Origin: Cornus controversa | Lineage: Eukaryota > Streptophyta > Magnoliopsida > Cornales > Cornaceae | Length of the DNA stretch: 64,000 nt | Assembly: GCA_026545225.1 (NCBI GenBank) | Contig: CM048850.1 | Span: 9,701,501 to 9,765,500, forward strand | Direction of reading: 5' to 3' | Shown: piece after piece, positions 1 to 64,000 of the stretch | Position numbering within the stretch: position 1 is the stretch's first letter | How the letters are laid out: each line of letters begins with the position of its first letter | Program-made: the position numbers and the translations under genes | The notes under the pieces: generated by a model | Database searches by the model: none | Told to the model about the DNA's origin: nothing | Seen by the model: only the letters and a program-made list of their open reading frames with translations

Positions 1-840
1 CTGAGACGCCCAACTTGAACAATGCATCCTCAAACACAGTCCTGTTGACGCGACGCCCCTGAGAATATTGCAGAATGGGAATCTAACGTATGGCGAGTCG
101 CTAGTGGTGTAAGGGTGGTGTCGCTGCCTGATTCCCTTTTGTTGTTCCAGTTGTCGTCGTATGCAGAGGCTGTGAAAGTACTTTTAAAAGGGAGGACATG
201 GGGTGGGGCACCACTTCGGCTTAATGTTTGGTGCTTTCGAGTTGGTGTTTCGGAAGTTTTGAAGAAAAGGAAGGAACAACGGTTGTTGTTATATGGGTTG
301 CCATTCCATATTTGATGTTGCCACTCCATATTTGATGCGATTCTCTGTTCGTTGTTGCTGGTGACGCCTGTAGAGGATTCATTTCAGTTGAGGCTGACGC
401 ATCAAGAGATGCCACGAAAGTCACCATTTTCGTTAGGGAGGGAGTTGAAATCCCAAATTTTGTTTGCGTGGAGGACAATTGTTTGTACAATAAGGTGGCT
501 ATGATAGAGGAAAAAACGTCGGAATGGGTGCTGACAATGGCGTCTCTAGCAAGTTGTGATGAGCGCAAGCTTATATCGGAGGAGGAATGGTGGAGGTTGA
601 GGGACGAGAGGGATCTCAAAGGCAGATATGTGAGGCGCTTGAAGAGAGAAACCAAGGATTTGGAAGCCAGGTTCTGGAGAAATCGCGAGGACAGGGACGA
701 TAGGATTTTCACGCGACTAGGACACGTGGAATGAAAGGGAGAGGAAAGTGGATAACAAGTGGTGGGAGACAGCTAATGAGACACGTGTTGATTCACGAAT
801 GGGTAAGAGGAAAAGTGGCACATGATCGTAAAAGAATCAA
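1..840 (+). pseudogene. LINE-1 ORF1, N-terminal part (DUF4283-like), broken
   Basis: Reading frames 115-315 and 468-734 plus unlisted stretches between them give VVSLPDSLLLFQLSSYAEAV, LLKGRTWGGAPLRLNVW, ISVEADASRDATKVTI and EEEWWRLRDERD. Equivalent peptides occur in ORF1 of the LINE on the other strand (55288-54640). This type of ORF1 product in plant L1 elements has a DUF4283/RRM-like fold and binds the element RNA. The frame shifts several times, so no full product is possible. The family assignment rests on the internal match and on recall of plant L1 ORF1. Confidence 0.7.
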
Positions 841-994
841 TTTGAATCCAATGAGCCGAACATGGTTTACATAATCGATTTAGGCTGATTCAATTGGGCC
901 CAATAGAAGAGAAAGAAGTTTGGGCTGAGTATTTAAGCTCAAATTAGTTGGGCTTGAGGAAGGGAGAAACAAGCCACTTTGCTACAGTAGGTAG

Positions 995-2246
995 TGTTTG
1001 GCCTGAAAAAATCTTCAGTTCTGATGGAAGTGCTAGTGTGTCAGGAACTTATGTAGTTCTAAGTGAAGATCCAAACTATATTCCAGTTAGAAAGTAAGGA
1101 TCAGGCGATTGTATGAAGGTCTAGAATGACCACCTTCAAGGGTTCTTTTTGTCTTTGGAACAAAGCACTTCAGAATTGCAAATGGAAAGGAAGATTATGC
1201 TACTGAAAGCAAGTAAAGGAATTGAAATGCAGGACTGAAACTAAAGCGCTGAAAGATTAAATTGCTAAAATTTAAAGTGCATTAATTGAAAGGAATTGAA
1301 AGTACATTGTAGAAATGTAAAGTGCAAAGTGCAGAAATTGAAAGTACATTGCAAGAATGTAAAGATAATTAAAAGTTGTTGTTGTTATGTGTGTTGAACA
1401 GGGTTTGCAAGTGAGAGTTTCTCGGATGGCAGTTACTGGCAACAGTTTTCGGTGGCAGTTGACAACCTTTCCATGTGAACCAACCAGACCTTGCCACATG
1501 TCCCACATTCTCCTTGAGCTTCTGATAGTGTCTATATGCTTGGGACTATGTTCTCTCATTTTATAGAGCAGTTACGGCTGACGTTTCCAATGGCAGTTGA
1601 AGACATCACATGGCAATGATCAAAATTTGCCACATGTCCTATATTCTCCTTGCTCTTCTTATAGTGCTTGTATGCTTGAGACCACGTCGCCTCATTGTTG
1701 GAGCTTCAAATCAGCAGTTACGGTTGTAACTTCTGCTGAAATCTTCCACGCGTCCTTCCAATAGAATACCGCCACATGACCCACGTTTTCCTTGTTATTC
1801 TCAGCTTGTTCCTCACGTCTGAGCCATGTTTGTACCCACGTCTTGCACTCCTTGCTATTTTTCTGCACGACCTTCCAACGTGATCTTCCAAAGAAACTAC
1901 CTGCAACTGTTAGCCTTCCAATGAAATACCACCACGTGTCCCATGGTGTCCCATGTCTTAGAGTTATCTGATGGCAGTTCCTCCTTTTGTGGTCACTTCA
2001 CCTAGTTTTTAGGCACTTCCCAAAATCAACTCGTTCAGCTTGCGCCAAGTGTACCTTTCTCCATGTGCCCTTGACTTAGTCAATCAATGCCATGTGTCAC
2101 TCTTCCATTGGCCCTTCAGATGCTTAAATTTATGAAAGATAGCAACTTCCACCAGAAAGTTGTACTCAGTCAACTGCCAATTTTCCACTAGAAATTGGCA
2201 GTGATAGTCTTCCACTGGAAAGGGGCCAGCAATTTGGGTATAAACA
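995..2246. mobile_element. Solo LTR, 1252 bp, target duplication GGTAG
   Basis: The insertion starts TGTTTGGCC and ends TATAAACA, flanked by GGTAG at 990-994 and 2247-2251, the 5-bp duplication expected of an LTR retrotransposon. No primer-binding site, polypurine tract or coding domain lies inside, so this is a solo LTR in the ORF1 of LINE-1. Inside it, diverged copies of a TGGCAGTT...CCACATGT...TTCTCCTT block recur at about 1455, 1600 and 1770, followed by short CCTTCCAATGGAA-like motifs, hinting at internal tandem duplication. Superfamily unknown. Confidence 0.8.
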
Positions 2247-2290
2247 GGTAGAAAAGGGGAGGTGGGTCAGGCCAGGAATCGGGTTGGGTT

Positions 2291-2450
2291 GGTCCAAATA
2301 GACCCAACAAAAGCGAAAGAAGAGTGAGCCAAGCATTTTAATTCAAATCATTTTGGCTTGAGGAAGGGAGCTACGGGCCATAAAAGAAATTATGCTACAG
2401 TGGGTAGAAAAGGGGAGGTGGGCCAAAACAGGAATCGGGTTGGAACAAGA
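2291..2450 (+). repeat. Diverged tandem duplicate of the sequence just before and after the solo LTR
   Basis: The block 2291-2450 (GACCCAACAAAAGCGAAAGAAG through GGGTTGGAACAAG) resembles 900-994 joined to 2247-2290. Shared landmarks are TTGGCTTGAGGAAGGGAG, GCTACAGT.GGTAG and AAAAGGGGAGGTGGG. After the solo LTR is removed, the two copies lie next to each other, so the ORF1 region of LINE-1 had a tandem duplication of about 140 bp before or independent of the LTR insertion. Confidence 0.55.
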
Positions 2451-2845
2451 AATGGATTTGAGAAATTCAAAGCGAATGTGCAGATGAAGCCCAGGGGAAG
2501 GCAACACTTGGGCAGACCAAAGGTCCCCCTCGAAGCAACTGGATCGAGCAACAATTAAGGGTTGCCAATGAAATGAAATCATACATTAAGGAGGTTCTGT
2601 GCTTGCTAAAGCCCAAGCTCACAACGACTAACCTATGTTCTCAGCAAGTTGATAGTTTCAATGTTTTTGTAGGTGGTGCGAGGGTGCTAGAAAGGAGAAG
2701 GAAGATCGACAATGAACATGGGGTGGTCTAGCATGGGTCATCGACGGCAGGGAGGGGTGTCGGAGATAATTGTACCCCCGGTGCAAAACATCACAAGGAT
2801 TTGGGGTCTAAAGCTACGACAAGGAATAGAAACTAAAGATCGGAA

Positions 2846-3780
2846 GTGAAGGGTCATCAGAAGAAAGCCCCAGGTAGAAGATGGACTAGAGCTGATAATC
2901 AGAAGTGGGTGGTGAAACCCCAATCAATGCAAGGACAAAAGCAATCTGTGAGTGGTGACTCGGGGATTGGTAAGGTTGGTCCTCCCTTTTCAGCCCCAAT
3001 TTCTGCTTTTTCTTCTCCTTCATCTTCTCAGTCGGGGTCGGGAGGATTTGAAGACCAGATTGCAGAGGTGGGTGACGGTAGGAGGATGGCAGGATTGCCT
3101 TCAATTAATTTGTTGGGTCAACCGTTAGTGGTAGGGCAACATGGTGGTGTGAAAAACTCTTGGAAGAAACCTGCACAAGGAATTGAACTCAGGTCGGACA
3201 GAGATAACAGAGGGTTGATTATGTGTTTTGGGAAGGGCATTCAATTGATCCTTCAAAAACCAAAAATGCCTTGTTAAAGGAAATGAAATTGCACAGAGGG
3301 GCAGGCCTGTTGGGAAGGGATGATGATGAGACTGTCGACACTGCTGTAGATAATTCTGATGAGATGATGGGCATGGTCTTGATTTGGGCTGGGAAATGAG
3401 GGAACAACCTAGTGTTGAGGCTGTGAATGTGCTAGCCGTTGATCTGTTTGAGCTTAACCAAGCTATCGTGACTCAAGAAGAGGAGGAGGGTGAGGGGTGG
3501 GGGCTTCTCTCATCCAATGGCAGTCATGGGACCTAGGGATGTAAGGGAGAGTGGGGTTGACTCAACTGTTAATGATGAGGTGGAGAATTGGTTAAGGAGC
3601 AATGTTGAGGGGATGGGCAAGGGCCTTGGGTTGACCTACGCAGGAGAGGATGAAAAGGTCATAGGGATTTTTGGTGTCATTGAAGGGAAGCAGAAGATAA
3701 TTGGGAGGAAGAAAAGCTCTTGTTGGAAAGGGGAGAGAATTACGAAACCTTATTACTTGTGTCAATTATGAGGGAAGGAG
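2846..3780 (+). pseudogene. LINE-1 ORF1, C-terminal part, broken
   Basis: Frames 2846-3277 and 3490-3771 give GRRMAGLPSINLLG, RGLIMCFGKGIQL, NWLRSNVEGMGKGLGLTYAG and GIFGVIEGK. Counterparts ([39 protein letters not shown]) are in the LINE at 53313-53767 on the minus strand. A frameshift separates the two frames. No nucleic-acid-binding zinc knuckle is visible. This is the linker between ORF1 and the endonuclease start at 3829. Confidence 0.65.
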
Positions 3781-3828
3781 TGGGTCAGAGAAGGGTAGGA
3801 GGCATGGGGGGGAGGAAAAAGCTATCGT

Positions 3829-4564
3829 TTGCTTATGAAGCCACGCCTAGTATCATGGAACGTCCAGGGCCTCAATGACTTGGACAAAAGGAAGGTGGTG
3901 AAGTTGGCTTTAAGAAAATGGGGAGCTCAAGTGGTTTGCCTCCAAGAAACCAAGTTGGGTAATGCTTATAAGGCAATTGTGAGGAGCTTGTGCAATGGGT
4001 TATTTATTGAGTGGGAGGCCCTTGATGCTATAGGGTCAGCAAGAGGTATTTTGGTGATTTGGGATAAGAGATGGGTGTCCAAAGTTGATGTTTCGAAGGG
4101 GAGATTCTCAGTTTCTTGCCTTTCAAATTTGAGGAGGATGGGGCTTTTTGGATGTTTTCTAAAGTTGACTCCATGGCCCAGTTGAGGACTCGAAAAGGGG
4201 TGTATTGTGGGAAGAGTTATCCGGTGTTCATAGTCGGTGAGGGGTTCATTGGTGTGTGTGTGTGTGGGGGGGGGGGGGGGATTTGAATGTAATTAGATCT
4301 TCGGTTGAGAGGTCTTTGGGAGGGAGACGGATGGCTGCTATGACACTGTTTTCGGAGTTCATTGATAAGGAGGATTTGATTGATTTGCCACCGGAGGGGG
4401 TTCACTTTACTTGGTTTAGTGGACATGAGGCCCCTAACTTTTCTCGGTTGGGTAAGTTCTTGATCTTGGGGGATTGGGAGGAGAGATTCCTAGATGTGGC
4501 TTGGGTGACATTGGCTAGGCTTGCTTCTGATCATGTTCCATTATTGCTTGATTGTGGGGCTTGA
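3829..4564 (+). pseudogene. LINE-1 ORF2, apurinic-type endonuclease domain, frameshifted
   Basis: The frame from 3829 begins MLMKPRLVSWNVQGLNDLDK, with the SWNVQGLN and LQETKLG motifs that open the endonuclease of plant L1 ORF2. It breaks near 4183. A second frame from 4256 continues with GGDLNVIRSS, FTWFSG and SDHVPLLLD, the later catalytic motifs (GDxN and SDH). This enzyme nicks target DNA to prime reverse transcription. A GT/G homopolymer run at 4251-4280 lies exactly at the frame break, so slippage there is a likely cause of one lesion. Confidence 0.8.
4251..4280. repeat. Simple repeat (GT)n followed by poly-G
   Basis: GGTGTGTGTGTGTGTGGG is followed by a run of about 14 G within the endonuclease region of LINE-1. 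It separates two reading frames of the same domain. Confidence 0.9.
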
Positions 4565-4579
4565 GGAGGAAAACGCCCT

Positions 4580-5190
4580 TTAAGTTTGAGAATATGTGGC
4601 TTTAGGCAAAAAGGTTTAAAGAGATGATTCACATATGGTGGTTAGGTTACGAGGTTATAGGAAATCTGAATTCTGTCCTTCTGAGCAAGCTTCGTCATCT
4701 AAAGGACCTTAAAGAAATGGAATAGGGAGACATTTGGCAATCTTGAGTGGAGGAAGAACAAGCTATTGGGAGAAATTCTAGTGCTGGACATAAAGGAAGG
4801 CTTAGTGGGATTGGGTGGGGAGGAGCGGGACAGAAGGGAGGAGTGCAAAGCCAAAATCAGGGATATTGCTCTTATGGAAGAGATCTCTTGGAGACAGAAG
4901 TCCCGGGCTTTGTGGTTAAAGGAAGAAGACAGGAATACAAGATGTTTTTACAGGTTGGCTAATGCTAACAGGAGGGGTAATCACATCGGGCAAGTTAGAC
5001 TCGACGGCACTTGGTTAACAAAGGAAGAGGATGTGGATAGAGACTTGACCTCATTTTATTAACGCATGTATAGTGAGACTACGACTTGGAGCCCTCTCCT
5101 AGGAAGTCTAGAGTTTGACTCGATTTCCTTGGAGGATAAGGATCGCTTAAAAAGGCCGTTTGAGGAGGAGGTGATTTTGACTTTGCGGGG
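4580..5190 (+). pseudogene. LINE-1 ORF2 between endonuclease and reverse transcriptase, cut by Copia insertion
   Basis: Frame 4766-5062 reads [40 protein letters not shown], then TSFY. It is the region just upstream of the reverse transcriptase palm in plant L1 ORF2 and is almost the same as 50410-50200 on the minus strand. A TAA stop at 5060 and a frame change follow. The text continues to RPFEEEVILTLR and is cut at CGGGG (5186-5190), the left target duplication of the Copia element. It resumes at 10478. Confidence 0.8.
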
Positions 5191-5453
5191 TATAAAATAA
5201 TATGAGAGAAAATTCTTCTCACATCGTTTTATTAGGATAGACAAGAATACAAGAATAAATAGGAGAGGATACAAACACAATTAGGTAACTCAACTCCTTG
5301 ATTCTAGGAAGTAAAAACAGAAACTGACTAAGCCATAAATCATAGAGATTTGGATACCAATTATCATCCTCTCTTATTTGGAAACTAATAAAATCTACTA
5401 AATAAGGAAATCCAATCTAAGATTTTCTCAGATTGCACATCTGAAATTCCACA
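5191..5453 (-). repeat. Copia-A 3' LTR
   Basis: On the minus strand it begins TGTGGAATTTCAGATG and ends near TATTTTATA. The TG start is intact; the expected CA end has decayed in both LTRs. It is a direct repeat of 10214-10477. Confidence 0.9.
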
Positions 5454-5466
5454 CTCCCCCTCAAGC
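5454..5466 (-). other. Copia-A polypurine tract
   Basis: On the minus strand TTGAGGGGGAGTG directly precedes the 3' LTR, the usual position of the plus-strand primer in LTR retrotransposons. Confidence 0.85.
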
Positions 5467-5739
5467 TGGGCAGTAAATGTCAAGCATTCCCAGCTTGGAA
5501 AGAAGAACCTCAAAGTGATCTCGGTTGAGAGCCTTGGTGAGGATATCTGCGGTTTGGAGACTTGAAGGAGTATAGATCATCTTGATGACTCCCTGATTGA
5601 TCTTCTCTTTGATGAAGTGACGATGAATTTCAACATGTTTAGTTCTATCATGGCGAACCGAATTCTTCGCAATACTGATAGCAGCCTAATTGTCACACAA
5701 CATTTTTATTGGACTTTCAGCAACAGGAGTTGTCAGTTC

Positions 5740-6231
5740 ATCTAGGAGTTTTTTGAGCCACATTCCTTCACATATTCCGTGAGCCATAGCCTTGAATTCG
5801 GCCTCGGCGCTACTTTGAGCAATGACTGCTTCTTTCTTCTCCATGTAACAAGATTTTCCCACACATAGGAACAGTAGCCTGAGGTAGATCTTCGATCAGT
5901 TATGGATCCAACCCAGTTTACATCTGAGAAGACTTCCATGCTACGGTTTGTCCCTTTTTGAAGAACAGCCCTTTCCCTGCAGTCTTTTTGAGGTATATGA
6001 GAATTCTGTAAATTGCTTTAAGGTGCTCATTTTGTTCATAAACTGACTAACCACATTAACAGGAAAACTGATATCTGGTCTTGTGTGGGACAAGTAAATC
6101 AGTTTACCTACTAGTCTTTGGTACCTCCCTTTGTCAACCTGGGTAGAGCTTCCTTTTAGGTCGAGTTTGTTGGAAGGGTCCATAGGTGTATCTGAAGACT
6201 TACAATCGAGAATACTTGTTTCTTTAAGCAA
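5740..6231 (-). pseudogene. Copia-A RNase H and end of reverse transcriptase, broken
   Basis: Frames 6231-5941 and 5939-5742 on the minus strand give [35 protein letters not shown], then [20 protein letters not shown] and WRRKKQSL, the linker and RNase H start of Copia pol. The AEAEYRA and CDN motifs can be traced further along (CSCEIKML... region) with mutations. RNase H removes the RNA template during reverse transcription. A frameshift near 5940 separates the two parts. Confidence 0.85.
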
Positions 6232-6246
6232 ATTAAGTGTATACTT

Positions 6247-7054
6247 CTACTGAGACACATAAATGCCTTTGCTGGAATGAGCTACTTCCATGCCAACAAA
6301 ATATCTTAGTGCACCAAGATCCTTGATTTCAAATTCCTTTGCAAGAGTACTCTTTAACCGTCTTATCTCTTCTTCATGATCTCCTGTCAAGATAATATCA
6401 TCCACATATACAATGAGGATAGTAAGTTTTCCTTCAGGAGATTTCTTGATGAACAAGGTGTGATCTGTCTGGCCTTGAGTGTATCCATGCTTCTTGACCA
6501 CTATAGTAAATCTCTCAAACCAAACCCTTGGTGACTGTTTAAGGCTATAAAGAGATTTCCTTGGTTTGCAAACACGGTTGGTATTGCTTGAGTCCTCAAA
6601 ACCAAGAGGAATCTCCATGTAGACTTCATCTTCTAAGTCTCCATTAAGGAATGCATTCTTGACATCAAGTTAGTGTAGAGGCCAATCCAAATTGGTTGCC
6701 AAGGATAAAAGTACCCGCACTATATTCAACTTAGCAACTGGGGTGAATGTTTCCTAATAATCAATCCTGTAAGTTTGAGTGAATCCCTTGGCTACAAGTC
6801 TCACCTTATATCGATCAACACTTCTATCTTCCTTGTACTTAACATTGAATATCCACTTGCATCCCACAAGTTGTTTGTCTTCGGGAAGTTCTATGAGTTC
6901 CCAAGTACCTCTTCTCAAGAGCCCGAATTTCTTCATCAACTGCTTCCATCCATTCAGGGTGCCTTAGAGCCTCTTGTATGTAGCTTGGAACATCTATGCT
7001 AGACAGATTTGAGGAAAAAGCACGGTAGGAGGGAGACAGTCTCTCATATGTCAC
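6247..7054 (-). pseudogene. Copia-A reverse transcriptase, broken
   Basis: The frame 7054-6839 carries the N-terminal motifs (SYIQEALRHPEWMEAVDEEI) and 6939-6754 carries CKWIFNVKYKEDRSVDRYKV and KGFTQTY. The frame 6618-6247 has [20 protein letters not shown] and the catalytic YVDDIILTGD, then LRYFVGMEVA. YVDD is the active site of Copia reverse transcriptase. Stops and shifts between frames show it is inactive. Confidence 0.88.
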
Positions 7055-7099
7055 AAAGTTTGAGATCGAGTGCCGAGTGCATGACCTAACACCTTTCTT

Positions 7100-8435
7100 T
7101 TAAGCAATAGGAATATCAAGATCATTACTAGGATAAGAATCTATGTTACCTTGAGTAGAAATGGCTGGATTTGGAGCGGACGCTTGGTTCTGTTTAGGAA
7201 AAGTGAGTTGATCCACCTCCCTTTGAGCAATGGTCTGCTTTCTTAAATAAACAATCCCTTTAAATATCCTTAATTTTTCTTGTTGGGTCAGAACCTGAGG
7301 ACTTTGTGGAGTCGGTTCAGAATGAACGAATGGTTCGGGTGTTGACTCGATTAGAATTGGCACATTTGGAAGAGTGGTGGAGTTACCTGAAGGGGATGAA
7401 CTGGAGTAGGTGGAAGGTACGGATGGGATATCCACATCTTGCCAAAACTGTTATTCTTTATGAAATTCTCCCATTGAATATGAGTTTTGGAGTAGAAGGG
7501 CGGATTCTCAAAGAAGGTGACATCAATTAAGTTATAGAACTTCGAGTAGTGGGAGAGTAACATTTGTAACCTTTTTGGTGAGGAGAGTATCCAAGGAATA
7601 GACATTTTATGGCTTTGGGATCTAGTTTGCTTCTTTGATGTGGAGGTATGTGGACAAACGCCGAGCAACCAAAGACTTTTAGTGGCAAGGATGAGATGAG
7701 TCTGGATTAAGGATAAACTTGAGTGAGTACCTGGCACAAAGTTTGGAATTTTAAAACTCTTGAAGGCATACGATTTATGAGATAGGCAGCGGCAAGGACA
7801 ACTTTCCCCCATAAATGTTTTGGGACATGACTTGTGAACATGACAGAACGAGCAACTTCTAATAGGTGCTGATTTTTCCTCTAAGCTATCCCATTTTGCA
7901 GTGGGGTGTTTATGCAAGAACTCTGATGAACTATCCCATTATCAAGGAGGTAATCCCCAAGAATAGAATGAAAGTATTCCTTGGCATTGTCTGTTTGGAA
8001 AATCTAAACGTTGGCTAGGAAATGAGTTCAGATCATTGAGTGAAATTTTTTAAAAATTGGTCCTGCCTCAGATTTTTCTTTCATAAGGAATATCCTGGTA
8101 ACTTTAGAATGATCATCAACAAAAAAGATAAACCATCGGGTTCCTGTAATACTATTGACTCGAGAAGGTCCCCAAATATCGCTATGTATAATTGAGAATT
8201 GTTGTGATTCCTTGTATAGTTGAATTGGATAAGTATTTCGAGTATGTTTGGACAATTGACAAATTTTATACCGGAGAGACTTTGAGTTTTTATTAATAAA
8301 TAAAGAAGGAAACAACTTTTCAAGATACATGAAACTTGGGTGACCTAATCGAAAATGCCACAACATAATTGCACTTTCATTATTGGAAATTGGAACAGAA
8401 TTGAAATTTCTAACAGAGACTGACTCTCTGCACAA
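7100..8435 (-). pseudogene. Copia-A GAG-pre-integrase and integrase, broken
   Basis: Frame 8435-8028 reads LWHFRLGHPSFMYLEKLF, SDIWGPSRVNS and FVDDHSKVTRIFLMKEKSE, the pre-integrase zinc-binding region and the first catalytic Asp of the DDE integrase core. Frame 7917-7351 continues through PKTFMGESC and region FKSFKIPNF in shifted frames. Frame 7435-7100 is the Ser/Pro/Thr-rich linker before reverse transcriptase. Integrase joins the DNA copy to the genome; the core is split by frameshifts here. Confidence 0.8.
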
Positions 8436-8923
8436 TGAGCACTTCGAGATTCTTTTCCAAGTTGATTATCACTCTTGAGGAGGTAGAGCCCTTCACTTTC
8501 CTTAGCATTACCAATCGTCCTCCCCGAATCCAAGTCCTTAAATTCACAATGAGTGGGAAAGAATTTAATAACACAATTCATATCTCTAGTAATTTTGCTA
8601 ATGGATAAGAGGTTAGAGGTCAGATTGGGAACCAATAACACCAAATTTAATACAAGGGTCTTTGACATGCTAATTGACCCAATACCAGCCACAGTGGATA
8701 GAGAACCATCTGCTATTCTCATTATATATTTTTCAGAACACGTGTTGCACTTTTGGAATAAGGAAGCATCCCCAGTCATGTGATCAGATACTCTAGAGTC
8801 AATAATCCATGAAGTTAGATTCTCGGTTTTGGCTCCAAGAGCACTTAGGAATGTACCTTTTTGTGCTACTAAACTTGTGTTGATGATTGGTGCTGTTGGG
8901 CTTGACTGAAGTTGGCAGACCAC
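8345..8923 (-). pseudogene. Copia-A protease region, active-site mutated
   Basis: Minus-strand frame 8923-8345 has LTSWIIDSRVSDHMTG, where Copia aspartic proteases have D-S-G-A; here Gly is Arg and Ala is Val, so the catalytic DSG triplet is lost. It is followed by SISKTRDMNCVIKFFPTHC-like pre-integrase sequence. The coding for the active site is present twice because of an adjacent tandem duplication (see 8656-9190). Confidence 0.8.
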
Positions 8924-9190
8924 CGCTCAAGGGTCTTTGAGATGCTAATTGACCCAATACCATCCACGGTGGATAGAGAACTATTTGCTATTCTCACTTT
9001 GTATTTTTCAGAACACGGGTTGCACTTTTGGAATTAAGAAGCATCCCCAGTCATGTGATCAAATGCTCCAGAGTCAATAATCCATGAAGTTAGATTCTCA
9101 ATTTTGGCTCTAAGAGCACTTAGGAATGTACCTTTTTGTGTTACTGAACCTGTGCTGATGATTGGTGTTGTTGGGCTTGACTGAAGTTGG
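8656..9190. repeat. Tandem duplication of about 265 bp inside the Copia-A protease region
   Basis: AAGGGTCTTTGACATGCTAA at 8656 recurs as AAGGGTCTTTGAGATGCTAA at 8929, and the similarity runs to GGGCTTGACTGAAGTTGGC in both copies (ends near 8918 and 9190). Copies differ at roughly one base in ten to fifteen. The duplicated block covers the protease active-site codons. Confidence 0.85.
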
Positions 9191-9194
9191 CTGA

Positions 9195-10197
9195 ACATCA
9201 TTTGCAGCGTCTCAATCTATTCTTTGCTAAAGGGTGCAGCTTCGGTTGTTGGTTGGTCATCTGTAGTGGCTGCAAGACCACAGCCTTCTCTGTCCTGAGA
9301 TGGTTTATTTGGTTTCCAGTCGGCTGGCTTTCCATGAATTTTCGAGTATCTCTTTGGTATGTCCAGGCTTGCGATAGTGATCACACCAATGCCTACCTTT
9401 GCGGGTTCAATTGTCACTGGTGGGATTCATTCCACGAGTTGCAAGAGCCAAACTTTCTGAAATATTTGCAGTGCTTTGATTTCCCATCATGATCTTCTTC
9501 ATGCTTTCTTCTTGATGCACCTCTAGAAAAGCCTCCCAACTTGAGGGCAAAAGCCTCATCCCGAACACTCTCCCCATGACTTCATCAAGGTTTTTGTTTA
9601 GACCAAGAATTTTGAGACTCTCCTCGACTATTTTTCTGTATTTGGCCGCGTCTCCAGGGCAATCCCAATCAAGTTCTTTGAAGACATCCAATTGTTGCCA
9701 AAAACAGGTAAGAGTGTTATAGTATTGTGTGATGGAGAGATCCCCTGTCGCAAATCATGGAGACTACTTTTAATCTCCAGCAATTCTGCCGTATTGTCTT
9801 TGTCGGAGTACCTCTCCTTTGCTCCATCCTAGACTTCGTTTGCGGTTCCATAGAATATGAAATTCTACCCAATTTCATTGTCCATGGTATTAATCAACCA
9901 CGACATTACCATGTTATTTTTAGATCTCCAGGTTCGGAATTTTGAGTATTCCTTCCATGGGGGTACAACAGCGCCTGTAAGGTATTCGTCTTTTCCTTTC
10001 CCTGATACGAACGTCATCACTGATTGAGCCCTTGAAGGTAATTATGTCCGTTCAGTTTGTGTCCAATTATTGGAAACGTGAGACTTTCAGAGGCCACTGT
10101 GAGAAATCTGTTTAGGGCCGGAAGAGGCGTCAGAGGTGCTGCTCTTGGCAGTGGCCATTCCGTATTTGACCATCATCAGAATTCTTAGAGGTTCAGA
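9195..10197 (-). pseudogene. Copia-A gag, broken
   Basis: Minus-strand frame 9691-9407 gives WDCPGDAAKYRKIVEESLKI and RVFGMRLLPSSWEAFLEVHQ, typical of Copia gag (UBN2-like). The next frame holds CDHYRKPGHTKE, a zinc-knuckle (CxxCxxxxGHxxxxC type with the first Cys visible). Upstream, 10197-9700 carries further gag sequence with stops. Gag forms the virus-like particle in active elements. Confidence 0.75.
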
Positions 10198-10213
10198 GGC
10201 TGCTCTGATACTA
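10198..10213 (-). other. Copia-A primer-binding site
   Basis: Read on the minus strand, TAGTATCAGAGCAGCC follows the 5' LTR. It differs by one base from TGGTATCAGAGC, the complement of the initiator Met tRNA end used by most plant Copia elements. Confidence 0.85.
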
Positions 10214-10477
10214 TATAGAATAATATGAGAGAAAATTCTTCTCACATCGTTGTATTAGGATAAACAAGAATACAAGAATAAATAGGAGAGGATACCAACA
10301 CAATTAGGTAACTCAACTCCTTGATTCTAGGAAGCAAAAACAGAAACTGACTAAGCCACAAATCATAGAGATTTGGATACTAATTATCCTCCTCTCTTTA
10401 TTTGGAAACTAATAAAATCTGCTAAATAAGAAAATGCAATCCGAGATTTCCTCTGATTACACATCCGAAATTCCACA
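10214..10477 (-). repeat. Copia-A 5' LTR
   Basis: Direct repeat of 5191-5453. It begins on the minus strand with TGTGGAATTTCGGATGTG at the target duplication CGGAG (10478-10482). Confidence 0.9.
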
Positions 10478-11310
10478 CGGAGTTGTAAGGTAGACAAAGC
10501 TCCGAGGCCAAATGGTTTTTCTATGGCTTTTTCCATCATAATTGGGAAGTGGTGAAGAGGGATGTTATGGCAGCTATTCAACTTTTCCATATGCATGGAA
10601 AGTTTGAGAAGTCAATAAACATTACATTCATTGCATAGATTCCAAAGAAGGGAGGGGCCGATGATATTTGGGACTTTAATCCTATTATCTTGGTGAGTAG
10701 TATATACAAGCTAATAGCCAAAATGCTTTCGTTAAGATTAAAGGAAGTGCTTGATAAGATTATTTCAGAGTCGCATAATGCTTTTGTTGAAGGTTAGCAA
10801 ATTTTGGACTTTGTTTTGGTGGCAAGTGTGTGTGTGTGGATGCCAGGGTTAGAATGGGAAAGCTAGGGTTGGTTTGTAAGCTCGACGTGGAGAAAGCTTA
10901 TGATCATGTGAGCTAGGATTTTCTGATTTACCTATTGGAGAGGATGGGTGAGAGAGGTGGAGGGGTTGGATAAGATTTTGTATTTCTACGATGAGGTTCT
11001 TTCTGCTGGTCAATTGCATTCCCTCGGAATTTTTTGGCAGCTCGAGAGGGCTGAGGCAAGGGGATCCATTATCTTCTTTTCTTTTCATCATTGTGATGAA
11101 GGCTTTTAGTAGACTTATAAGGAGAGCTGCCCAGTTCAGTTTTTTCAAAGGCTTCAAGGTTGGGAGGGACCCTTCTAATCAGATGGAGATTTTACATTTT
11201 CTCTTCGCAGATGACACGATCGTGTTCTGCGATGTTGAGATGAGGCAACTAAGGTACTTGAGAGGGGTTTTACTTTGCTTCCAGACAATTTCGGGGGCTG
11301 AAGATTAACC
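10478..11310 (+). pseudogene. LINE-1 ORF2 reverse transcriptase, broken
   Basis: Continuation of the LINE after the Copia insertion. Traces of [28 protein letters not shown] and, in frame 10991-11308, [20 protein letters not shown] and [16 protein letters not shown] is the L1-type reverse transcriptase catalytic motif. The frame shifts at least three times. The intact counterpart is 50415-49213 on the minus strand. Confidence 0.85.
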
Positions 11311-12725
11311 TTAGTAAGAGCGAAGTTGTGCCTGTGGGTGAGGTGGAAGAGATCAGCTATCTGGCTAGTATATTGGGTTGCAGGGTGGGATCTTTTCCCT
11401 TGAATAACTTGGGTTTACTGTTGGGGCTCCAGCGAGGAGAGCTTGTTCTTGGGACCCAGTTGTGCAGCGTTTTGAGAGGCATTGCTGGATGAAAGAAATA
11501 GAATATGTCGAAAGGGGGACGACTGAATTTGATAAAAGAGCACTCTCTCGAGTCTTCCTACCAACTTTATGTCCTTGTTCCCTATCCCAATTTTTGTGGT
11601 GAGGAGGCTTGAGAGGCTGCAAAGAAACTTCTTATGGGGAAGGATGGAGGATGAGGATAAATATAATTTGGTGAATTAGGAGCAGATTTCTAGGCATATT
11701 CAGATGGGAGGGCTAGGGGTGAGGAGGTTGGACTTGTTCAACATAGCTTTGTTGGGGAAGTGACTTTGGCATTTGGGATGGAAAGGCATAGGTTGTGGAG
11801 GAGGGTTATTTGTTATAGACATAGAGAGGATAGAGTAGGGTGCTCGATTTTGATGTGGTCCCCGGTGGGTGTTGGTTTATGGAGGTGCATCCGAAAGGGC
11901 TGGGATTCGATTTAGGGTGAGGGATGGGCGCCTATTCAGCTTTTAGGTGACCCTTGGTGTGGAGAGACGCCACTCGAGAGAGCCTATCCGAGACTTCTTG
12001 GGATTACGGTTAATAGACAAATGACAGTCGCTCAGTGCTATCACCTTGATGGCAAGAGACAGTTTTGGGATATTCAATTCAAGAGACTTCCGCATGATTG
12101 GGAGGTAGAGGAGAAGGTTGAGTTTTTGGCACTTCTTTATAGACAGGCCATGCCTGGAGAGGGGAATGATGAGTTGCTTTGCGCAGGCACAAGTCAGGGA
12201 GATTTGAGGTCCGATCCTTTTATCGTCAGCTGTTTGATTTTCAAAGGATATCCTTGTTGTGGAAACGCATCTGGCGCTCGAGAGCCCCCCCTAAAGGTGG
12301 CTTTCTTTGTTTGGACAGTGACCTTGGGGAAGATTTTGACTATCAACAATCTGAGGATAGAGCATATTTTGGTTAATTGGTGTTACATGTACAAGCAAGA
12401 CGAGGAGTTAGTGGATCATCCTATCCTTCATTGTCCCAGAGCTAGGGAGAGATGGGATTTGTTGTGTGCTATTTTTGGGGTCCAATGGGTCATGTCTGAG
12501 TCCGTTGTGAGCTTAACTGCAGCTTGGGGTGGTTGTTGGGTGCGCCCTAGCATCAGAGATGCGTGGAGGACAGCCCCCCATTGCTTGTGGTGGGCTCTTT
12601 GGACTGAGAGGAATAGATCTTTTAAGGGATGGAGGCTCCTTGAGGGGGTTTTAGATTTCCTGTACTTAGTTCTTTATTTTTTTTGGTACATGGCTTTTCT
12701 TGTAATTCAATGGAGAGTCTCTTGA
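11311..12725 (+). pseudogene. LINE-1 ORF2 C-terminal region with zinc-knuckle (zf-RVT), broken
   Basis: Frame 12021-12725 ends with [38 protein letters not shown] and LWWALWTERNRSF. Plant L1 ORF2 proteins have CCMCK...[10 protein letters not shown] here; in this copy the first Cys residues are changed to Tyr. Between 11311 and 12020 the same protein continues in shifted frames ([16 protein letters not shown]). The element 3' UTR follows to about 12828. Confidence 0.85.
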
Positions 12726-12828
12726 CCTTTGTGGATAGCTTGAGGCTATAGTTTTTGTTTAGCTGTTTGGGATGCGTCCTCCTTCTGGGCGCCTTTCAAT
12801 ACATTCTTACTTATCTAAAAACAAAGAA

Positions 12829-15195
12829 TGTCTGCAAGCTGCTGAGAGGTAGTGACAAATGGATTGCAAATCTGATCAGAGATGATCTTCACTCGAATGA
12901 AGTGTTGGTCAACCTCATAAATGCTTAGTCCTGTCATGCTGAATGGGATTTGTCATGCTGAATGGGATTTGCTGCAATGCTAATGGCAGACTTGTTGTCA
13001 CAATAAAGTGAGAATGGAAGTGACACTGGAAGGCACAAGTCTGTCATTAACGTTTTCAGCTACAACAACTGACACACTCCAAGAGCCATAGTCCACTACT
13101 TTGCCTCTACACTCGAGCGAGAGACAACATTATAACCAAGTAACCAAGTTGCCACCAACATTTGTCCAGGCATTAACTAGTAAGTGACCATGATTGACAA
13201 ACAAAATATCACAGCCCGGACACCTTTTCAAGAAGGAAAGGATCCGAATAGTTACATCAAGGTGAGGGGTGCGAGGAGAGTGCATGAATTGACTCACGAT
13301 ACTCAAGGCATGAGCAATAGCAGGTCAAGTCATGGATAGGTAGATGAGTTCCCCAACAAGTCACTATACTGACCAACATCTGACAATAACTCCCCTTCAG
13401 AATTTGCCAACCGATGATTTCACTCAATCGGAGTATCAGCAGGACGAGCCCCAAGTTGGCCTGAAGCAGAAAGCAAGTCAAGAAGGTACTTGTGTTGAGA
13501 GATGAAAATGTCAGCCTTGTAGCGACCCACCTCAATGCCCAAGAAATATCGTCTTGCTAATAAGATGAGGGAACAGAGATAAAGGACAGGGTAAAAGCAA
13601 AAGTTTGCAAAGAGAAAGAAATACGATCATAGGACACAAATTTAGTAATAGGATGTTGAGTACAAGTACGCTTACCTCGACGTAGACCAATGGGCAAATC
13701 CTCAGTAGAAGAAGTGGATAAGGGAGGATCAGGAACCTCTGGTGAAGAAGATGTGGTGTTCGGACCAAAAGAAACAACGGGCCGAGACCTGCAATGGAGG
13801 ATTAGAAGGCAATGAGGGATCAGACGAGGAGGTTAAGGGTAGCGGCAAAATTGGGGAGGATGAGGAAGGCTCCCCTGACGGGCAGTGATGAGATCTACAG
13901 AGAAACGTTGACCAGAGGATGAAAAAAAATAGTAGATTCAAAAAAAGTAACATCGGCACTCACATAGTATCGACGAGACTTGGGACTGTAACATCGATAT
14001 CCCTTTATGAGCACGAGGAGACAATTTGTCACGACCAAGATCCAAAACATAAACAAAAGCTACACAGCCAAAAACACGAGTGAGCTGAAATGGAGAGGTA
14101 CTAGGATATAGAAGAGAAAAAGAAGTCTGATTATCCACAACAGCAGACGGCATACGGTTGATGAGATAACAAGCAGTAAGAACAGCATCAACCCAAAACT
14201 GTTTAGGTACTTTCATATTAAATAACAAGGTACGGACAACATCCAACAGATGGCAATGCTTTCGTTCAGCAACACCACTCTCTTGAGAAGTATGGGCACA
14301 ACTAGTCTGATGTATAATACCACGATCAACACAAAAAGAATCCATGATAGACTGCGTATATTCCAAGGCACTGTCAGAGCAAAAGATTTTAATGCGCTTA
14401 CCAAATTGAGTAAAAATTTCATTATAAAATTTTGTAACAATACGAGGTAACTCAGACCGTTCTTTCATCAAAAATAACCATGTCATTCGAGAGTAATCAT
14501 CAACAAAGATAACAAAATAAAGAAATCCATTCAAACTAACAATTCTAGAAGGACCCCAGATGTCTGTATGGACTACATCAAAAGATTCAATCTGACGACT
14601 ATGCCTACGACTCAGAAAGGAACTACGGTGATACTTACCCAACTAACAAGCCTCACATTCTAAAACAGACATATGACTCAACTCGGAAATAGTTAGTCTC
14701 GGCTTTGCCAATGATGGATGGCCTAAACGAAAATGCCACTGAAGAGGAGAGACTGTAGCACTCAAAGCCATTGACACGACCGAAGAAGGTTCATCAGAAT
14801 CCAAATAATACAGTCCGTTTTTCTCACACCCTGAACCAATCATCTTCTTCGTTCGGAGGTCCTGAAATACACAAGCAGTAGGAGAAAAGGTTATAGAACA
14901 ATGTAAGGCTTTAGTCAATTGACTCACAGAAAGCAAATTTAAAGGAAAATTAGGAACATATAGACTGGATGATAAGGACAATGAATTAGTAGGGAGAAGT
15001 AAACCTTTTTCCAAGAACGGGCCTAGAAGAACCATCAGCTAGAACAATGTGATGGTTAATAGGTTTTAAAGCAGAGAAAAGAGATGATTTACCAGACATA
15101 TGTGAGCTAGCTCTGGAATCAATGACCCAAGAAGGAGAGGATTGAGCCACAAATGTAATTTTACCTGAATTGATGTAAGACGACTTATGATTTAT
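12829..15195 (-). mobile_element. Truncated Ty1/Copia element (Copia-B), no LTRs, reverse transcriptase deleted
   Basis: Read on the minus strand: protease with WVIDSRASSHMSG (DSG changed to DSR, about 15130), pre-integrase WHFRLGHPSLAKPR (15035-14643), integrase VHTDIWGPSR, FVDDYSRMTWLFLMKERSE and AERKH (14642-13938), then a jump near 13540 straight to the end of reverse transcriptase (ADIFISQHKYLLDLL-like, [11 protein letters not shown] in a shifted frame) and RNase H (SLYCDNKSAISIAANP-like, with a stop) down to about 12835. The N-terminal two thirds of reverse transcriptase is missing. The 14642-13938 integrase frame is open for 234 codons. Confidence 0.85.
13938..14642 (-). pseudogene. 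Copia-B integrase fragment, open for 234 codons
   Basis: The frame contains the DDE core: D of VHTDIWGPS, D of FCSDSALEYTQSIMDSFCVD (usually TDNGxEY; here SDSALEY) and E of SQESGVAERKH. It is followed by ACYLINRMPSAVVDNQTSF and FGCVAFVYVLDLGRDKLSPR. In Copia the middle motif is DNGxE/YxS; the Asn and Gly are lost, so activity is unlikely even though the frame is open. Confidence 0.82.
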
Positions 15196-15211
15196 GTAGA
15201 TGAGTCGAATA

Positions 15212-15583
15212 TGTTACGCCTCTACTTTTGGAGATGGGGCAAAAACAAATGAAATTAGGGATTTACTTTTATTTAGTGTTAACTTTTATTTAATATTATC
15301 ATTATATTAGTAATGTTTTTATTTTAGGGATATTTTCGTTATTTAATATTTTAGGGTTTTATTTTTAGTAGTAGGATTTGATTAGGGTTTTCCTTGTTGC
15401 CTCTTTATATGTTGGTCCATGCATTGTGAAAGGTACTTTTTGATGATTGAATATTATTGAGATTACATACTTCTTCCTCCTGCTTCTTCTTCTTCTCCCC
15501 TAATCTTCTTCTTCTTCTCTATTATTCTCCTCTCTCTTCTTCTCAATATATTTTGATAGCAAAGCATCCCTACCTGTCCCTAC
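15212..15583 (+). mobile_element. LTR-like segment (unconfirmed)
   Basis: Begins TGTTACGCCTCTACTT and ends near CCTGTCCCTACA. It has a CTT-rich stretch before the end, typical of LTR transcript leaders. A TGGTGACGAGAGATTAG sequence at 15631 could be a primer-binding region after an (AT)n run at 15600-15622. No matching target duplication was found, so the right boundary is uncertain. It lies just upstream of plus-strand gag remains. Confidence 0.4.
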
Positions 15584-15599
15584 AATGTTCCTTTAATCA

Positions 15600-15622
15600 T
15601 TTATATATATATATATATATAT
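15600..15622. repeat. (AT)n microsatellite
   Basis: About 11 AT units between the LTR-like segment and the gag remains. Confidence 0.9.
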
Positions 15623-15779
15623 GATATTATGGTGACGAGAGATTAGTGGAAAAAACTCTAACCCCATTGCCCAAATTTCTTCTCATTTCTTCCTTTTCTT
15701 CCTTTATCAGTTCATCTAACCCTAAACATTAATCCTAATTCCTAACCCTAAAACCTACACATACTAAGTTTGACATGAT

Positions 15780-18700
15780 TATGATGAAGGAGCACAAGAC
15801 TTTTGATGAGTTTATGCTAAACTCAACAATATAATGAATTACAGGTATAACTTATATGAGGAAATCTCTAGAAGTAGAATTTTAAGGAAAATTTGGTATC
15901 ACTACCCCATAGATTTCAACTAAAAGTTATTGCCATTGATGAGAGTAAATATGCTAAATTAAGGTTGCAGAACTAGTCAAATCACTTCAAACCATTGAGT
16001 TGAACATTCCTGAACCTCAAAAATCTAAAACTTCAGCATTCAAGTCATCTAAAGTTGAATAAAACAATTACTAAAAGTGATCATACAATGAAATAGCTCT
16101 CTTACGAGAAAGTTTAGTAGATTTCTTAAACAAGGAGTAGAAAATTTTAGGAAAGGAGATTGTAAAACCTCGGATTTTTTTAATTTAATTACGTGGTTAA
16201 TTAATTGTTAAGCATGATTATATAGTAATTGCATGCTTATATGTGTGGGTTTCAGAACCACTTTAAAAGTTCCCTTATGACCATAGTGGGATGGAACCAA
16301 GGTTAGGGTAATTTTTCAGAATTTTTACGAAAAGTTACTATTCACAGTTCGTGTTTTTCGAAAAAATTACTACGGATCACTTAAGTGACGTAGGGTAAGA
16401 ATGAACTTAGAGGGGCTTTAGTGAAGTTTGTTGAAATGAGGGAGTGCCATTTTGCGATTAAATGGAAGTAGAAAAGGGTAGAGGAGCAAAACTAAAAAGA
16501 TGAGGGGTTAATGTGCAATTTTGGAAACTTTTTGTATAAATATCCCAAAATGGTTGACTTGGTCATAACTCAAATCAGATTTCTCTCTCTCTAGATCAGT
16601 TATAGAGGTCTTCCCTCTCCCCTCTTTCATCTTTTGGGTTGATCTCGGTTTTGGACGCTTAGAAGTGTGATTCGGGCCACGGGACTTTAGACGATAGTTG
16701 TTCCCCTCGGGATTGCCTACGTTATACACCGATTGGAAATTCTTTTCAGTAGATTTTCAAGTGTTTTTGGGCTAGGGCAGATTCTAGGGCTTGGAGCTCT
16801 CTTGGTTTTTGAGCTTGAATTAGAGGTAAGAGTGTTCTCTCTTTCTTATCATCCATTCCTTAGAATTCCTTAGAGTTTTGGGTGGGTTTTAGTGGGCTAA
16901 CATGCTAGAAAAGACTTAGAGAATTCTATTTTGATTTCCTTCTTTCTTTTTTTGGAATAAGCATGTGTTAAAAGTGGTTTTCATATGTTCTATATGATGT
17001 CTTTGAATTATATATGTATTGTATGTGTATATTGTTGATCTCGGTAATTAAAGTGTGTTAAAAGTATGTGATTCTTGCACTAAAATTATATTTTGAGCAT
17101 GTATATCTTATATGGTAGTTTGGAAATGCATGATATCCATTTGGGATCACGTATGAGTTATTGGGATAGCAGATGTACGTGTTGCACGCTATGTATTGAT
17201 TAAAAGCATATAAAAAACAATATCGTCATTTTTGCATTTGTATGATTTCTTGTGAAAGAAAGGTTGTTGCATTGTATATGCATGCTTATGATATACTCAT
17301 ACTGAACGTGATTTAAGTGGCTTATGATGCACTTATTTGAAACTATGTGTTGTTTGATGATTTTGGGGAGAGGTCGGAATAAAGTAAGATGAGCTCAATG
17401 CTCAAGGGTGCAAGACCTCAACCCTGGCCAAGTGGTTTCTTCTAGACCATTGGGTTAGCAACCCGTAAAGATAGGAAGATAGATATTTAACCCAAGGGTA
17501 CTTATCTGGTTACTACAAATACTCCCTACTCATGGATTGATTTTGAGCTTATTTGACTTTATTTTTAAGCTTTGTTATGAATTGTGATATTCATGGTTAT
17601 TGTTTGACTTATATAGTCGCGAAATGCTTTGTGTTTACTTATGGTAAATTAAGAATGTTGGATAGGATATATATATATATTGGAGCATGATTTGTGCACT
17701 ATATTGTCGATGTTATGAGCATTGAAAATATGTCATGTAGTGTATAGGAATGCTATGACTGCATTTTATGTAGGTTGCATCAAGTCGGTGCATCCGGATG
17801 TCTCTACTGAGATAGTCGGTTGCTCACCCCTTCCCTACAAACACTTTACAGATAAAGCGCTGATTGAGAATAATGCTTGATTACCGTGGTAAAGGCGTCG
17901 GGCCTTCATTTGGGCTTTGGATGTTTTATGGTATATATATATGCCATATGTGGAACGGATGTATTAGCATTCTAGACATGGGTACTTTTATATTGTTAAA
18001 CAGTGGTTCCATTAGTCTTCTCTATGTTGGACAATTGTGTATATTTGGATATGGACCATATGGTTGGACAAGTTACATTTTGATGTATGTATGTAACTCG
18101 GTTATATTTTAATTTTAATGATGTAAATGTGTATTAAAAGTCGCTTCCACGGTATTGAGACTCTGTTTGGATGACAGTGGTCTCAAGAAGGGTATTCTGG
18201 TAATTTCATCCCATATTCACACCTAATTTCCTATATCTGTTTCAGTGTCGGAAGTCGGGGTGACAACTTAGTATCAAAGCTTGTTTGTAGTTGTAAGATG
18301 TTGAGGTTTATTTAATCACCTCCATTTTCCATGCCCTTCCGGTTGTTGGAATTTGGGGCATGGCAACTTGGTATCAGAGCATGGTACCTTAGTGAGAGTA
18401 TTGAGGTGAAGTCATGGTATCAAAATATGATATCAAGAGGGATTGTGATTCAAAGTGTGGCTCGGTAAAACAATCACCTTCGGCTTCTGGGAGTCGAAAA
18501 TCAGGGCATGACAGAGATCTTCTAAATTGATAAATAGTAGTAATAAGAAAGCCTCACGTTTTAGAGCAAGATAAGAGTGAAAAGGGCAAAAAAGTAAAAA
18601 AAACTAAGTAAACTGAATTAGTGTGATTGAGTTGTGTTGGAACAGGTCATACCTTCAATAAATGCCCTATAAATTTTATTTTATTTTTTGACAAGATTGT

Positions 18701-18870
18701 ATTAGAAAGTGTTCAACCGGAGAACGCAACCCGCAAAAACGAAATATTAATATTTACAGAAAGAAGAAATCTAAAGATAATAGATCAAAAGCTATCAATG
18801 TTGTCACCTATTCTGACTTCTTTTTTATTATTATTAGATAGTCCAAGTTGTACTTTGCTTTCTACTAAAG
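15780..18870 (+). pseudogene. Copia-type gag remains, split by a 2.35-kb solo LTR
   Basis: Before the LTR (15780-16160) shifted frames give MMKEHKTFDEFM, then VAELVKSLQTIELNIPEPQK and SRFLKQGVENFRKGD, matching Copia gag of the UBN2 type (SLQTYE-like motif). After the LTR (18514-18870) the text resumes with basic residues (KGKKVKKTK) and a zinc-knuckle remnant CVGTGHTFNKCP. Many stops. The part after 18690 is unrecognised. Confidence 0.65.
16161..18513 (+). mobile_element. Solo LTR, 2353 bp, target duplication GAGAT
   Basis: Starts TGTAAAACCTCGGATT, ends TCAGGGCATGACA, flanked by GAGAT at 16156-16160 and 18514-18518. No coding domain inside. The terminal pattern TGT..A..CC..GG to GGGC(A/G)TGACA is shared with the solo LTRs at 26898-31170, 50416-52825 and the LTR ending at 39036, suggesting one related group, probably Ty3/gypsy-type with long LTRs. 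Contains GTTGCATCAAGTCGGTGCAT and the repeated phrase AACTTAGTATCAAAGC / AACTTGGTATCAGAGC near its end. Confidence 0.9.
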
Positions 18871-19106
18871 AGTAAATCTTCTGGAGATGAGAATAACTCT
18901 TCTTTTGCTTTTGCTTTTGTTACTCATTTGGATCATCTTGATCATCATTCTTCCAAACATATGGAAACAAATTAGATGATGATAATAATTGATTTTCTTT
19001 TCTTCTTTGTGTTTTTTTTTTTTTTTTTTTGAGAGAGAGAGGGGGAACCACAATTACATTTGCAGATTGCAATGAAATGCAATAGAACATTTTTTATTAC
19101 TCTTAC
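18871..19106. other. Intron sequence downstream of CMT2 exon 11
   Basis: Holds the donor GTAAGA at 19106-19101, a poly-T run (about 20 T) at 19012-19031 followed by a GA-rich stretch on the plus strand. No coding signal. Confidence 0.6.
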
Positions 19107-19428
19107 CCATGCCTTTCCAGATGGCATCAGCACTGGCTCCATTGTCGAGTCCCTTCTAACAACGTTATCAGCTCCAACAACAACACCTGGGAGATCCCTG
19201 AAATTTGCTCCCTGTAAAATGTACCAAATATAATAGTAATAATAATGATGATGATGATGATGGTAAAAATGAAGAAACCAAGAAATCAAAGAACATTTAT
19301 ACCAACCTTTCTTTGTGGGATTCGACAAACTCGCAAATAATCATCCTCGAACAATGGAAGAGGCCGATGATCATATAGCGCTGACTTTTCTGCTCTAGTT
19401 GTACCACTGGCCGCAAAACCCATCATTT
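19107..19428 (-). CDS. CMT2: CMT2-like exons 10-11 of the window: region between motifs VIII and IX
   Basis: Exon 19428-19307 (acceptor TCTCTAG, donor AAG|GTTGGT) enters with two bases that complete the codon left by the exon 23 kb upstream. It encodes [20 protein letters not shown] and then RIPQRK. After a 95-bp intron that includes a TAA/TGA microsatellite, exon 19211-19107 (35 codons) encodes [20 protein letters not shown] and [14 protein letters not shown], then donor TGG|GTAAGA. Both segments are standard in chromomethylases and are read without a stop. The family continues with VPDY, RLWWDE and QVGNAVAVPVARALGY. I could not find these on the minus strand between 1 and 19106, so the following intron also exceeds 19 kb or the gene is cut. 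Confidence 0.92.
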
Positions 19429-22400
19429 CTAGAGATAAAGAGAAACATATTGTCAAACACCACAAGCAAGAAGGAGCAGATGTGCAACACCAAAAAATCT
19501 TACAAAAGCTCAATTATCTGGAAGAACAAAGTAACTTAACAGAGAAGCAGATTGCTAGAAAATAGAAGTGCAGGTATGGGTGAAATATAAAGAGAAGACT
19601 AAATGAGTGTGCTCTCTTATAGAGAACATAGGGATTTCTCACTTTCCAGGGCCCATATTGTTATAACAGATTGCTGTCAATTTATCAATGTGTAAATAAT
19701 AATCAGAATTAACTGGCAGAAGATATGTTAATATGATGAGAGCAAGTATGATGGTACAAGTAGGGCTACAAATGAACCGAATTAATGTGCTGCCCACGTC
19801 TTCAGAAAGCTACAGCACAAAAAAGCATATATCAGAAGATCTGGATCCCTCTCCTATGTTGGTAACAATAGAACCTAGAATGTCATATTTTATCACAATA
19901 TGAGCAAATATAAAATAGGAGGTTGGAAAGGCTTTTGAGTGTGAACAACCTTCTTCTTGTTCTTAGGAAGAATGTGTTCTCCTAGCTTGCTTTTTTTCAT
20001 TCTTTGAAGAAGAATTTGAAACTTGCTTAGGTCTACAGATCTGCTCCCACCCCACAAGATGGTACTTGAATTCATCTCCCATGCCACCCCAATAGAAGTC
20101 CCTTTATAGTCTCACTGTTGGAATTATATGCCATTTAAAGCCAATTCTCAATTGTACTTGACATTTTTTTCAATAAATCCGATTTATTTAGTGCTTTACA
20201 TACATATATGGTGAATGCTTGTCTTGGATGATTTAGTGCTTTACACACATGTAAGGATGATTTAGATGCATAGAGAGATTTTCATGCATAGGAGATATAA
20301 ATCATCTGTCTCTTCATCCTTGGGGACTCTTCTGTTAATTGCGGCAACAATACTTTCTTGTACCCCACTCTCAGAGGAATCTTGTCGTCTTACCTCTAGA
20401 ATGCCGTTAATCGAAGCCTCATTCCTGAACTCCTCAATTACATAATCAAAAATGATGTTCACATTCAATGATAGAATTGGGCATTCTATATAGTAGAAAT
20501 GTAATACATTGGTTCATATGAGACAAGAAGGGTTATCTCAGTCACCTGAGTGGAAGACTCAAAAGTATGACACGTTGAATTGAATCATCGATAAGTGAAA
20601 ATTACAATAGTTGTCACAGTAATTTCAATCCTGAGAGAATAATGGAATTTTGTCTTTATTCATGCTTACTTTGATTTACTTAAGTGTCCTAAGGGTAAAT
20701 AAGAGCTAGGTATTATAGGTAGTCATTGAATACAGGCATTGGACCATGTATTCTCAAGATGGAATCTATGCAAAACATTTATTTTGACTAGATTTGTTTA
20801 ATCATAAAAATCTGGATCCAATGGTTTTGATAAATTTGTTTTAGTATTTATTTATTTATTTAATATAAATATTATTTTCACAAACTAAATAGTGTGATCA
20901 AACGAAATAAATCAAGAAGCCAAAAGATGGATTAAATAGTGATTGGACCGATGGCATTATTTTATCCAAATGTTGATTAGCATGGAAGGGTTAATTTGCA
21001 ATTATGGCACGTATTGGCTTTTCAATTCGAGACTTGGAGTGCAATTATTTTCATATAGCATAATACCCCGTTATTTTGAGGTTATTTAAATGAGTCATTT
21101 ATTTATTTAGATTGCTAACTTGTTAGTGTTTTAAATGTTTTAAATTAAATTTTGTCAATGTGTTTATTTATGTTTAATTTATATGCTAATTGTGTGGTAT
21201 TAAATGTTTTGGTTGTTTTAAATAAATGTGTAATAGTTTTATTAAATGATTTGTTTTTTTATATATATAATTTTTTTTGGGTTTTTATTTTTTAATTTTC
21301 TTTTATTTTGGGTTGGGCTTTGTTTTAGTGTGTATTTTGGCTCATAGGGGGGAGGGTATGGGTTTATTTTATTTAGGCCCAAGCACATATGTTTTAAGGA
21401 AGAATATATATATGCTAATATATTAGGGTTTTCTAGAAATTTTATTATACGTATATTTTTAGAGAGAGATATATAGAGAGGAAGAGAGTGAGATACAAAC
21501 CCTAGGGAGGATTTGAGAAGAGGAATTGAAGAGGATCGTGATTTTGGACAAAGGGCTTTGCGTTTATGTGATTTCTACCTTTAATTTCGAAGAGGCAAGT
21601 AACTTTTCTTCTCATCCACTTTGAATTTATAAACTCTTCACCTCTAAAACCATATCTATACGTATATATATTTTTATATATAAAGCATGAATGTATTGTG
21701 TTAAACTAGGATTTCGTTTCTAATATATATATTGAGAGAAACTAGGGTTTTGTTTTTGGAGATATGTATGTCGACCAAAATCTAAGATTTAGTTTATGGA
21801 ATTTATATGTAATGAATTAAATCGTGTTGTATGTATTTACATTTAATTTCTGTGACCAGCGTCGATATCCAGAATTTTTCGACAAACGTATTTTGACTCC
21901 ACGAGACTCATTCTCGATCAAAAATGACCCAATAAGCAAAACCCAGTAGTTTTAGCTACTGGACCCGAAAACCCTCACCTAGGTCTCCAAAATTATGTTT
22001 TTTCATCCTATATGAAGACTGCTGAATATTTCGAGAATTTTGTTCGTGAACCAAATGAACTCAGAATTGGCTGAAATTTAATATTTAGTAGTTTTCAATT
22101 ATTAGGTTTCTTATTTACTTTTTTTAAAATTTTTGGAGAAAGTTTTATTTTTAGCGGTTTCCTTATACTGCTAGTTTCCTTTTGTTTTTAGGTTTTCTTG
22201 TGTTGTTAGGATTAGAATTTCTTTATAATAAATACATGTATTGTAGAAAGCAAATCATGCAACCCAATCAATTATCAAGTATTCGTGAACAGTATCGTGA
22301 ACAGTAACCCGTGAACAGTGTCGATGAACAATATTTTTTTATTTTATAGATTTGACACCTTTCACTTGTCGAAATTAATTTACCCTTATGAATTATTGTT

Positions 22401-22989
22401 ATATTTCATTATATATTACTAGTCATGCTTCTAAGTATGTTATATTGTGAAAGAATTATTTATGCACAGCATGTCAAGATTGCCATACGGAATTAGGAGC
22501 TAACTAAAAAGCAGTCTCACCAATACATATACACGGTATGTCAGGATTGCCATACGGATTTGGGAGCTAGCTAATAAGCAGTCTCATCAATATATATACA
22601 CAGCATGTTAGGATTGCCATACAGAATTGGGAGCTAACTAATAAGCAGTCTCACCAATATATATACACGATATGTTAGGATTGCCATACGGATTTGGGAG
22701 CTAGCTAATAAGCAGTCTCACCAATATATATACATGGCATGTCAAGATTGCCAAACGGATTTGGGAGCTACCTAATAAGTAGTCTCACCAATATATATAC
22801 GGCATATCAGGATTGCCATACGGATTTGGGAGCTAGCTAATAACCAGTCTTACCAATATATATACATGGCATGTCAGGATTGCCATAGGAATTGGGAACT
22901 AGCTAATAAGCAGTCTCACCAATATATATATATGCACGGCAAGTCAGGATTGCCATACGGAATTGGAATCTAGCTAATAAGCAGTCTCA

Positions 22990-23037
<48 letters not shown>

Positions 23038-26000
23038 CCATGTCAGGATTGCCATACGGAATTGGGGGCTAACTAATAAGCAGTCTCACCAATATATATA
23101 CGGCATGTCAGGATTGCCTTTTTATAATTATATTTTGTTATTGTTCGTTATTATGTAAAATTGTTCATCAATTAAGTTATAAGTATGGAATTTGTGTGGT
23201 TTTCATGTAGTTTAGGTCGTTTGGATTGTGTATTTATCATATAATTTAGGTTATTTGGATGAGAGATGACTGGTTTATCAATTCTCTGATTGGGATGTAG
23301 TAGAGAGGACTTGCTCGTGGGTTTAACCCACTCTTTGTTGATATTTTAGGACATAGGCAGTTCCAGCCACAATGTTGAGGGCTTTCTTATTTCTCGTAAC
23401 TCGTGATCATCTATTCTTTCCAGTTGTTCATTGTAGGGACTCTATCTTTAATTATTAGATTTCTTTGGATTTTGTCAACATTGATTTATGGATTTGGTTT
23501 AGGGGTCCTTGGTTTACTTGATTCCTGAGTTGTATTTAATTGAGGATTTTTGGTATATACTTTGAATTAAATTACAAAATAGCTATGGAGATTTATGGTT
23601 CGGAATCTATTATTTATTAGATTTTCTTTCTGCTAATAAATTCCTTCTTTATTGCATCTTGTACTCTATGCTTGTTTATTATCATATGTTGATATTTTCT
23701 AATTTTTGTGAATAAGTTTGGCCAACTTATGCATAGAAATTAGGGGGTGTCACAGATAGTGGAGTTGAAAATAATTAATGGGCTTATTAAATGGGTCAAG
23801 AGTTGAAAATCCATTTAATGGGCCTATTAGAACCAAGTCTTGGATAAGCCCATCTAGATCTCACTCCTAGCCTTACTCGGAGAGCAAGCAAGGAGTTTGT
23901 GTAGGAAAAGGATAGAGAGATGGTGGGCGGCCACCCCTCTCCTATATATGTGTGATGTGTGAGATAGTGTATCTTTTACAAGACAACTCATTCTCTCTCT
24001 CTCTCTAAGTACCTAGGGTTTCTACACAACTCTTTTGGAGACCACTCTTCCATAGCTTGTGGATTTCATCAAGGTCATAGGAATGAAGATTTGGGGGCTG
24101 TTTTATCATATTATAACTTGAAGAAAAGAAGTGTTCTCGCATTGACAATCAATAGTCCGTCCCAAGGTGCTAATATTTTTGTTCTTTTCATAGTGATTCG
24201 CAAAAACAAGTGGGAATTAACTTTTTGCTTCTGCTGTTAAAACCTGTTTTCTAACACTCACAATCCTCCTCACCACAGAAGCCAGAAACAGGAAGAGAGA
24301 TATAAAGTAGGGAGACTCAAAAGGGTACACTTCAGCAAAGTAAACGCCTCCCCTTCGATAGATATTGTTTCTTCCAGCCACCAGCCAACCGCCTCTCAAA
24401 CCACTGCACTACTGGATCCCAAGACATAACTCTCCTCAACTGAACCCCAACGGTGCCAAAATATACCAGCGGAAAAGTACTAAAACTGCAACCTAAGATA
24501 CTGGCCAGCTGATCAATCTCCCCCACAAGCACTATCTCACTTTTCCCATGGTTAATTTTTAGCCTCAAGACCACCTGGAAGAACACCAAGACCCCTCGCA
24601 GAAACCTCAACTGACTCTCATCAGCATCACAAGACACAATGGTATCATCCGCAAATAGCAAATGAGAGATCTCTATCTGGCTCGAAGGATCCTTGCTAAC
24701 CCTAAAGTCTCTGAAGTAACCCAACTCCCCTGCTCTCCTCAATAGCCTATTGAATGCCTCCATCACAATGATGAAGAGGAAGGGAGATAAGGGGTCTCCC
24801 TGCCTCATGCCTCTCGAACTGCCAAAGAAACCAAACGGAACACCATTCACCACCACTCATAATCACACCTTAGAGATACAAAATCAAATCCATCCCCTCC
24901 ACCTCACACAAAACCCCATCCTCTCCAGGACACATATTAAGAAGTCCCAACTCGCATGGTCATAAGCTTTCTCCACATCAAGCTTACACACCACCCTGCC
25001 TCACCACCACTACTGAATATGGCATCCACGCACTTGCTAGCCACCAATATCAAATCCAGAAACTGGCTGTCACCAACAAACGCATTCTGGGACTCTAAAA
25101 TAACCCCATTAAGAACTGATCCTCTTTCTCCAAATCAGACGAAGTGCCAAATCCACCCTCCGAATCTGCCACAACGGTAGATTCAATATCATCTACTATC
25201 CTTCCCAAAAAAATTCAACCCCACTTTATAGTTGATTAATCTCTACCAACACTTTATTTTCAGCTGAACCATCTCAATTCCATCTAGTTCCATCCATGTT
25301 ACTGCGCAATCTTAACTCAGCCAAAAGGGCTGATACCGAGTCTTGCCGAAGCCACAGTTGAACCCCTTGTTCAACACAAAGTGTTACAATTCTGTCTTCC
25401 TTACCAATCATGTAACGCCCCACCCTATCCCGACACAATATTGTCCGCTTTTGGTTCCCCCGGACCAGAGACTTCCCAGGGGGTCACCCATCCTGGGAAG
25501 TCTCTGGTCCGGGGGAACCAAAAGCGGACAATATTGTCTCGGGATAGGGTGGGGCGTTACAAATGGTATCAGAGCCTGACCCAGCCGGAAGTGTGCCGAC
25601 GGGGACGTCGGGCCTCCTAGGGGGGTGGATTGTGGTGACCCTTGTGGGCGGGTGTGATGTGGGCGGGTGCGAGACACTGGGCGAGCTACCACACTGGCAG
25701 GCTACAGGGTGCTCAATCCCACATCGCCTGGGTGTGGAATGGGGAAGTATTATATGTATGATTATCACCCTTCTATGAAACAACGCGTTTTAAAGCCGTG
25801 ATGGTTGTGAACCCACCAGAACTCCACAGTTAAGCGTGCTTAGCTGGGAGTAGTACCAGGATGGGTGACCCCCTGGGAAGTCTCTGGTTTGGGGGAACCA
25901 AAAGCGGACAATATTGTGTCGGGATAGGGTGGGGCGTTACAAATCAGATCCCCCATAGACCCATGGCATAGATTACCAAGAGACTTTTGCCCTATTGTCA

Positions 26001-29000
26001 TGGTGAACACCATCCGCGTATTATTTTCCATTGTTGCGATTCATTCTTGGCCACCATTTTAACTAGATGTCAAGAATGCCTTTCTTAATGGTGACTTGCA
26101 GGAGGAGGTGTATATGGTTCCCCCAACGAGTTTTGCTCTCCTGCTCATTCTAGGATGGTCTGTCGTCTTTGTCGTTCCTTGTATAGCCTAAAGCAGTCCC
26201 CTCGATCTTGGTCTGATCACTTTAACATTGACATGCTCTCGTCTGGTTTCCATTAGAGTACAACTGATCATAACTTGTTCTTATGCCATTCAGGCATTAA
26301 GACAGTTGTTCTCATTGTGTATATGGATGATATTGTTCTTATCAGAGATGACACTGCCGGGATTGTTGAGGTTAAGAGCTATCTTGGTCGCCAGCTTGAT
26401 ATTAAGGATCTTGGTCCCCTTATGTACTTCTTGGGCATTGAGGTGGCTCACTCCATGGCTGACATTTTCATCTCTTGGCGCAAGTATGCTCTTGACTTGC
26501 TTTGTGCTTTTGGCCAGCTTGGCGCTCGTCCTGCTGATACTCTGATTGAGGAGAATCATCGGTTGGCTGATTTTGAAGGAGAGTTATTGTCAGATGTTGG
26601 TCAGTATTGCAGCTTGTTGGGTAGCTAATTTACCTATCCATGTCACGACTTGACATTGCTTATGACGTGAGTGTCGTGAGTCAATTCATACACTTCCTTG
26701 CAGAATCATTGGGGTGTCCGTGCCATGGTATTTTGTTTTCCAATCATAGTCACTTACAAATGTTGATTATCTACGATCAATTTCAGATAGGAGGTCGACT
26801 TCTGGCTATTGCACTACTGTTGGTGGCAGCTTGGTTAATTGGTGCAATAAGAAGCAAGATGTTATCTCCCGATCAAATGCAGAGGTATAGGGCTGTGTGT
26901 AAGGACCGGGGTTATTTTGACCGGTTCCGGGCGATTTTGGACCGGATAAAAAAAAAAAAATTTCGGATTAAATAAATTCCGGAAAGGGCGTGGATATATT
27001 TCTAGATAAGTGGAAGGTGAGTATATGTATATATATATCTATATATATATATATATACATAGTACCTATATTTATATTAAATTATAAATATAGGGGGGCT
27101 TTATGCAATTACGAAGGAATGTGGGCGCATATGCAAGAATACATGTATTTTGTACATGGTGTAGTATATTATATATATATATATATATGATATATATATA
27201 TATATAATGTGTGGACAAGAAAGAGAAGACCACATGTGTGGTCAGCAAAAGAGGAAAAGAAAAGAAGAAAGAAAAAAAAAAAGGAAAAAGAAAGAGAAGA
27301 GAGAGAAATCGGGGAGAGAGAGAACCGAAGGAGAGAGAGAGACCGAAGGAGAGAAAGGGGCCGCCGACTCCAGCGCCGACGGTGGCCGCGGCTGCCGACT
27401 GCTCGGGCGGTCCTTGCTGGGCCTGTTCACGGCGGTTGTGACTGGCCGTGATGGTGGCTTGCGGTGGATAGCAGCGATGAAGGTTCCACGGACTGGGGTT
27501 TCGGTCGCTGTTGGATTCGCTGGTTCGGTAGGAGCTTCAGCCGGCCGTCGGCGACGGTGGCGAGTGATGGTGGTTCCGGCGGTGGAGCTGGGTCCTCCAC
27601 GGTTGGGGTTTGGGGTTGAGTTCGGCTGGGTTGTGTTCGGTCCGATTGAAGGCAGCAGCGACGGAGGTTGTTCGCGGCTGGGGTTGTGGCTGGGTTCGCT
27701 GGCGGTGGGCCGGCGACGGCGGCGGATGGCGGCTGAGTGGTGATTGAAGGTGGTTGTGACGGCTGGAGGAGGCCGGAGTTGGTTCGGTTTTGGACTGAAC
27801 TCGGCTGGGTTCGGCTTGGCTCGGCCGTAGCGGTCTGGTTGGGCAACGGTGGCAGCGACTGGCTGTGAGGGTCGTTGATGGTGGGCTTCAGTTTTGCTTT
27901 TGGGTTGCCGGCGAGGCACTGTTTGGCTGAGGTTGCAGGTGGGTCAGTGGTTTCAGGGCGGCGGCTGTCCGACGAATGGTGATGGCTGGGTTTGGCCGCC
28001 GGTTTGCTTGTGTGGATCTTCGAATGAGTTCTCACGACTGTTCGGACAGCCCACTTTGGTGACTCCGGGCTTGATAGTCGGACTATGGTAGGCCATGGTT
28101 GTGTCGAGGATGGTGAGCGCCGGTAGGGGTGGTGCTTGGTGGCTGGACAATGGTTGTTTTGGCTTGTTTGGCAGCAAGGTAATGGCTCGGTTAGGGGCTG
28201 TTTTAGCTCGAGTTTGTAGAGCTTATTGTGGCTGATTTGTGGGCTCTCTTTGGTTCGGTTGAGCTGAGCTTGGATTCACGTTGTTGGCTAGTAGTGGTTT
28301 CGGGTGGTGCCGAAACTTGTGGGTTTAGTTGGGCAGCCGTAGCGGTCAAAGGTTGCGGTTGTTTGGGCCAAGAATGACGGCCTCGTGGGCTTGAACTCGG
28401 AATTGGGTTATGATGGGGATTGGACCACGACATGAATTGGGCCAAGCGTGAAATTTGAAAAGGAAACGAGATGGTCCAATGGATTTGTTCGTGTGGGCTT
28501 CGACACAGGACTGGACCGGACCAGACTTGGAAATGGACCGATTTGCAGGCACGGACCGGCTGAGAGCGGGACCTAAGGCAAGTTGATTCTTGCCTCTATC
28601 TCCTACGTATATATTTTAAATACGTCGTTAATTTTACATATGTTCTCTTAATTGTTCATATGTGGTATTTATATATATATATATAGGTGCTTATATATAT
28701 ATATATAAGTGTTGTTATAGTATATATATATATGGGTATATATATATATATATAATTGGGATATTGAAGCATGCTAGATTTAAATGCTTGTGAACATTGT
28801 GATATTTATAGGTGTAGATTGAGCCCATGTCAAACATGCTAAATTATTTTATGTTTAGCTATGTGTTATTGCTTATGCATAGGTGGATTTTATGCATGGA
28901 TTGGAATATGTATGTGATTATATGTTGGAAAATGGTAGAGGTGCATGCTAAACATGATTATAGCCTCAATGAACATTTGAGAAGCATGGTTATGCTAAGT

Positions 29001-32000
29001 GTCATATACGTGCATAATACGTGTATAGGTGATGCAATATGTATATGTTAATATATATATGATGATTAGAATGAATGTTAGACACTTGTGATGAATGTAT
29101 GCATTGAATGAGAGTATGACTATATTTATGCTAATGCATGTGCATATGTGATTTATATGCATGATTTAACATGTACGTGACTACATGTGGGATTACATGA
29201 ATGAAATGCATGCTATCTGTATATAGAGAATGTATGCATGGGTGAAGCATGATAAAAATGTGCTAAAGTTGAAGTGTTTTGCATATGTGAGGTGTTGTGC
29301 AAGTGTTGGAACATGTATGTGCTATATGTATTGGAATGTGGTGAAAAGTATGCTAAATACTTCTTTTTAGTATTCATAAGCATGGGTTGAAGCATGAAAG
29401 TACTATGCTAGGTATATATGCATCCATATTGCATGTATAGGAGGGGAATGACACATACGTGAATGTACGTGGGTTTACATGTATAGGTAATTATATGTGT
29501 GGTTATGCGGAGACGAAACGTACACTATGTTTTCTTAAAACTAGCTTGTACATTGTGAAGCACAAAATTGAATGCTTAGTGTTTATATGTTTGAAATGCA
29601 TATATGGGGCCGTCGTGAGGAAACGGGGAAGTGTGGTTGAATTACCTAGAGTAGGTTAATACTCGGGTATGGTTGTGGTTATAAAGTAGGCAAATCACCC
29701 AGAGTAGGTCAATACTCGGTCACGGTGAGGGTGTTGGAGCGGTTATGTCACCTTGGAGTAGGTAAATACTCGGTGACAGTGGTCTATCCTCCTTGGAGTA
29801 GGTAAATACTCGGTGGCGGTGCTGATATGGTCTAACCACCTTGAACCATCTAAGACTCGGTGACGGTGCTGATATGGTCTAATCATCTTGAGTCAAAATA
29901 GGCTCAGTGGCGGTGCTGATATGGTCTAACCACTTTGAGTCACCTAATACTCGGTGACGGTGCTGATATGGTCTAATCACCTTGAGTAGACAAATAATTG
30001 GTGACGGTGCTGATATGGTCTAATCACCAATGGGCAAACCAAAATATTGCCCCGGAAGTATGACGTTGGCGGAGTAGGTCAAGGTCATAGGATGGTTATC
30101 GGAGTTGTCCTAGGTCACATGATCCTCGGAGCGGGCCAATCATGTGGGGTATCGGATGAGGACCAAGAGTGAGAGTATGTGCAAGCTTTGATGCTTGTCT
30201 TATGTATCGGATTATGACCGTGGAAGGTGAAAAATACATTTATGCTTATGTGTTTATCTGTTAAGCATGTTTTCCTGTTTAAATGCATCTTCATTGCATT
30301 TGGGATTGCTACTTGTCGAGTAGGAAATGTAGTAGATGAATTACATTGGTCATGTAAATGCTTTGACATATATGTTCTATATACATATTGGTGCTGAATG
30401 TTTACTGTTCTCAAACATGTTGAAAATGATTTCTAAAATCATGTATAGTGGATTTTGTATGTTCATATGTGCTAGAGTAGCCATATACATCATTGGTTCA
30501 TGCATGCTAGGTGGGGCATGGTCTTAAATATTGTGATATATTTAAGTGCATAAGTATATTTTTGAGAATATGTGAGGATCGACCTGCTGCAGCGGTGATA
30601 GTACGGTTCTACATACCTTGTTGGGCCTTTGAGCTCACCCCCTCCCAGGTTTTGCAGGTATTGCTGGTTTTGGAGTCAGTTGGGGAAACTGATAGCACCG
30701 GTTACAGAGGTAGTGTTTAGATTACTTAGAATCTGATGTATGTCCAGAACATTGGATAGATAGACGTGTTACATTTGGATTAAATGTATGGAGAGGCTTA
30801 TATTGATTCAGTCCCTTCAATTGTATTTATTCATGTGATGTATGTTTTTAATACGGACATTCAAGGACTGAGGCATGTATATTTATGATTGTTTATGCGT
30901 GTTGTAGAAATATTGGGGGGACACGGGCCCAGAAGTGTCCATTTTTATTGTTTAGATATAAATGCTGGGGGGACACGTGCCCAGAAGTGTCCATATAAAT
31001 TGTGAAGCAGGTATATCATGCCAGGGGCTGATTATTTAGAATGGGTCATGCCCGATTTTCGTAAAAATAATAGGAAATTGAATTGTATGATCAGGTGGAG
31101 GTTATGTCGTGAGGGTGATCTCACGGGGTTCACACCTCGGTTTCCGGGCCTTGGGAATCGGGGCGTGACACTGTGGCTCTTGGAGTATGAGTTGTTATGG
31201 CTGAAAACATTAGTGACAGCATGATAGGATTAAGCACATAGATGTTGGCATGCATATGGTTAGTCTATGCCTGCCTTGTTCTCCTAATCAAGATCGAGGT
31301 TGTTGTTTCTGCTGCAATCGGCAACAATGTAGCGCATAACAATGAGATTTGATGTGACCAAGCTTCCCGCAATGGTCACATCACCCACGCTATCGCCCAG
31401 GAGGAGGGTCAATGTTAGATTTCCGAACTGACTGAGGTTAACAGCACAAACTGCCATAGCAAAGCGGTCAGCAAAAGCAGCACCCGATGGATGAGTCCGA
31501 CAACTCTCATCTAACAACACATAAGAGTATGCATCCTCCAGAGTAGGGAATGAAGTCAAGCCCAACAGATGAACACAAGCATAATCAAACTCGTCGTTCA
31601 ACCCGGCAAGAAACTGAAACACCCAACTCAACTCCACAATCCCCCCATATAAAATTGCATCCTCTGGATCCTTCCAAGAGTGGAAGGAAACATAATATAA
31701 CATATCCTCCCAAATAGCACGAAGCTTGGAGATGTAAGCATGTCGTGAATAGAATACAGCTATAGTCAGTCAACTATTCCTTAATTAGGGTTATATCAAT
31801 TATTCCTTAATTAGGGACAGAATCACTGCTTTCCATATATTGTTGCTTTCTTTATTTTTGTTCTTTAGATTATTATAAATTCAGATTGTAGTCACTCTTT
31901 GAATACATAGTAAAATAGTATATTTCTCTCCTCTCTTTCTAAGATTTCTCTCTCAACTTACCCTATATTATTGACATGGTATTAGACCATTAAGATCCAC

Positions 32001-35000
32001 GTTGAAGACATAACGTAAGAAGCTTCTTCTTCTTCTTTTTTTCTTCTTCCTTTTTTCCTTTTTCAATTTCCTCTCCTCAGTCTTGTACCTACCTCAGTTT
32101 CCCCTTAATTTATTATCTGTTCCTAAACTTACCTCTGCCTTAAACTGCTCAGTAACATTTTATCCTAACCACTGTGTCTTTCAGGATCTAAAAACGAAGA
32201 GGATTATTGGCGAGAGCTTCGCAAAGGATGGTCTCTATTACTTTCAACCGTCTCGCTCATCTATTCCATCTGCACTCCATACCATGACTTCTCCATATCA
32301 GTGGCATTGTCGTCTTGGACATCCTTCGTTAGACAATCTTCGGCATTTAGTTCCCTCTTTACCTTCTTTTTCTAGTTTTGATTGTGAAACTTGTGAGCTT
32401 AGTAAGCATCATAGGACTTCTTTTAAGCTTAGCTCTAATGGGCCTTGTTTGCACCCTTTTGATCTAGTTCACTTCGACGTTTGGGTCCAGCACGAATTAC
32501 TGGTTTGTCTGCTACGCGTTATTTTGTTTCATTTATTGATGACTATTCTCGTTTAACTTGGTTATATATGCTTAAAGATAGATCTCAAGTGTTTCATGCT
32601 TTTAGATCCTTTTATGTTAAAATCACTAATCAATTTGATGCCAAGTTATATATTCTTAGGACTGACAATGCTCTTGAATAAAAAGAAGTTACCTTTCAGC
32701 AATTTCATGAGTAGAGGGGTATGACCCATCAGACTTCCTGTGTTGATACTCCTCAACAAAACGGAATTGCTGAAAGAAAGAATGGACAAATACTTGCTAT
32801 TGCCCGTGCTCCGGTGATCCAAATGAATGTACCTAAATATTTTTGGGCAGATGCAATTCTTACTGCGGCATATCTATTGAATAGAATGCCATCTTGGGTC
32901 CTTAAAAGAAAATCACCTTTTTAGATGATGTTTCCTAATAAAGACCCTTCTCTCTTCCTCCAAAAGTGTTTGGGTGCGTTTGTTTTGTACATAATTTAAA
33001 TCCCATACGGGACAAACTTCACCCTCGAGCTCACAAATGCATATTTTTAGGCTATTCTCGCACTCAAAAAGGATATATGTGTTTCAGCCCTTCTTTGAGA
33101 AAATATTTTGTTTGTACTGATGTAACATTCTTCCAGCATATTCCATATTATTCTAAGGAGGGTAGATAAGTGAAGGAACCTATTTTTCAAGAAACTGTTC
33201 TACCATCTCTGGTTCTTGATACTCCTCCCGCTCCTAGGGTTTATACTCGATGACCTCAAAGGGATACTACTTCTACTCCTCCCACTGGCCTAGACGAACC
33301 TCTTCCGCCACCTACCCCAGCGGTTGAACAAGTAAAGCCTTCCTTGCATCCTCCATCATCTTCCTCGACGCCTAAAGATCCAGTTGTTCATCCTTTCGAG
33401 CCTGATCCTGATCTTCCCATTGCACTTCGCAAAGGTAGAAAGGTTTGTACTGATCATCCCATATATCATTTAGTTTCTTATGGCCATTTGTCATCTTCTT
33501 TTCGAGCTTTCTCTTTATCATTGTTATCTGTTACTATTCCTAAGTCATATAAGGAAGCTCTTTCCCATCCTGGCTGGCGAAAAGCTATGGAAGAGGAAAT
33601 GCATGCCTTGCAATTAAATCATACTTGAGATCTTCTTCCAAAGCCTGTAGGTGCTCATGTTGTTGGCTATTGTTGGGTTTTCACAATGAAACAAAATCCT
33701 GATGGCACTGTTGATCATTTAAAGGCTCGTCTTGTTGCTAAGGGTTTCACTCAGACCTATGGCATTGACTATACTGAGATTTTCTCACATGTGGCTAAGC
33801 TCAACTCTGTTCGCATGATTATCTCTCTTGCTGCCAATCTTGACTGGCCTCTTCATCAACTCGATATCAAAAATGTTTTTCTTCACGGTGATCTTACCGA
33901 GACATTGTACATAGCTCAGCCTCCTAGATTTGAGTCCAAGGGAGAGTGTGTTTGTCATCTCAAGAAATTTATTTATGGACTCAAACAGTCACCTCGTGCA
34001 TGGTTTGATAAGTTTAGCAAGGTTGTGGTTGCTCATGGCATGACTAGGAGTCAAGCTCATCCTTCAGTTTTCTTTAAAAAGACAAAGTATGGCATTGTAA
34101 TTTTGGTGGTCTATGTGGATGACATCGTCATTACTGAGAGTGACAAGGAGGGGAATCAGACCTTGTTTCATCATTTGGGTTTGAATTTTCTCACTAAAGA
34201 TTTGGGCAAATTCTGTTAATTTCTTGGTATTGAGGTTGCTAGATTAAAAAAAGGAATTTGTTTATCTCAGAGAAAATATACTCTTGATCTCTTAAGGGAT
34301 ACAGGTTATCTTGGCTCTAAACCTGCAACAACCCCTATGGAGGTTGGTAACTTGGTTGATGATCCAGAGATGTACAGACGTCTTGTAGGCAAGCTGATTT
34401 ACATAACCATTACTCGTCTATGCATTCAGTGTTGTGAGTCAATTTATTTAGCCCACGAATTCCTCATATAGGCGCAGTTATACAAATTTTGAAGTATCTT
34501 AAGGGGGCTCTGGGATGTGGTCTTTTCTATCAGTCGTCTGGACATTTGCGTATTGAAGGTTATACTGATGTTGATTGGGTAAGTTCTCCCACAGACAGAC
34601 GGTCAACGACTGGTTACTGTACTTTTATAAGAGGCAATCTAGTAACTTGGAAAAGTAAGAAGCAATCGGTTGTGGCACAGTTTAGTGCTGAAGCTGAGTA
34701 CCGTGTCATGGCTCATACTTTCTATGAGCTAACTTGGTTGAGAACTCTATTACAAGAATTTGGGTTTTCAGTTCAAGACCCATCTCTTCTCTATTGTGAT
34801 AACCAGGCAGCTATTCACATTGCCAGTAATCCAGTTTTTGATGAGCGAACCAAGCATATTGAAATTAATTGTCATTTATTCGTTCTAAGGTGACGTCCAA
34901 ATAAATTATGACTTCGTTTGTATCATCCGGTAATCAGTTAGCAGATATCTTTACTAAGGTACTTCCAAAGCATGTCATTGATTCTATCTGCAGTAAGTTG

Positions 35001-38000
35001 GGAGTTGTTGACATCTACTCTCCAGCTTAAGGGAGAGTGTTGTGAATAGAATACAGCTATAGTCAGTCAACTATTCCTTCATTAGGGTTATATCAATTAT
35101 TCCTTAATTAGGGACAGAATCATTGCTTTCCATATACACTGTTTTCCATATATTGTTGCTTTCCTTCTTTTTGTTCTTTAGATCATTATAAATTCAAATT
35201 GTAGTCACTCTTTGAATATATAATAAAACAGTCTATTTCTCTCCTCTCTCTCTAAGATTTCTCTCTCAACTTAGCCTATATTCTTGAGAAACCAAAAACT
35301 ATCGAGTCATCCTAAGTAATCCTAGTGATATCTCGCCCTAGGTGGAAAATTCTTATGGTAATCTGCCTCCGAGAACAAGTGTATTGTACCGAATTCCAAA
35401 TCTACTTAGCAGTGTTCATGATCATATAGCCAACGGCTATGTTTAGCTGCATTGAATTGACTAGCCAAGACATAACCATGACGTTATCTACAAACCACTG
35501 TGGATATGCCTTATCTCACTACGTTATCTACAACCACTGTGGATATGCCTTGTCTCACTGGGCTAGCTCTTTCTCAGAACCAGTAAAATAACCAATCTTG
35601 CCTTTGCCACCAATGAACATCCTGGCAGACAGTGCCTAAATTAAATAGTTAGAACCATCTAACTTCACTTTGGTAATCTAAAGTCGTAGATTATCTAATG
35701 AGTTGGTTGGAAAAATGGCACCACCACCAACAAAACTTGAGCCATGGGAATTAACAGTGAAGTTGCCATACTCTGTCACATAACAATAAACTCCAAACCA
35801 CCACAAATCTTGTCAGCTAGTCAAAGTGTCTTCTCAAACCATAAACAATCAACAATGTCTGTTCATACCATTTCCGAAAAGTCCAAATATAGACATTCTA
35901 AGAGCGGTGCCCACAAACATACAGCCGAACAACCCCTTTCCCAATAACCAGATATAGTATGTAGACTTACTGTAACTTATCCTAGCCCTTCTAGGTGTTG
36001 GAGGCCAACTATACAAACTTACCCAACCCTAGAAGAGTGAAAAACAAAAATCTTGTAAAACTTAGAAATACCTAATTTTGATCCAAGAACAGCAAGCAAC
36101 TCACAGGACCATCTGCAAGTTGTTGGGATTGTGTGCCTTTCAAAGCCAATTCTCAATTGTAATTAACATTATTTTTTCGATAAGTAATGTATTATAAACA
36201 ACACTCAATAAAGGAGCGCATCCCAAGAACAAAAGGGCCAAATAGGGCGTCTAGACACTCAAAAGTATCTACAAAATCCACTATATCCCCTATAGATATA
36301 CAATTTCTCCCCCGAAGCCAAAAAATTAAAGTGTGAAGAATTGAGAACTTAAGCACACTAATAGAAGTTTCCTCTCCCTCAGTGGATCTCCTATTCCTTT
36401 CCCTCCACAGAGACCACCAAAGGCATAAAGGCACAACTCTCCACGCATCTCGGACCTGAGAATCCGCAGGACACCCTCTCCAAATAGGGCTGTAAATGAA
36501 TTGAGCATTCACGAACGTGCTAGGGCTCAGCTCAACAAGAGCTCCATTCGCGTTCATTTATTTGATAAACGAACCAAGCCCAAACCATATTTTCAAGCTC
36601 ATTTCGTAAACGAGCCAAGCTTAAACACCTCCCTACTCGGCTCGTTTGTCCGTGAACAAACTCGCTTAAAGGCCCATTTTGGGCTCGTGAAAATGTGATA
36701 TATATATTATGAAAGAAATATATTCAGCCCACATACATAAAACCCCAAAGCTTTTAATCTCTGAAGCACACATGAAGCCCAACCCAACCCAATTAATTTG
36801 GTCCCTCTAAAAACAAAACCAATTAAGTAAAGCTCATAATGACCAAAGCCCATCTAATATATATACATGTATCCATGTAACCCAAATCAGTTGTGTTTCT
36901 AGTTTGTGCCTTTTAATGTTTTACACGATGAGACCCTAGCCACTAGAGACACACCCTCACATGCTCCGGCCACCGATCGCCAACCATTATTTCCGTTCAT
37001 GTTTCTCTCTCTCTCTCTCTTTATAACTATCTCTCTAAAAAAATCTCAAGGTAACTTGTTTCTTTCATTCAATCTGATTATGGGACTTCTTTCAAATTTT
37101 GTGGAGTGTAAATCAATTTGTTCTTATTTGCAACTCTCAATGGCGTCGCCATTGACGTGTTTCATCGATTATCTACTCCAGTAAGTTGATTTATACCTAG
37201 ATTTATCATTTCTTTGTTTCTATTTCTCTCATCTCTCTCAAAATTTTATCCCTTTGTTACTGCTCAAAAGGCTTCAACCAATTTTACACGAGTTCGAGCT
37301 TTGTCAAAACAGAGACTATAGAGACCAGGACTAATTTTCACCGATTTCCTTTTTTATCATTTATTGTCTTAAAATGATTCTAAATGATTGTACATGTGTT
37401 ATATATATGAAATGCATGTGTGGGGATTAGTTTTGAGGTCCGGGGATGTTTTCGAGCCAATTGACTCATTTTGAGATTTTCAGATCGACACAGCTCGGGA
37501 ACCGGATATTTTTCAGGAATATTTTTGGTTTTAGACCAATTGGAATGTTAAAAGAAGAGTGGAATTGATTTCGAAGCCGTAGCCGCTTTCGGAATCGAAA
37601 ACGGAGGTCAGGAGGGTACATTAAGTGGCGTAAGGGCATTTTAGTTATTTCGCGCCCCAAGATATTATAAATATCTGTATGGTTGGAATCCCAGCCATTT
37701 GTGAAGCTAGAACAGCCGACCAAAGCTCTCTCCCTCTCCTTTTCATCTCTTCTCTCTTCATTTTGAAGGCCCTAAGCTTGGATTTGGAAGGTGCCGGTGA
37801 AGGACAACTTGTTCTACGCAGCAAGGGCAACGTTTTGAACCAAACAAAGTATGATTTTGGTGAAGTTGAAGCTTGAGGAATTATAGGTTTTTGCTAAAAA
37901 CGCTTGCAAACTTGAGGTAGGGGTGTCTTCTCCTTTCATTGATTCCATAGGTTTTGGAGGTGATTTTGGTGGTTTAGCATGCTAGGGTGACTTAGGAAGG

Positions 38001-41000
38001 TTGAATATGTTAACTTACTAGCTTTTCTTCTTGTTTCAGCATGCTAAGATTGATTCTCATATGTGTTATATGATGAAAGTGTGTATAAGTGTTGATTGGG
38101 GATGCATAGATTCATTAATGTCACTTTTGAGCCATGACATAGCATGTATGCATTTTAAGTGCCAAGCGTTTGAGAAAATGCATCAAAGGAAGAAATTCTG
38201 TAAAAATGTTCTTGGTGGTGCCTTATGTATGGATATGTATATTGAGCACATGTTAGCATGGTTGTGTGATATGGTGTATAATGTGAAGTATGCATGATGA
38301 ACTTATTAGTTGTAAAGTTATGTGGCTAAATGCAAATTTATAGAATTGCTAAATGTTTTATGAATCGGAGTTGTCCATATGTGCATGATCTTCGAAGTGT
38401 GGCCAATCATGTCACAAAAGTAGAGAATCACCCACTCAGAATGACATTCAAAGTTGACCAATCATACCTAGGCTAATTCCTAAGAATTGGAGTTTGTCCA
38501 CATACTCATATGACACTCGGAGTTGGCCAATCATACTTGAGTTATCGGAGTTTGACCAATAGCACATGACACTTGAAGTGTGGTCAATCATGTGTGTTTT
38601 CGAAGTTTGACTAACTATTGTCATTGTTTGAATGCTTATATGTTTTTCATTGATAAGCATGATAAAATGTTGATATGCATAAATTGCATTGGAAAAGGTG
38701 GGTATGAGCATTGAGTATGACATGTAGCTATAGGGACGCTATGTTGCATTTCATGTAAACCAATGCACTTCGATGGATGTTACGATACATCTTCGATAGA
38801 TCGTGGCCTTACAATCAATTAGGATCAATCAATCAATCGTAACCCGTGTTGAAATAATGAATTTGTGTATGTGTAACCAAGTGTGGGGCCCATTGGAGTG
38901 TGTTGTCATTGAATTATGCATGTATAACTATATGCATATGATAATGCTTCCGCGTTAATGAAATTGATGGATTGTTCATGGTTTAATGGATGGGTTCACT
39001 CGGGGATTCCGATGGCTCGAATTCTAGGGCATGACATAGAAGAGCCAAGCTCGGACGTTATTTTGTGGGCTCGCCTCGAGCTCGAGCAGAGCTCAAACAT
39101 CCTTGTTACCTGACTGAGCCGAACTCGAACACACCACTACTAGGCTTTACTTCGTTAGGCTCATTTGCAACCCTATCTCCAAACCTCAAGAGCACTCCTC
39201 GTCGAGGAAGGCACAACTTACTGGACCCTGAAGATGCCACGGAACAAATCCCAACAATCTCAAGCCACCAGACAATGAAGAAGAATGTGATCAACCGACT
39301 CCTCAACCTTCTTGCACATATGGCACCGGTTCACAAGAATGTGTCCCCTCCTCAAGTTGTCAATCGTAAGAATTCGGCCCAACTCCATAGTCTAAGCAAA
39401 GAAAGCCACCTTTAAGGGTGTCTTCGCATGCCAAACCGCCTTCTATGGAAAAGAAGATCCTGAGGCATCCACAAGAACCCTATAAAAGGAGCGAACGACA
39501 AACCTCGTCAAACCTCCCCTGAGAGGAAGGCATCCAGACTCGGGAATCAGTCCCTTCACCACCCACCTCTTGGCAATACTACAGCTCCAAAACCCAACAG
39601 CATCCTCCAACTCCCAGTCCTGGAAGTGCCACGAAAAGCGCACATCCCATGTCATCCTCCCCTATCAAGCTGATAGGTCGACCACCACGGCATGTCTGTC
39701 TAGAGCAATCCTAAAGATTATAGGGAACAAGCCTGCCAGCGATCTATCACCACACCAGAAGTGCTCCCAAAAGCGAATGCCCCTACCATTTGACATTTAT
39801 TTTAAATAAATCAGATTTAGTAAAGCATTAAATAAATGTATATTAATAAATCTAATTTATTTAATCCTTTACATACATATATGGTGAAAATATTGGAGTT
39901 GAAGTGCAGTTATTTTCATATAGTGGAGTAGAAAATAATTAACGGACTTATTAAATGGGTCAAGAGTTGACAAGCCATTGGGAGCAGATTTGTAGGCCCA
40001 TTCAAGCTGGTGTGTTGGGAGTGAGGAGATTAGACTTGTTCAACAAAGCTTTATTGGGCGAGTGGTTGTGGAGATTCAAGGTGGAGAGGCACAGGCTCTG
40101 GAAGAGAGTCATCTCCTCTAAGTATGGTGAGTCCAGAGGTGGGTGGTGCTCTGCCTTTGAGATCCCTAACTGGGGTTGGCTTCTGGAGGTTCATTCCGAA
40201 GGGTTGGGATGAATTCTCCAAGCATATCCGTTTCAGGGTGAGGGATGGGAGCCTAGTGAGCTTTAGGATAGTCCTTGGTGCGGAGAGAGGCCGCTTAGGA
40301 AAGCCTTTCCAAGACTGGCTAGGATTGCGATTGCCAGGTTGGCATTGGTAGTTCACTGCTATCATCTTAATGGCGGAAGATTGTCGTGGGGTGTCCAGTA
40401 TGAGAGGCTCTTGCATGATTGGGAGGTGGAGGAGATGGTTGAATTCCTGGCCTTGCTTTATATCCAAATGATTTCTAGCAAGGGGACGAATGAGTGGGTT
40501 TGGGCGAGAGCGAGTCATGGGAGATTTGAGGTCCGCTCATTCAATTGCCTCCTATTGCATGCCCGAGTGTTCTTTCCTTGGAAAGGTATCTGGCATTCGG
40601 AAGCCCCCTTGACGGTGGCCTTTTTTCCCTTGTACTGCTCTTAAGCGGATTTTGACCATTAACAATCTGAGAAGGCATCGTCAAATAATCGTCAACTGGT
40701 GTTGCATGTGCAAGAGGGCTAAGGAGTCTATTGATCATCTCCTTCTTCATTGTCCTAGAGCCAGGGATGGCTGGGATTTGCTTTATGCCATCTTTGGGAT
40801 GGAGTGGGTTATGCTTGAGTCCACATTGAGCTGGATCAACGTCGGGGAGGTTGTCGTGTGCCACCCCAAGTTAGAGAGGTGTGGAGGACAACCCCCCCCC
40901 CCCCCACCCCTCCCTTACGAGATCCTTTTATAGGGTGGAGTCTCCTTGGGGGGATTCACAGTCCTTAGCTCTTTATTCTTTTGGGTTCAGTGTTCTAGTT

Positions 41001-44000
41001 GTAAATCAATGGAGATTCTTTTGTGGATAGCCTGATTCTATAGTTTTGGTGCAGTTGTTCTGGGCCGCGTCCCCATTTGGGGCATCGTTCAATGATCTTT
41101 TACTTGGAGAGAGAGAGAGGGGGCACCCTAGGTTGGGTGGCCCAACCCTCTCCTCTATAAATACACGTGTTATGGTATTCTATTGCAAAAAAAAAAAAAA
41201 ACCCTCTCTCTCTCTCTCTCTTAGTACCTAGTTTCTACACTGCTCTTTTGGAGACCAATGTTTCATAGCTTGTGGAATTCATCAAGGTCATAGGAGTGAA
41301 GATTTGGGGGTGTTTAAAAGCCATTAAAATCAAAATATAACTTGAAGAAAAGAAGTGTTCTTGCATTGACAATCAAGAGTTCGTCCTAAAGATGTAATCT
41401 TCTTCTTATAGTGATTCGCAAAAACAGGTGGGAACAAATTTTTTTGTTTATGCTATTAAAACCATTTTTCCAACACAAGCAGCGTCACAGGGTGTTACAA
41501 ACAATGTACGGTGGCTGTCACACAAACCGCAAGGGCGCTCGTGCAGACCACGAGACTTGGGTGGCCTTGCGTTTGTCGCAAAAAGGACTTGGATGTCCCT
41601 CGCATAAGCCGCAAGGCTGCTGGAGGTTGTGGCAAGGTGCTAGCTCTAGAGGTATATATATATATATATATTAAAAGAGCACATGTTAAATATTACTCGA
41701 AAGAAAACCAAAAAAATCACTACAAATTCTATGCGTAAATAAAGTCAAATCCCATTATTCTAGGCTAACTAACATGGTAAGGCAAATCTCATGATTCTAG
41801 GCTAGCATATCTCGGCTAACAACCAACACCCCACCAGTGTCGTCGACCTCCACCCTGGTCCCCTCAACCATCGATAGGCCATGTCGTTGACCCTTTCCCT
41901 CTCTACTAGTCTCGGCATACTCCGTTTCTTCTCCCTGAAGCCCCGTAAAAATCAGAGAAGAAGTGGGACATGGGCAAGGTTTACATGGGTCAATACGTGC
42001 CTTTACAGAAGGCCTGATGTCACCACTTGCCTGCGTCCCATCTTCTTCCCCGAACAGTATCAAAGAGGATCCACTTCCCTTTTTAAACTCAGGTCTGTAT
42101 TTTTTTGTCTGTATGATTGGCCCACTCAGATATGGACTTGACCTGATCCTCATAGCTTAACCCTTCCTTGGGATATCACTACAAATCAATATTAACATCC
42201 TCATTTTGGTTACATTACTTTTTCTTTAAATTATATAGCTTCTTTAATGGCAAGATTTCAGTATTAAAAATGTTAAAAACATTCCATTTACATCAATACA
42301 AGTACATTGTTGACAAAAACTATTGAAATATTTGTTAAACTCTGCCTTTCAAATGTGGATTCAATCGTGCGTGTTTTGCAGACAAGTTATATAGTGCCTA
42401 AATATGTTCCTAGCTAATATTGTATTTTTTAAATAAATAAAAAATTTGAATTTTATAAACATACAGTAATCATACCACAACCAAGAAAACCTGATCCAAT
42501 TATATATGCCCCTGATTTAAATTGGACGTCCTTGGGCATCAATTCTCCAAGGAGTGCAAAAGAAAGAAGCAACTTAAAAAATTATCAGAACAAAACGAGT
42601 GTATCATGAAAGAGAATGCTGATTCATAATTTTCTGCTAGATGCAGGTACTTATGAACTATAATTTGATAATGATTTAGAAGAAGTTCCACATTTATTAT
42701 TTGGAGATAGACAACTTACCAGATCTTGTTGCTCTAATATATTTTTGAAACTCTGTTTCTGGAGGCTTTTTGTATGACATCTTTTCACAAATTTCATGGT
42801 TCATGACCTGAAGTAGTGAAGTAGGTAAGAAGGCATTTTTTATTGCAAAAGAGCACGAAAACCACAAACAAAGAAAAGGAAAGTGAAAATACTGGAGGAA
42901 GATCAGAGATGGCGTCACTGAGAACAAGAGCTTTTTCTAAATCCCGAGATTGACCTTCATCATAAGCAACAACACTACGCTGCAATATGGAAATAAGTCA
43001 GCAATGATAAATAATTAGTTACCCCCAATGTTAGTGTAATAAGAACACAGTAAGCACCTCAAACTCAGATGGAGCCCCGTATCTCAAAACCACATCATGT
43101 GTAGGAAGTGGAAACTGGGGTAATTTCTGCATACGAGAAAACAATTAGGAACAAGTTTTTTGTTTCAACCAAAACATTATACTGAGATTACTTGCCTCGT
43201 GGTAATGAGCGCCCCACAAAAAAACACGCAAACGGAATTGAGGAAGACCATAACAACCAGAAGCCATAATTCCTAGCCTTGCTTGGTAATTCATATGAAT
43301 CAAACGACTTATAGCATATCTTCCAAGAGAACCCTTAGCAAACCTCAAAATGTCAGCCACATTTTCCATTAGAACATATTTGGGCTTTAAAAAGTTAACA
43401 ATATCCATGAAGACTACAATTTGACGATTTCTTTCGTCATCCAATGGAGAATCAACATTTCTATGGCGGTTGTAACCACTTATTCCTTGACATGGAGGGC
43501 CCCCACAAATAACGTCAACATCTCCCTACAATGTTTGTTGCCAAAAGAAAGGAAAATTTTACAGAAGCTGTCATTGTAAAAGCAAGAATATATTAATAAG
43601 ATAAAGTTGAAAGAAAATTACATAAATATAAAATGATTCTCTCCTAATCAAGAATAAGCAAGTAGTGTCATTTGCATCCCGAATAGATCTTACCGGACGT
43701 GGCAATATTTTTTCCTTAAACCCTTTTAATACGAAATCTCGTATACGATCTTGGCATTTACTGATAAAAAGGAATTATCAATAACTACAATCATCAAAAC
43801 AAAGCAAAAACTTTAGAAAATACTGGAAATAAAATACCTTAATCCCTCAACTGGCTCCCACGTGTCCTCACTCGGACCATATCCCACCCAACGCACCTAC
43901 AAAATAAGTATTAGCAAAGATAGCAATCATTTAATCTATAAAATAAACTACATCTACATGAAGAAATTAACATTAAACATCTCAAAACATACTTAAAATT

Positions 44001-47000
44001 GAAAATATTCTAATTTTATGATAAATTTAGGGGAAACTTAAAAGGTGATTTTAACATCCACATAATTTCTGATAGAAATTGCCAAGATGGATAGAAACCT
44101 TGTTAGGTCAATAGGACAGGTTGGTAAATTTCGTACAAAATGGAGTTCATATTATTTATTTCAATTTCTTTATATTTTTCAAAAAGACAACCAAAAATCA
44201 AACAAAGACAAAGCAGCCTGTGATTGAGTGATAGATTGACCGATGCCCAAAAATGCTCGACCGAAGGAACGAGTCACAAGATGAACTACAAGCCCCTGTG
44301 ATAAACGAACCAGGACACGGACGAGAGAGGGGAATAATGTATGACAGAATTAACGCTTTGCTCAATTGTTTCCTCCTCTAATTGAGGGTGATTGAGGTTA
44401 AGTCGCCTGGCAATGCAAGCGAAAATCAAAGGACTATCAGCCTTTTGTACTCAAATCCGTACAGAGAGAATTATTTAGTGCACTAAAATCTAGTGGATGG
44501 GGTTCAATATTCATGAAAAGCGAGGATTGAAATGATCATTATTTAGCAAATTGGAGATTTCAAAATTTTAGCTATGGTATAAAGGTAAATACAACTCTTA
44601 ATTGCGCACTCACCAAAAATAGAGTTTCATATTCATCCATTCTCATCACCATACATGTTTGATCTTTACAAATAAGCTTGAACACATAAAAATTGTGAAA
44701 TTTTATACAACATAGAACCTCATTTTGAGTGTGTTTTGGATTCAAGGATGTTTTCTGATTTAGAAATCTTCTACGGAGCTTTTGAGGACTTGAGGGTATA
44801 ATTTTGTAAATTTCTTGGTGTATGCATCCAGTGTGCATGGGAGCATCCCCATGGATTCCAACGATGCTTGAAAAGTGTTATTGATATTAGGGGTGCATAC
44901 AGTTCGGTTTGTTGCGATTCTAAGATGAACCAGAACCAAACAAGTCTTAACAGTTCCAAGAATATTAGAATGAACAAAACCGTTAGAACTATTGAAACCG
45001 AATTACAGTTTTGGACTTTCTTATATATATATGATTATCCTATGTAATATGGTGTACCGTAGGTTATATCTTCTACAAATAAAATTGAACATTTATATTA
45101 TACATAAAAAGGTCATACCCAGTGCACAAGGCTCCCGCTTGAGCGGGGTCTAGGAGAGGTAGATGTCGACTAGCCTTACCCCTATTTTTGGAGAGGCTGC
45201 TTCCAAGGGTCGAACCCGAGACCTATCGCTTTTGTGCACTCCTAATTGATATTTAATAAAAATCAATACATAATATTAAATCATGATTGTATTATTGTTG
45301 AAAACTATTATTAATTTACTTTAAATCTGTAATTATGATAATAAGACGGTTACAAATTCAAACCTTATAAAAGGGGGCATCCACTATTTCTAATACAATA
45401 CATATATGTTAGATTATTTTACATATTGTGTGGGCAACTTTGACAAGATTGGTACACCATGTCTTTCTTTGGACATGCCTGAAGAAGATCATTAACGGAT
45501 ATAGGTTGTACCTTTGATTCGTACTAGTTTGTTAACACCTGCACATAGGGAGGCCATACTACTTTAGGATAGTGCCTAGCATGCCTCTCACTATCAAGGC
45601 CAATTCTTTCCTATCTATTTTACTATTGTTGTTATCTTTATATTATTCTATCAAATTTTTTCTTATTGTTGTGTTTACTGTCAATTTGATTACTTTTAGT
45701 ACTCTTATATCATTTGTAATTGTGATATGTTCTATATTATTCATGTTGAATGTTTAATTTCCAAACATGTTATATTATTAAATTATAATTTTGTATATAT
45801 GTCGTCCTAGGTAATACTATAAAGATGTTAATAAAATTGTAGTTTTATTATTATAGTGCTAACAAGAAGAAAAAGTTGGCTGATGAAATCATTAAGAGAT
45901 GCAAGATGGTTCTTCCTGATAAAATGAAGAAAAAGGAGTTTTCCCCTGTCATAGAAAAGTTGATACAAGAGCATTCTGCTTTAAATCATTAAAAAAATGA
46001 AAGAAATGAAAAAATAGAGTTTCTTTCCTTTTCTTTTTCTTTTTCTTTTTTTCAGCTCCTAGGGCAGTCTATCCATCGCGGTCTATCCATTGCTTGTTGG
46101 GAGTCCATAAGTCGGGTAATATATGTGGGAGTAACTTGAGAACCTTGCTGGGATTAGACACAAACTAACCGGATGAGGCAAGGAAAACAACGTGTGCGAT
46201 CGTGGTACAAGATGAAAAGGTTAATAAAAACTAAATTTCTACCACCAAATCATGAGCAGATAATGTATGACAAATATCAAAATTGCAGGCAAGAGAATCA
46301 TGAATATATGGAGAAAACTCTTAGTTATGATAACATAGCCACATCTGATTGTGAAAATTCTGTTTCATCAACCATATATGCTGCCAATGACTCATTGAGT
46401 GGTCTTATCGACAATGCTATTACCACTCAGCATGATGCTACAGTCAACTTTCAAGCACCCCAATACTGGGTCTACTAACGTTGTTCCTGATTGTAGGAAT
46501 AAAGGTGACAATATTACAAGTTGAGCATCCAAAATTCTGTCGTGACAAAGAATCAAAAATTCATTTCAGGTCTAGTTGATCAGAATAGAAGGAAAGATGA
46601 TGAGAGCGTCATAATAGACCTATCACCACATATATGTGAGAATAAGGTGGGTATACATAGCACTGATGAGAAGTTGTACAGTGGAGGCTCAATCCATAAA
46701 TCTAAGTGGCAAGAAAAGTCTGTCCAAGACGGTCCCACTTTGATCACAGTAGGTTACGAATTTCCCAACAAGGCAAACGTCAATAATCACTCAAACCCAT
46801 ATTTAAAGGATAAGGATGAGAACAACTTGGAAGAGCTTGAAGCTGAGAGGGATAATTTGATTTGCATTGGAAATCTAATTGAACTAGGAGAACTTGATGG
46901 TGAAGCTACTGGGCAAGACGTTCTGTTGGCAGCTGCATGCCTTCCCAATGTTCAATTGGAGTAAGATACAAACACATCTTTGCTTGAAGAAAAAGGGCAC

Positions 47001-50000
47001 CTTAAAGGTGTGCAATGCAAAAAGACAAAGAGTGAAGATCTTTCAGCTCTTGGATCTTTGACCATTATTTGTGATGGTTGTTTAGTTTGAACCGCTCCCT
47101 TTGCAAACCTAGGGCAGTTGTACCCTCTTGCTTCATTAATATGGTGCTAGTGAACTGCCAACTTCCATGTACAATTCACGGACTTGTTATCTTAACACAA
47201 CCATCTCCTAGTTGTGGTGAAAAGGTGCTTTCCATACCTTTGTCAAAAAAATTGGCCATTCAAGTTTATAGTCAGATAGACCTCTTGAGCCATTTTGTGT
47301 CTGTTAATTTGGATGATCTTGCTGGTGAAGCACATCGAGAACAAAACATGCTAGTTTCACAGTGTGGATTTTTCCTTATCATGACTGAAGAAGTTTACAA
47401 AGTATCAAGGTTAATTCCTCAATGGATTGAAATATTATTCATCATCGTATATGATGAGTATCTGTAGCCGAACTAGAGGACGAGTTCTTTTGGAAGTGGG
47501 GGAGACTAATGTAGGATAGTTTTAGTAGGTTTCATATTATATATATCTATATATATATTTAATATTTTTTTAGACAGTTTAATTTTGGATACTAATTTTC
47601 TTTTATTTTAGTTTCCTTTTGGAAATAGATTTCCTTTTCTTGTTAGGATTAGAATTTCTACAAGTTTCCTTTTGTTTTTAGGTTTCCTAGTACTATTAGG
47701 ATTAGGATTTCTCTATCATAAATATATGCACTGCCATATGGCATAAATCAATCAATCAATTTATCAATAATATATCAATTGCTTTGCAATTTTCTTTTAA
47801 CTTTGTAGATTCAAAGTTGTCCTTGTTCATACGCGAACAATTTCATAGCTTCCACTTCGTCAGATCTCTTGTTCCTCTCGTTCCATAAGGCCCACCATAA
47901 GCAATGAGGGGCAACCCTCCAAAAATGTCTAGCATCGTGCCGCACCTGAGAACCATCCCAAGCTAAAATACAATTCACCACCAATTTAGGCATGATCCAT
48001 TGCACTCCAAAAATACCGCAAATCAAATCACATCCCTCCCTAGCTCTAGGGCAATGAAGGAGGAGATGATCGACAGTTTCCTCCACCCGTTTACACATGC
48101 AACACCAATTCGCCAATATGTGCCCTCTCTTCCTTAGATTATCGATGGTCAAAATCTTCCCCATGGACGCTGCCCACACAAAAAAGGCCACCTTCAAAGG
48201 AGCCCTAGATCGCCAAATACCTTTCCACGGGACAGAGGGCTCGCAGGAATCAACCAAACTCCGATAAAATGATCGGACCTCGAATCTCCCATGACTCGTG
48301 CTAGTCCAGACCAACTCATCGCACCCCGCCCGGGACAGACCTGTTAGTATAAGAATGCCAAAAACTCCATCAATTCCTCTATTTCCCAATCGTACAGGAG
48401 CCTCTCAAACTGAACATCCCAAACCAGTCTTCCGCCATCAACGTGATAGCACTGAGTGACCATTGCCTGTCTATCTATCTACTGCTATTCTGGCAAGTCT
48501 CGGAAAGATACCCTCCAACGATCTCTCACCACACCAATGATCATTCCGGAAACTCACAAATCTTCCATCCCTAACCCTAAATCAAATGTGTTTAGAGAAC
48601 TCATTCCAGCCCTTTGCAATGTACCTCCATAACCCAACCCCAACTGGAGTTCTCAACGTCAGCGAACAGCATCCCCCTCTATCCTCTCCATATTTGAGGC
48701 TTATTATCCGCCTCCAAACCCTGTCTCTCTCCGTCCCAAACCGCCAAAACCACTTTCCCAATAAGCTTTATTAAAAAGGTTCAGCTTCCGCAACCCTAGC
48801 CCTCCCCTCTGAATAGAATGGCAAATTTGCTCCTATCTTACTAGATGATATTTGCGCTCCTCCCCCAGGCCACCCCATAGAAAATTCCCCTGAAGCCTTT
48901 CCAAACTCCTTAAAACAGAAGCTGGTAGTGGGAATAAGGACATGAAGTAGGTAGGAAGGCTCAAAAGCGTACTCTTCATCAATATAAGTCTACCCCCTTT
49001 CGAGAGATACTGTTTCTTTCACCCAGCTAACCACCTCTCAAGTCGCTACAAAACAGAATCCCACGAAGAGGCTCTCCGTGCCTTCACACCTAACGAGAGA
49101 CCCAGGTAAGTTAAAGGAAAGGAGCCCACTCTACAACCCAAAGCGTTTGCCAAATGATCAATCCCTTCCACATCCCCCACAGGAGCAATCTCACTCTTTT
49201 CGAAATTCACCTTCAAACCCGAGACAGCCTGAAAACACAACAGAATTTATTCAGGTATCTCAATTGCCTCAACTCTGTGTCACAAAACACAATAGTGTCA
49301 TCTACAAACAGCAAATGAGAGACCTCTACTTGGCAAGCCGAATTCCTTCCCACCTTAAAGCCTCTATAGAAACCCAGGTCACAAGCTCTCTTCATCAGTC
49401 TGCTATAGGCCTCCATCACAATAAGGAATAAGGAAGGGGATAATGGGTCCCCCTGCCTCAAACCTCTCGAGCTACCAAAGAAACCAGATGGTACGCCATT
49501 AACCATCACCGAAAATTTCACCATAGAGATCCAGAAACTGATCCAACCCCTCCATTTCTCCCCAAATCCCATCCTCTCAAGAAGATAAATCAAAAAGTCC
49601 CAGCTCAATTGATCATATGCTTTCTCCACATCAAGCTTACAAACCACTCCCGGATCTTCAGCACAAATTCGAGCATCCACGCACTCACTAGCCACCAAAA
49701 CTAAGTCCAGAATCTGACAACCTCCTACAAAGGCATTTTGCGATTTGGAAATGATTCCCTCCATTACTTCCTTCAATCTGATCGCTAAGATTTTAGTAAT
49801 AATCTTGTAAATACTTCCCACCAGACTTATGAGCCTAAAATCTCGAATGTCATCTGCCCCTCCCTTTTTTGGAATCAAAGCAATGAAAGTGGCATTCATG
49901 GACTTCTCAAATTTTCCATTCGCATGGAAAGCATGGATAGTTGCCAACACCTCCCTCTTCACCACCTCCCAATTGTGGTGGAAGAAAACCATAGAGAAAC

Positions 50001-53000
50001 CATCTGGACCTGGGGCTTTATCACCTTGACAACTCTGAAGAGCAAAAGTCACCTCATCCTCCTCAAAAGGCCTCTCCAAGCGATCCCTATCCTCCGCCGA
50101 AATCATAGCGAACTCCAAGCCCCCTAGAAAAGGCCTCCATTCTGAAGTCTCCCTATACAACCGCTGATAAAATGATGTCACACCTCTTGCCACCTCCTCC
50201 TCTGTATTCAGAACAGCTCCATCCACTTTAATTTTTCCTATGTGATTGCCCCTCCTACAAGCGTTGGCCATCCTATGAAAGAATCTTGTGTTTCTGTCCC
50301 CCTCTTTTAACCACAAAGCCCGGGATTTCTGTCTCCACGAAATCTCTTCCAAAACAGCAATCTTCTCAAATTTAGTCTTGTAATCCTCCCTTTTCAATCT
50401 TTCCTCCTCCCCCAATGTGAGATCCTGAATTTTTTTTTTATTTTAAATGTTTTATTATTATTTTTATTATTTTATTTTATTAAAATGTTTTATTTTTATT
50501 ATTTCATTTATATGTTTAGGATATGTTAGGATGTTCGGGTTTCCAATTTCAAGTATTGGTTTGATCCCGAGCATTTTCAAAGTTAAAGAATAGTTCTACG
50601 GGATGGTGGGACATGAGGATATGTTAGTCTTTTCCAAAAAGATTTGGGACGATTTCGGCATTTCTTTTAAAGTGAAGGGTATTTCAGTAATTTCGTATTA
50701 TGCATGGCAACATCAAAAATTCTTTGAAAAATAATGGCATTGTGGTAGTTTTAGAGTAAAACGGAGGGTAAAAGAGACTTTTCACTTGGGGGAGTCTAGA
50801 AGCTTCTAGAAGGGGTGGGAGATATAGATGTATATCTATAGGTTTTGAGTTATAAAAGTCAAAATTGTCTTCCTCTCTTCCCCATAAGTTCTGCCAGCCC
50901 TTTCTTTTTCCTCTCCATCTCTCATTTTGCTCTCTTTCTTCCTCCATTGAAGATGCTTGAAGGCTAGGCTTGGTCCAAGGTTATTAGTGGTGGTTAGTGT
51001 TGGTGCTAGTGGCATGTAAGTGTTTCTTTCCACCACTTTTGTCCATCTTTTTCTTCTACTTCCTCTCTTCATCTTCTTTTTCAATCATTGAAGTTTGAAG
51101 GATGAGTGTGGTGTATGGTTTGTAGTATTGGAAGCTTTGGGACTTGAAGACTTCCATTCCTTTCCATTGATTTCTCCATTAAAGCTTTTGAAGAAAAGTT
51201 AGGGTTTCAAATTGAATTTCAAAATTCAATTTGGGGGTTTCTTCAATCCTTCTTGGATTTAAGGTAGGAATGAATTTAACTTCCTTTCCTAATGTTTTAA
51301 GACTTTAGGAAGTGTTAGGTTGAGATTCTAACATGAATTGCAAAATGTGTAAATTAAAGTTTACTTTATTTCATGAAAAATTGGGGCTTTTGTGTTTTGA
51401 GCATGCTAAATGTGTTTAGACCTTGGATTATGCCTATTAGCATTATTAGGGAGGTTTACCATTGAGACATGTATACCATTGGATCACTTGTGCTCTTAAT
51501 TTGAAATTAAAGTACACTTTATTGCATGATAACTCTAGTGTTGTGTAAGAGCTAGAAGTTCTAAATTACTTTTATAGTAATTGTGTTAATGATTGTAAAT
51601 TATAGAAGTCTTGGGTCATCCATTAGTGTCTTGGAATGAAAAGCTTAACTTTTGTTCAAGAAGAGTGTTTTGGGAAAAAGTGGTGAGATGTATTCTTTGT
51701 TTGCTAATGTGTGTTCAAGTATCCTACATTTTACTTAATTAATGTGTAGGAATGCTAATGGATGAATTGGGTTTCATTTGTAGAACCAATGCTAATGAAA
51801 GCTTGGTGCACATAGATGTAGAACCAATGCTATGAGGATAATTATTATGGACATTGTTATTACATTGTTCATATTGATCATTTTTTTCATACTGTTCATA
51901 TCATGTGTGAGTTATGATTTTCGAGAAGTTTTAAATAGTCGGAATTGAAAATAGAGGCACAAAGATGCCTGGTGGTTGATAAGTCCACCTGACTGGCCAG
52001 TGGTTTCACGTCGACCTGCGGACTAGTAATCCGGAATGACGGAATGTACAGAAGGACTGTCTGAGGACTGCTCTGTTGATGCGTGTGTCACGACTATTTG
52101 AGTTACATGTGGTGTGTGTGTGTGTGTCATATGCACTGCATCTAAATAAGCAAACTGTACATTTCAAGTTTTACGCTTTTTAAACCATTATGAATAGGTT
52201 TATTATTCCGTTGTTATGGACGAGTTATGGCTTCATTGTTTATGGGCAGGTTATATTTCATGCTTATGTGTAAATGTATTTTAGTGAATACTTGTGAAGC
52301 ATGTGAAAGGGAAATAGGAACATGTTAGAAAGAACAACGTTGCGTGCATGTTCCCTTAGGAATTCTTACTTCAGTCTGAAATGTTTAGGGGGGGACAGTT
52401 GAGTCATTTCTACTGAGCTGTCGTTGCTCACCCTACAGATGTACCACATATTTCAGGAAATAGGGACGGAAAGGATGTTGCTTGAGCTCCAGAAAGCTTG
52501 ACGTGGCATTTTTCTTTTTTTGGTGTTTTGTAGTTATACTTGCATGCAGTAGGTATAACTTGGATAACATGTATGTTACGTTATTCGGGGCCAGTCTGTT
52601 GGCTTAGTACTTCTGTACTTGTATGACATGGCATAATCAAGAGTTTTGTGATTTATCTTCTCTATTGAGCATGTTTAGTGTATGCTAATTATAGTTAAGT
52701 TGTTTATCGCTTCCGCAGTGACGACTTTGATGTCGGCTCGGGGTCCGGGGTTCGGATCCTTTTCTATTCTTTTCTTATATTTTCTTTTAGTCGTAACTCG
52801 GGTCTTTGAGATTCGGGACGTGACACCCAAACCCTCTAAGCTCTCCTTTCTATCCAATTCTGCTATTTCTCCCACAATCATGTTCTTTCTCCACTCAATA
52901 TTACCAAAGATTGGGAAGGGACCTCACTTCTTATCCCAAACCACCAAAATACCTCCTGCCGCCCCTACCGCATCAAGCGCTAAGAACCTCCCACTACATA

Positions 53001-56000
53001 CACTTCTCACTATCTCCTTGGAGACATTGCTCAATTTAGTTTCTTGAAGGCAAACCACTTGAGCCCCCCACTTGCGTAAAGCCCAACATCACCACCTTCC
53101 TCTTGCCCGGATCATTAAGCCCCCGGACATTCCATAAAACTATGCGCATCATCATAGACAAATAATGGCTTTGTCCTCCTCCCTCCTCCCCCCTTGGCTC
53201 CCACCCCTCCCCGACCGACTTGACTTCTCCCTTTATAGTTGACATAGGAAATAAGATTACGGAGCTCCCTTTCCCCCTTCCAAGAAGAGCTCTTTTTTCT
53301 ACCCGCAAACTTCTATTTTCCTTCAATAGCTCCATAGATTCCCATGGTCCTCTCATTCTCTCCAGCATATGTCACTCCCAGACTCTGACCCATCTCCTCC
53401 ACGTTGCTTCTTAACCAACTCTCTACTTTCTCATTAATAGTTCGACATCCCTCAAATCCCCCTCCTTCAACAGGTCCCATGGCTGCCAGAGGGTGTGTTA
53501 GACCCAATCCTTCCCCTTCCTCTTCATTCCGGGTCACAATAGCATAGTTAATGTCAAACGGATCAATAGGAAGACCTCCCTCAGCCTCATTCCCTCTAGT
53601 CCCCCACTATGCATTTTCATTTCGCTTAACAAAGCTGCTGCAGCTTCTTTTTGAAGACTCAACTGGATTCCTTTCCCAACACACAAAATAATCCCTCCAT
53701 ACAACCTATCCGGCTTGATTGATAGTCTCTGTGAAGCATTATTCCTCAGCCTAACTTCTCCCCCCACTTTCTCAGCCGCCAGTAGCTATTTCGCCACAGA
53801 ACCTGGGGCAGCACCCATCCCAATCCTTTCTCTGTTAATCACCCAATCATCAGTGAGTTCCCTTCCCAATCTCCCTTTAGAAAAAGAAAAAGAAGGCGAA
53901 TAAGAGAAAATAGAGCAAGCAGAAATGAGGGCCGACCACCTGTGCTCAAGCTTGTCCTGCCCAGCATCACTCTTTAGGCCTTGTTCCGATCTCAGTTTCA
54001 TAACCCATTTCTGCTTTTCTTTTCTCGAATATCTCATCCCCTTGAGAGATTTTTTGGGGAAAGATTAAAGCTCCAACGCCACTGTGTTCCAATCGCAACT
54101 GAACTGAGCACCTGTGTCCAGTATGGTTTTAGAGGTTTTGTTCTTCCTACCATAACTGTGTTTCTTCTCCAACGTTTGCCAGACCACCCCGAACTATCCA
54201 GCATCCTTGTTTTCTCCTTTCCAGCACCGCCACGTTGTTAGCTGATGTTCTGCCACCATCGTAACTCTGTGAGATGCGCTGAAGGATATTTGAGGCTCTG
54301 CGATGAGGTCAGTGTGAATATGCTTTAATCTTTGTCTTTGCAGATAAGTCTCATGCAGCTTAGGCCCAATTTTTGTGAGCCCAGACGGTTGCAACAAGTT
54401 TTTCCCCACAATGGGCCTGAAAAACTTATGATTTTTCTTCTGGTTACATGAGCCCAATTGTCCCTTCCTCGAATCCAGCCCATTATGAAAAAAAGCCCCA
54501 ACTTCCTTTGTTGGACTTGAAAGAGGCCCAAAACGATTAAAAAAAGAAGGCCCATCTGATTTTGAATTCAAATTTGAAAATATGTTGTCACGTGAGCCCT
54601 TAATCGCGTGGCCTAACCCCTTCAGCTGTCTCCCACTACATCCAACCGTTGGCTACTATCGACCCACATGCCCCTCTATTGTTTTCCTCAAAGCCACACG
54701 TTTCGGGCGCGTGCCCGTCCCCTCGTCCTTGTCCGCTCACCATTCCCACCCTTTGGCATTCCTTTCTCCGATCAATCCTATCAGAGCCACCATATTGGTT
54801 CCGGCAAGCTTCTTCGTCCCTCAAATTCCACCATTCAACCTCTATTATGAGCACCCGTTCGTCTCGCCCTGCAAGAGACGCTAAAGTTGGCACCATTTCC
54901 GACAGTTTCTCCTCCATTAGAGCCACCTTGTAACAGAGCCAATCATCTTTGATAAAACAAAATCTGGAATCACGCCACCCTCTCTGATCGAAATGGTAAC
55001 CTTCGAGGCATCTCTCGTACCATCCACCTCCACCCTAACAAAGCCTCCACATGCCTCTCCCACAGCCACAAACAGAGAGTCGCACCAGACAGGGAGCGGC
55101 AAGTTGAAGAGCAATACCTGGCGTTCCTTTCTCACCCTCAGTCCACCAAAAATTCCAACACGAAAGTACCACACATTAATCCTCAAGGTTGCCTCGCCCC
55201 ATGTCCTCTGTCCTTTAAGTAGGACTCTGATAGCCTCGGCGTGCGATGGCAACTGAAAAAAAAATAGTGAATCCGGCATCGAAACCACCCTTACCCCACA
55301 GGAAACACTCTAGACCTTAGTTGCCCATTCTACAATTCTTTCAATCGACCTAACTTCTTTGACAAATTTCCCGATAAGGCACGCCCGTAGCATCTCTCTT
55401 CTCTGCCACAAATCATCGACGCCCACTTTGAGACAAAGTCCTCTCGTCTCTGGCGCAAGCAACGCCGCAACCTTCTACCTGAGAACAAACTCTGCAGCCG
55501 AGCAACCTCCACGTACGATCTTGGTGAAGGCATGCCTCTCACTTCTTCAACTCACCCGGACAATAAATTTGAGAAAATTAAACTAAAATGCTATATATCA
55601 AGTTAGAATTTATCATGTTGGAGGATCTCTTGATCAGTGTTATCAAAGGCGCGCCTGGGCGCTAGGCGCATACAGGCACAACCCTTGCGCCTGTTATGTG
55701 CCCATGCGCAGCGATGTGCACTAGGCACTAGCCTGGGCTGCAACTCATACTCGTCGTCAGCTGCGCTTAGTCACACCTGATTGGTTTTTCCCTTTTTTAT
55801 TAGTATTTTTCCTATGCCAAAAAGGAGAATTTTGTCTTGCTCTGTAACTTTTGTTCAAAAGAAAGAAAAAAAAATAAGAAAAGCCCATTATAATTGCAAG
55901 AGCCAACTACATGAACGATGCCAAGAGCCCTACATCGCATAGCAGTTGCAGAGACAATCAGGTGCACTCTTCTTACTCTCTCTCTCTTCTTCTTCTTCTT

Positions 56001-59000
56001 CTTCTTCTTTGATCTTTTCATCTTCTTCTTTTTCTCTCATCATCATCATCCTTGCCTTAATCCCATATGAATGGGGTCGGCCACATGAATTCTCTCTCCA
56101 ACCTTGTCTACTACATGCCATTTCACCTACTATATTTAACATTTAAAGTCATTTTTAATAACCGCATTCCATGTTATCTTTGGCCACCCTCTCCTTCTCT
56201 TACCCTCTATTATAATTAGTCTCCCTCATTTGACTAGCGCGTCTCTAGGTCTCTGATGTATGTGTCCAAACCATCTAAGCTTACACTAATTTTCTCACCA
56301 ATAGGTGCTACATCTAATTTTTCTCACACTTTCATTAGTGATCCTATCTCTTCTACTCACTCCACTCATCCATCTTAACATTCTTATCTCCGCTACATGA
56401 AGGCATTGTTCTTGTTTCTTTTTTAGGGCCCAACACACTGCTCCATACAATGTATTTGGTCTAATAACAGTTCTATAAATTTTCCTTTTAGACTATGTGT
56501 TATTCTTTTATCACATAATATCCCACTAGCTTGTCTCTATTTTGTCCAACCTGCTCCAATCCTTCACTCTCTGTCTATTTCTTCTCTCTTCGTCTACTTC
56601 TCTTTTTTCATCTATTTCTTCTCTCTTCGTCTACTTCTTCTACTCTCTCTTCACCTTCTTCTTCTTCTTCTTCTTCTTCTTCTTCTTCTTCTTCTCTCTC
56701 TCTCTCTCTCTTCTTCTTTGAATATTGTCCTAAATTATTTCCTGCTGTTTTTTTTGTGCTCCGTTTTTTTTAACAGTTTTTCTTTTTCTTTTTCTGTTTT
56801 TTTTGTCCCTCTCTTTCTTCTTTTCCTTCTCTCTTTTTTTCTTCTTCTTTGAATGTTGTCTGTCTTTATTTCCTGCTTTTTCTTTTTGTGCTCTGTTTTT
56901 CTTTCTTCTGTTAACAGATTTTCTTGAGATTGCTGTCCCTCTCTCTTTGTCGTCTTCTTCTCTCACACACTCTTTTTTTTTTACTTCTTTGAATCTTGCC
57001 TGTCTTTATTACCTACTGCTTCTTTTTTTGCGCTCTTTTTTTTTAACTGATTTTCTTGAGATTGTTGTCCCCCTCTCTCTCTCTTTCTGTTTTTTATTTT
57101 TTGTCACATTATTCTCAGTTAGTTGTTGAGTTTGCTAAATTAACTAATTAGATTCTATTTTTCATTCTATATAGATAGAAAAAAATGTCAAAGGATCCTG
57201 CTTGGAATTATTGTCACCTGCAAAATCCACAAGACAAGAAATTTTTACCTATAATTTTTGTGCAAAAGTTAGTAAGGGATGCATTTAGCTTCGTAGCCAA
57301 TATTCAATGCTCTTATCACGAGGTGAGGGTTCCCTATCTCAAAAAAGAATTGGAGCACACAGAAAATTTAATGCGAGATCATAGAGAGGAATGGGAAGAA
57401 AACGGATGCACAATTATGGCAGATGGGTGGGAGGATAAAAGGGGTAGGTCTTTGATTAATTTCTTGGTGAACTGTCCTAAAGGAACAATATTCATTAAAT
57501 CTGTTGATGCTTCCTCTTATTCAAAGACGAGTGAGAAAATGTTTGACTTAACAGGTTTGTGGAGCAAATTGGACCAACCAATGTGGTTCAAGTAGTCATA
57601 GATAGCGCCTCTTCTAATATTGTGCAAGTAAAAATGTATATGTATTTAATGTTAAAATTTTAAGTTTCTAAATTTAGTATTTAATGGAATTAGGGTTATT
57701 GTTTCTATTAATACCAAATTGTCTTTCTTTACAAAAGGGAGATTGTTGGAGGCAAGGCACCCACATTTGTATTGATCACCCTCTGTTGCATAATATTTGG
57801 ACTTGATGTTTGAGGACATTGCAAATTTGCCAAATATAATGAAAACCATAAAGAGGACTATAATGTTAAACGGTTATATTTATAACCATTCAGGTTTGTT
57901 GAACATGATGGGCGTTTTACCGGGCAAAAGGAGTTGCTTAGGCCTGCAAAGACCCGATTTGCCACTGCCTATATCATGTTATCAAGCATCCACCATCAAA
58001 AGGATTGCTTGAGGAAGATGTTCACTTCAGAAGAATGGACCTCTAGTAAATGGCAAAAGAGCAACAGGGGAAAAAGGTGGCACAAGTTGTTTTAATGCCT
58101 TCATTTTGGACAAGCATTGTCTACTGTCTCAAACTATCAGCCCCTTGTTCGTGTACTTAGGTTGGCTGATGGTGAAAGAAAGTAAGGAGGCCTTTGACAT
58201 TATTGATGATGGATGGAATATCCAACTCCATCACCCTTTACATACACAGCTGGGTATTTCTTGAACCCGGAATATTTCTATACAAATCCAACTATTGAGT
58301 AAGATGAAGAGGTGATGAGCGATTTATATAAATGCTTAGAAAGGTTGGTCCCAAGCACTGAAGTCCAGGACAAAAAATCTTTGGAGTTGAGTAAATATAT
58401 GAGAACTGAAGGTCTCTTTGGGTCGCCAATTGCTATTAGACTAAGAAGTTCAAGGGCACCAGGTAAACTAATTAATTAATCATTTTTTTAGTATATTTGA
58501 ATATTACTTTTACAAATTTTGAAATAATAATTTAAAAATAAGAGCTGATTGGTGGTCTGCCTATGGTTCTACAACTCCTAATTTGAAAAAGTTTGTTGTT
58601 AAAGTGCTTAGCCTCATGGCCCTCACATGTAGCGCCTCCGGATGTGAACGAAATTGGAGTGTGTTTGAACATGTAAGTTATTAGTATTAGTAATTCAATT
58701 TTAAAACTTCAGATTTTTATAGTTATACCTATTAGTTATATTTGAAATAATGCAGCTCCATAGCAAGAAGAGGAACTTGCTAGCTCAATCTCGATTGAAT
58801 GATTTGGTTTTCATCAAGTATAATAGATCACTAAAACGGCGCTATGACATGTGTGATAGGATCGATCCAATCATCTTAAAGGATATAGATGATAGCAATG
58901 ACTGGTTGCTTGGAAGAATGGATGAAGATGCATATGCCGAAGATGAGTTGGTGTTTGAAGATGACTCTTTGACATGGGGTGTGGTTGCTAGAGCTGCCCG

Positions 59001-60424
59001 GGCTGGAGAGGCTAGTCACAATTTTAGATCAAGATCAACTCCAAGGGCAACAAAGAGGGAAGTAGCTTCATCCTCATCTTCAACACAAAATATAGATGGG
59101 GAAGAGGCAAACTGAGGAGACAGAAGAGGAAGATATCCCTATACTTGTTAGTGCTGTTCTTAGGGATTGTTAACTGAAAAAATTAAATAAAATAAAAGGC
59201 AGCTGCTGAATTTTCCTGACTTCCTCATTACCTGTGCATCCTTCTACTATTCTACCACATCTTTTCTGGTATCGGAGCTGCCTTGCTACAACAAAACATC
59301 AGAGCTAAATAATATAACTTAACCAACATAAAGCAAATTTATCGATTATGTGACCTAATTGATCTTCAGAAGTTATGGCTAATTTTTGCCTACAAAAACA
59401 TGGGATAGCCAAAAAGACATCAATCAAGGTTATGAGAACTGTTCAAAACAATAAAAGGTTATGGGCATATGCAATAGGAGAGGTCTTTATTTTTCATATT
59501 TTATTGCCTTGGATGTCGCTTGCTTTTTCGAATTATATCAAGGAGTACCAATGACAACTAGCTAGAATAAGGTTTTGTTAAGTTTTCCACATTTCATTTG
59601 AAGATTGAACGAAGCTTCATCTTACATGTATTCACCTGTGTCAAAGTGATTTGATCTATTTAAACAGTGAGTTTCAAATAAAAACACAAGGTCATGTGTT
59701 TAAGTCCTCGAGATTTATATTAGATATGCATACCTGAAATTTAAGCCCACTCTTCCCCGTTTCATTGGGATCACCATAGCAAATATCAACCAGGCGTGCA
59801 ACTTCATATTCCCCATTTTGAATTTTGTCAGTTTTCGAATATATATCCTTATTAGTTGCTCTCATGGCCCTAGAATTTTGTTCATGTGTATTTACAACAT
59901 CATTGACTACATATCGTTTGCAAAGTTTGTCCCATTCCTTCAATAGGTTAAGGAAATCCTCCGCAGGTTCATTTCTAATCTGTAAACACAAGCACATAAC
60001 ACATTATGCCTTCAATTGTTGTACTGCATCAACATGGACACATTCAAATAAAAGAAAAATAATACAAACTTGTGTGTCTGGATGATTTAACTTCAAGCTT
60101 TCACATGCAGATTTATCGATGTCAACGGCCCATTTCTATCAAAAAGGACAAAGAAATAAGGTCATATTACTCATATGCCACCGCATAAATCTAAAAGCAG
60201 ATGTGCCAATAAAAAGTTCTGATAATTTACCGTAGCAAGATCTACGCCAGAGAGTTTGGCACCAAGGGACAACCCAGTTGACATTCCACCACAACCAGAA
60301 TAAATATCTAACAATGCTAGCTCTGATTTGCAAGGTTTACTAACTGATATTTCCTCAAAATTTGCCTTAATACCATTTAAATGAAATGCCTTCGTGCAAG
60401 GAGATGGTGATACATTACAACTAT
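19107..60424 (-). CDS. CMT2: Chromomethylase (CMT2-like DNA cytosine methyltransferase), partial gene, 11 exons with two giant introns
   Basis: Coding exons in transcript order: 60424-60231, 60135-60070, 59979-59734, 43896-43838, 43760-43694, 43525-43196, 43126-43058, 42979-42893, 42807-42720, 19428-19307, 19211-19107. They total 1433 nt, their phases agree at every junction, and no exon has a stop. The order of parts (motif I, chromodomain inserted before the PPCQ motif, ENV, QxRxR) is unique to plant chromomethylases. Peptides such as [32 protein letters not shown] and [12 protein letters not shown] resemble CMT2 more than CMT1 or CMT3 from memory of the families. CMT2 is a nuclear enzyme that binds H3K9-methylated nucleosomes and methylates non-CG cytosines in long transposons. 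The upstream BAH exons and the downstream motif IX-X exons are absent from the window. Exon 11 ends at a good GT donor, so more exons are expected to the left. All introns look GT-AG except one GC-AG (after 43196). Whether this huge gene is expressed cannot be seen. Confidence 0.9.
19429..20030. other. CMT2 intron sequence without recognised element
   Basis: AT-rich stretch from the acceptor of the 19428 exon to the left edge of the LINE. No conserved coding motif was seen. A minus-strand frame near 19893-20087 is partly LINE (GWEQICRP) and otherwise not recognised. Confidence 0.5.
21059..23754 (+). mobile_element. Solo LTR, about 2.7 kb, nested in the Copia LTR
   Basis: Starts CATAATACCCCG (a TG start changed to CA) and ends AGGGGGTGTCACA. 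The flanks are TATAG (21054-21058) and GATAG (23755-23759), one mismatch. The empty site is seen in the sister LTR, where TTTTCATATAG is followed directly by TGGAGTAGAAAATAATTAA (39912-39942). Contains a tandem array (22466-23118) and, at 22081-22270, sequence similar to the gypsy-like LTR at 47510-47813. No coding domain. Confidence 0.85.
22466..23118. repeat. Tandem array, about 66-70-bp unit, 9-10 copies
   Basis: Each unit has GGCATGTCAGGATTGCCATA, CGGA.TTGGGAGCTA, GCTAATAAGCAGTCTCACCA and an ATATATATACAC tail. One unit has an expanded (AT)n of about 20 repeats at 22996-23028. The array lies within a solo LTR, and unit differences are few, so the array has expanded or been homogenised after insertion or was carried by the LTR family. 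Confidence 0.95.
24262..25185 (-). pseudogene. LINE-2 ORF2 reverse transcriptase, partial
   Basis: Frame 24856-24332 (174 codons) starts in [20 protein letters not shown] and contains [13 protein letters not shown], the catalytic FADD box, then [14 protein letters not shown]. Upstream, 25185-24857, remains of [16 protein letters not shown] occur in shifted frames. The sequence reads on past 24332 into [13 protein letters not shown]. This is the most intact part of LINE-2. Confidence 0.88.
25186..25410. other. Unassigned sequence between LINE-2 and the TRIM
   Basis: About 225 bp with no recognised motif. It is the left flank into which the TRIM inserted (AATCA). It may belong to the Copia-C element that resumes at 25947. 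Confidence 0.4.
25411..25561. repeat. Near-perfect inverted repeat (68-bp arms, 15-bp spacer) forming the TRIM 5' end
   Basis: Left arm 25411-25478 starts TGTAACGCCCCACCC. Right arm 25494-25561 ends GGGTGGGGCGTTACA. By eye the arms differ at one base. The spacer is GGGGGTCACCCATCC, the complement of the 5S-like GGATGGGTGACCCCC, so the left arm extends as an inverted LTR piece beyond the symmetry. Confidence 0.95.
25811..25880 (+). other. 5S rRNA-like segment in the TRIM 3' LTR
   Basis: Contains AGAACTCCACAGTTAAGCGT and GTAGTACCAGGATGGGTGAC, close to the A-box (AGTTAAGCGTGC) and C-box regions of plant 5S rRNA. The 5' part of 5S rRNA and the usual end are missing, so this is not a 5S gene. Cassandra LTRs are known to carry such a segment and may be transcribed by RNA polymerase III. 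Confidence 0.9.
25947..26897 (+). pseudogene. Copia-type reverse transcriptase and RNase H (Copia-C), broken, cut by a 4.27-kb LTR
   Basis: Shifted frames give [32 protein letters not shown] and, in 26275-26628, [16 protein letters not shown] (the catalytic YMDD) and [20 protein letters not shown], then [18 protein letters not shown]. RNase H begins with [11 protein letters not shown]-like and [16 protein letters not shown] sequence to 26892. It resumes at 31176 with [16 protein letters not shown]. It is the same family as Copia-B (both have the peptide [10 protein letters not shown]). No LTR was found. Confidence 0.87.
27360..28560. other. GC-rich core of the long LTR, no credible gene
   Basis: A 1.2-kb GC-rich block in an otherwise AT-rich window. 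Frames of 178-225 codons on both strands (27242-27919 and 27427-28035 minus, 27207-27743 plus) are Pro/Ser/Arg- or Gly-rich, of low complexity, and arise from base composition. Together with the TA-rich tracts before it, this could be the promoter and leader of the LTR family. Confidence 0.6.
29660..30035. repeat. Tandem array, about 47-bp unit, about 8 copies
   Basis: Units share CGGTGACGGTGCTGATATGG, TCTAA.CACCTTGAGT and AATACTCGGTG. The first three copies are diverged and of variable length (GAGTAGGTAAATACTCGGTG). Located inside the 4.27-kb solo LTR. Confidence 0.9.
31176..31245 (+). pseudogene. Copia-C RNase H continuation after the LTR
   Basis: Encodes [16 protein letters not shown], the segment that follows AEAEYRA in Copia RNase H. 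It ends at a TGA and the element is lost beyond about 31245, where minus-strand gag sequence of another Copia begins. Confidence 0.75.
31741..31976 (+). repeat. Copia-E 5' LTR
   Basis: TGTCGTGAATAGAATACAGC to TATTATTGACA. Shares most of its length with 35038-35289. The longer 3' copy repeats TTTCCATATA, showing a small duplication. Confidence 0.93.
31977..31990 (+). other. Copia-E primer-binding site
   Basis: TGGTATTAGACCAT lies immediately after the 5' LTR and matches most of TGGTATCAGAGC, the initiator Met tRNA complement. Confidence 0.85.
32083..34900 (+). pseudogene. Copia-E pol: pre-integrase, integrase, reverse transcriptase, RNase H; several frameshifts
   Basis: 32083-32556: [20 protein letters not shown], then [12 protein letters not shown] and [14 protein letters not shown] (pre-integrase). 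32481-32681: [20 protein letters not shown] and LRTDNALE (integrase; a frameshift near 32484). 32721-32924: [20 protein letters not shown] (integrase Glu). 32966-33169: [20 protein letters not shown]. 33344-33628: linker and [20 protein letters not shown]. 33686-34219: reverse transcriptase with [28 protein letters not shown] and [13 protein letters not shown]. 34489-34893: RNase H with [29 protein letters not shown] and [10 protein letters not shown]. In-frame stops at 32681 and 32923 and frame changes at about 33630 and 34219 inactivate it. Confidence 0.92.
35038..35289 (+). repeat. Copia-E 3' LTR
   Basis: TGTTGTGAATAGAATACAGC to TATTCTTGAGA. The expected GACA end appears as GAGA by mutation, which lets the 5-bp target duplication align. 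Confidence 0.88.
35701..36115. other. Unassigned sequence before the nested LTR cluster
   Basis: About 415 bp. The first part may still be upstream gag or leader of Copia-F on the minus strand. No other motif was seen. Confidence 0.4.
36485..39175. mobile_element. Non-autonomous hAT element with nested LTR, 8-bp target duplication TCTCCAAA
   Basis: Terminal inverted repeats TAGGGCTGTAAATGA (left) and TCATTTGCAACCCTA (right), flanked by TCTCCAAA at 36477-36484 and 39176-39183. The 8-bp duplication and TAGGG ends are typical of hAT. Subterminal sequence is rich in GAGCTCG/CGAGCC motifs on both sides. No transposase was seen. Between about 36890 and 37200 lies gene-like sequence (CCTAGCC..., a long CT repeat at 37003-37020, possible exon/donor AAG|GTAACT and CAG|TAAGT), perhaps a captured host gene leader. 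Confidence 0.9.
37434..39036 (+). mobile_element. LTR-like insertion in the hAT element, left end uncertain
   Basis: Ends CTAGGGCATGACA, the same 3' signature as the long solo LTRs elsewhere. TGAGGTCCGGGGATG at 37434 resembles their start, but the true left end may be up to about 120 bp further left, and no target duplication matching TAGAA (39037) was found. It contains decayed repeats of GGAGTT(T)GACCAATCATA (38360-38600) that also occur in the 4.27-kb LTR (30060-30160), so the two are related. Confidence 0.6.
39977..41105 (+). mobile_element. 5'-truncated L1-type LINE (LINE-5)
   Basis: Begins in ORF2 with [35 protein letters not shown]. Frame 40339-40644 continues with [20 protein letters not shown] and 40652-40933 has the zinc-knuckle [20 protein letters not shown], intact in its Cys/His residues. 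A poly-C run (40893-40908) and frameshifts break it. The 3' UTR ends near 41105. Its orientation is opposite to LINE-4 in the same LTR. Confidence 0.83.
41476..42719. other. CMT2 intron sequence with unclassified repeat-like segments
   Basis: 41500-41650 has repeated GCAAGG/CCGCAAG motifs and an (AT)n at 41650-41670. 41797-42153 has open frames on both strands, with no recognised domain; the minus-strand frame (118 codons) is Gly/Glu-rich and may be a LINE ORF1 linker. 42154-42719 is plain AT-rich intron next to the CMT2 donor. Confidence 0.45.
42720..43896 (-). CDS. CMT2: CMT2-like exons 4-9 of the window: chromodomain end, catalytic PPCQ, ENV and QxRxR motifs
   Basis: Exon 43896-43838 completes the chromodomain ([19 protein letters not shown], with the conserved Trp residues). 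Exon 43760-43694 gives [20 protein letters not shown]. Exon 43525-43196 (110 codons) holds the catalytic motif [18 protein letters not shown], then VLMENV (motif VI) and [12 protein letters not shown] (motif VIII). Exon 43126-43058 is [20 protein letters not shown] and three more residues. Exon 42979-42893 carries VVAYDEGQ and DAISDLPP. Exon 42807-42720 carries [18 protein letters not shown] and ends in phase 1 at G|GTAAGT. The exon ending at 43196 has the donor GAG|GCAAGT, the usual GC-AG consensus; using the nearby GT instead would break the reading frame. The next intron runs 23,291 bp to 19428. Confidence 0.94.
43897..45105. other. CMT2 giant intron, left part, mostly unassigned
   Basis: AT-rich intron sequence upstream of the 43896 acceptor. 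At 44892 TAGGGGTGCATACAGTTCGG resembles the end of a small hAT-type element, but its other end was not found. No coding motif. Confidence 0.45.
45106..45240 (-). mobile_element. Au-type SINE, partial
   Basis: The plus strand shows AAAAAGGTCATACCCAGTGC, ACAAGGCTCCCGCTTGAGCG and CCTTACCCCTATTTTTGGAG, then GTCGAACCCGAGACC. On the minus strand this gives GGTCTCGGGTTCGACC, matching the polymerase III B-box GGTTCGANNCC, and the typical Au ending GGGTATGACCTTTTT. The 5' end with box A appears lost or diverged. Au SINEs are tRNA-derived and widespread in flowering plants. Confidence 0.88.
45241..46100. other. Unassigned AT-rich intron stretch
   Basis: No recognised domain. A 61-codon hydrophobic frame at 45572-45757 looks like chance. 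45860-45990 encodes a Lys-rich stretch ([20 protein letters not shown]) of unknown origin. Confidence 0.4.
46173..47509 (+). mobile_element. Ty3/gypsy-like internal region with gag remnant and unrecognised reading frames
   Basis: Frame 46173-46478 starts with [20 protein letters not shown] and [13 protein letters not shown], a gypsy gag motif. It then departs from any gag I know. Frame 46521-46964 (147 codons) is acidic and ends [20 protein letters not shown] and [15 protein letters not shown]. Frame 47078-47467 (129 codons) has no known motif. The region ends with GAAGTGGGGGAGACTAA, a gypsy-type polypurine tract, directly before the LTR at 47510. Protease, reverse transcriptase and integrase are not visible, so it is non-autonomous and may carry captured sequence. 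Confidence 0.55.
47510..47813 (+). repeat. 3' LTR of the gypsy-like element
   Basis: Starts TGTAGGATAGTTTTAG after the polypurine tract and ends about GTAGATTCA, 304 bp, followed by minus-strand LINE-3 sequence. A diverged relative is inside the solo LTR at 22081-22270 (TTTCCTTTTGTTTTTAGG, TTAGGATTAGAATTTCT). No 5' LTR was found to the left. Confidence 0.65.
47814..48389 (-). pseudogene. LINE-3 ORF2 C-terminus with zinc-knuckle
   Basis: The open frame of 192 codons contains [35 protein letters not shown] and [20 protein letters not shown], an intact zf-RVT knuckle (CxxC...H..C), then [13 protein letters not shown]. Upstream the same protein continues through 48400-49040 in shifted frames ([11 protein letters not shown]-like). 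It is separated from the RT frame by frameshifts near 48780-49045. Confidence 0.87.
49046..50415 (-). pseudogene. LINE-3 ORF2 reverse transcriptase, long open frame of 400 codons
   Basis: The frame 50415-49213 holds [100 protein letters not shown] and [12 protein letters not shown]. The catalytic box is FVDD instead of the FADD seen in the other LINEs here. It continues in another frame at 49240-49046 with [13 protein letters not shown]. This is the longest intact coding stretch of any LINE here, so the element is comparatively young. Confidence 0.92.
50416..52825 (+). mobile_element. Solo LTR, 2410 bp, target duplication CCCAA
   Basis: Starts TGTGAGATCCTGAATTTT, ends GATTCGGGACGTGACA, flanked by CCCAA at 50411-50415 and 52826-52830. 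It contains no coding domain; the frames on both strands are chance. A second nearly identical copy starts at 61737. Includes a (GT)n at 52107-52128 and a short A/T-rich start of TTTTATTATTA. Its exact duplication and its position inside an otherwise continuous LINE make the solo-LTR call firm. Confidence 0.95.
52826..53160 (-). pseudogene. LINE-3 endonuclease with internal deletion
   Basis: 53160-53036 reads [20 protein letters not shown], the start of the endonuclease. The next 200 bp, in shifted frames, give [20 protein letters not shown] and [12 protein letters not shown], then pass directly to [20 protein letters not shown], which in LINE-1 lies some 600 bp further on. The later catalytic motifs (GDxN, SDH) are therefore missing. 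Confidence 0.8.
53170..55600 (-). pseudogene. LINE-3 ORF1 (DUF4283-like), broken
   Basis: From 55600: [15 protein letters not shown]-like N-terminus (55542-55330), then frame 55288-54917 (123 codons) with [35 protein letters not shown] and [20 protein letters not shown], matching DUF4283-type ORF1. 54926-54636 continues with [20 protein letters not shown]. The middle (54636-54190) includes ENLLQPSG-like text in another frame. 54037-53313 gives [25 protein letters not shown] and [20 protein letters not shown]. Several frameshifts. Confidence 0.75.
55635..56037 (+). other. 5' terminus of a hAT transposon (CAGTGTTATCAAAGGCGC)
   Basis: CAGTGTTATCAAAGGCGCGC followed by repeated GGCGC/AGGCGCA motifs is the terminal and subterminal sequence of a common plant hAT family. 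The preceding 8 bp are CTCTTGAT. No matching right end was found downstream of the transposase, so the element is truncated. The sequence up to 56037 is non-coding and holds CTT microsatellites (55975-56035). Confidence 0.7.
56038..56575 (-). mobile_element. RTE-type LINE 3' fragment
   Basis: On the minus strand it reads [20 protein letters not shown], then [20 protein letters not shown], the conserved C-terminus of plant RTE-like reverse transcriptase, and ends with GGATGATGATGATGAGAG, the short-repeat tail typical of RTE elements. It lies inside the hAT 5' region. Similar fragments are at 60960-61536 and 61537-61736. Confidence 0.85.
56576..57130. repeat. Pyrimidine-rich tract with (CTT)n and three diverged 120-140-bp tandem repeats
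   Basis: (CTT)n at 56657-56695 and CT repeats follow a CTTCGTCTACTTCT duplication. Then TTCTTTGAAT.TTG.C(TGTC)T..ATT recurs at about 56715, 56848 and 56985, each followed by CCTGCT, GTGCTC, TTAACAG(A)TTTTCTTGAGATTG and a CCCTCTCTCT run. The tract precedes the hAT transposase coding region and could be its leader. The frames in it (such as a run of Ser) are not genes. Confidence 0.85.
57185..59115 (+). pseudogene. hAT-type transposase gene (DUF659 and hAT dimerisation domain), decayed, with two short introns
   Basis: 57185-57595 (136 codons) starts [12 protein letters not shown] and carries DUF659: [36 protein letters not shown] and [16 protein letters not shown], then frameshifts near 57555 ([15 protein letters not shown] follows in the next frame). 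57800-58460, in broken frames, holds [27 protein letters not shown]-like and [11 protein letters not shown] text. A short intron (58463-58543) leads to ADWWSAYG-like sequence and the dimerisation motif [13 protein letters not shown] second intron (58672-58755) leads to [20 protein letters not shown] and [20 protein letters not shown] to the stop at 59115. The usual BED zinc finger after PAWNYC is missing. Confidence 0.87.
59116..59733. other. CMT2 intron sequence between the hAT gene and exon 3
   Basis: AT-rich, no recognised domain. The right end is the donor GTATGC next to 59734. The hAT right end was not recognised here. Confidence 0.5.
59734..60424 (-). CDS. CMT2: CMT2-like exons 1-3 of the window: methyltransferase motifs I-II and start of the chromodomain
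   Basis: Exon 60424-60231 (acceptor TTCTGCAG, donor ACG|GTAAAT) enters in phase 1. It encodes a Cys/Ser/Pro-rich linker and then motif [19 protein letters not shown], the S-adenosylmethionine-binding loop. Exon 60135-60070 (22 codons, acceptor GATAG, donor CAA|GTTTGT) carries motif II with [18 protein letters not shown]. Exon 59979-59734 (82 codons, acceptor TTTACAG, donor CAG|GTATGC) has [13 protein letters not shown], an Asn/Thr-rich linker, and the first strand of the chromodomain ([13 protein letters not shown]). Introns between these exons are short (95 and 90 bp). The next intron is 15,837 bp. The chromodomain of this family reads H3K9 methylation; here it is split across the giant intron. 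Confidence 0.92.
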
Positions 60425-60959
60425 CTGCAGAATTATTTAACACCGATATTAACGATAATGGGATCACTAAATAGGAAAACAAATTGCAATATATGCCAAA
60501 AACTCATAAGATAGTCCAAACATTTAAAATAAGTGATAAAGGTAAAAAGAAGTTATACCCAATGATTTATATTGCAAGGAGAAAGTAACTAAAACTGAAA
60601 CAAAATAAATAGGGTATGTTACTGAATCGCAGGATCCAATCGTGATGCAACTTAATAGATTAACTGTAAGATCAAATAAATGATGTTAATACAAGTACAA
60701 CTTTCGATTATATTGACGGTTTAAACCGTTGTAGGAGCAGGACAGTCAACTGTTTGAACCAATATCAAAATGTGACAAGATGAATTTGAGCGGAAAACAT
60801 ATCACATAGTGAAATTCCAAGTTGTGAACTAAATTGAATTGCAATCCATTACATCCAATCTTATTAACATCCAAATTCAATAAAATCTACAGGCATGACT
60901 GAATTATATATCATGTTTTTATGTAATATATCATCATCATCATCATATAAATCATAATG
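60425..60959. other. CMT2 intron sequence upstream of exon 1
   Basis: AT-rich. It begins (minus strand) with the acceptor TTCTGCAG at 60425. I looked for a BAH-domain exon here and saw none. A (CAT)n run is at 60930-60946. Confidence 0.5.
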
Positions 60960-61536
60960 AGGGGGAAATTGGAGATGATGTCAATCATAGAATCAAGGTA
61001 GGATCGGTTAAATGAAGGAGTGCATCTACTATATTGTGTGATAGGCATATCCCCTAACGATTGAAAGAGAAGTTCTATTGAACAGCTATTAAACCAATCG
61101 TACTTTATGATACAGAATGTTAGGCAACTAGGAGACAACATTTGAATAAAGTGAGTGTGGCAGAAATGCAAATGTTGAGATGGATGTTTGGTAAGACTAG
61201 AAAGAATAGAATTAGAAATGGTCACATTCGGGAGATAGTTGGAGTAGCACAAATTGTAGATAAAATGAGAGAACCGGTTAAGATGGTTTGGACATGTGCA
61301 AAGAAGACCTTAAAGTACGCCCGTTAGGAACAGTGATATAGTCCACATTGAGGGTAATACTAGGGGATGAGGAAGAACAAAGTTAATGGGGTAGAATTAG
61401 TAAAAAATGATATGATAGCATGTGGTTAACTGAGGCTATGGCCTTAAATAAAGCGGAATGAAAACATAGGATTCATGTAGCCGACCCCAACTAGTCAGAA
61501 AAAAGGCTTGGTGGTTGTTATTGTCATCATCGCATA
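60960..61536 (+). mobile_element. RTE-type LINE 3' fragment
   Basis: Plus strand. It opens with GEIGDDVNHRIKVGSVK and CDRHIP, then IKPIVLYDTEC and, in frame 61142-61327, VSVAEMQMLRWMFGKTRKNR, IRNGHIREIVGVAQIVDKMR. It ends with GGATTCATGTAGCCGACCCC and a TTATTGTCATCATC tail. Stops break the reading (K.FY.TAI, C.ATRRQH). 5'-truncated. Confidence 0.88.
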
Positions 61537-61736
61537 AAAGAATGTGGTCAACCAGATGAATTCTCTTTCCCCATTCTTTTTTTATTACAAGTCATGTCTC
61601 CTATTATAATTTAATATTTTGAAGTCATTCCTAATTACCTCATCCTATGTTAGTTTTGGTCAGCCTCTTTGTCACTTACCTTCTATGCAAACTAATATTC
61701 TTTTTCTAACCTGTGAATCAACAGGTCTATGGTGTA
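61537..61736 (-). mobile_element. RTE-type LINE 3' fragment, cut by an LTR
   Basis: ATGAATTCTCTTTCCCCATTC through AGGTCTATGGTGTATG aligns with 56078-56260, the 3' region of the minus-strand RTE copy, in the same orientation. It breaks off at GTGTA (61732-61736), where the LTR begins. The rest of the fragment, if any, is right of the window. Confidence 0.75.
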
Positions 61737-64000
61737 TGTGAGATCCTGAAAAAAAAAAAAAATTTTAATTAAATGTTTTATTATTATTATTATTATTATT
61801 TTATTTTATTAAAATGTTTTATTTTTATTATTTCATTTCTAAGTTTAGAATATGTTTGGATGTTCAGGTTTCCAATTTCAAGTGTTGGTTTGATCCCGAG
61901 CATTTTCAAAGTTAAAGAATAGTTCTACGGGATGGTGGGACATGAGGATATGTTAGTCTTTTCCGAAAAGATTTGGGATGATTTCGGCATTTCTTTTAAA
62001 GTGAAGGGTATTTTAGTAATTTCGTATTATGCATGGCAACATCAAAAATTCTTTGAAAAAGAATGGCATTGTGGTAGTTTTACAGTAAAATGGAGGGTAA
62101 AATAGACTTTTCACTTGGGGGAGTCTAGAAGCTTCTAGAAGGGGTGGGAGATATAGATGTATATCTATAGGTTTTGAGTTATAAAAGTCAAAATTGTCTT
62201 CCTCTCTTCCCCATAAGTTCTGCCAGCCCTTTCTTTTTCCTCTCCATCTCTCATTTTGCTCTCTTTCTTCCTCCATTGAAGGTGCTTGAAGGCTAGGCTT
62301 GATCCAAGGTTATTAGTGGTGGTTAGTGTTGGTGCTAGTGGCATGTAAGTGTTTCTTTCCACCACTTTTGTCCATCTTTTTCTTCTACTTCCTCTCTTCA
62401 TCTTCTTTTTCAATTATTGAAGTTTGAAGAATGAGTGTGGTGTATGGTTTGTAGTATTGGAAGCTTTGGGACTTGAAGACTTCCATTCCTTTCCATTGAT
62501 TTCTCCATTAAAGCTTTTGAAGAAAAGTTAGGGTTTCAAATTGAATTTCAAAATTCAATTTGGGGGTTTCTTCAATCCTTCTTGGATTTAAGGTAGGAAT
62601 GAATTTAACTTCCTTTCCTAATGTTTTAAGACTTTAGGAAGTGTTAGGTTGAGATTCTAACATTAAATTGCAAAATGTGTAAATTAAAGTTTACTTTATT
62701 CATGAAAATTTGGGGCTTTTGTGTTAGCTTTTGCAAAATGGATTATGCCTATTAGCATTATTAGGGAGATTTACCATTGAGACATGTATGCCATTGGATC
62801 ACTTGTGCTCTTAATTTGAAATTAAAGTACACTTTATTGCATGATAACTCTAGTGTTGTGTAAGAGCTAGAAGTTCTAAATTACTTTTATAGTAATTGTG
62901 TTAATGATTGTAAATTATAGAAGTCTTGGGTCATCCATTAGTGTCTTGGAATGAAAAGCTTAACTTTTGTTCAAGAAGAGTGTTTTGGGAAAAAGTGGTG
63001 AGATGTATTCTTTGTTTGCTAATGTGTGTTCAAGTATCCTACATTTTACTTAATTAATGTGTAGGAATGCTAATGGATGAATTGGGTTTCATTTGTAGAA
63101 CCAATGCTAATGAAAGCTTGGTGCACATAGATGTAGAACCAATGCTATGAGGATAATTATTATGGACATTGTTATTACATTGTTCATATTGATCATTTTT
63201 TTCATACTGTTCATATCATGTGTGAGTTATGATTTTCGAGAAGTTTTAAATAGTCGGAATTGAAAATAGAGGCACAAAGATGCCTGGTGGTTGATAAGTC
63301 CACCTGACTGGCCAGTGGTTTCACGTCGACCTGCGGACTAGTAATCCGGAATGACGGAATGTACAGAAGGACTGTCTGAGGACTGCTCTGTTGATGCGTG
63401 TGTCACGACTATTTGAGTTACATGTGGTGTGTGTGTGTGTGTCATATGCACTGCATCTAAATAAGCAAACTGTACATTTCAAGTTTTACGCTTTTTAAAC
63501 CATTATGAATAGGTTTATTATTCCGTTGTTATGGACGAGTTATGGCTTCATTGTTTATGGGCAGGTTATATTTCATGCTTATGTGTAAATGTATTTTAGT
63601 GAATACTTGTGAAGCATGTGAAAGGGAAATAGGAACATGTTAGAAAGAACAACGTTGCGTGCATGTTCCCTTAGGAATTCTTACTTCAGTCTGAAATGTT
63701 TAGGGGGGGACAGTTGAGTCATTTCTACTGAGCTGTCGTTGCTCACCCTACAGATGTACCACATATTTCAGGAAATAGGGACGGAAAGGATGTTGCTTGA
63801 GCTCCAGAAAGCTTGACGTGGCATTTTTTTTTTTGGTGTTTTGTACTTATACTCGCATGTAGTAGGGTAGTAGGTATAACTAGGATAACATGTATGTTAC
63901 GTTATTCGGGGCCAGTTTGTTGGCTTAATACTTCTGTACTTGTATGACATGTCATAATCAAGAGTTTTGTGATTTATCTTCTCTTTTGAGCATGTTTAGT
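61737..64000 (+). mobile_element. LTR, second copy of the 50416-52825 family, running off the window
   Basis: Starts TGTGAGATCCTGAAAAAA. By eye it is nearly identical to 50416-52680 apart from the homopolymer start, a (TTA)n length change, a short replaced block near 62725 (GTTAGCTTTTGCAAAATGG) and a GTAGTAGG duplication near 63862. About 145 bp of the LTR would lie past 64000, so it cannot be decided whether it is solo or the 5' LTR of a full element. Confidence 0.9.

What the first reader, a model, noticed from the sequence alone, without database searches (positions are those of the whole stretch)
19107..60424. A CMT2-type methyltransferase gene over 41 kb long whose introns are built from transposons
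Seen: 11 in-phase exons on the minus strand separated by introns of 15.8 and 23.3 kb. The introns hold five LINE-type insertions, several Copia elements, a TRIM, two hAT elements, a SINE and at least six LTRs. Known: CMT2 maintains non-CG methylation on long heterochromatic transposons; in Arabidopsis, genes with heterochromatic introns need IBM2/EDM2 to make full-length mRNA. Inference: the introns are probable targets of the enzyme, so methylation level could feed back on CMT2 transcription or on intronic polyadenylation.
Basis: partly seen in the sequence, partly recalled or inferred. Interest (0 to 1): 0.88.

Follow-up and report, generated by a model that had tools for sequence, protein, structure and literature searches.

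The report
Giant transposon-filled CMT2 gene
This is a real plant DNA-methylation gene, about 114,000 letters long because transposons fill its introns; it belongs to an old second CMT2 lineage that often keeps the amino acid thought to let the enzyme read CHG sites.

Summary
The 11 exons (60424-19107, minus strand) and the two TE-filled introns (15,837 and 23,291 bp) are confirmed, but the gene is 113.8 kb, not 41: four more exons follow a 25.4-kb intron below the window, and three upstream exons lie 31.6-41.9 kb above it. Three BAH exons were not found; their interval is partly unreadable (N). The plant is probably a dogwood (Cornus florida protein 92% identical). The gene looks alive: open frames, sound splice sites, dN/dS 0.20 against a second, intact CMT2 on C1 (40 kb, also with swollen introns). 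The two belong to old sister clades of core-eudicot CMT2. At the CHG-reading position (Arg804 of maize ZMET2) the window gene's clade has Arg or Lys in 29 of 55 rows, the sister clade in 0 of 106. The window gene has Arg with His at the partner position, the state engineered by Jiang et al. as CMT2-V1200R; it may methylate CHG as well as CHH. Feedback of methylation on its own transcription is possible but untested; TE-bearing introns are common in plants, and both intronic Copia elements are antisense.

The parts
60231..60424 (-). exon with MTase motif I ([12 protein letters not shown])
   Evidence: ZMET2 alignment
60070..60135 (-). exon ([14 protein letters not shown]...)
59734..59979 (-). 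exon with first half of the chromodomain
   Evidence: PF00385
43897..59733 (-). 15,837-bp intron splitting the chromodomain, TE-filled
43838..43896 (-). exon with second half of the chromodomain
43694..43760 (-). exon ([15 protein letters not shown]...)
43196..43525 (-). exon with catalytic motif IV ([10 protein letters not shown]), ENV and motif VIII; carries His at the ZMET2 Tyr526 position; GC donor
43058..43126 (-). exon
42893..42979 (-). exon
42720..42807 (-). exon
19429..42719 (-). 23,291-bp intron, TE-filled
19307..19428 (-). exon
19107..19211 (-). exon; last one inside the window, not the last of the gene
1..19106 (-). window part of a 25,351-bp intron that runs on to W-6244 (C6:9695256); next four exons C6:9695212-9695255, 9695060-9695129 (Arg804 position), 9694876-9694979, 9693572-9693743 (stop)
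60425..64000 (-). window part of the 35,162-bp interval up to the first BAH exon (C6:9797087-9797189); upstream of it exons C6:9798784-9798818 and C6:9807067-9807417 (ATG)
31741..35287 (+). Copia element with both LTRs, antisense to the gene; family with 1353 first-look candidates in the genome, 40 scored
25788..25896 (+). 5S-rRNA-like stretch, as in a Cassandra-type TRIM
   Evidence: RF00001, 40.3 bits
47814..55309 (-). LINE remains (zf-RVT, RVT_1, EN, DUF4283), sense to the gene, split by a solo LTR
50416..52825 (.). solo LTR, TG...CA ends, 5-bp duplication CCCAA
57179..57592 (+). hAT-type transposase fragment (DUF659)
   Evidence: PF04937, E 5e-27

Best explanation
The window holds the middle of a functional chromomethylase gene of about 114 kb, the CMT2 'clade B' paralogue of a plant that is probably a dogwood. 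Shown: its readable exons are open and constrained, its introns were swollen by nested LINE, Copia, TRIM, hAT and LTR insertions, and it has an intact sister gene of the other CMT2 clade on C1. Inferred: the long introns are spliced out, the chromodomain guides the enzyme to H3K9me2-marked transposons, and because it has the CHG-reading arginine (with histidine at the partner position) it methylates CHG as well as CHH, unlike its Phe-type sister. Its own intronic transposons are then ordinary targets; regulation of the gene through them is not needed to explain the locus.
For: Exon model, frame and splice sites; domains; 557 of 604 aligned residues identical to C. florida CMT2-like, a predicted protein with BAH, chromo and MTase domains; NG86 dN 0.224, dS 1.095, ratio 0.20 over 598 codons against the C1 paralogue; branch 0.051 against 0.078 for C. 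florida; clade A/B split in two trees (45 rows: 100/100 and 100/97, 236 rows: 0.92 and 1.0); Arg/Lys at the ZMET2-804 column in 29 of 55 clade-B rows and 0 of 106 clade-A rows; Arg with His, as in the window gene, in 9 of 55 clade-B rows; the residue's role from PMC11540031 (abstract, section 6 and passages); fewer residues before motif I: median 307.5 in 12 clade-B proteins against 549 in 35 clade-A proteins of one search; introns at the same three positions 5.0-25.4 kb in both CMT2 genes, about 0.1-3.6 kb in the three other CMT genes fetched.
Against: Three BAH exons (C. florida residues 184-290) were not found in the readable sequence of this locus; elsewhere only paralogues at 62% or less matched. 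Part of that interval reads N, so this is undecided; without them the frame would shift between the first BAH exon and motif I (exon lengths and phases). The Pfam BAH search of the genome hit neither CMT2 gene, intact C1 included, so it is uninformative. No transcript or methylation data for this plant. dS of 1.1 is near saturation and averages over a long time, so recent loss of function would not show. Arg/Lys is absent from 26 of 55 clade-B rows. ZMET2 Met641 is Val here. Methylation levels do not follow the residue simply: Beta vulgaris (Arg) has the highest CHG and CHH of the survey PMC5037628, but Vitis vinifera has the lowest CHH, and the clade-B copy of V. rotundifolia has Lys.
Confidence: 0.72

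Rival explanations
1. Self-sensing gene: the intronic transposons are methylated by CMT2 itself and their heterochromatin, read by an IBM2/EDM2-type complex, sets how much full-length CMT2 mRNA is made.
For: IBM1's intron is such a sensor (PMC11265718, abstract, introduction and passages); OsIBM2 loss causes premature polyadenylation in heterochromatic introns (PMC7145194, abstract and passages). Between the two solo LTRs at this locus, transitions fall on 13 of 157 CG/CHG cytosines against 16 of 698 CHH cytosines (odds ratio 3.8, p 8e-4; ends used there 2 and 7 bp inside those read), as methylated DNA would give. Sense-strand AATAAA is not depleted in three of four long introns (21/11, 36/18, 24/19 sense/antisense; 17/24 in the fourth).
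Against: No methylation or transcript data. CpG observed/expected of the four long introns (0.47-0.61) lies between short introns (0.28) and about that of exons (0.59), so it gives no footprint of its own; CHG is 0.77-0.95 against 0.85 in exons and 1.26 in 2 kb of short introns. The Copia LTR pair has too few changes to tell (9 transitions). The Copia elements are antisense. The listings of the paper searches show no report of such control of CMT2. A second CMT2 would buffer any loop.
Confidence: 0.15
2. Recently dead copy: the BAH exons are gone and the C1 gene does all the work.
For: Three BAH exons not found; an intact sister gene exists.
Against: 18 readable exons without stop or broken splice site; slow, constrained evolution; part of the interval is unreadable; predicted C. 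florida orthologue with BAH domain.
Confidence: 0.12
3. Assembly artefact: exons of one gene torn apart by wrongly placed repeats.
For: Repeat-rich interval with one run of N upstream of the window.
Against: Exon order and strand agree over 114 kb; no N in the window; the C1 paralogue has long introns at the same positions without any N in the 80 kb fetched.
Confidence: 0.03

Closest known systems
CMT2 of Arabidopsis and other higher angiosperms (PMC5410703, passages; PMC11540031, abstract, section 6 and passages)
   Same: BAH-chromo-MTase chromomethylase of the CMT2 branch; catalytic motifs and chromodomain cage positions kept (Tyr/Trp/Tyr; the cage numbering is recalled)
   Different: Arg instead of Val/Phe/Cys at the CHG-reading position; short N-terminus with one RRSxR motif; 114-kb gene
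Engineered AtCMT2 V1200R (PMC11540031)
   Same: Arg at the 1200 equivalent with His at the 924 equivalent
   Different: here natural, and in a separate old clade; activity not measured
CMT3/ZMET2
   Same: Y776, R804 and H808 equivalents kept
   Different: groups with CMT2, not with the three CMT3/CMT1-like genes of its own genome
IBM1 methylation-sensing intron; rice genes with heterochromatic introns (PMC11265718, PMC7145194)
   Same: a chromatin-modifier gene with long TE-bearing introns
   Different: no evidence here of methylation or isoform switching; introns of 15.8 to 35 kb

Membership tests
CMT2 | C5 methyltransferase with chromodomain between motifs I and IV | tested here: met
CMT2 | N-terminal BAH domain | tested here: inconclusive
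   first BAH exon present; three others not found, interval partly N
CMT2 | groups with CMT2 apart from CMT1/CMT3/ZMET | tested here: met
CMT2 | CHG-reading arginine replaced (reported for higher angiosperms, not for Amborella; so not strictly defining) | tested here: not met
   Arg present
CMT2 | long N-terminus with repeated RRSxR motifs (common, not strictly defining) | tested here: not met
   117-aa first exon, one motif; short in the clade-B rows of one search
CMT2 | CHH methylation of long heterochromatic TEs | not testable with these tools
   needs methylomes or enzyme assay
IBM1-type intronic heterochromatin sensor | intron carries non-CG methylation/H3K9me2 | not testable with these tools
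   only an indirect CG/CHG transition excess in two solo LTRs
IBM1-type intronic heterochromatin sensor | methylation-dependent short and long mRNAs via IBM2/EDM2 | not testable with these tools
   no RNA data

The most novel reading that the evidence does not exclude
Core eudicots carry a second, old CMT2 lineage (clade B) with a short N-terminus and, in about half of its members, an arginine or lysine at the CHG-reading position, a natural counterpart of the engineered CMT2-V1200R. It would be a third, CMT3-like non-CG methyltransferase in many asterids, Caryophyllales, Vitis and Saxifragales, overlooked because it seems rare in rosids, where the model plants are (the only named rosid among the clade-B rows is Oxalis; absence from Arabidopsis was not tested). 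Whether the arginine was kept or regained is open. In this plant its gene has meanwhile grown to 114 kb out of the very transposons it should methylate.
Probability: 0.5. Interest if true: 0.8.

Novelty: new variant of a known kind. Interest (0 to 1): 0.62.

Why it matters
The published account has the CHG-reading arginine replaced in CMT2 of higher angiosperms, explaining the split of labour CMT3 = CHG, CMT2 = CHH. A clade in which half the members have Arg or Lys there, beside a sister clade in which none of 106 rows has it, gives a natural test of that account; 14 named species have both genes, 7 of them with Arg or Lys in the clade-B copy. The locus also shows a chromatin gene that has stayed under selection while its introns grew to over 100 kb, much of it transposon.

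Tried and rejected
A 41-kb gene: rejected, it runs on both sides. A relic beside an intact copy: judged unlikely. CpG depletion as a footprint of intron methylation: not informative. tRNA-derived SINE: nothing seen. A plasmid search with the motif IV exon gave bacterial methyltransferases, all below 60% identity. Pfam gave nothing for 10 of the 20 intron ORFs tried. The HMM scan was meant to use four paralogues, but its inner BLAST failed, so its profiles rest on C1 alone and its output was cut; the tblastn covers the same question. The first count of N-termini dropped most rows by a motif filter and was replaced (35 of 41 clade-A, 12 of 14 clade-B and 23 of 64 other rows used; the rest lack a start Met or the SGCGG string). 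Kept or regained arginine: parsimony gives 4 changes and leaves the clade-B root ambiguous, with loss at the monocot-eudicot node and regain in clade B as one shortest path. One of 237 rows was dropped from the large tree for fewer than 350 aligned residues. No structure prediction was run.

Full report
The source. The window is C6:9701501-9765500 of a 771.7-Mb plant genome in 61 contigs. The best protein match is Cornus florida CMT2-like isoform X2 (92% over the 607-aa product). So the plant is probably a dogwood or close kin; that a Cornus controversa assembly has about this size is recalled, and the passages seen in one Cornus genome paper do not give the figure (PMC12860560). W below means window coordinate, W = C6 position - 9701500, and may be below 1 or above 64000.

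The observation. All 11 exons claimed are there, with the stated ends (60424 and 19107), and the two long introns are 15,837 and 23,291 bp. The frame is open throughout; acceptors are AG, donors GT except GC after 43196 and after the first BAH exon outside the window, both GCAAGT. The product carries motif I, chromodomain, PCQ motif IV, ENV and later motifs in the order of ZMET2.

The gene is far longer than reported. A Pfam methylase search of the genome hit the C-terminal motif 6.6 kb below the window. After a third giant intron (25,351 bp) four exons follow, W-6245 to W-7928, with the stop. Upstream, the first BAH exon (W95587-95689) and a small linker exon (W97284-97318) were found, and the start exon with ATG at W105917, 117 codons, 94 of 117 residues identical to C. 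florida. Start to stop is 113,846 bp.

What is missing. C. florida residues 184-290 (three BAH exons) have no match in the readable sequence between W60424 and W95587, nor closely elsewhere: the best is the C1 paralogue at 62%. Part of that interval reads N. Whether the exons are there cannot be told; without them the frame shifts, so they decide whether the gene can make the normal protein. The genome-wide Pfam BAH search missed even the intact C1 gene, because exons are scored one by one, and does not help.

A second CMT2. C1:76224575 to about 76264470 (minus) holds an intact CMT2: 21 exons in one frame, GT-AG throughout, with a long N-terminus. Its introns at the homologous positions are also long (7,947, 12,060 and 4,992 bp). 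In the three other CMT genes fetched these introns measure about 0.1 to 3.6 kb; from motif I to the end two of them span 7.9 and 4.9 kb (the third had no credible last exon in the stretch held), against 68.4 and 29.5 kb for the two CMT2 genes. So intron growth marks both CMT2 genes at set positions. I have no genome-wide baseline of intron length.

Is it alive? Between the paralogues, dN is 0.224 and dS 1.095 over 598 codons, ratio 0.20. In the tree of 45 proteins the window gene joins C. florida (100/99) and has the shorter branch, 0.051 against 0.078. Some clade-B relatives come from contigs of 2.7-2.9 kb carrying open frames of 840-849 aa (P0014, P0020, P0044), which look like cDNA (inference), so such genes are probably transcribed in other plants.

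Two CMT2 clades. With 231 fetched relatives plus own genes and ZMET2 (236 of 237 rows kept), core-eudicot CMT2 falls into clade A (106 rows, with the C1 gene) and clade B (55 rows, with the window gene), support 0.92 and 1.0; the 45-row IQ-TREE gives 100/100 and 100/97. Fourteen named species have members in both (names; clades). Rows are the best 120 of each of three searches (4321, 1307 and 979 proteins passed), so sampling is not even.

The CHG-reading residue. Jiang et al. (PMC11540031; abstract, section 6 and passages seen) report that ZMET2 Arg804 (AtCMT3 Arg745) contacts the +2 guanine of CHG, that it is replaced in CMT2 of higher angiosperms but kept in Amborella, and that AtCMT2 V1200R gains CHG activity. 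The numbering was checked on the 7UBU chain: both Tyr526 and Arg804 fall where the paper puts them. At this column clade A has R or K in 0 of 106, clade B in 29 of 55 (R 21, K 8), the remaining 75 rows R in 9 (CMT3 types, ZMET2, Nymphaea, Amborella, Cinnamomum). The window gene has Arg, with His at the Tyr526 place, a pair found in 9 of 55 clade-B rows; its C1 sister has Phe and Tyr. Arg is not universal in clade B: of the rows named as Lamiales 10 of 13 have Phe, of the Asteraceae 6 of 9 have Thr (residues, names). Clade-B proteins also have a shorter region before motif I (median 307.5, 12 of 14 rows used, against 549, 35 of 41). The listings of three paper searches show no account of this split; Bewick et al. 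(PMC5410703, passages only) mention multiple CMT2 copies without it in what I saw. That is not proof that none exists.

The introns. In the two window introns tblastn clusters give five LINE stretches and two Copia elements, supported by Pfam. Four of five LINE stretches lie in the gene's sense, both Copia elements and the hAT fragment antisense. The Copia family is abundant (1353 first-look candidates, 40 scored). A 2.4-kb solo LTR at 50416-52825 and another at 61737-64146 are 97% identical, each with its own 5-bp duplication. All this is ordinary TE nesting.

Feedback? Precedents are real: IBM1's intron (PMC11265718) and OsIBM2-dependent genes (PMC7145194). For this locus there is only the transition excess at CG/CHG sites between the two solo LTRs (p 8e-4), which says that this LTR family was methylated somewhere, not that the gene senses it. 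CpG depletion does not set the long introns apart. I rate the loop at 0.15.

Verdict. Observation partly confirmed, extent corrected from 41 to 114 kb; CMT2 identity right; the best new lead is not the introns but the enzyme: a natural Arg-type CMT2 of an old second clade.

Noticed in passing
window 50416-52825 and 61737-64000 (runs on 146 bp beyond the window): Two solo LTRs of one family, 97% identical, with different 5-bp duplications (CCCAA, GTGTA); both lack about 500 bp that many other listed genome copies have at the same point. Direct repeats flanking three exons; recombination between them would remove motif I.
   Followed up: partly
L026/L015 (C1:76234332-76239802): A Copia of the same family as window 31741-35287 sits, in the other orientation, in the homologous intron of the C1 CMT2 gene.
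   Followed up: partly
window 22457-23118 and 29809-30043: Tandem repeats of about 67-bp and 47-bp units inside the 23.3-kb intron.
   Followed up: no
G000 C4:56449350-56455176 and C4:66353628-66357436: Two loci with several BAH and methylase matches, probably two MET1 genes.
   Followed up: no
window 43196 and W95587 (C6:9797087): Two GC-AG introns (GCAAGT donors) in this gene where the C1 paralogue has GT.
   Followed up: no
   Followed up: no
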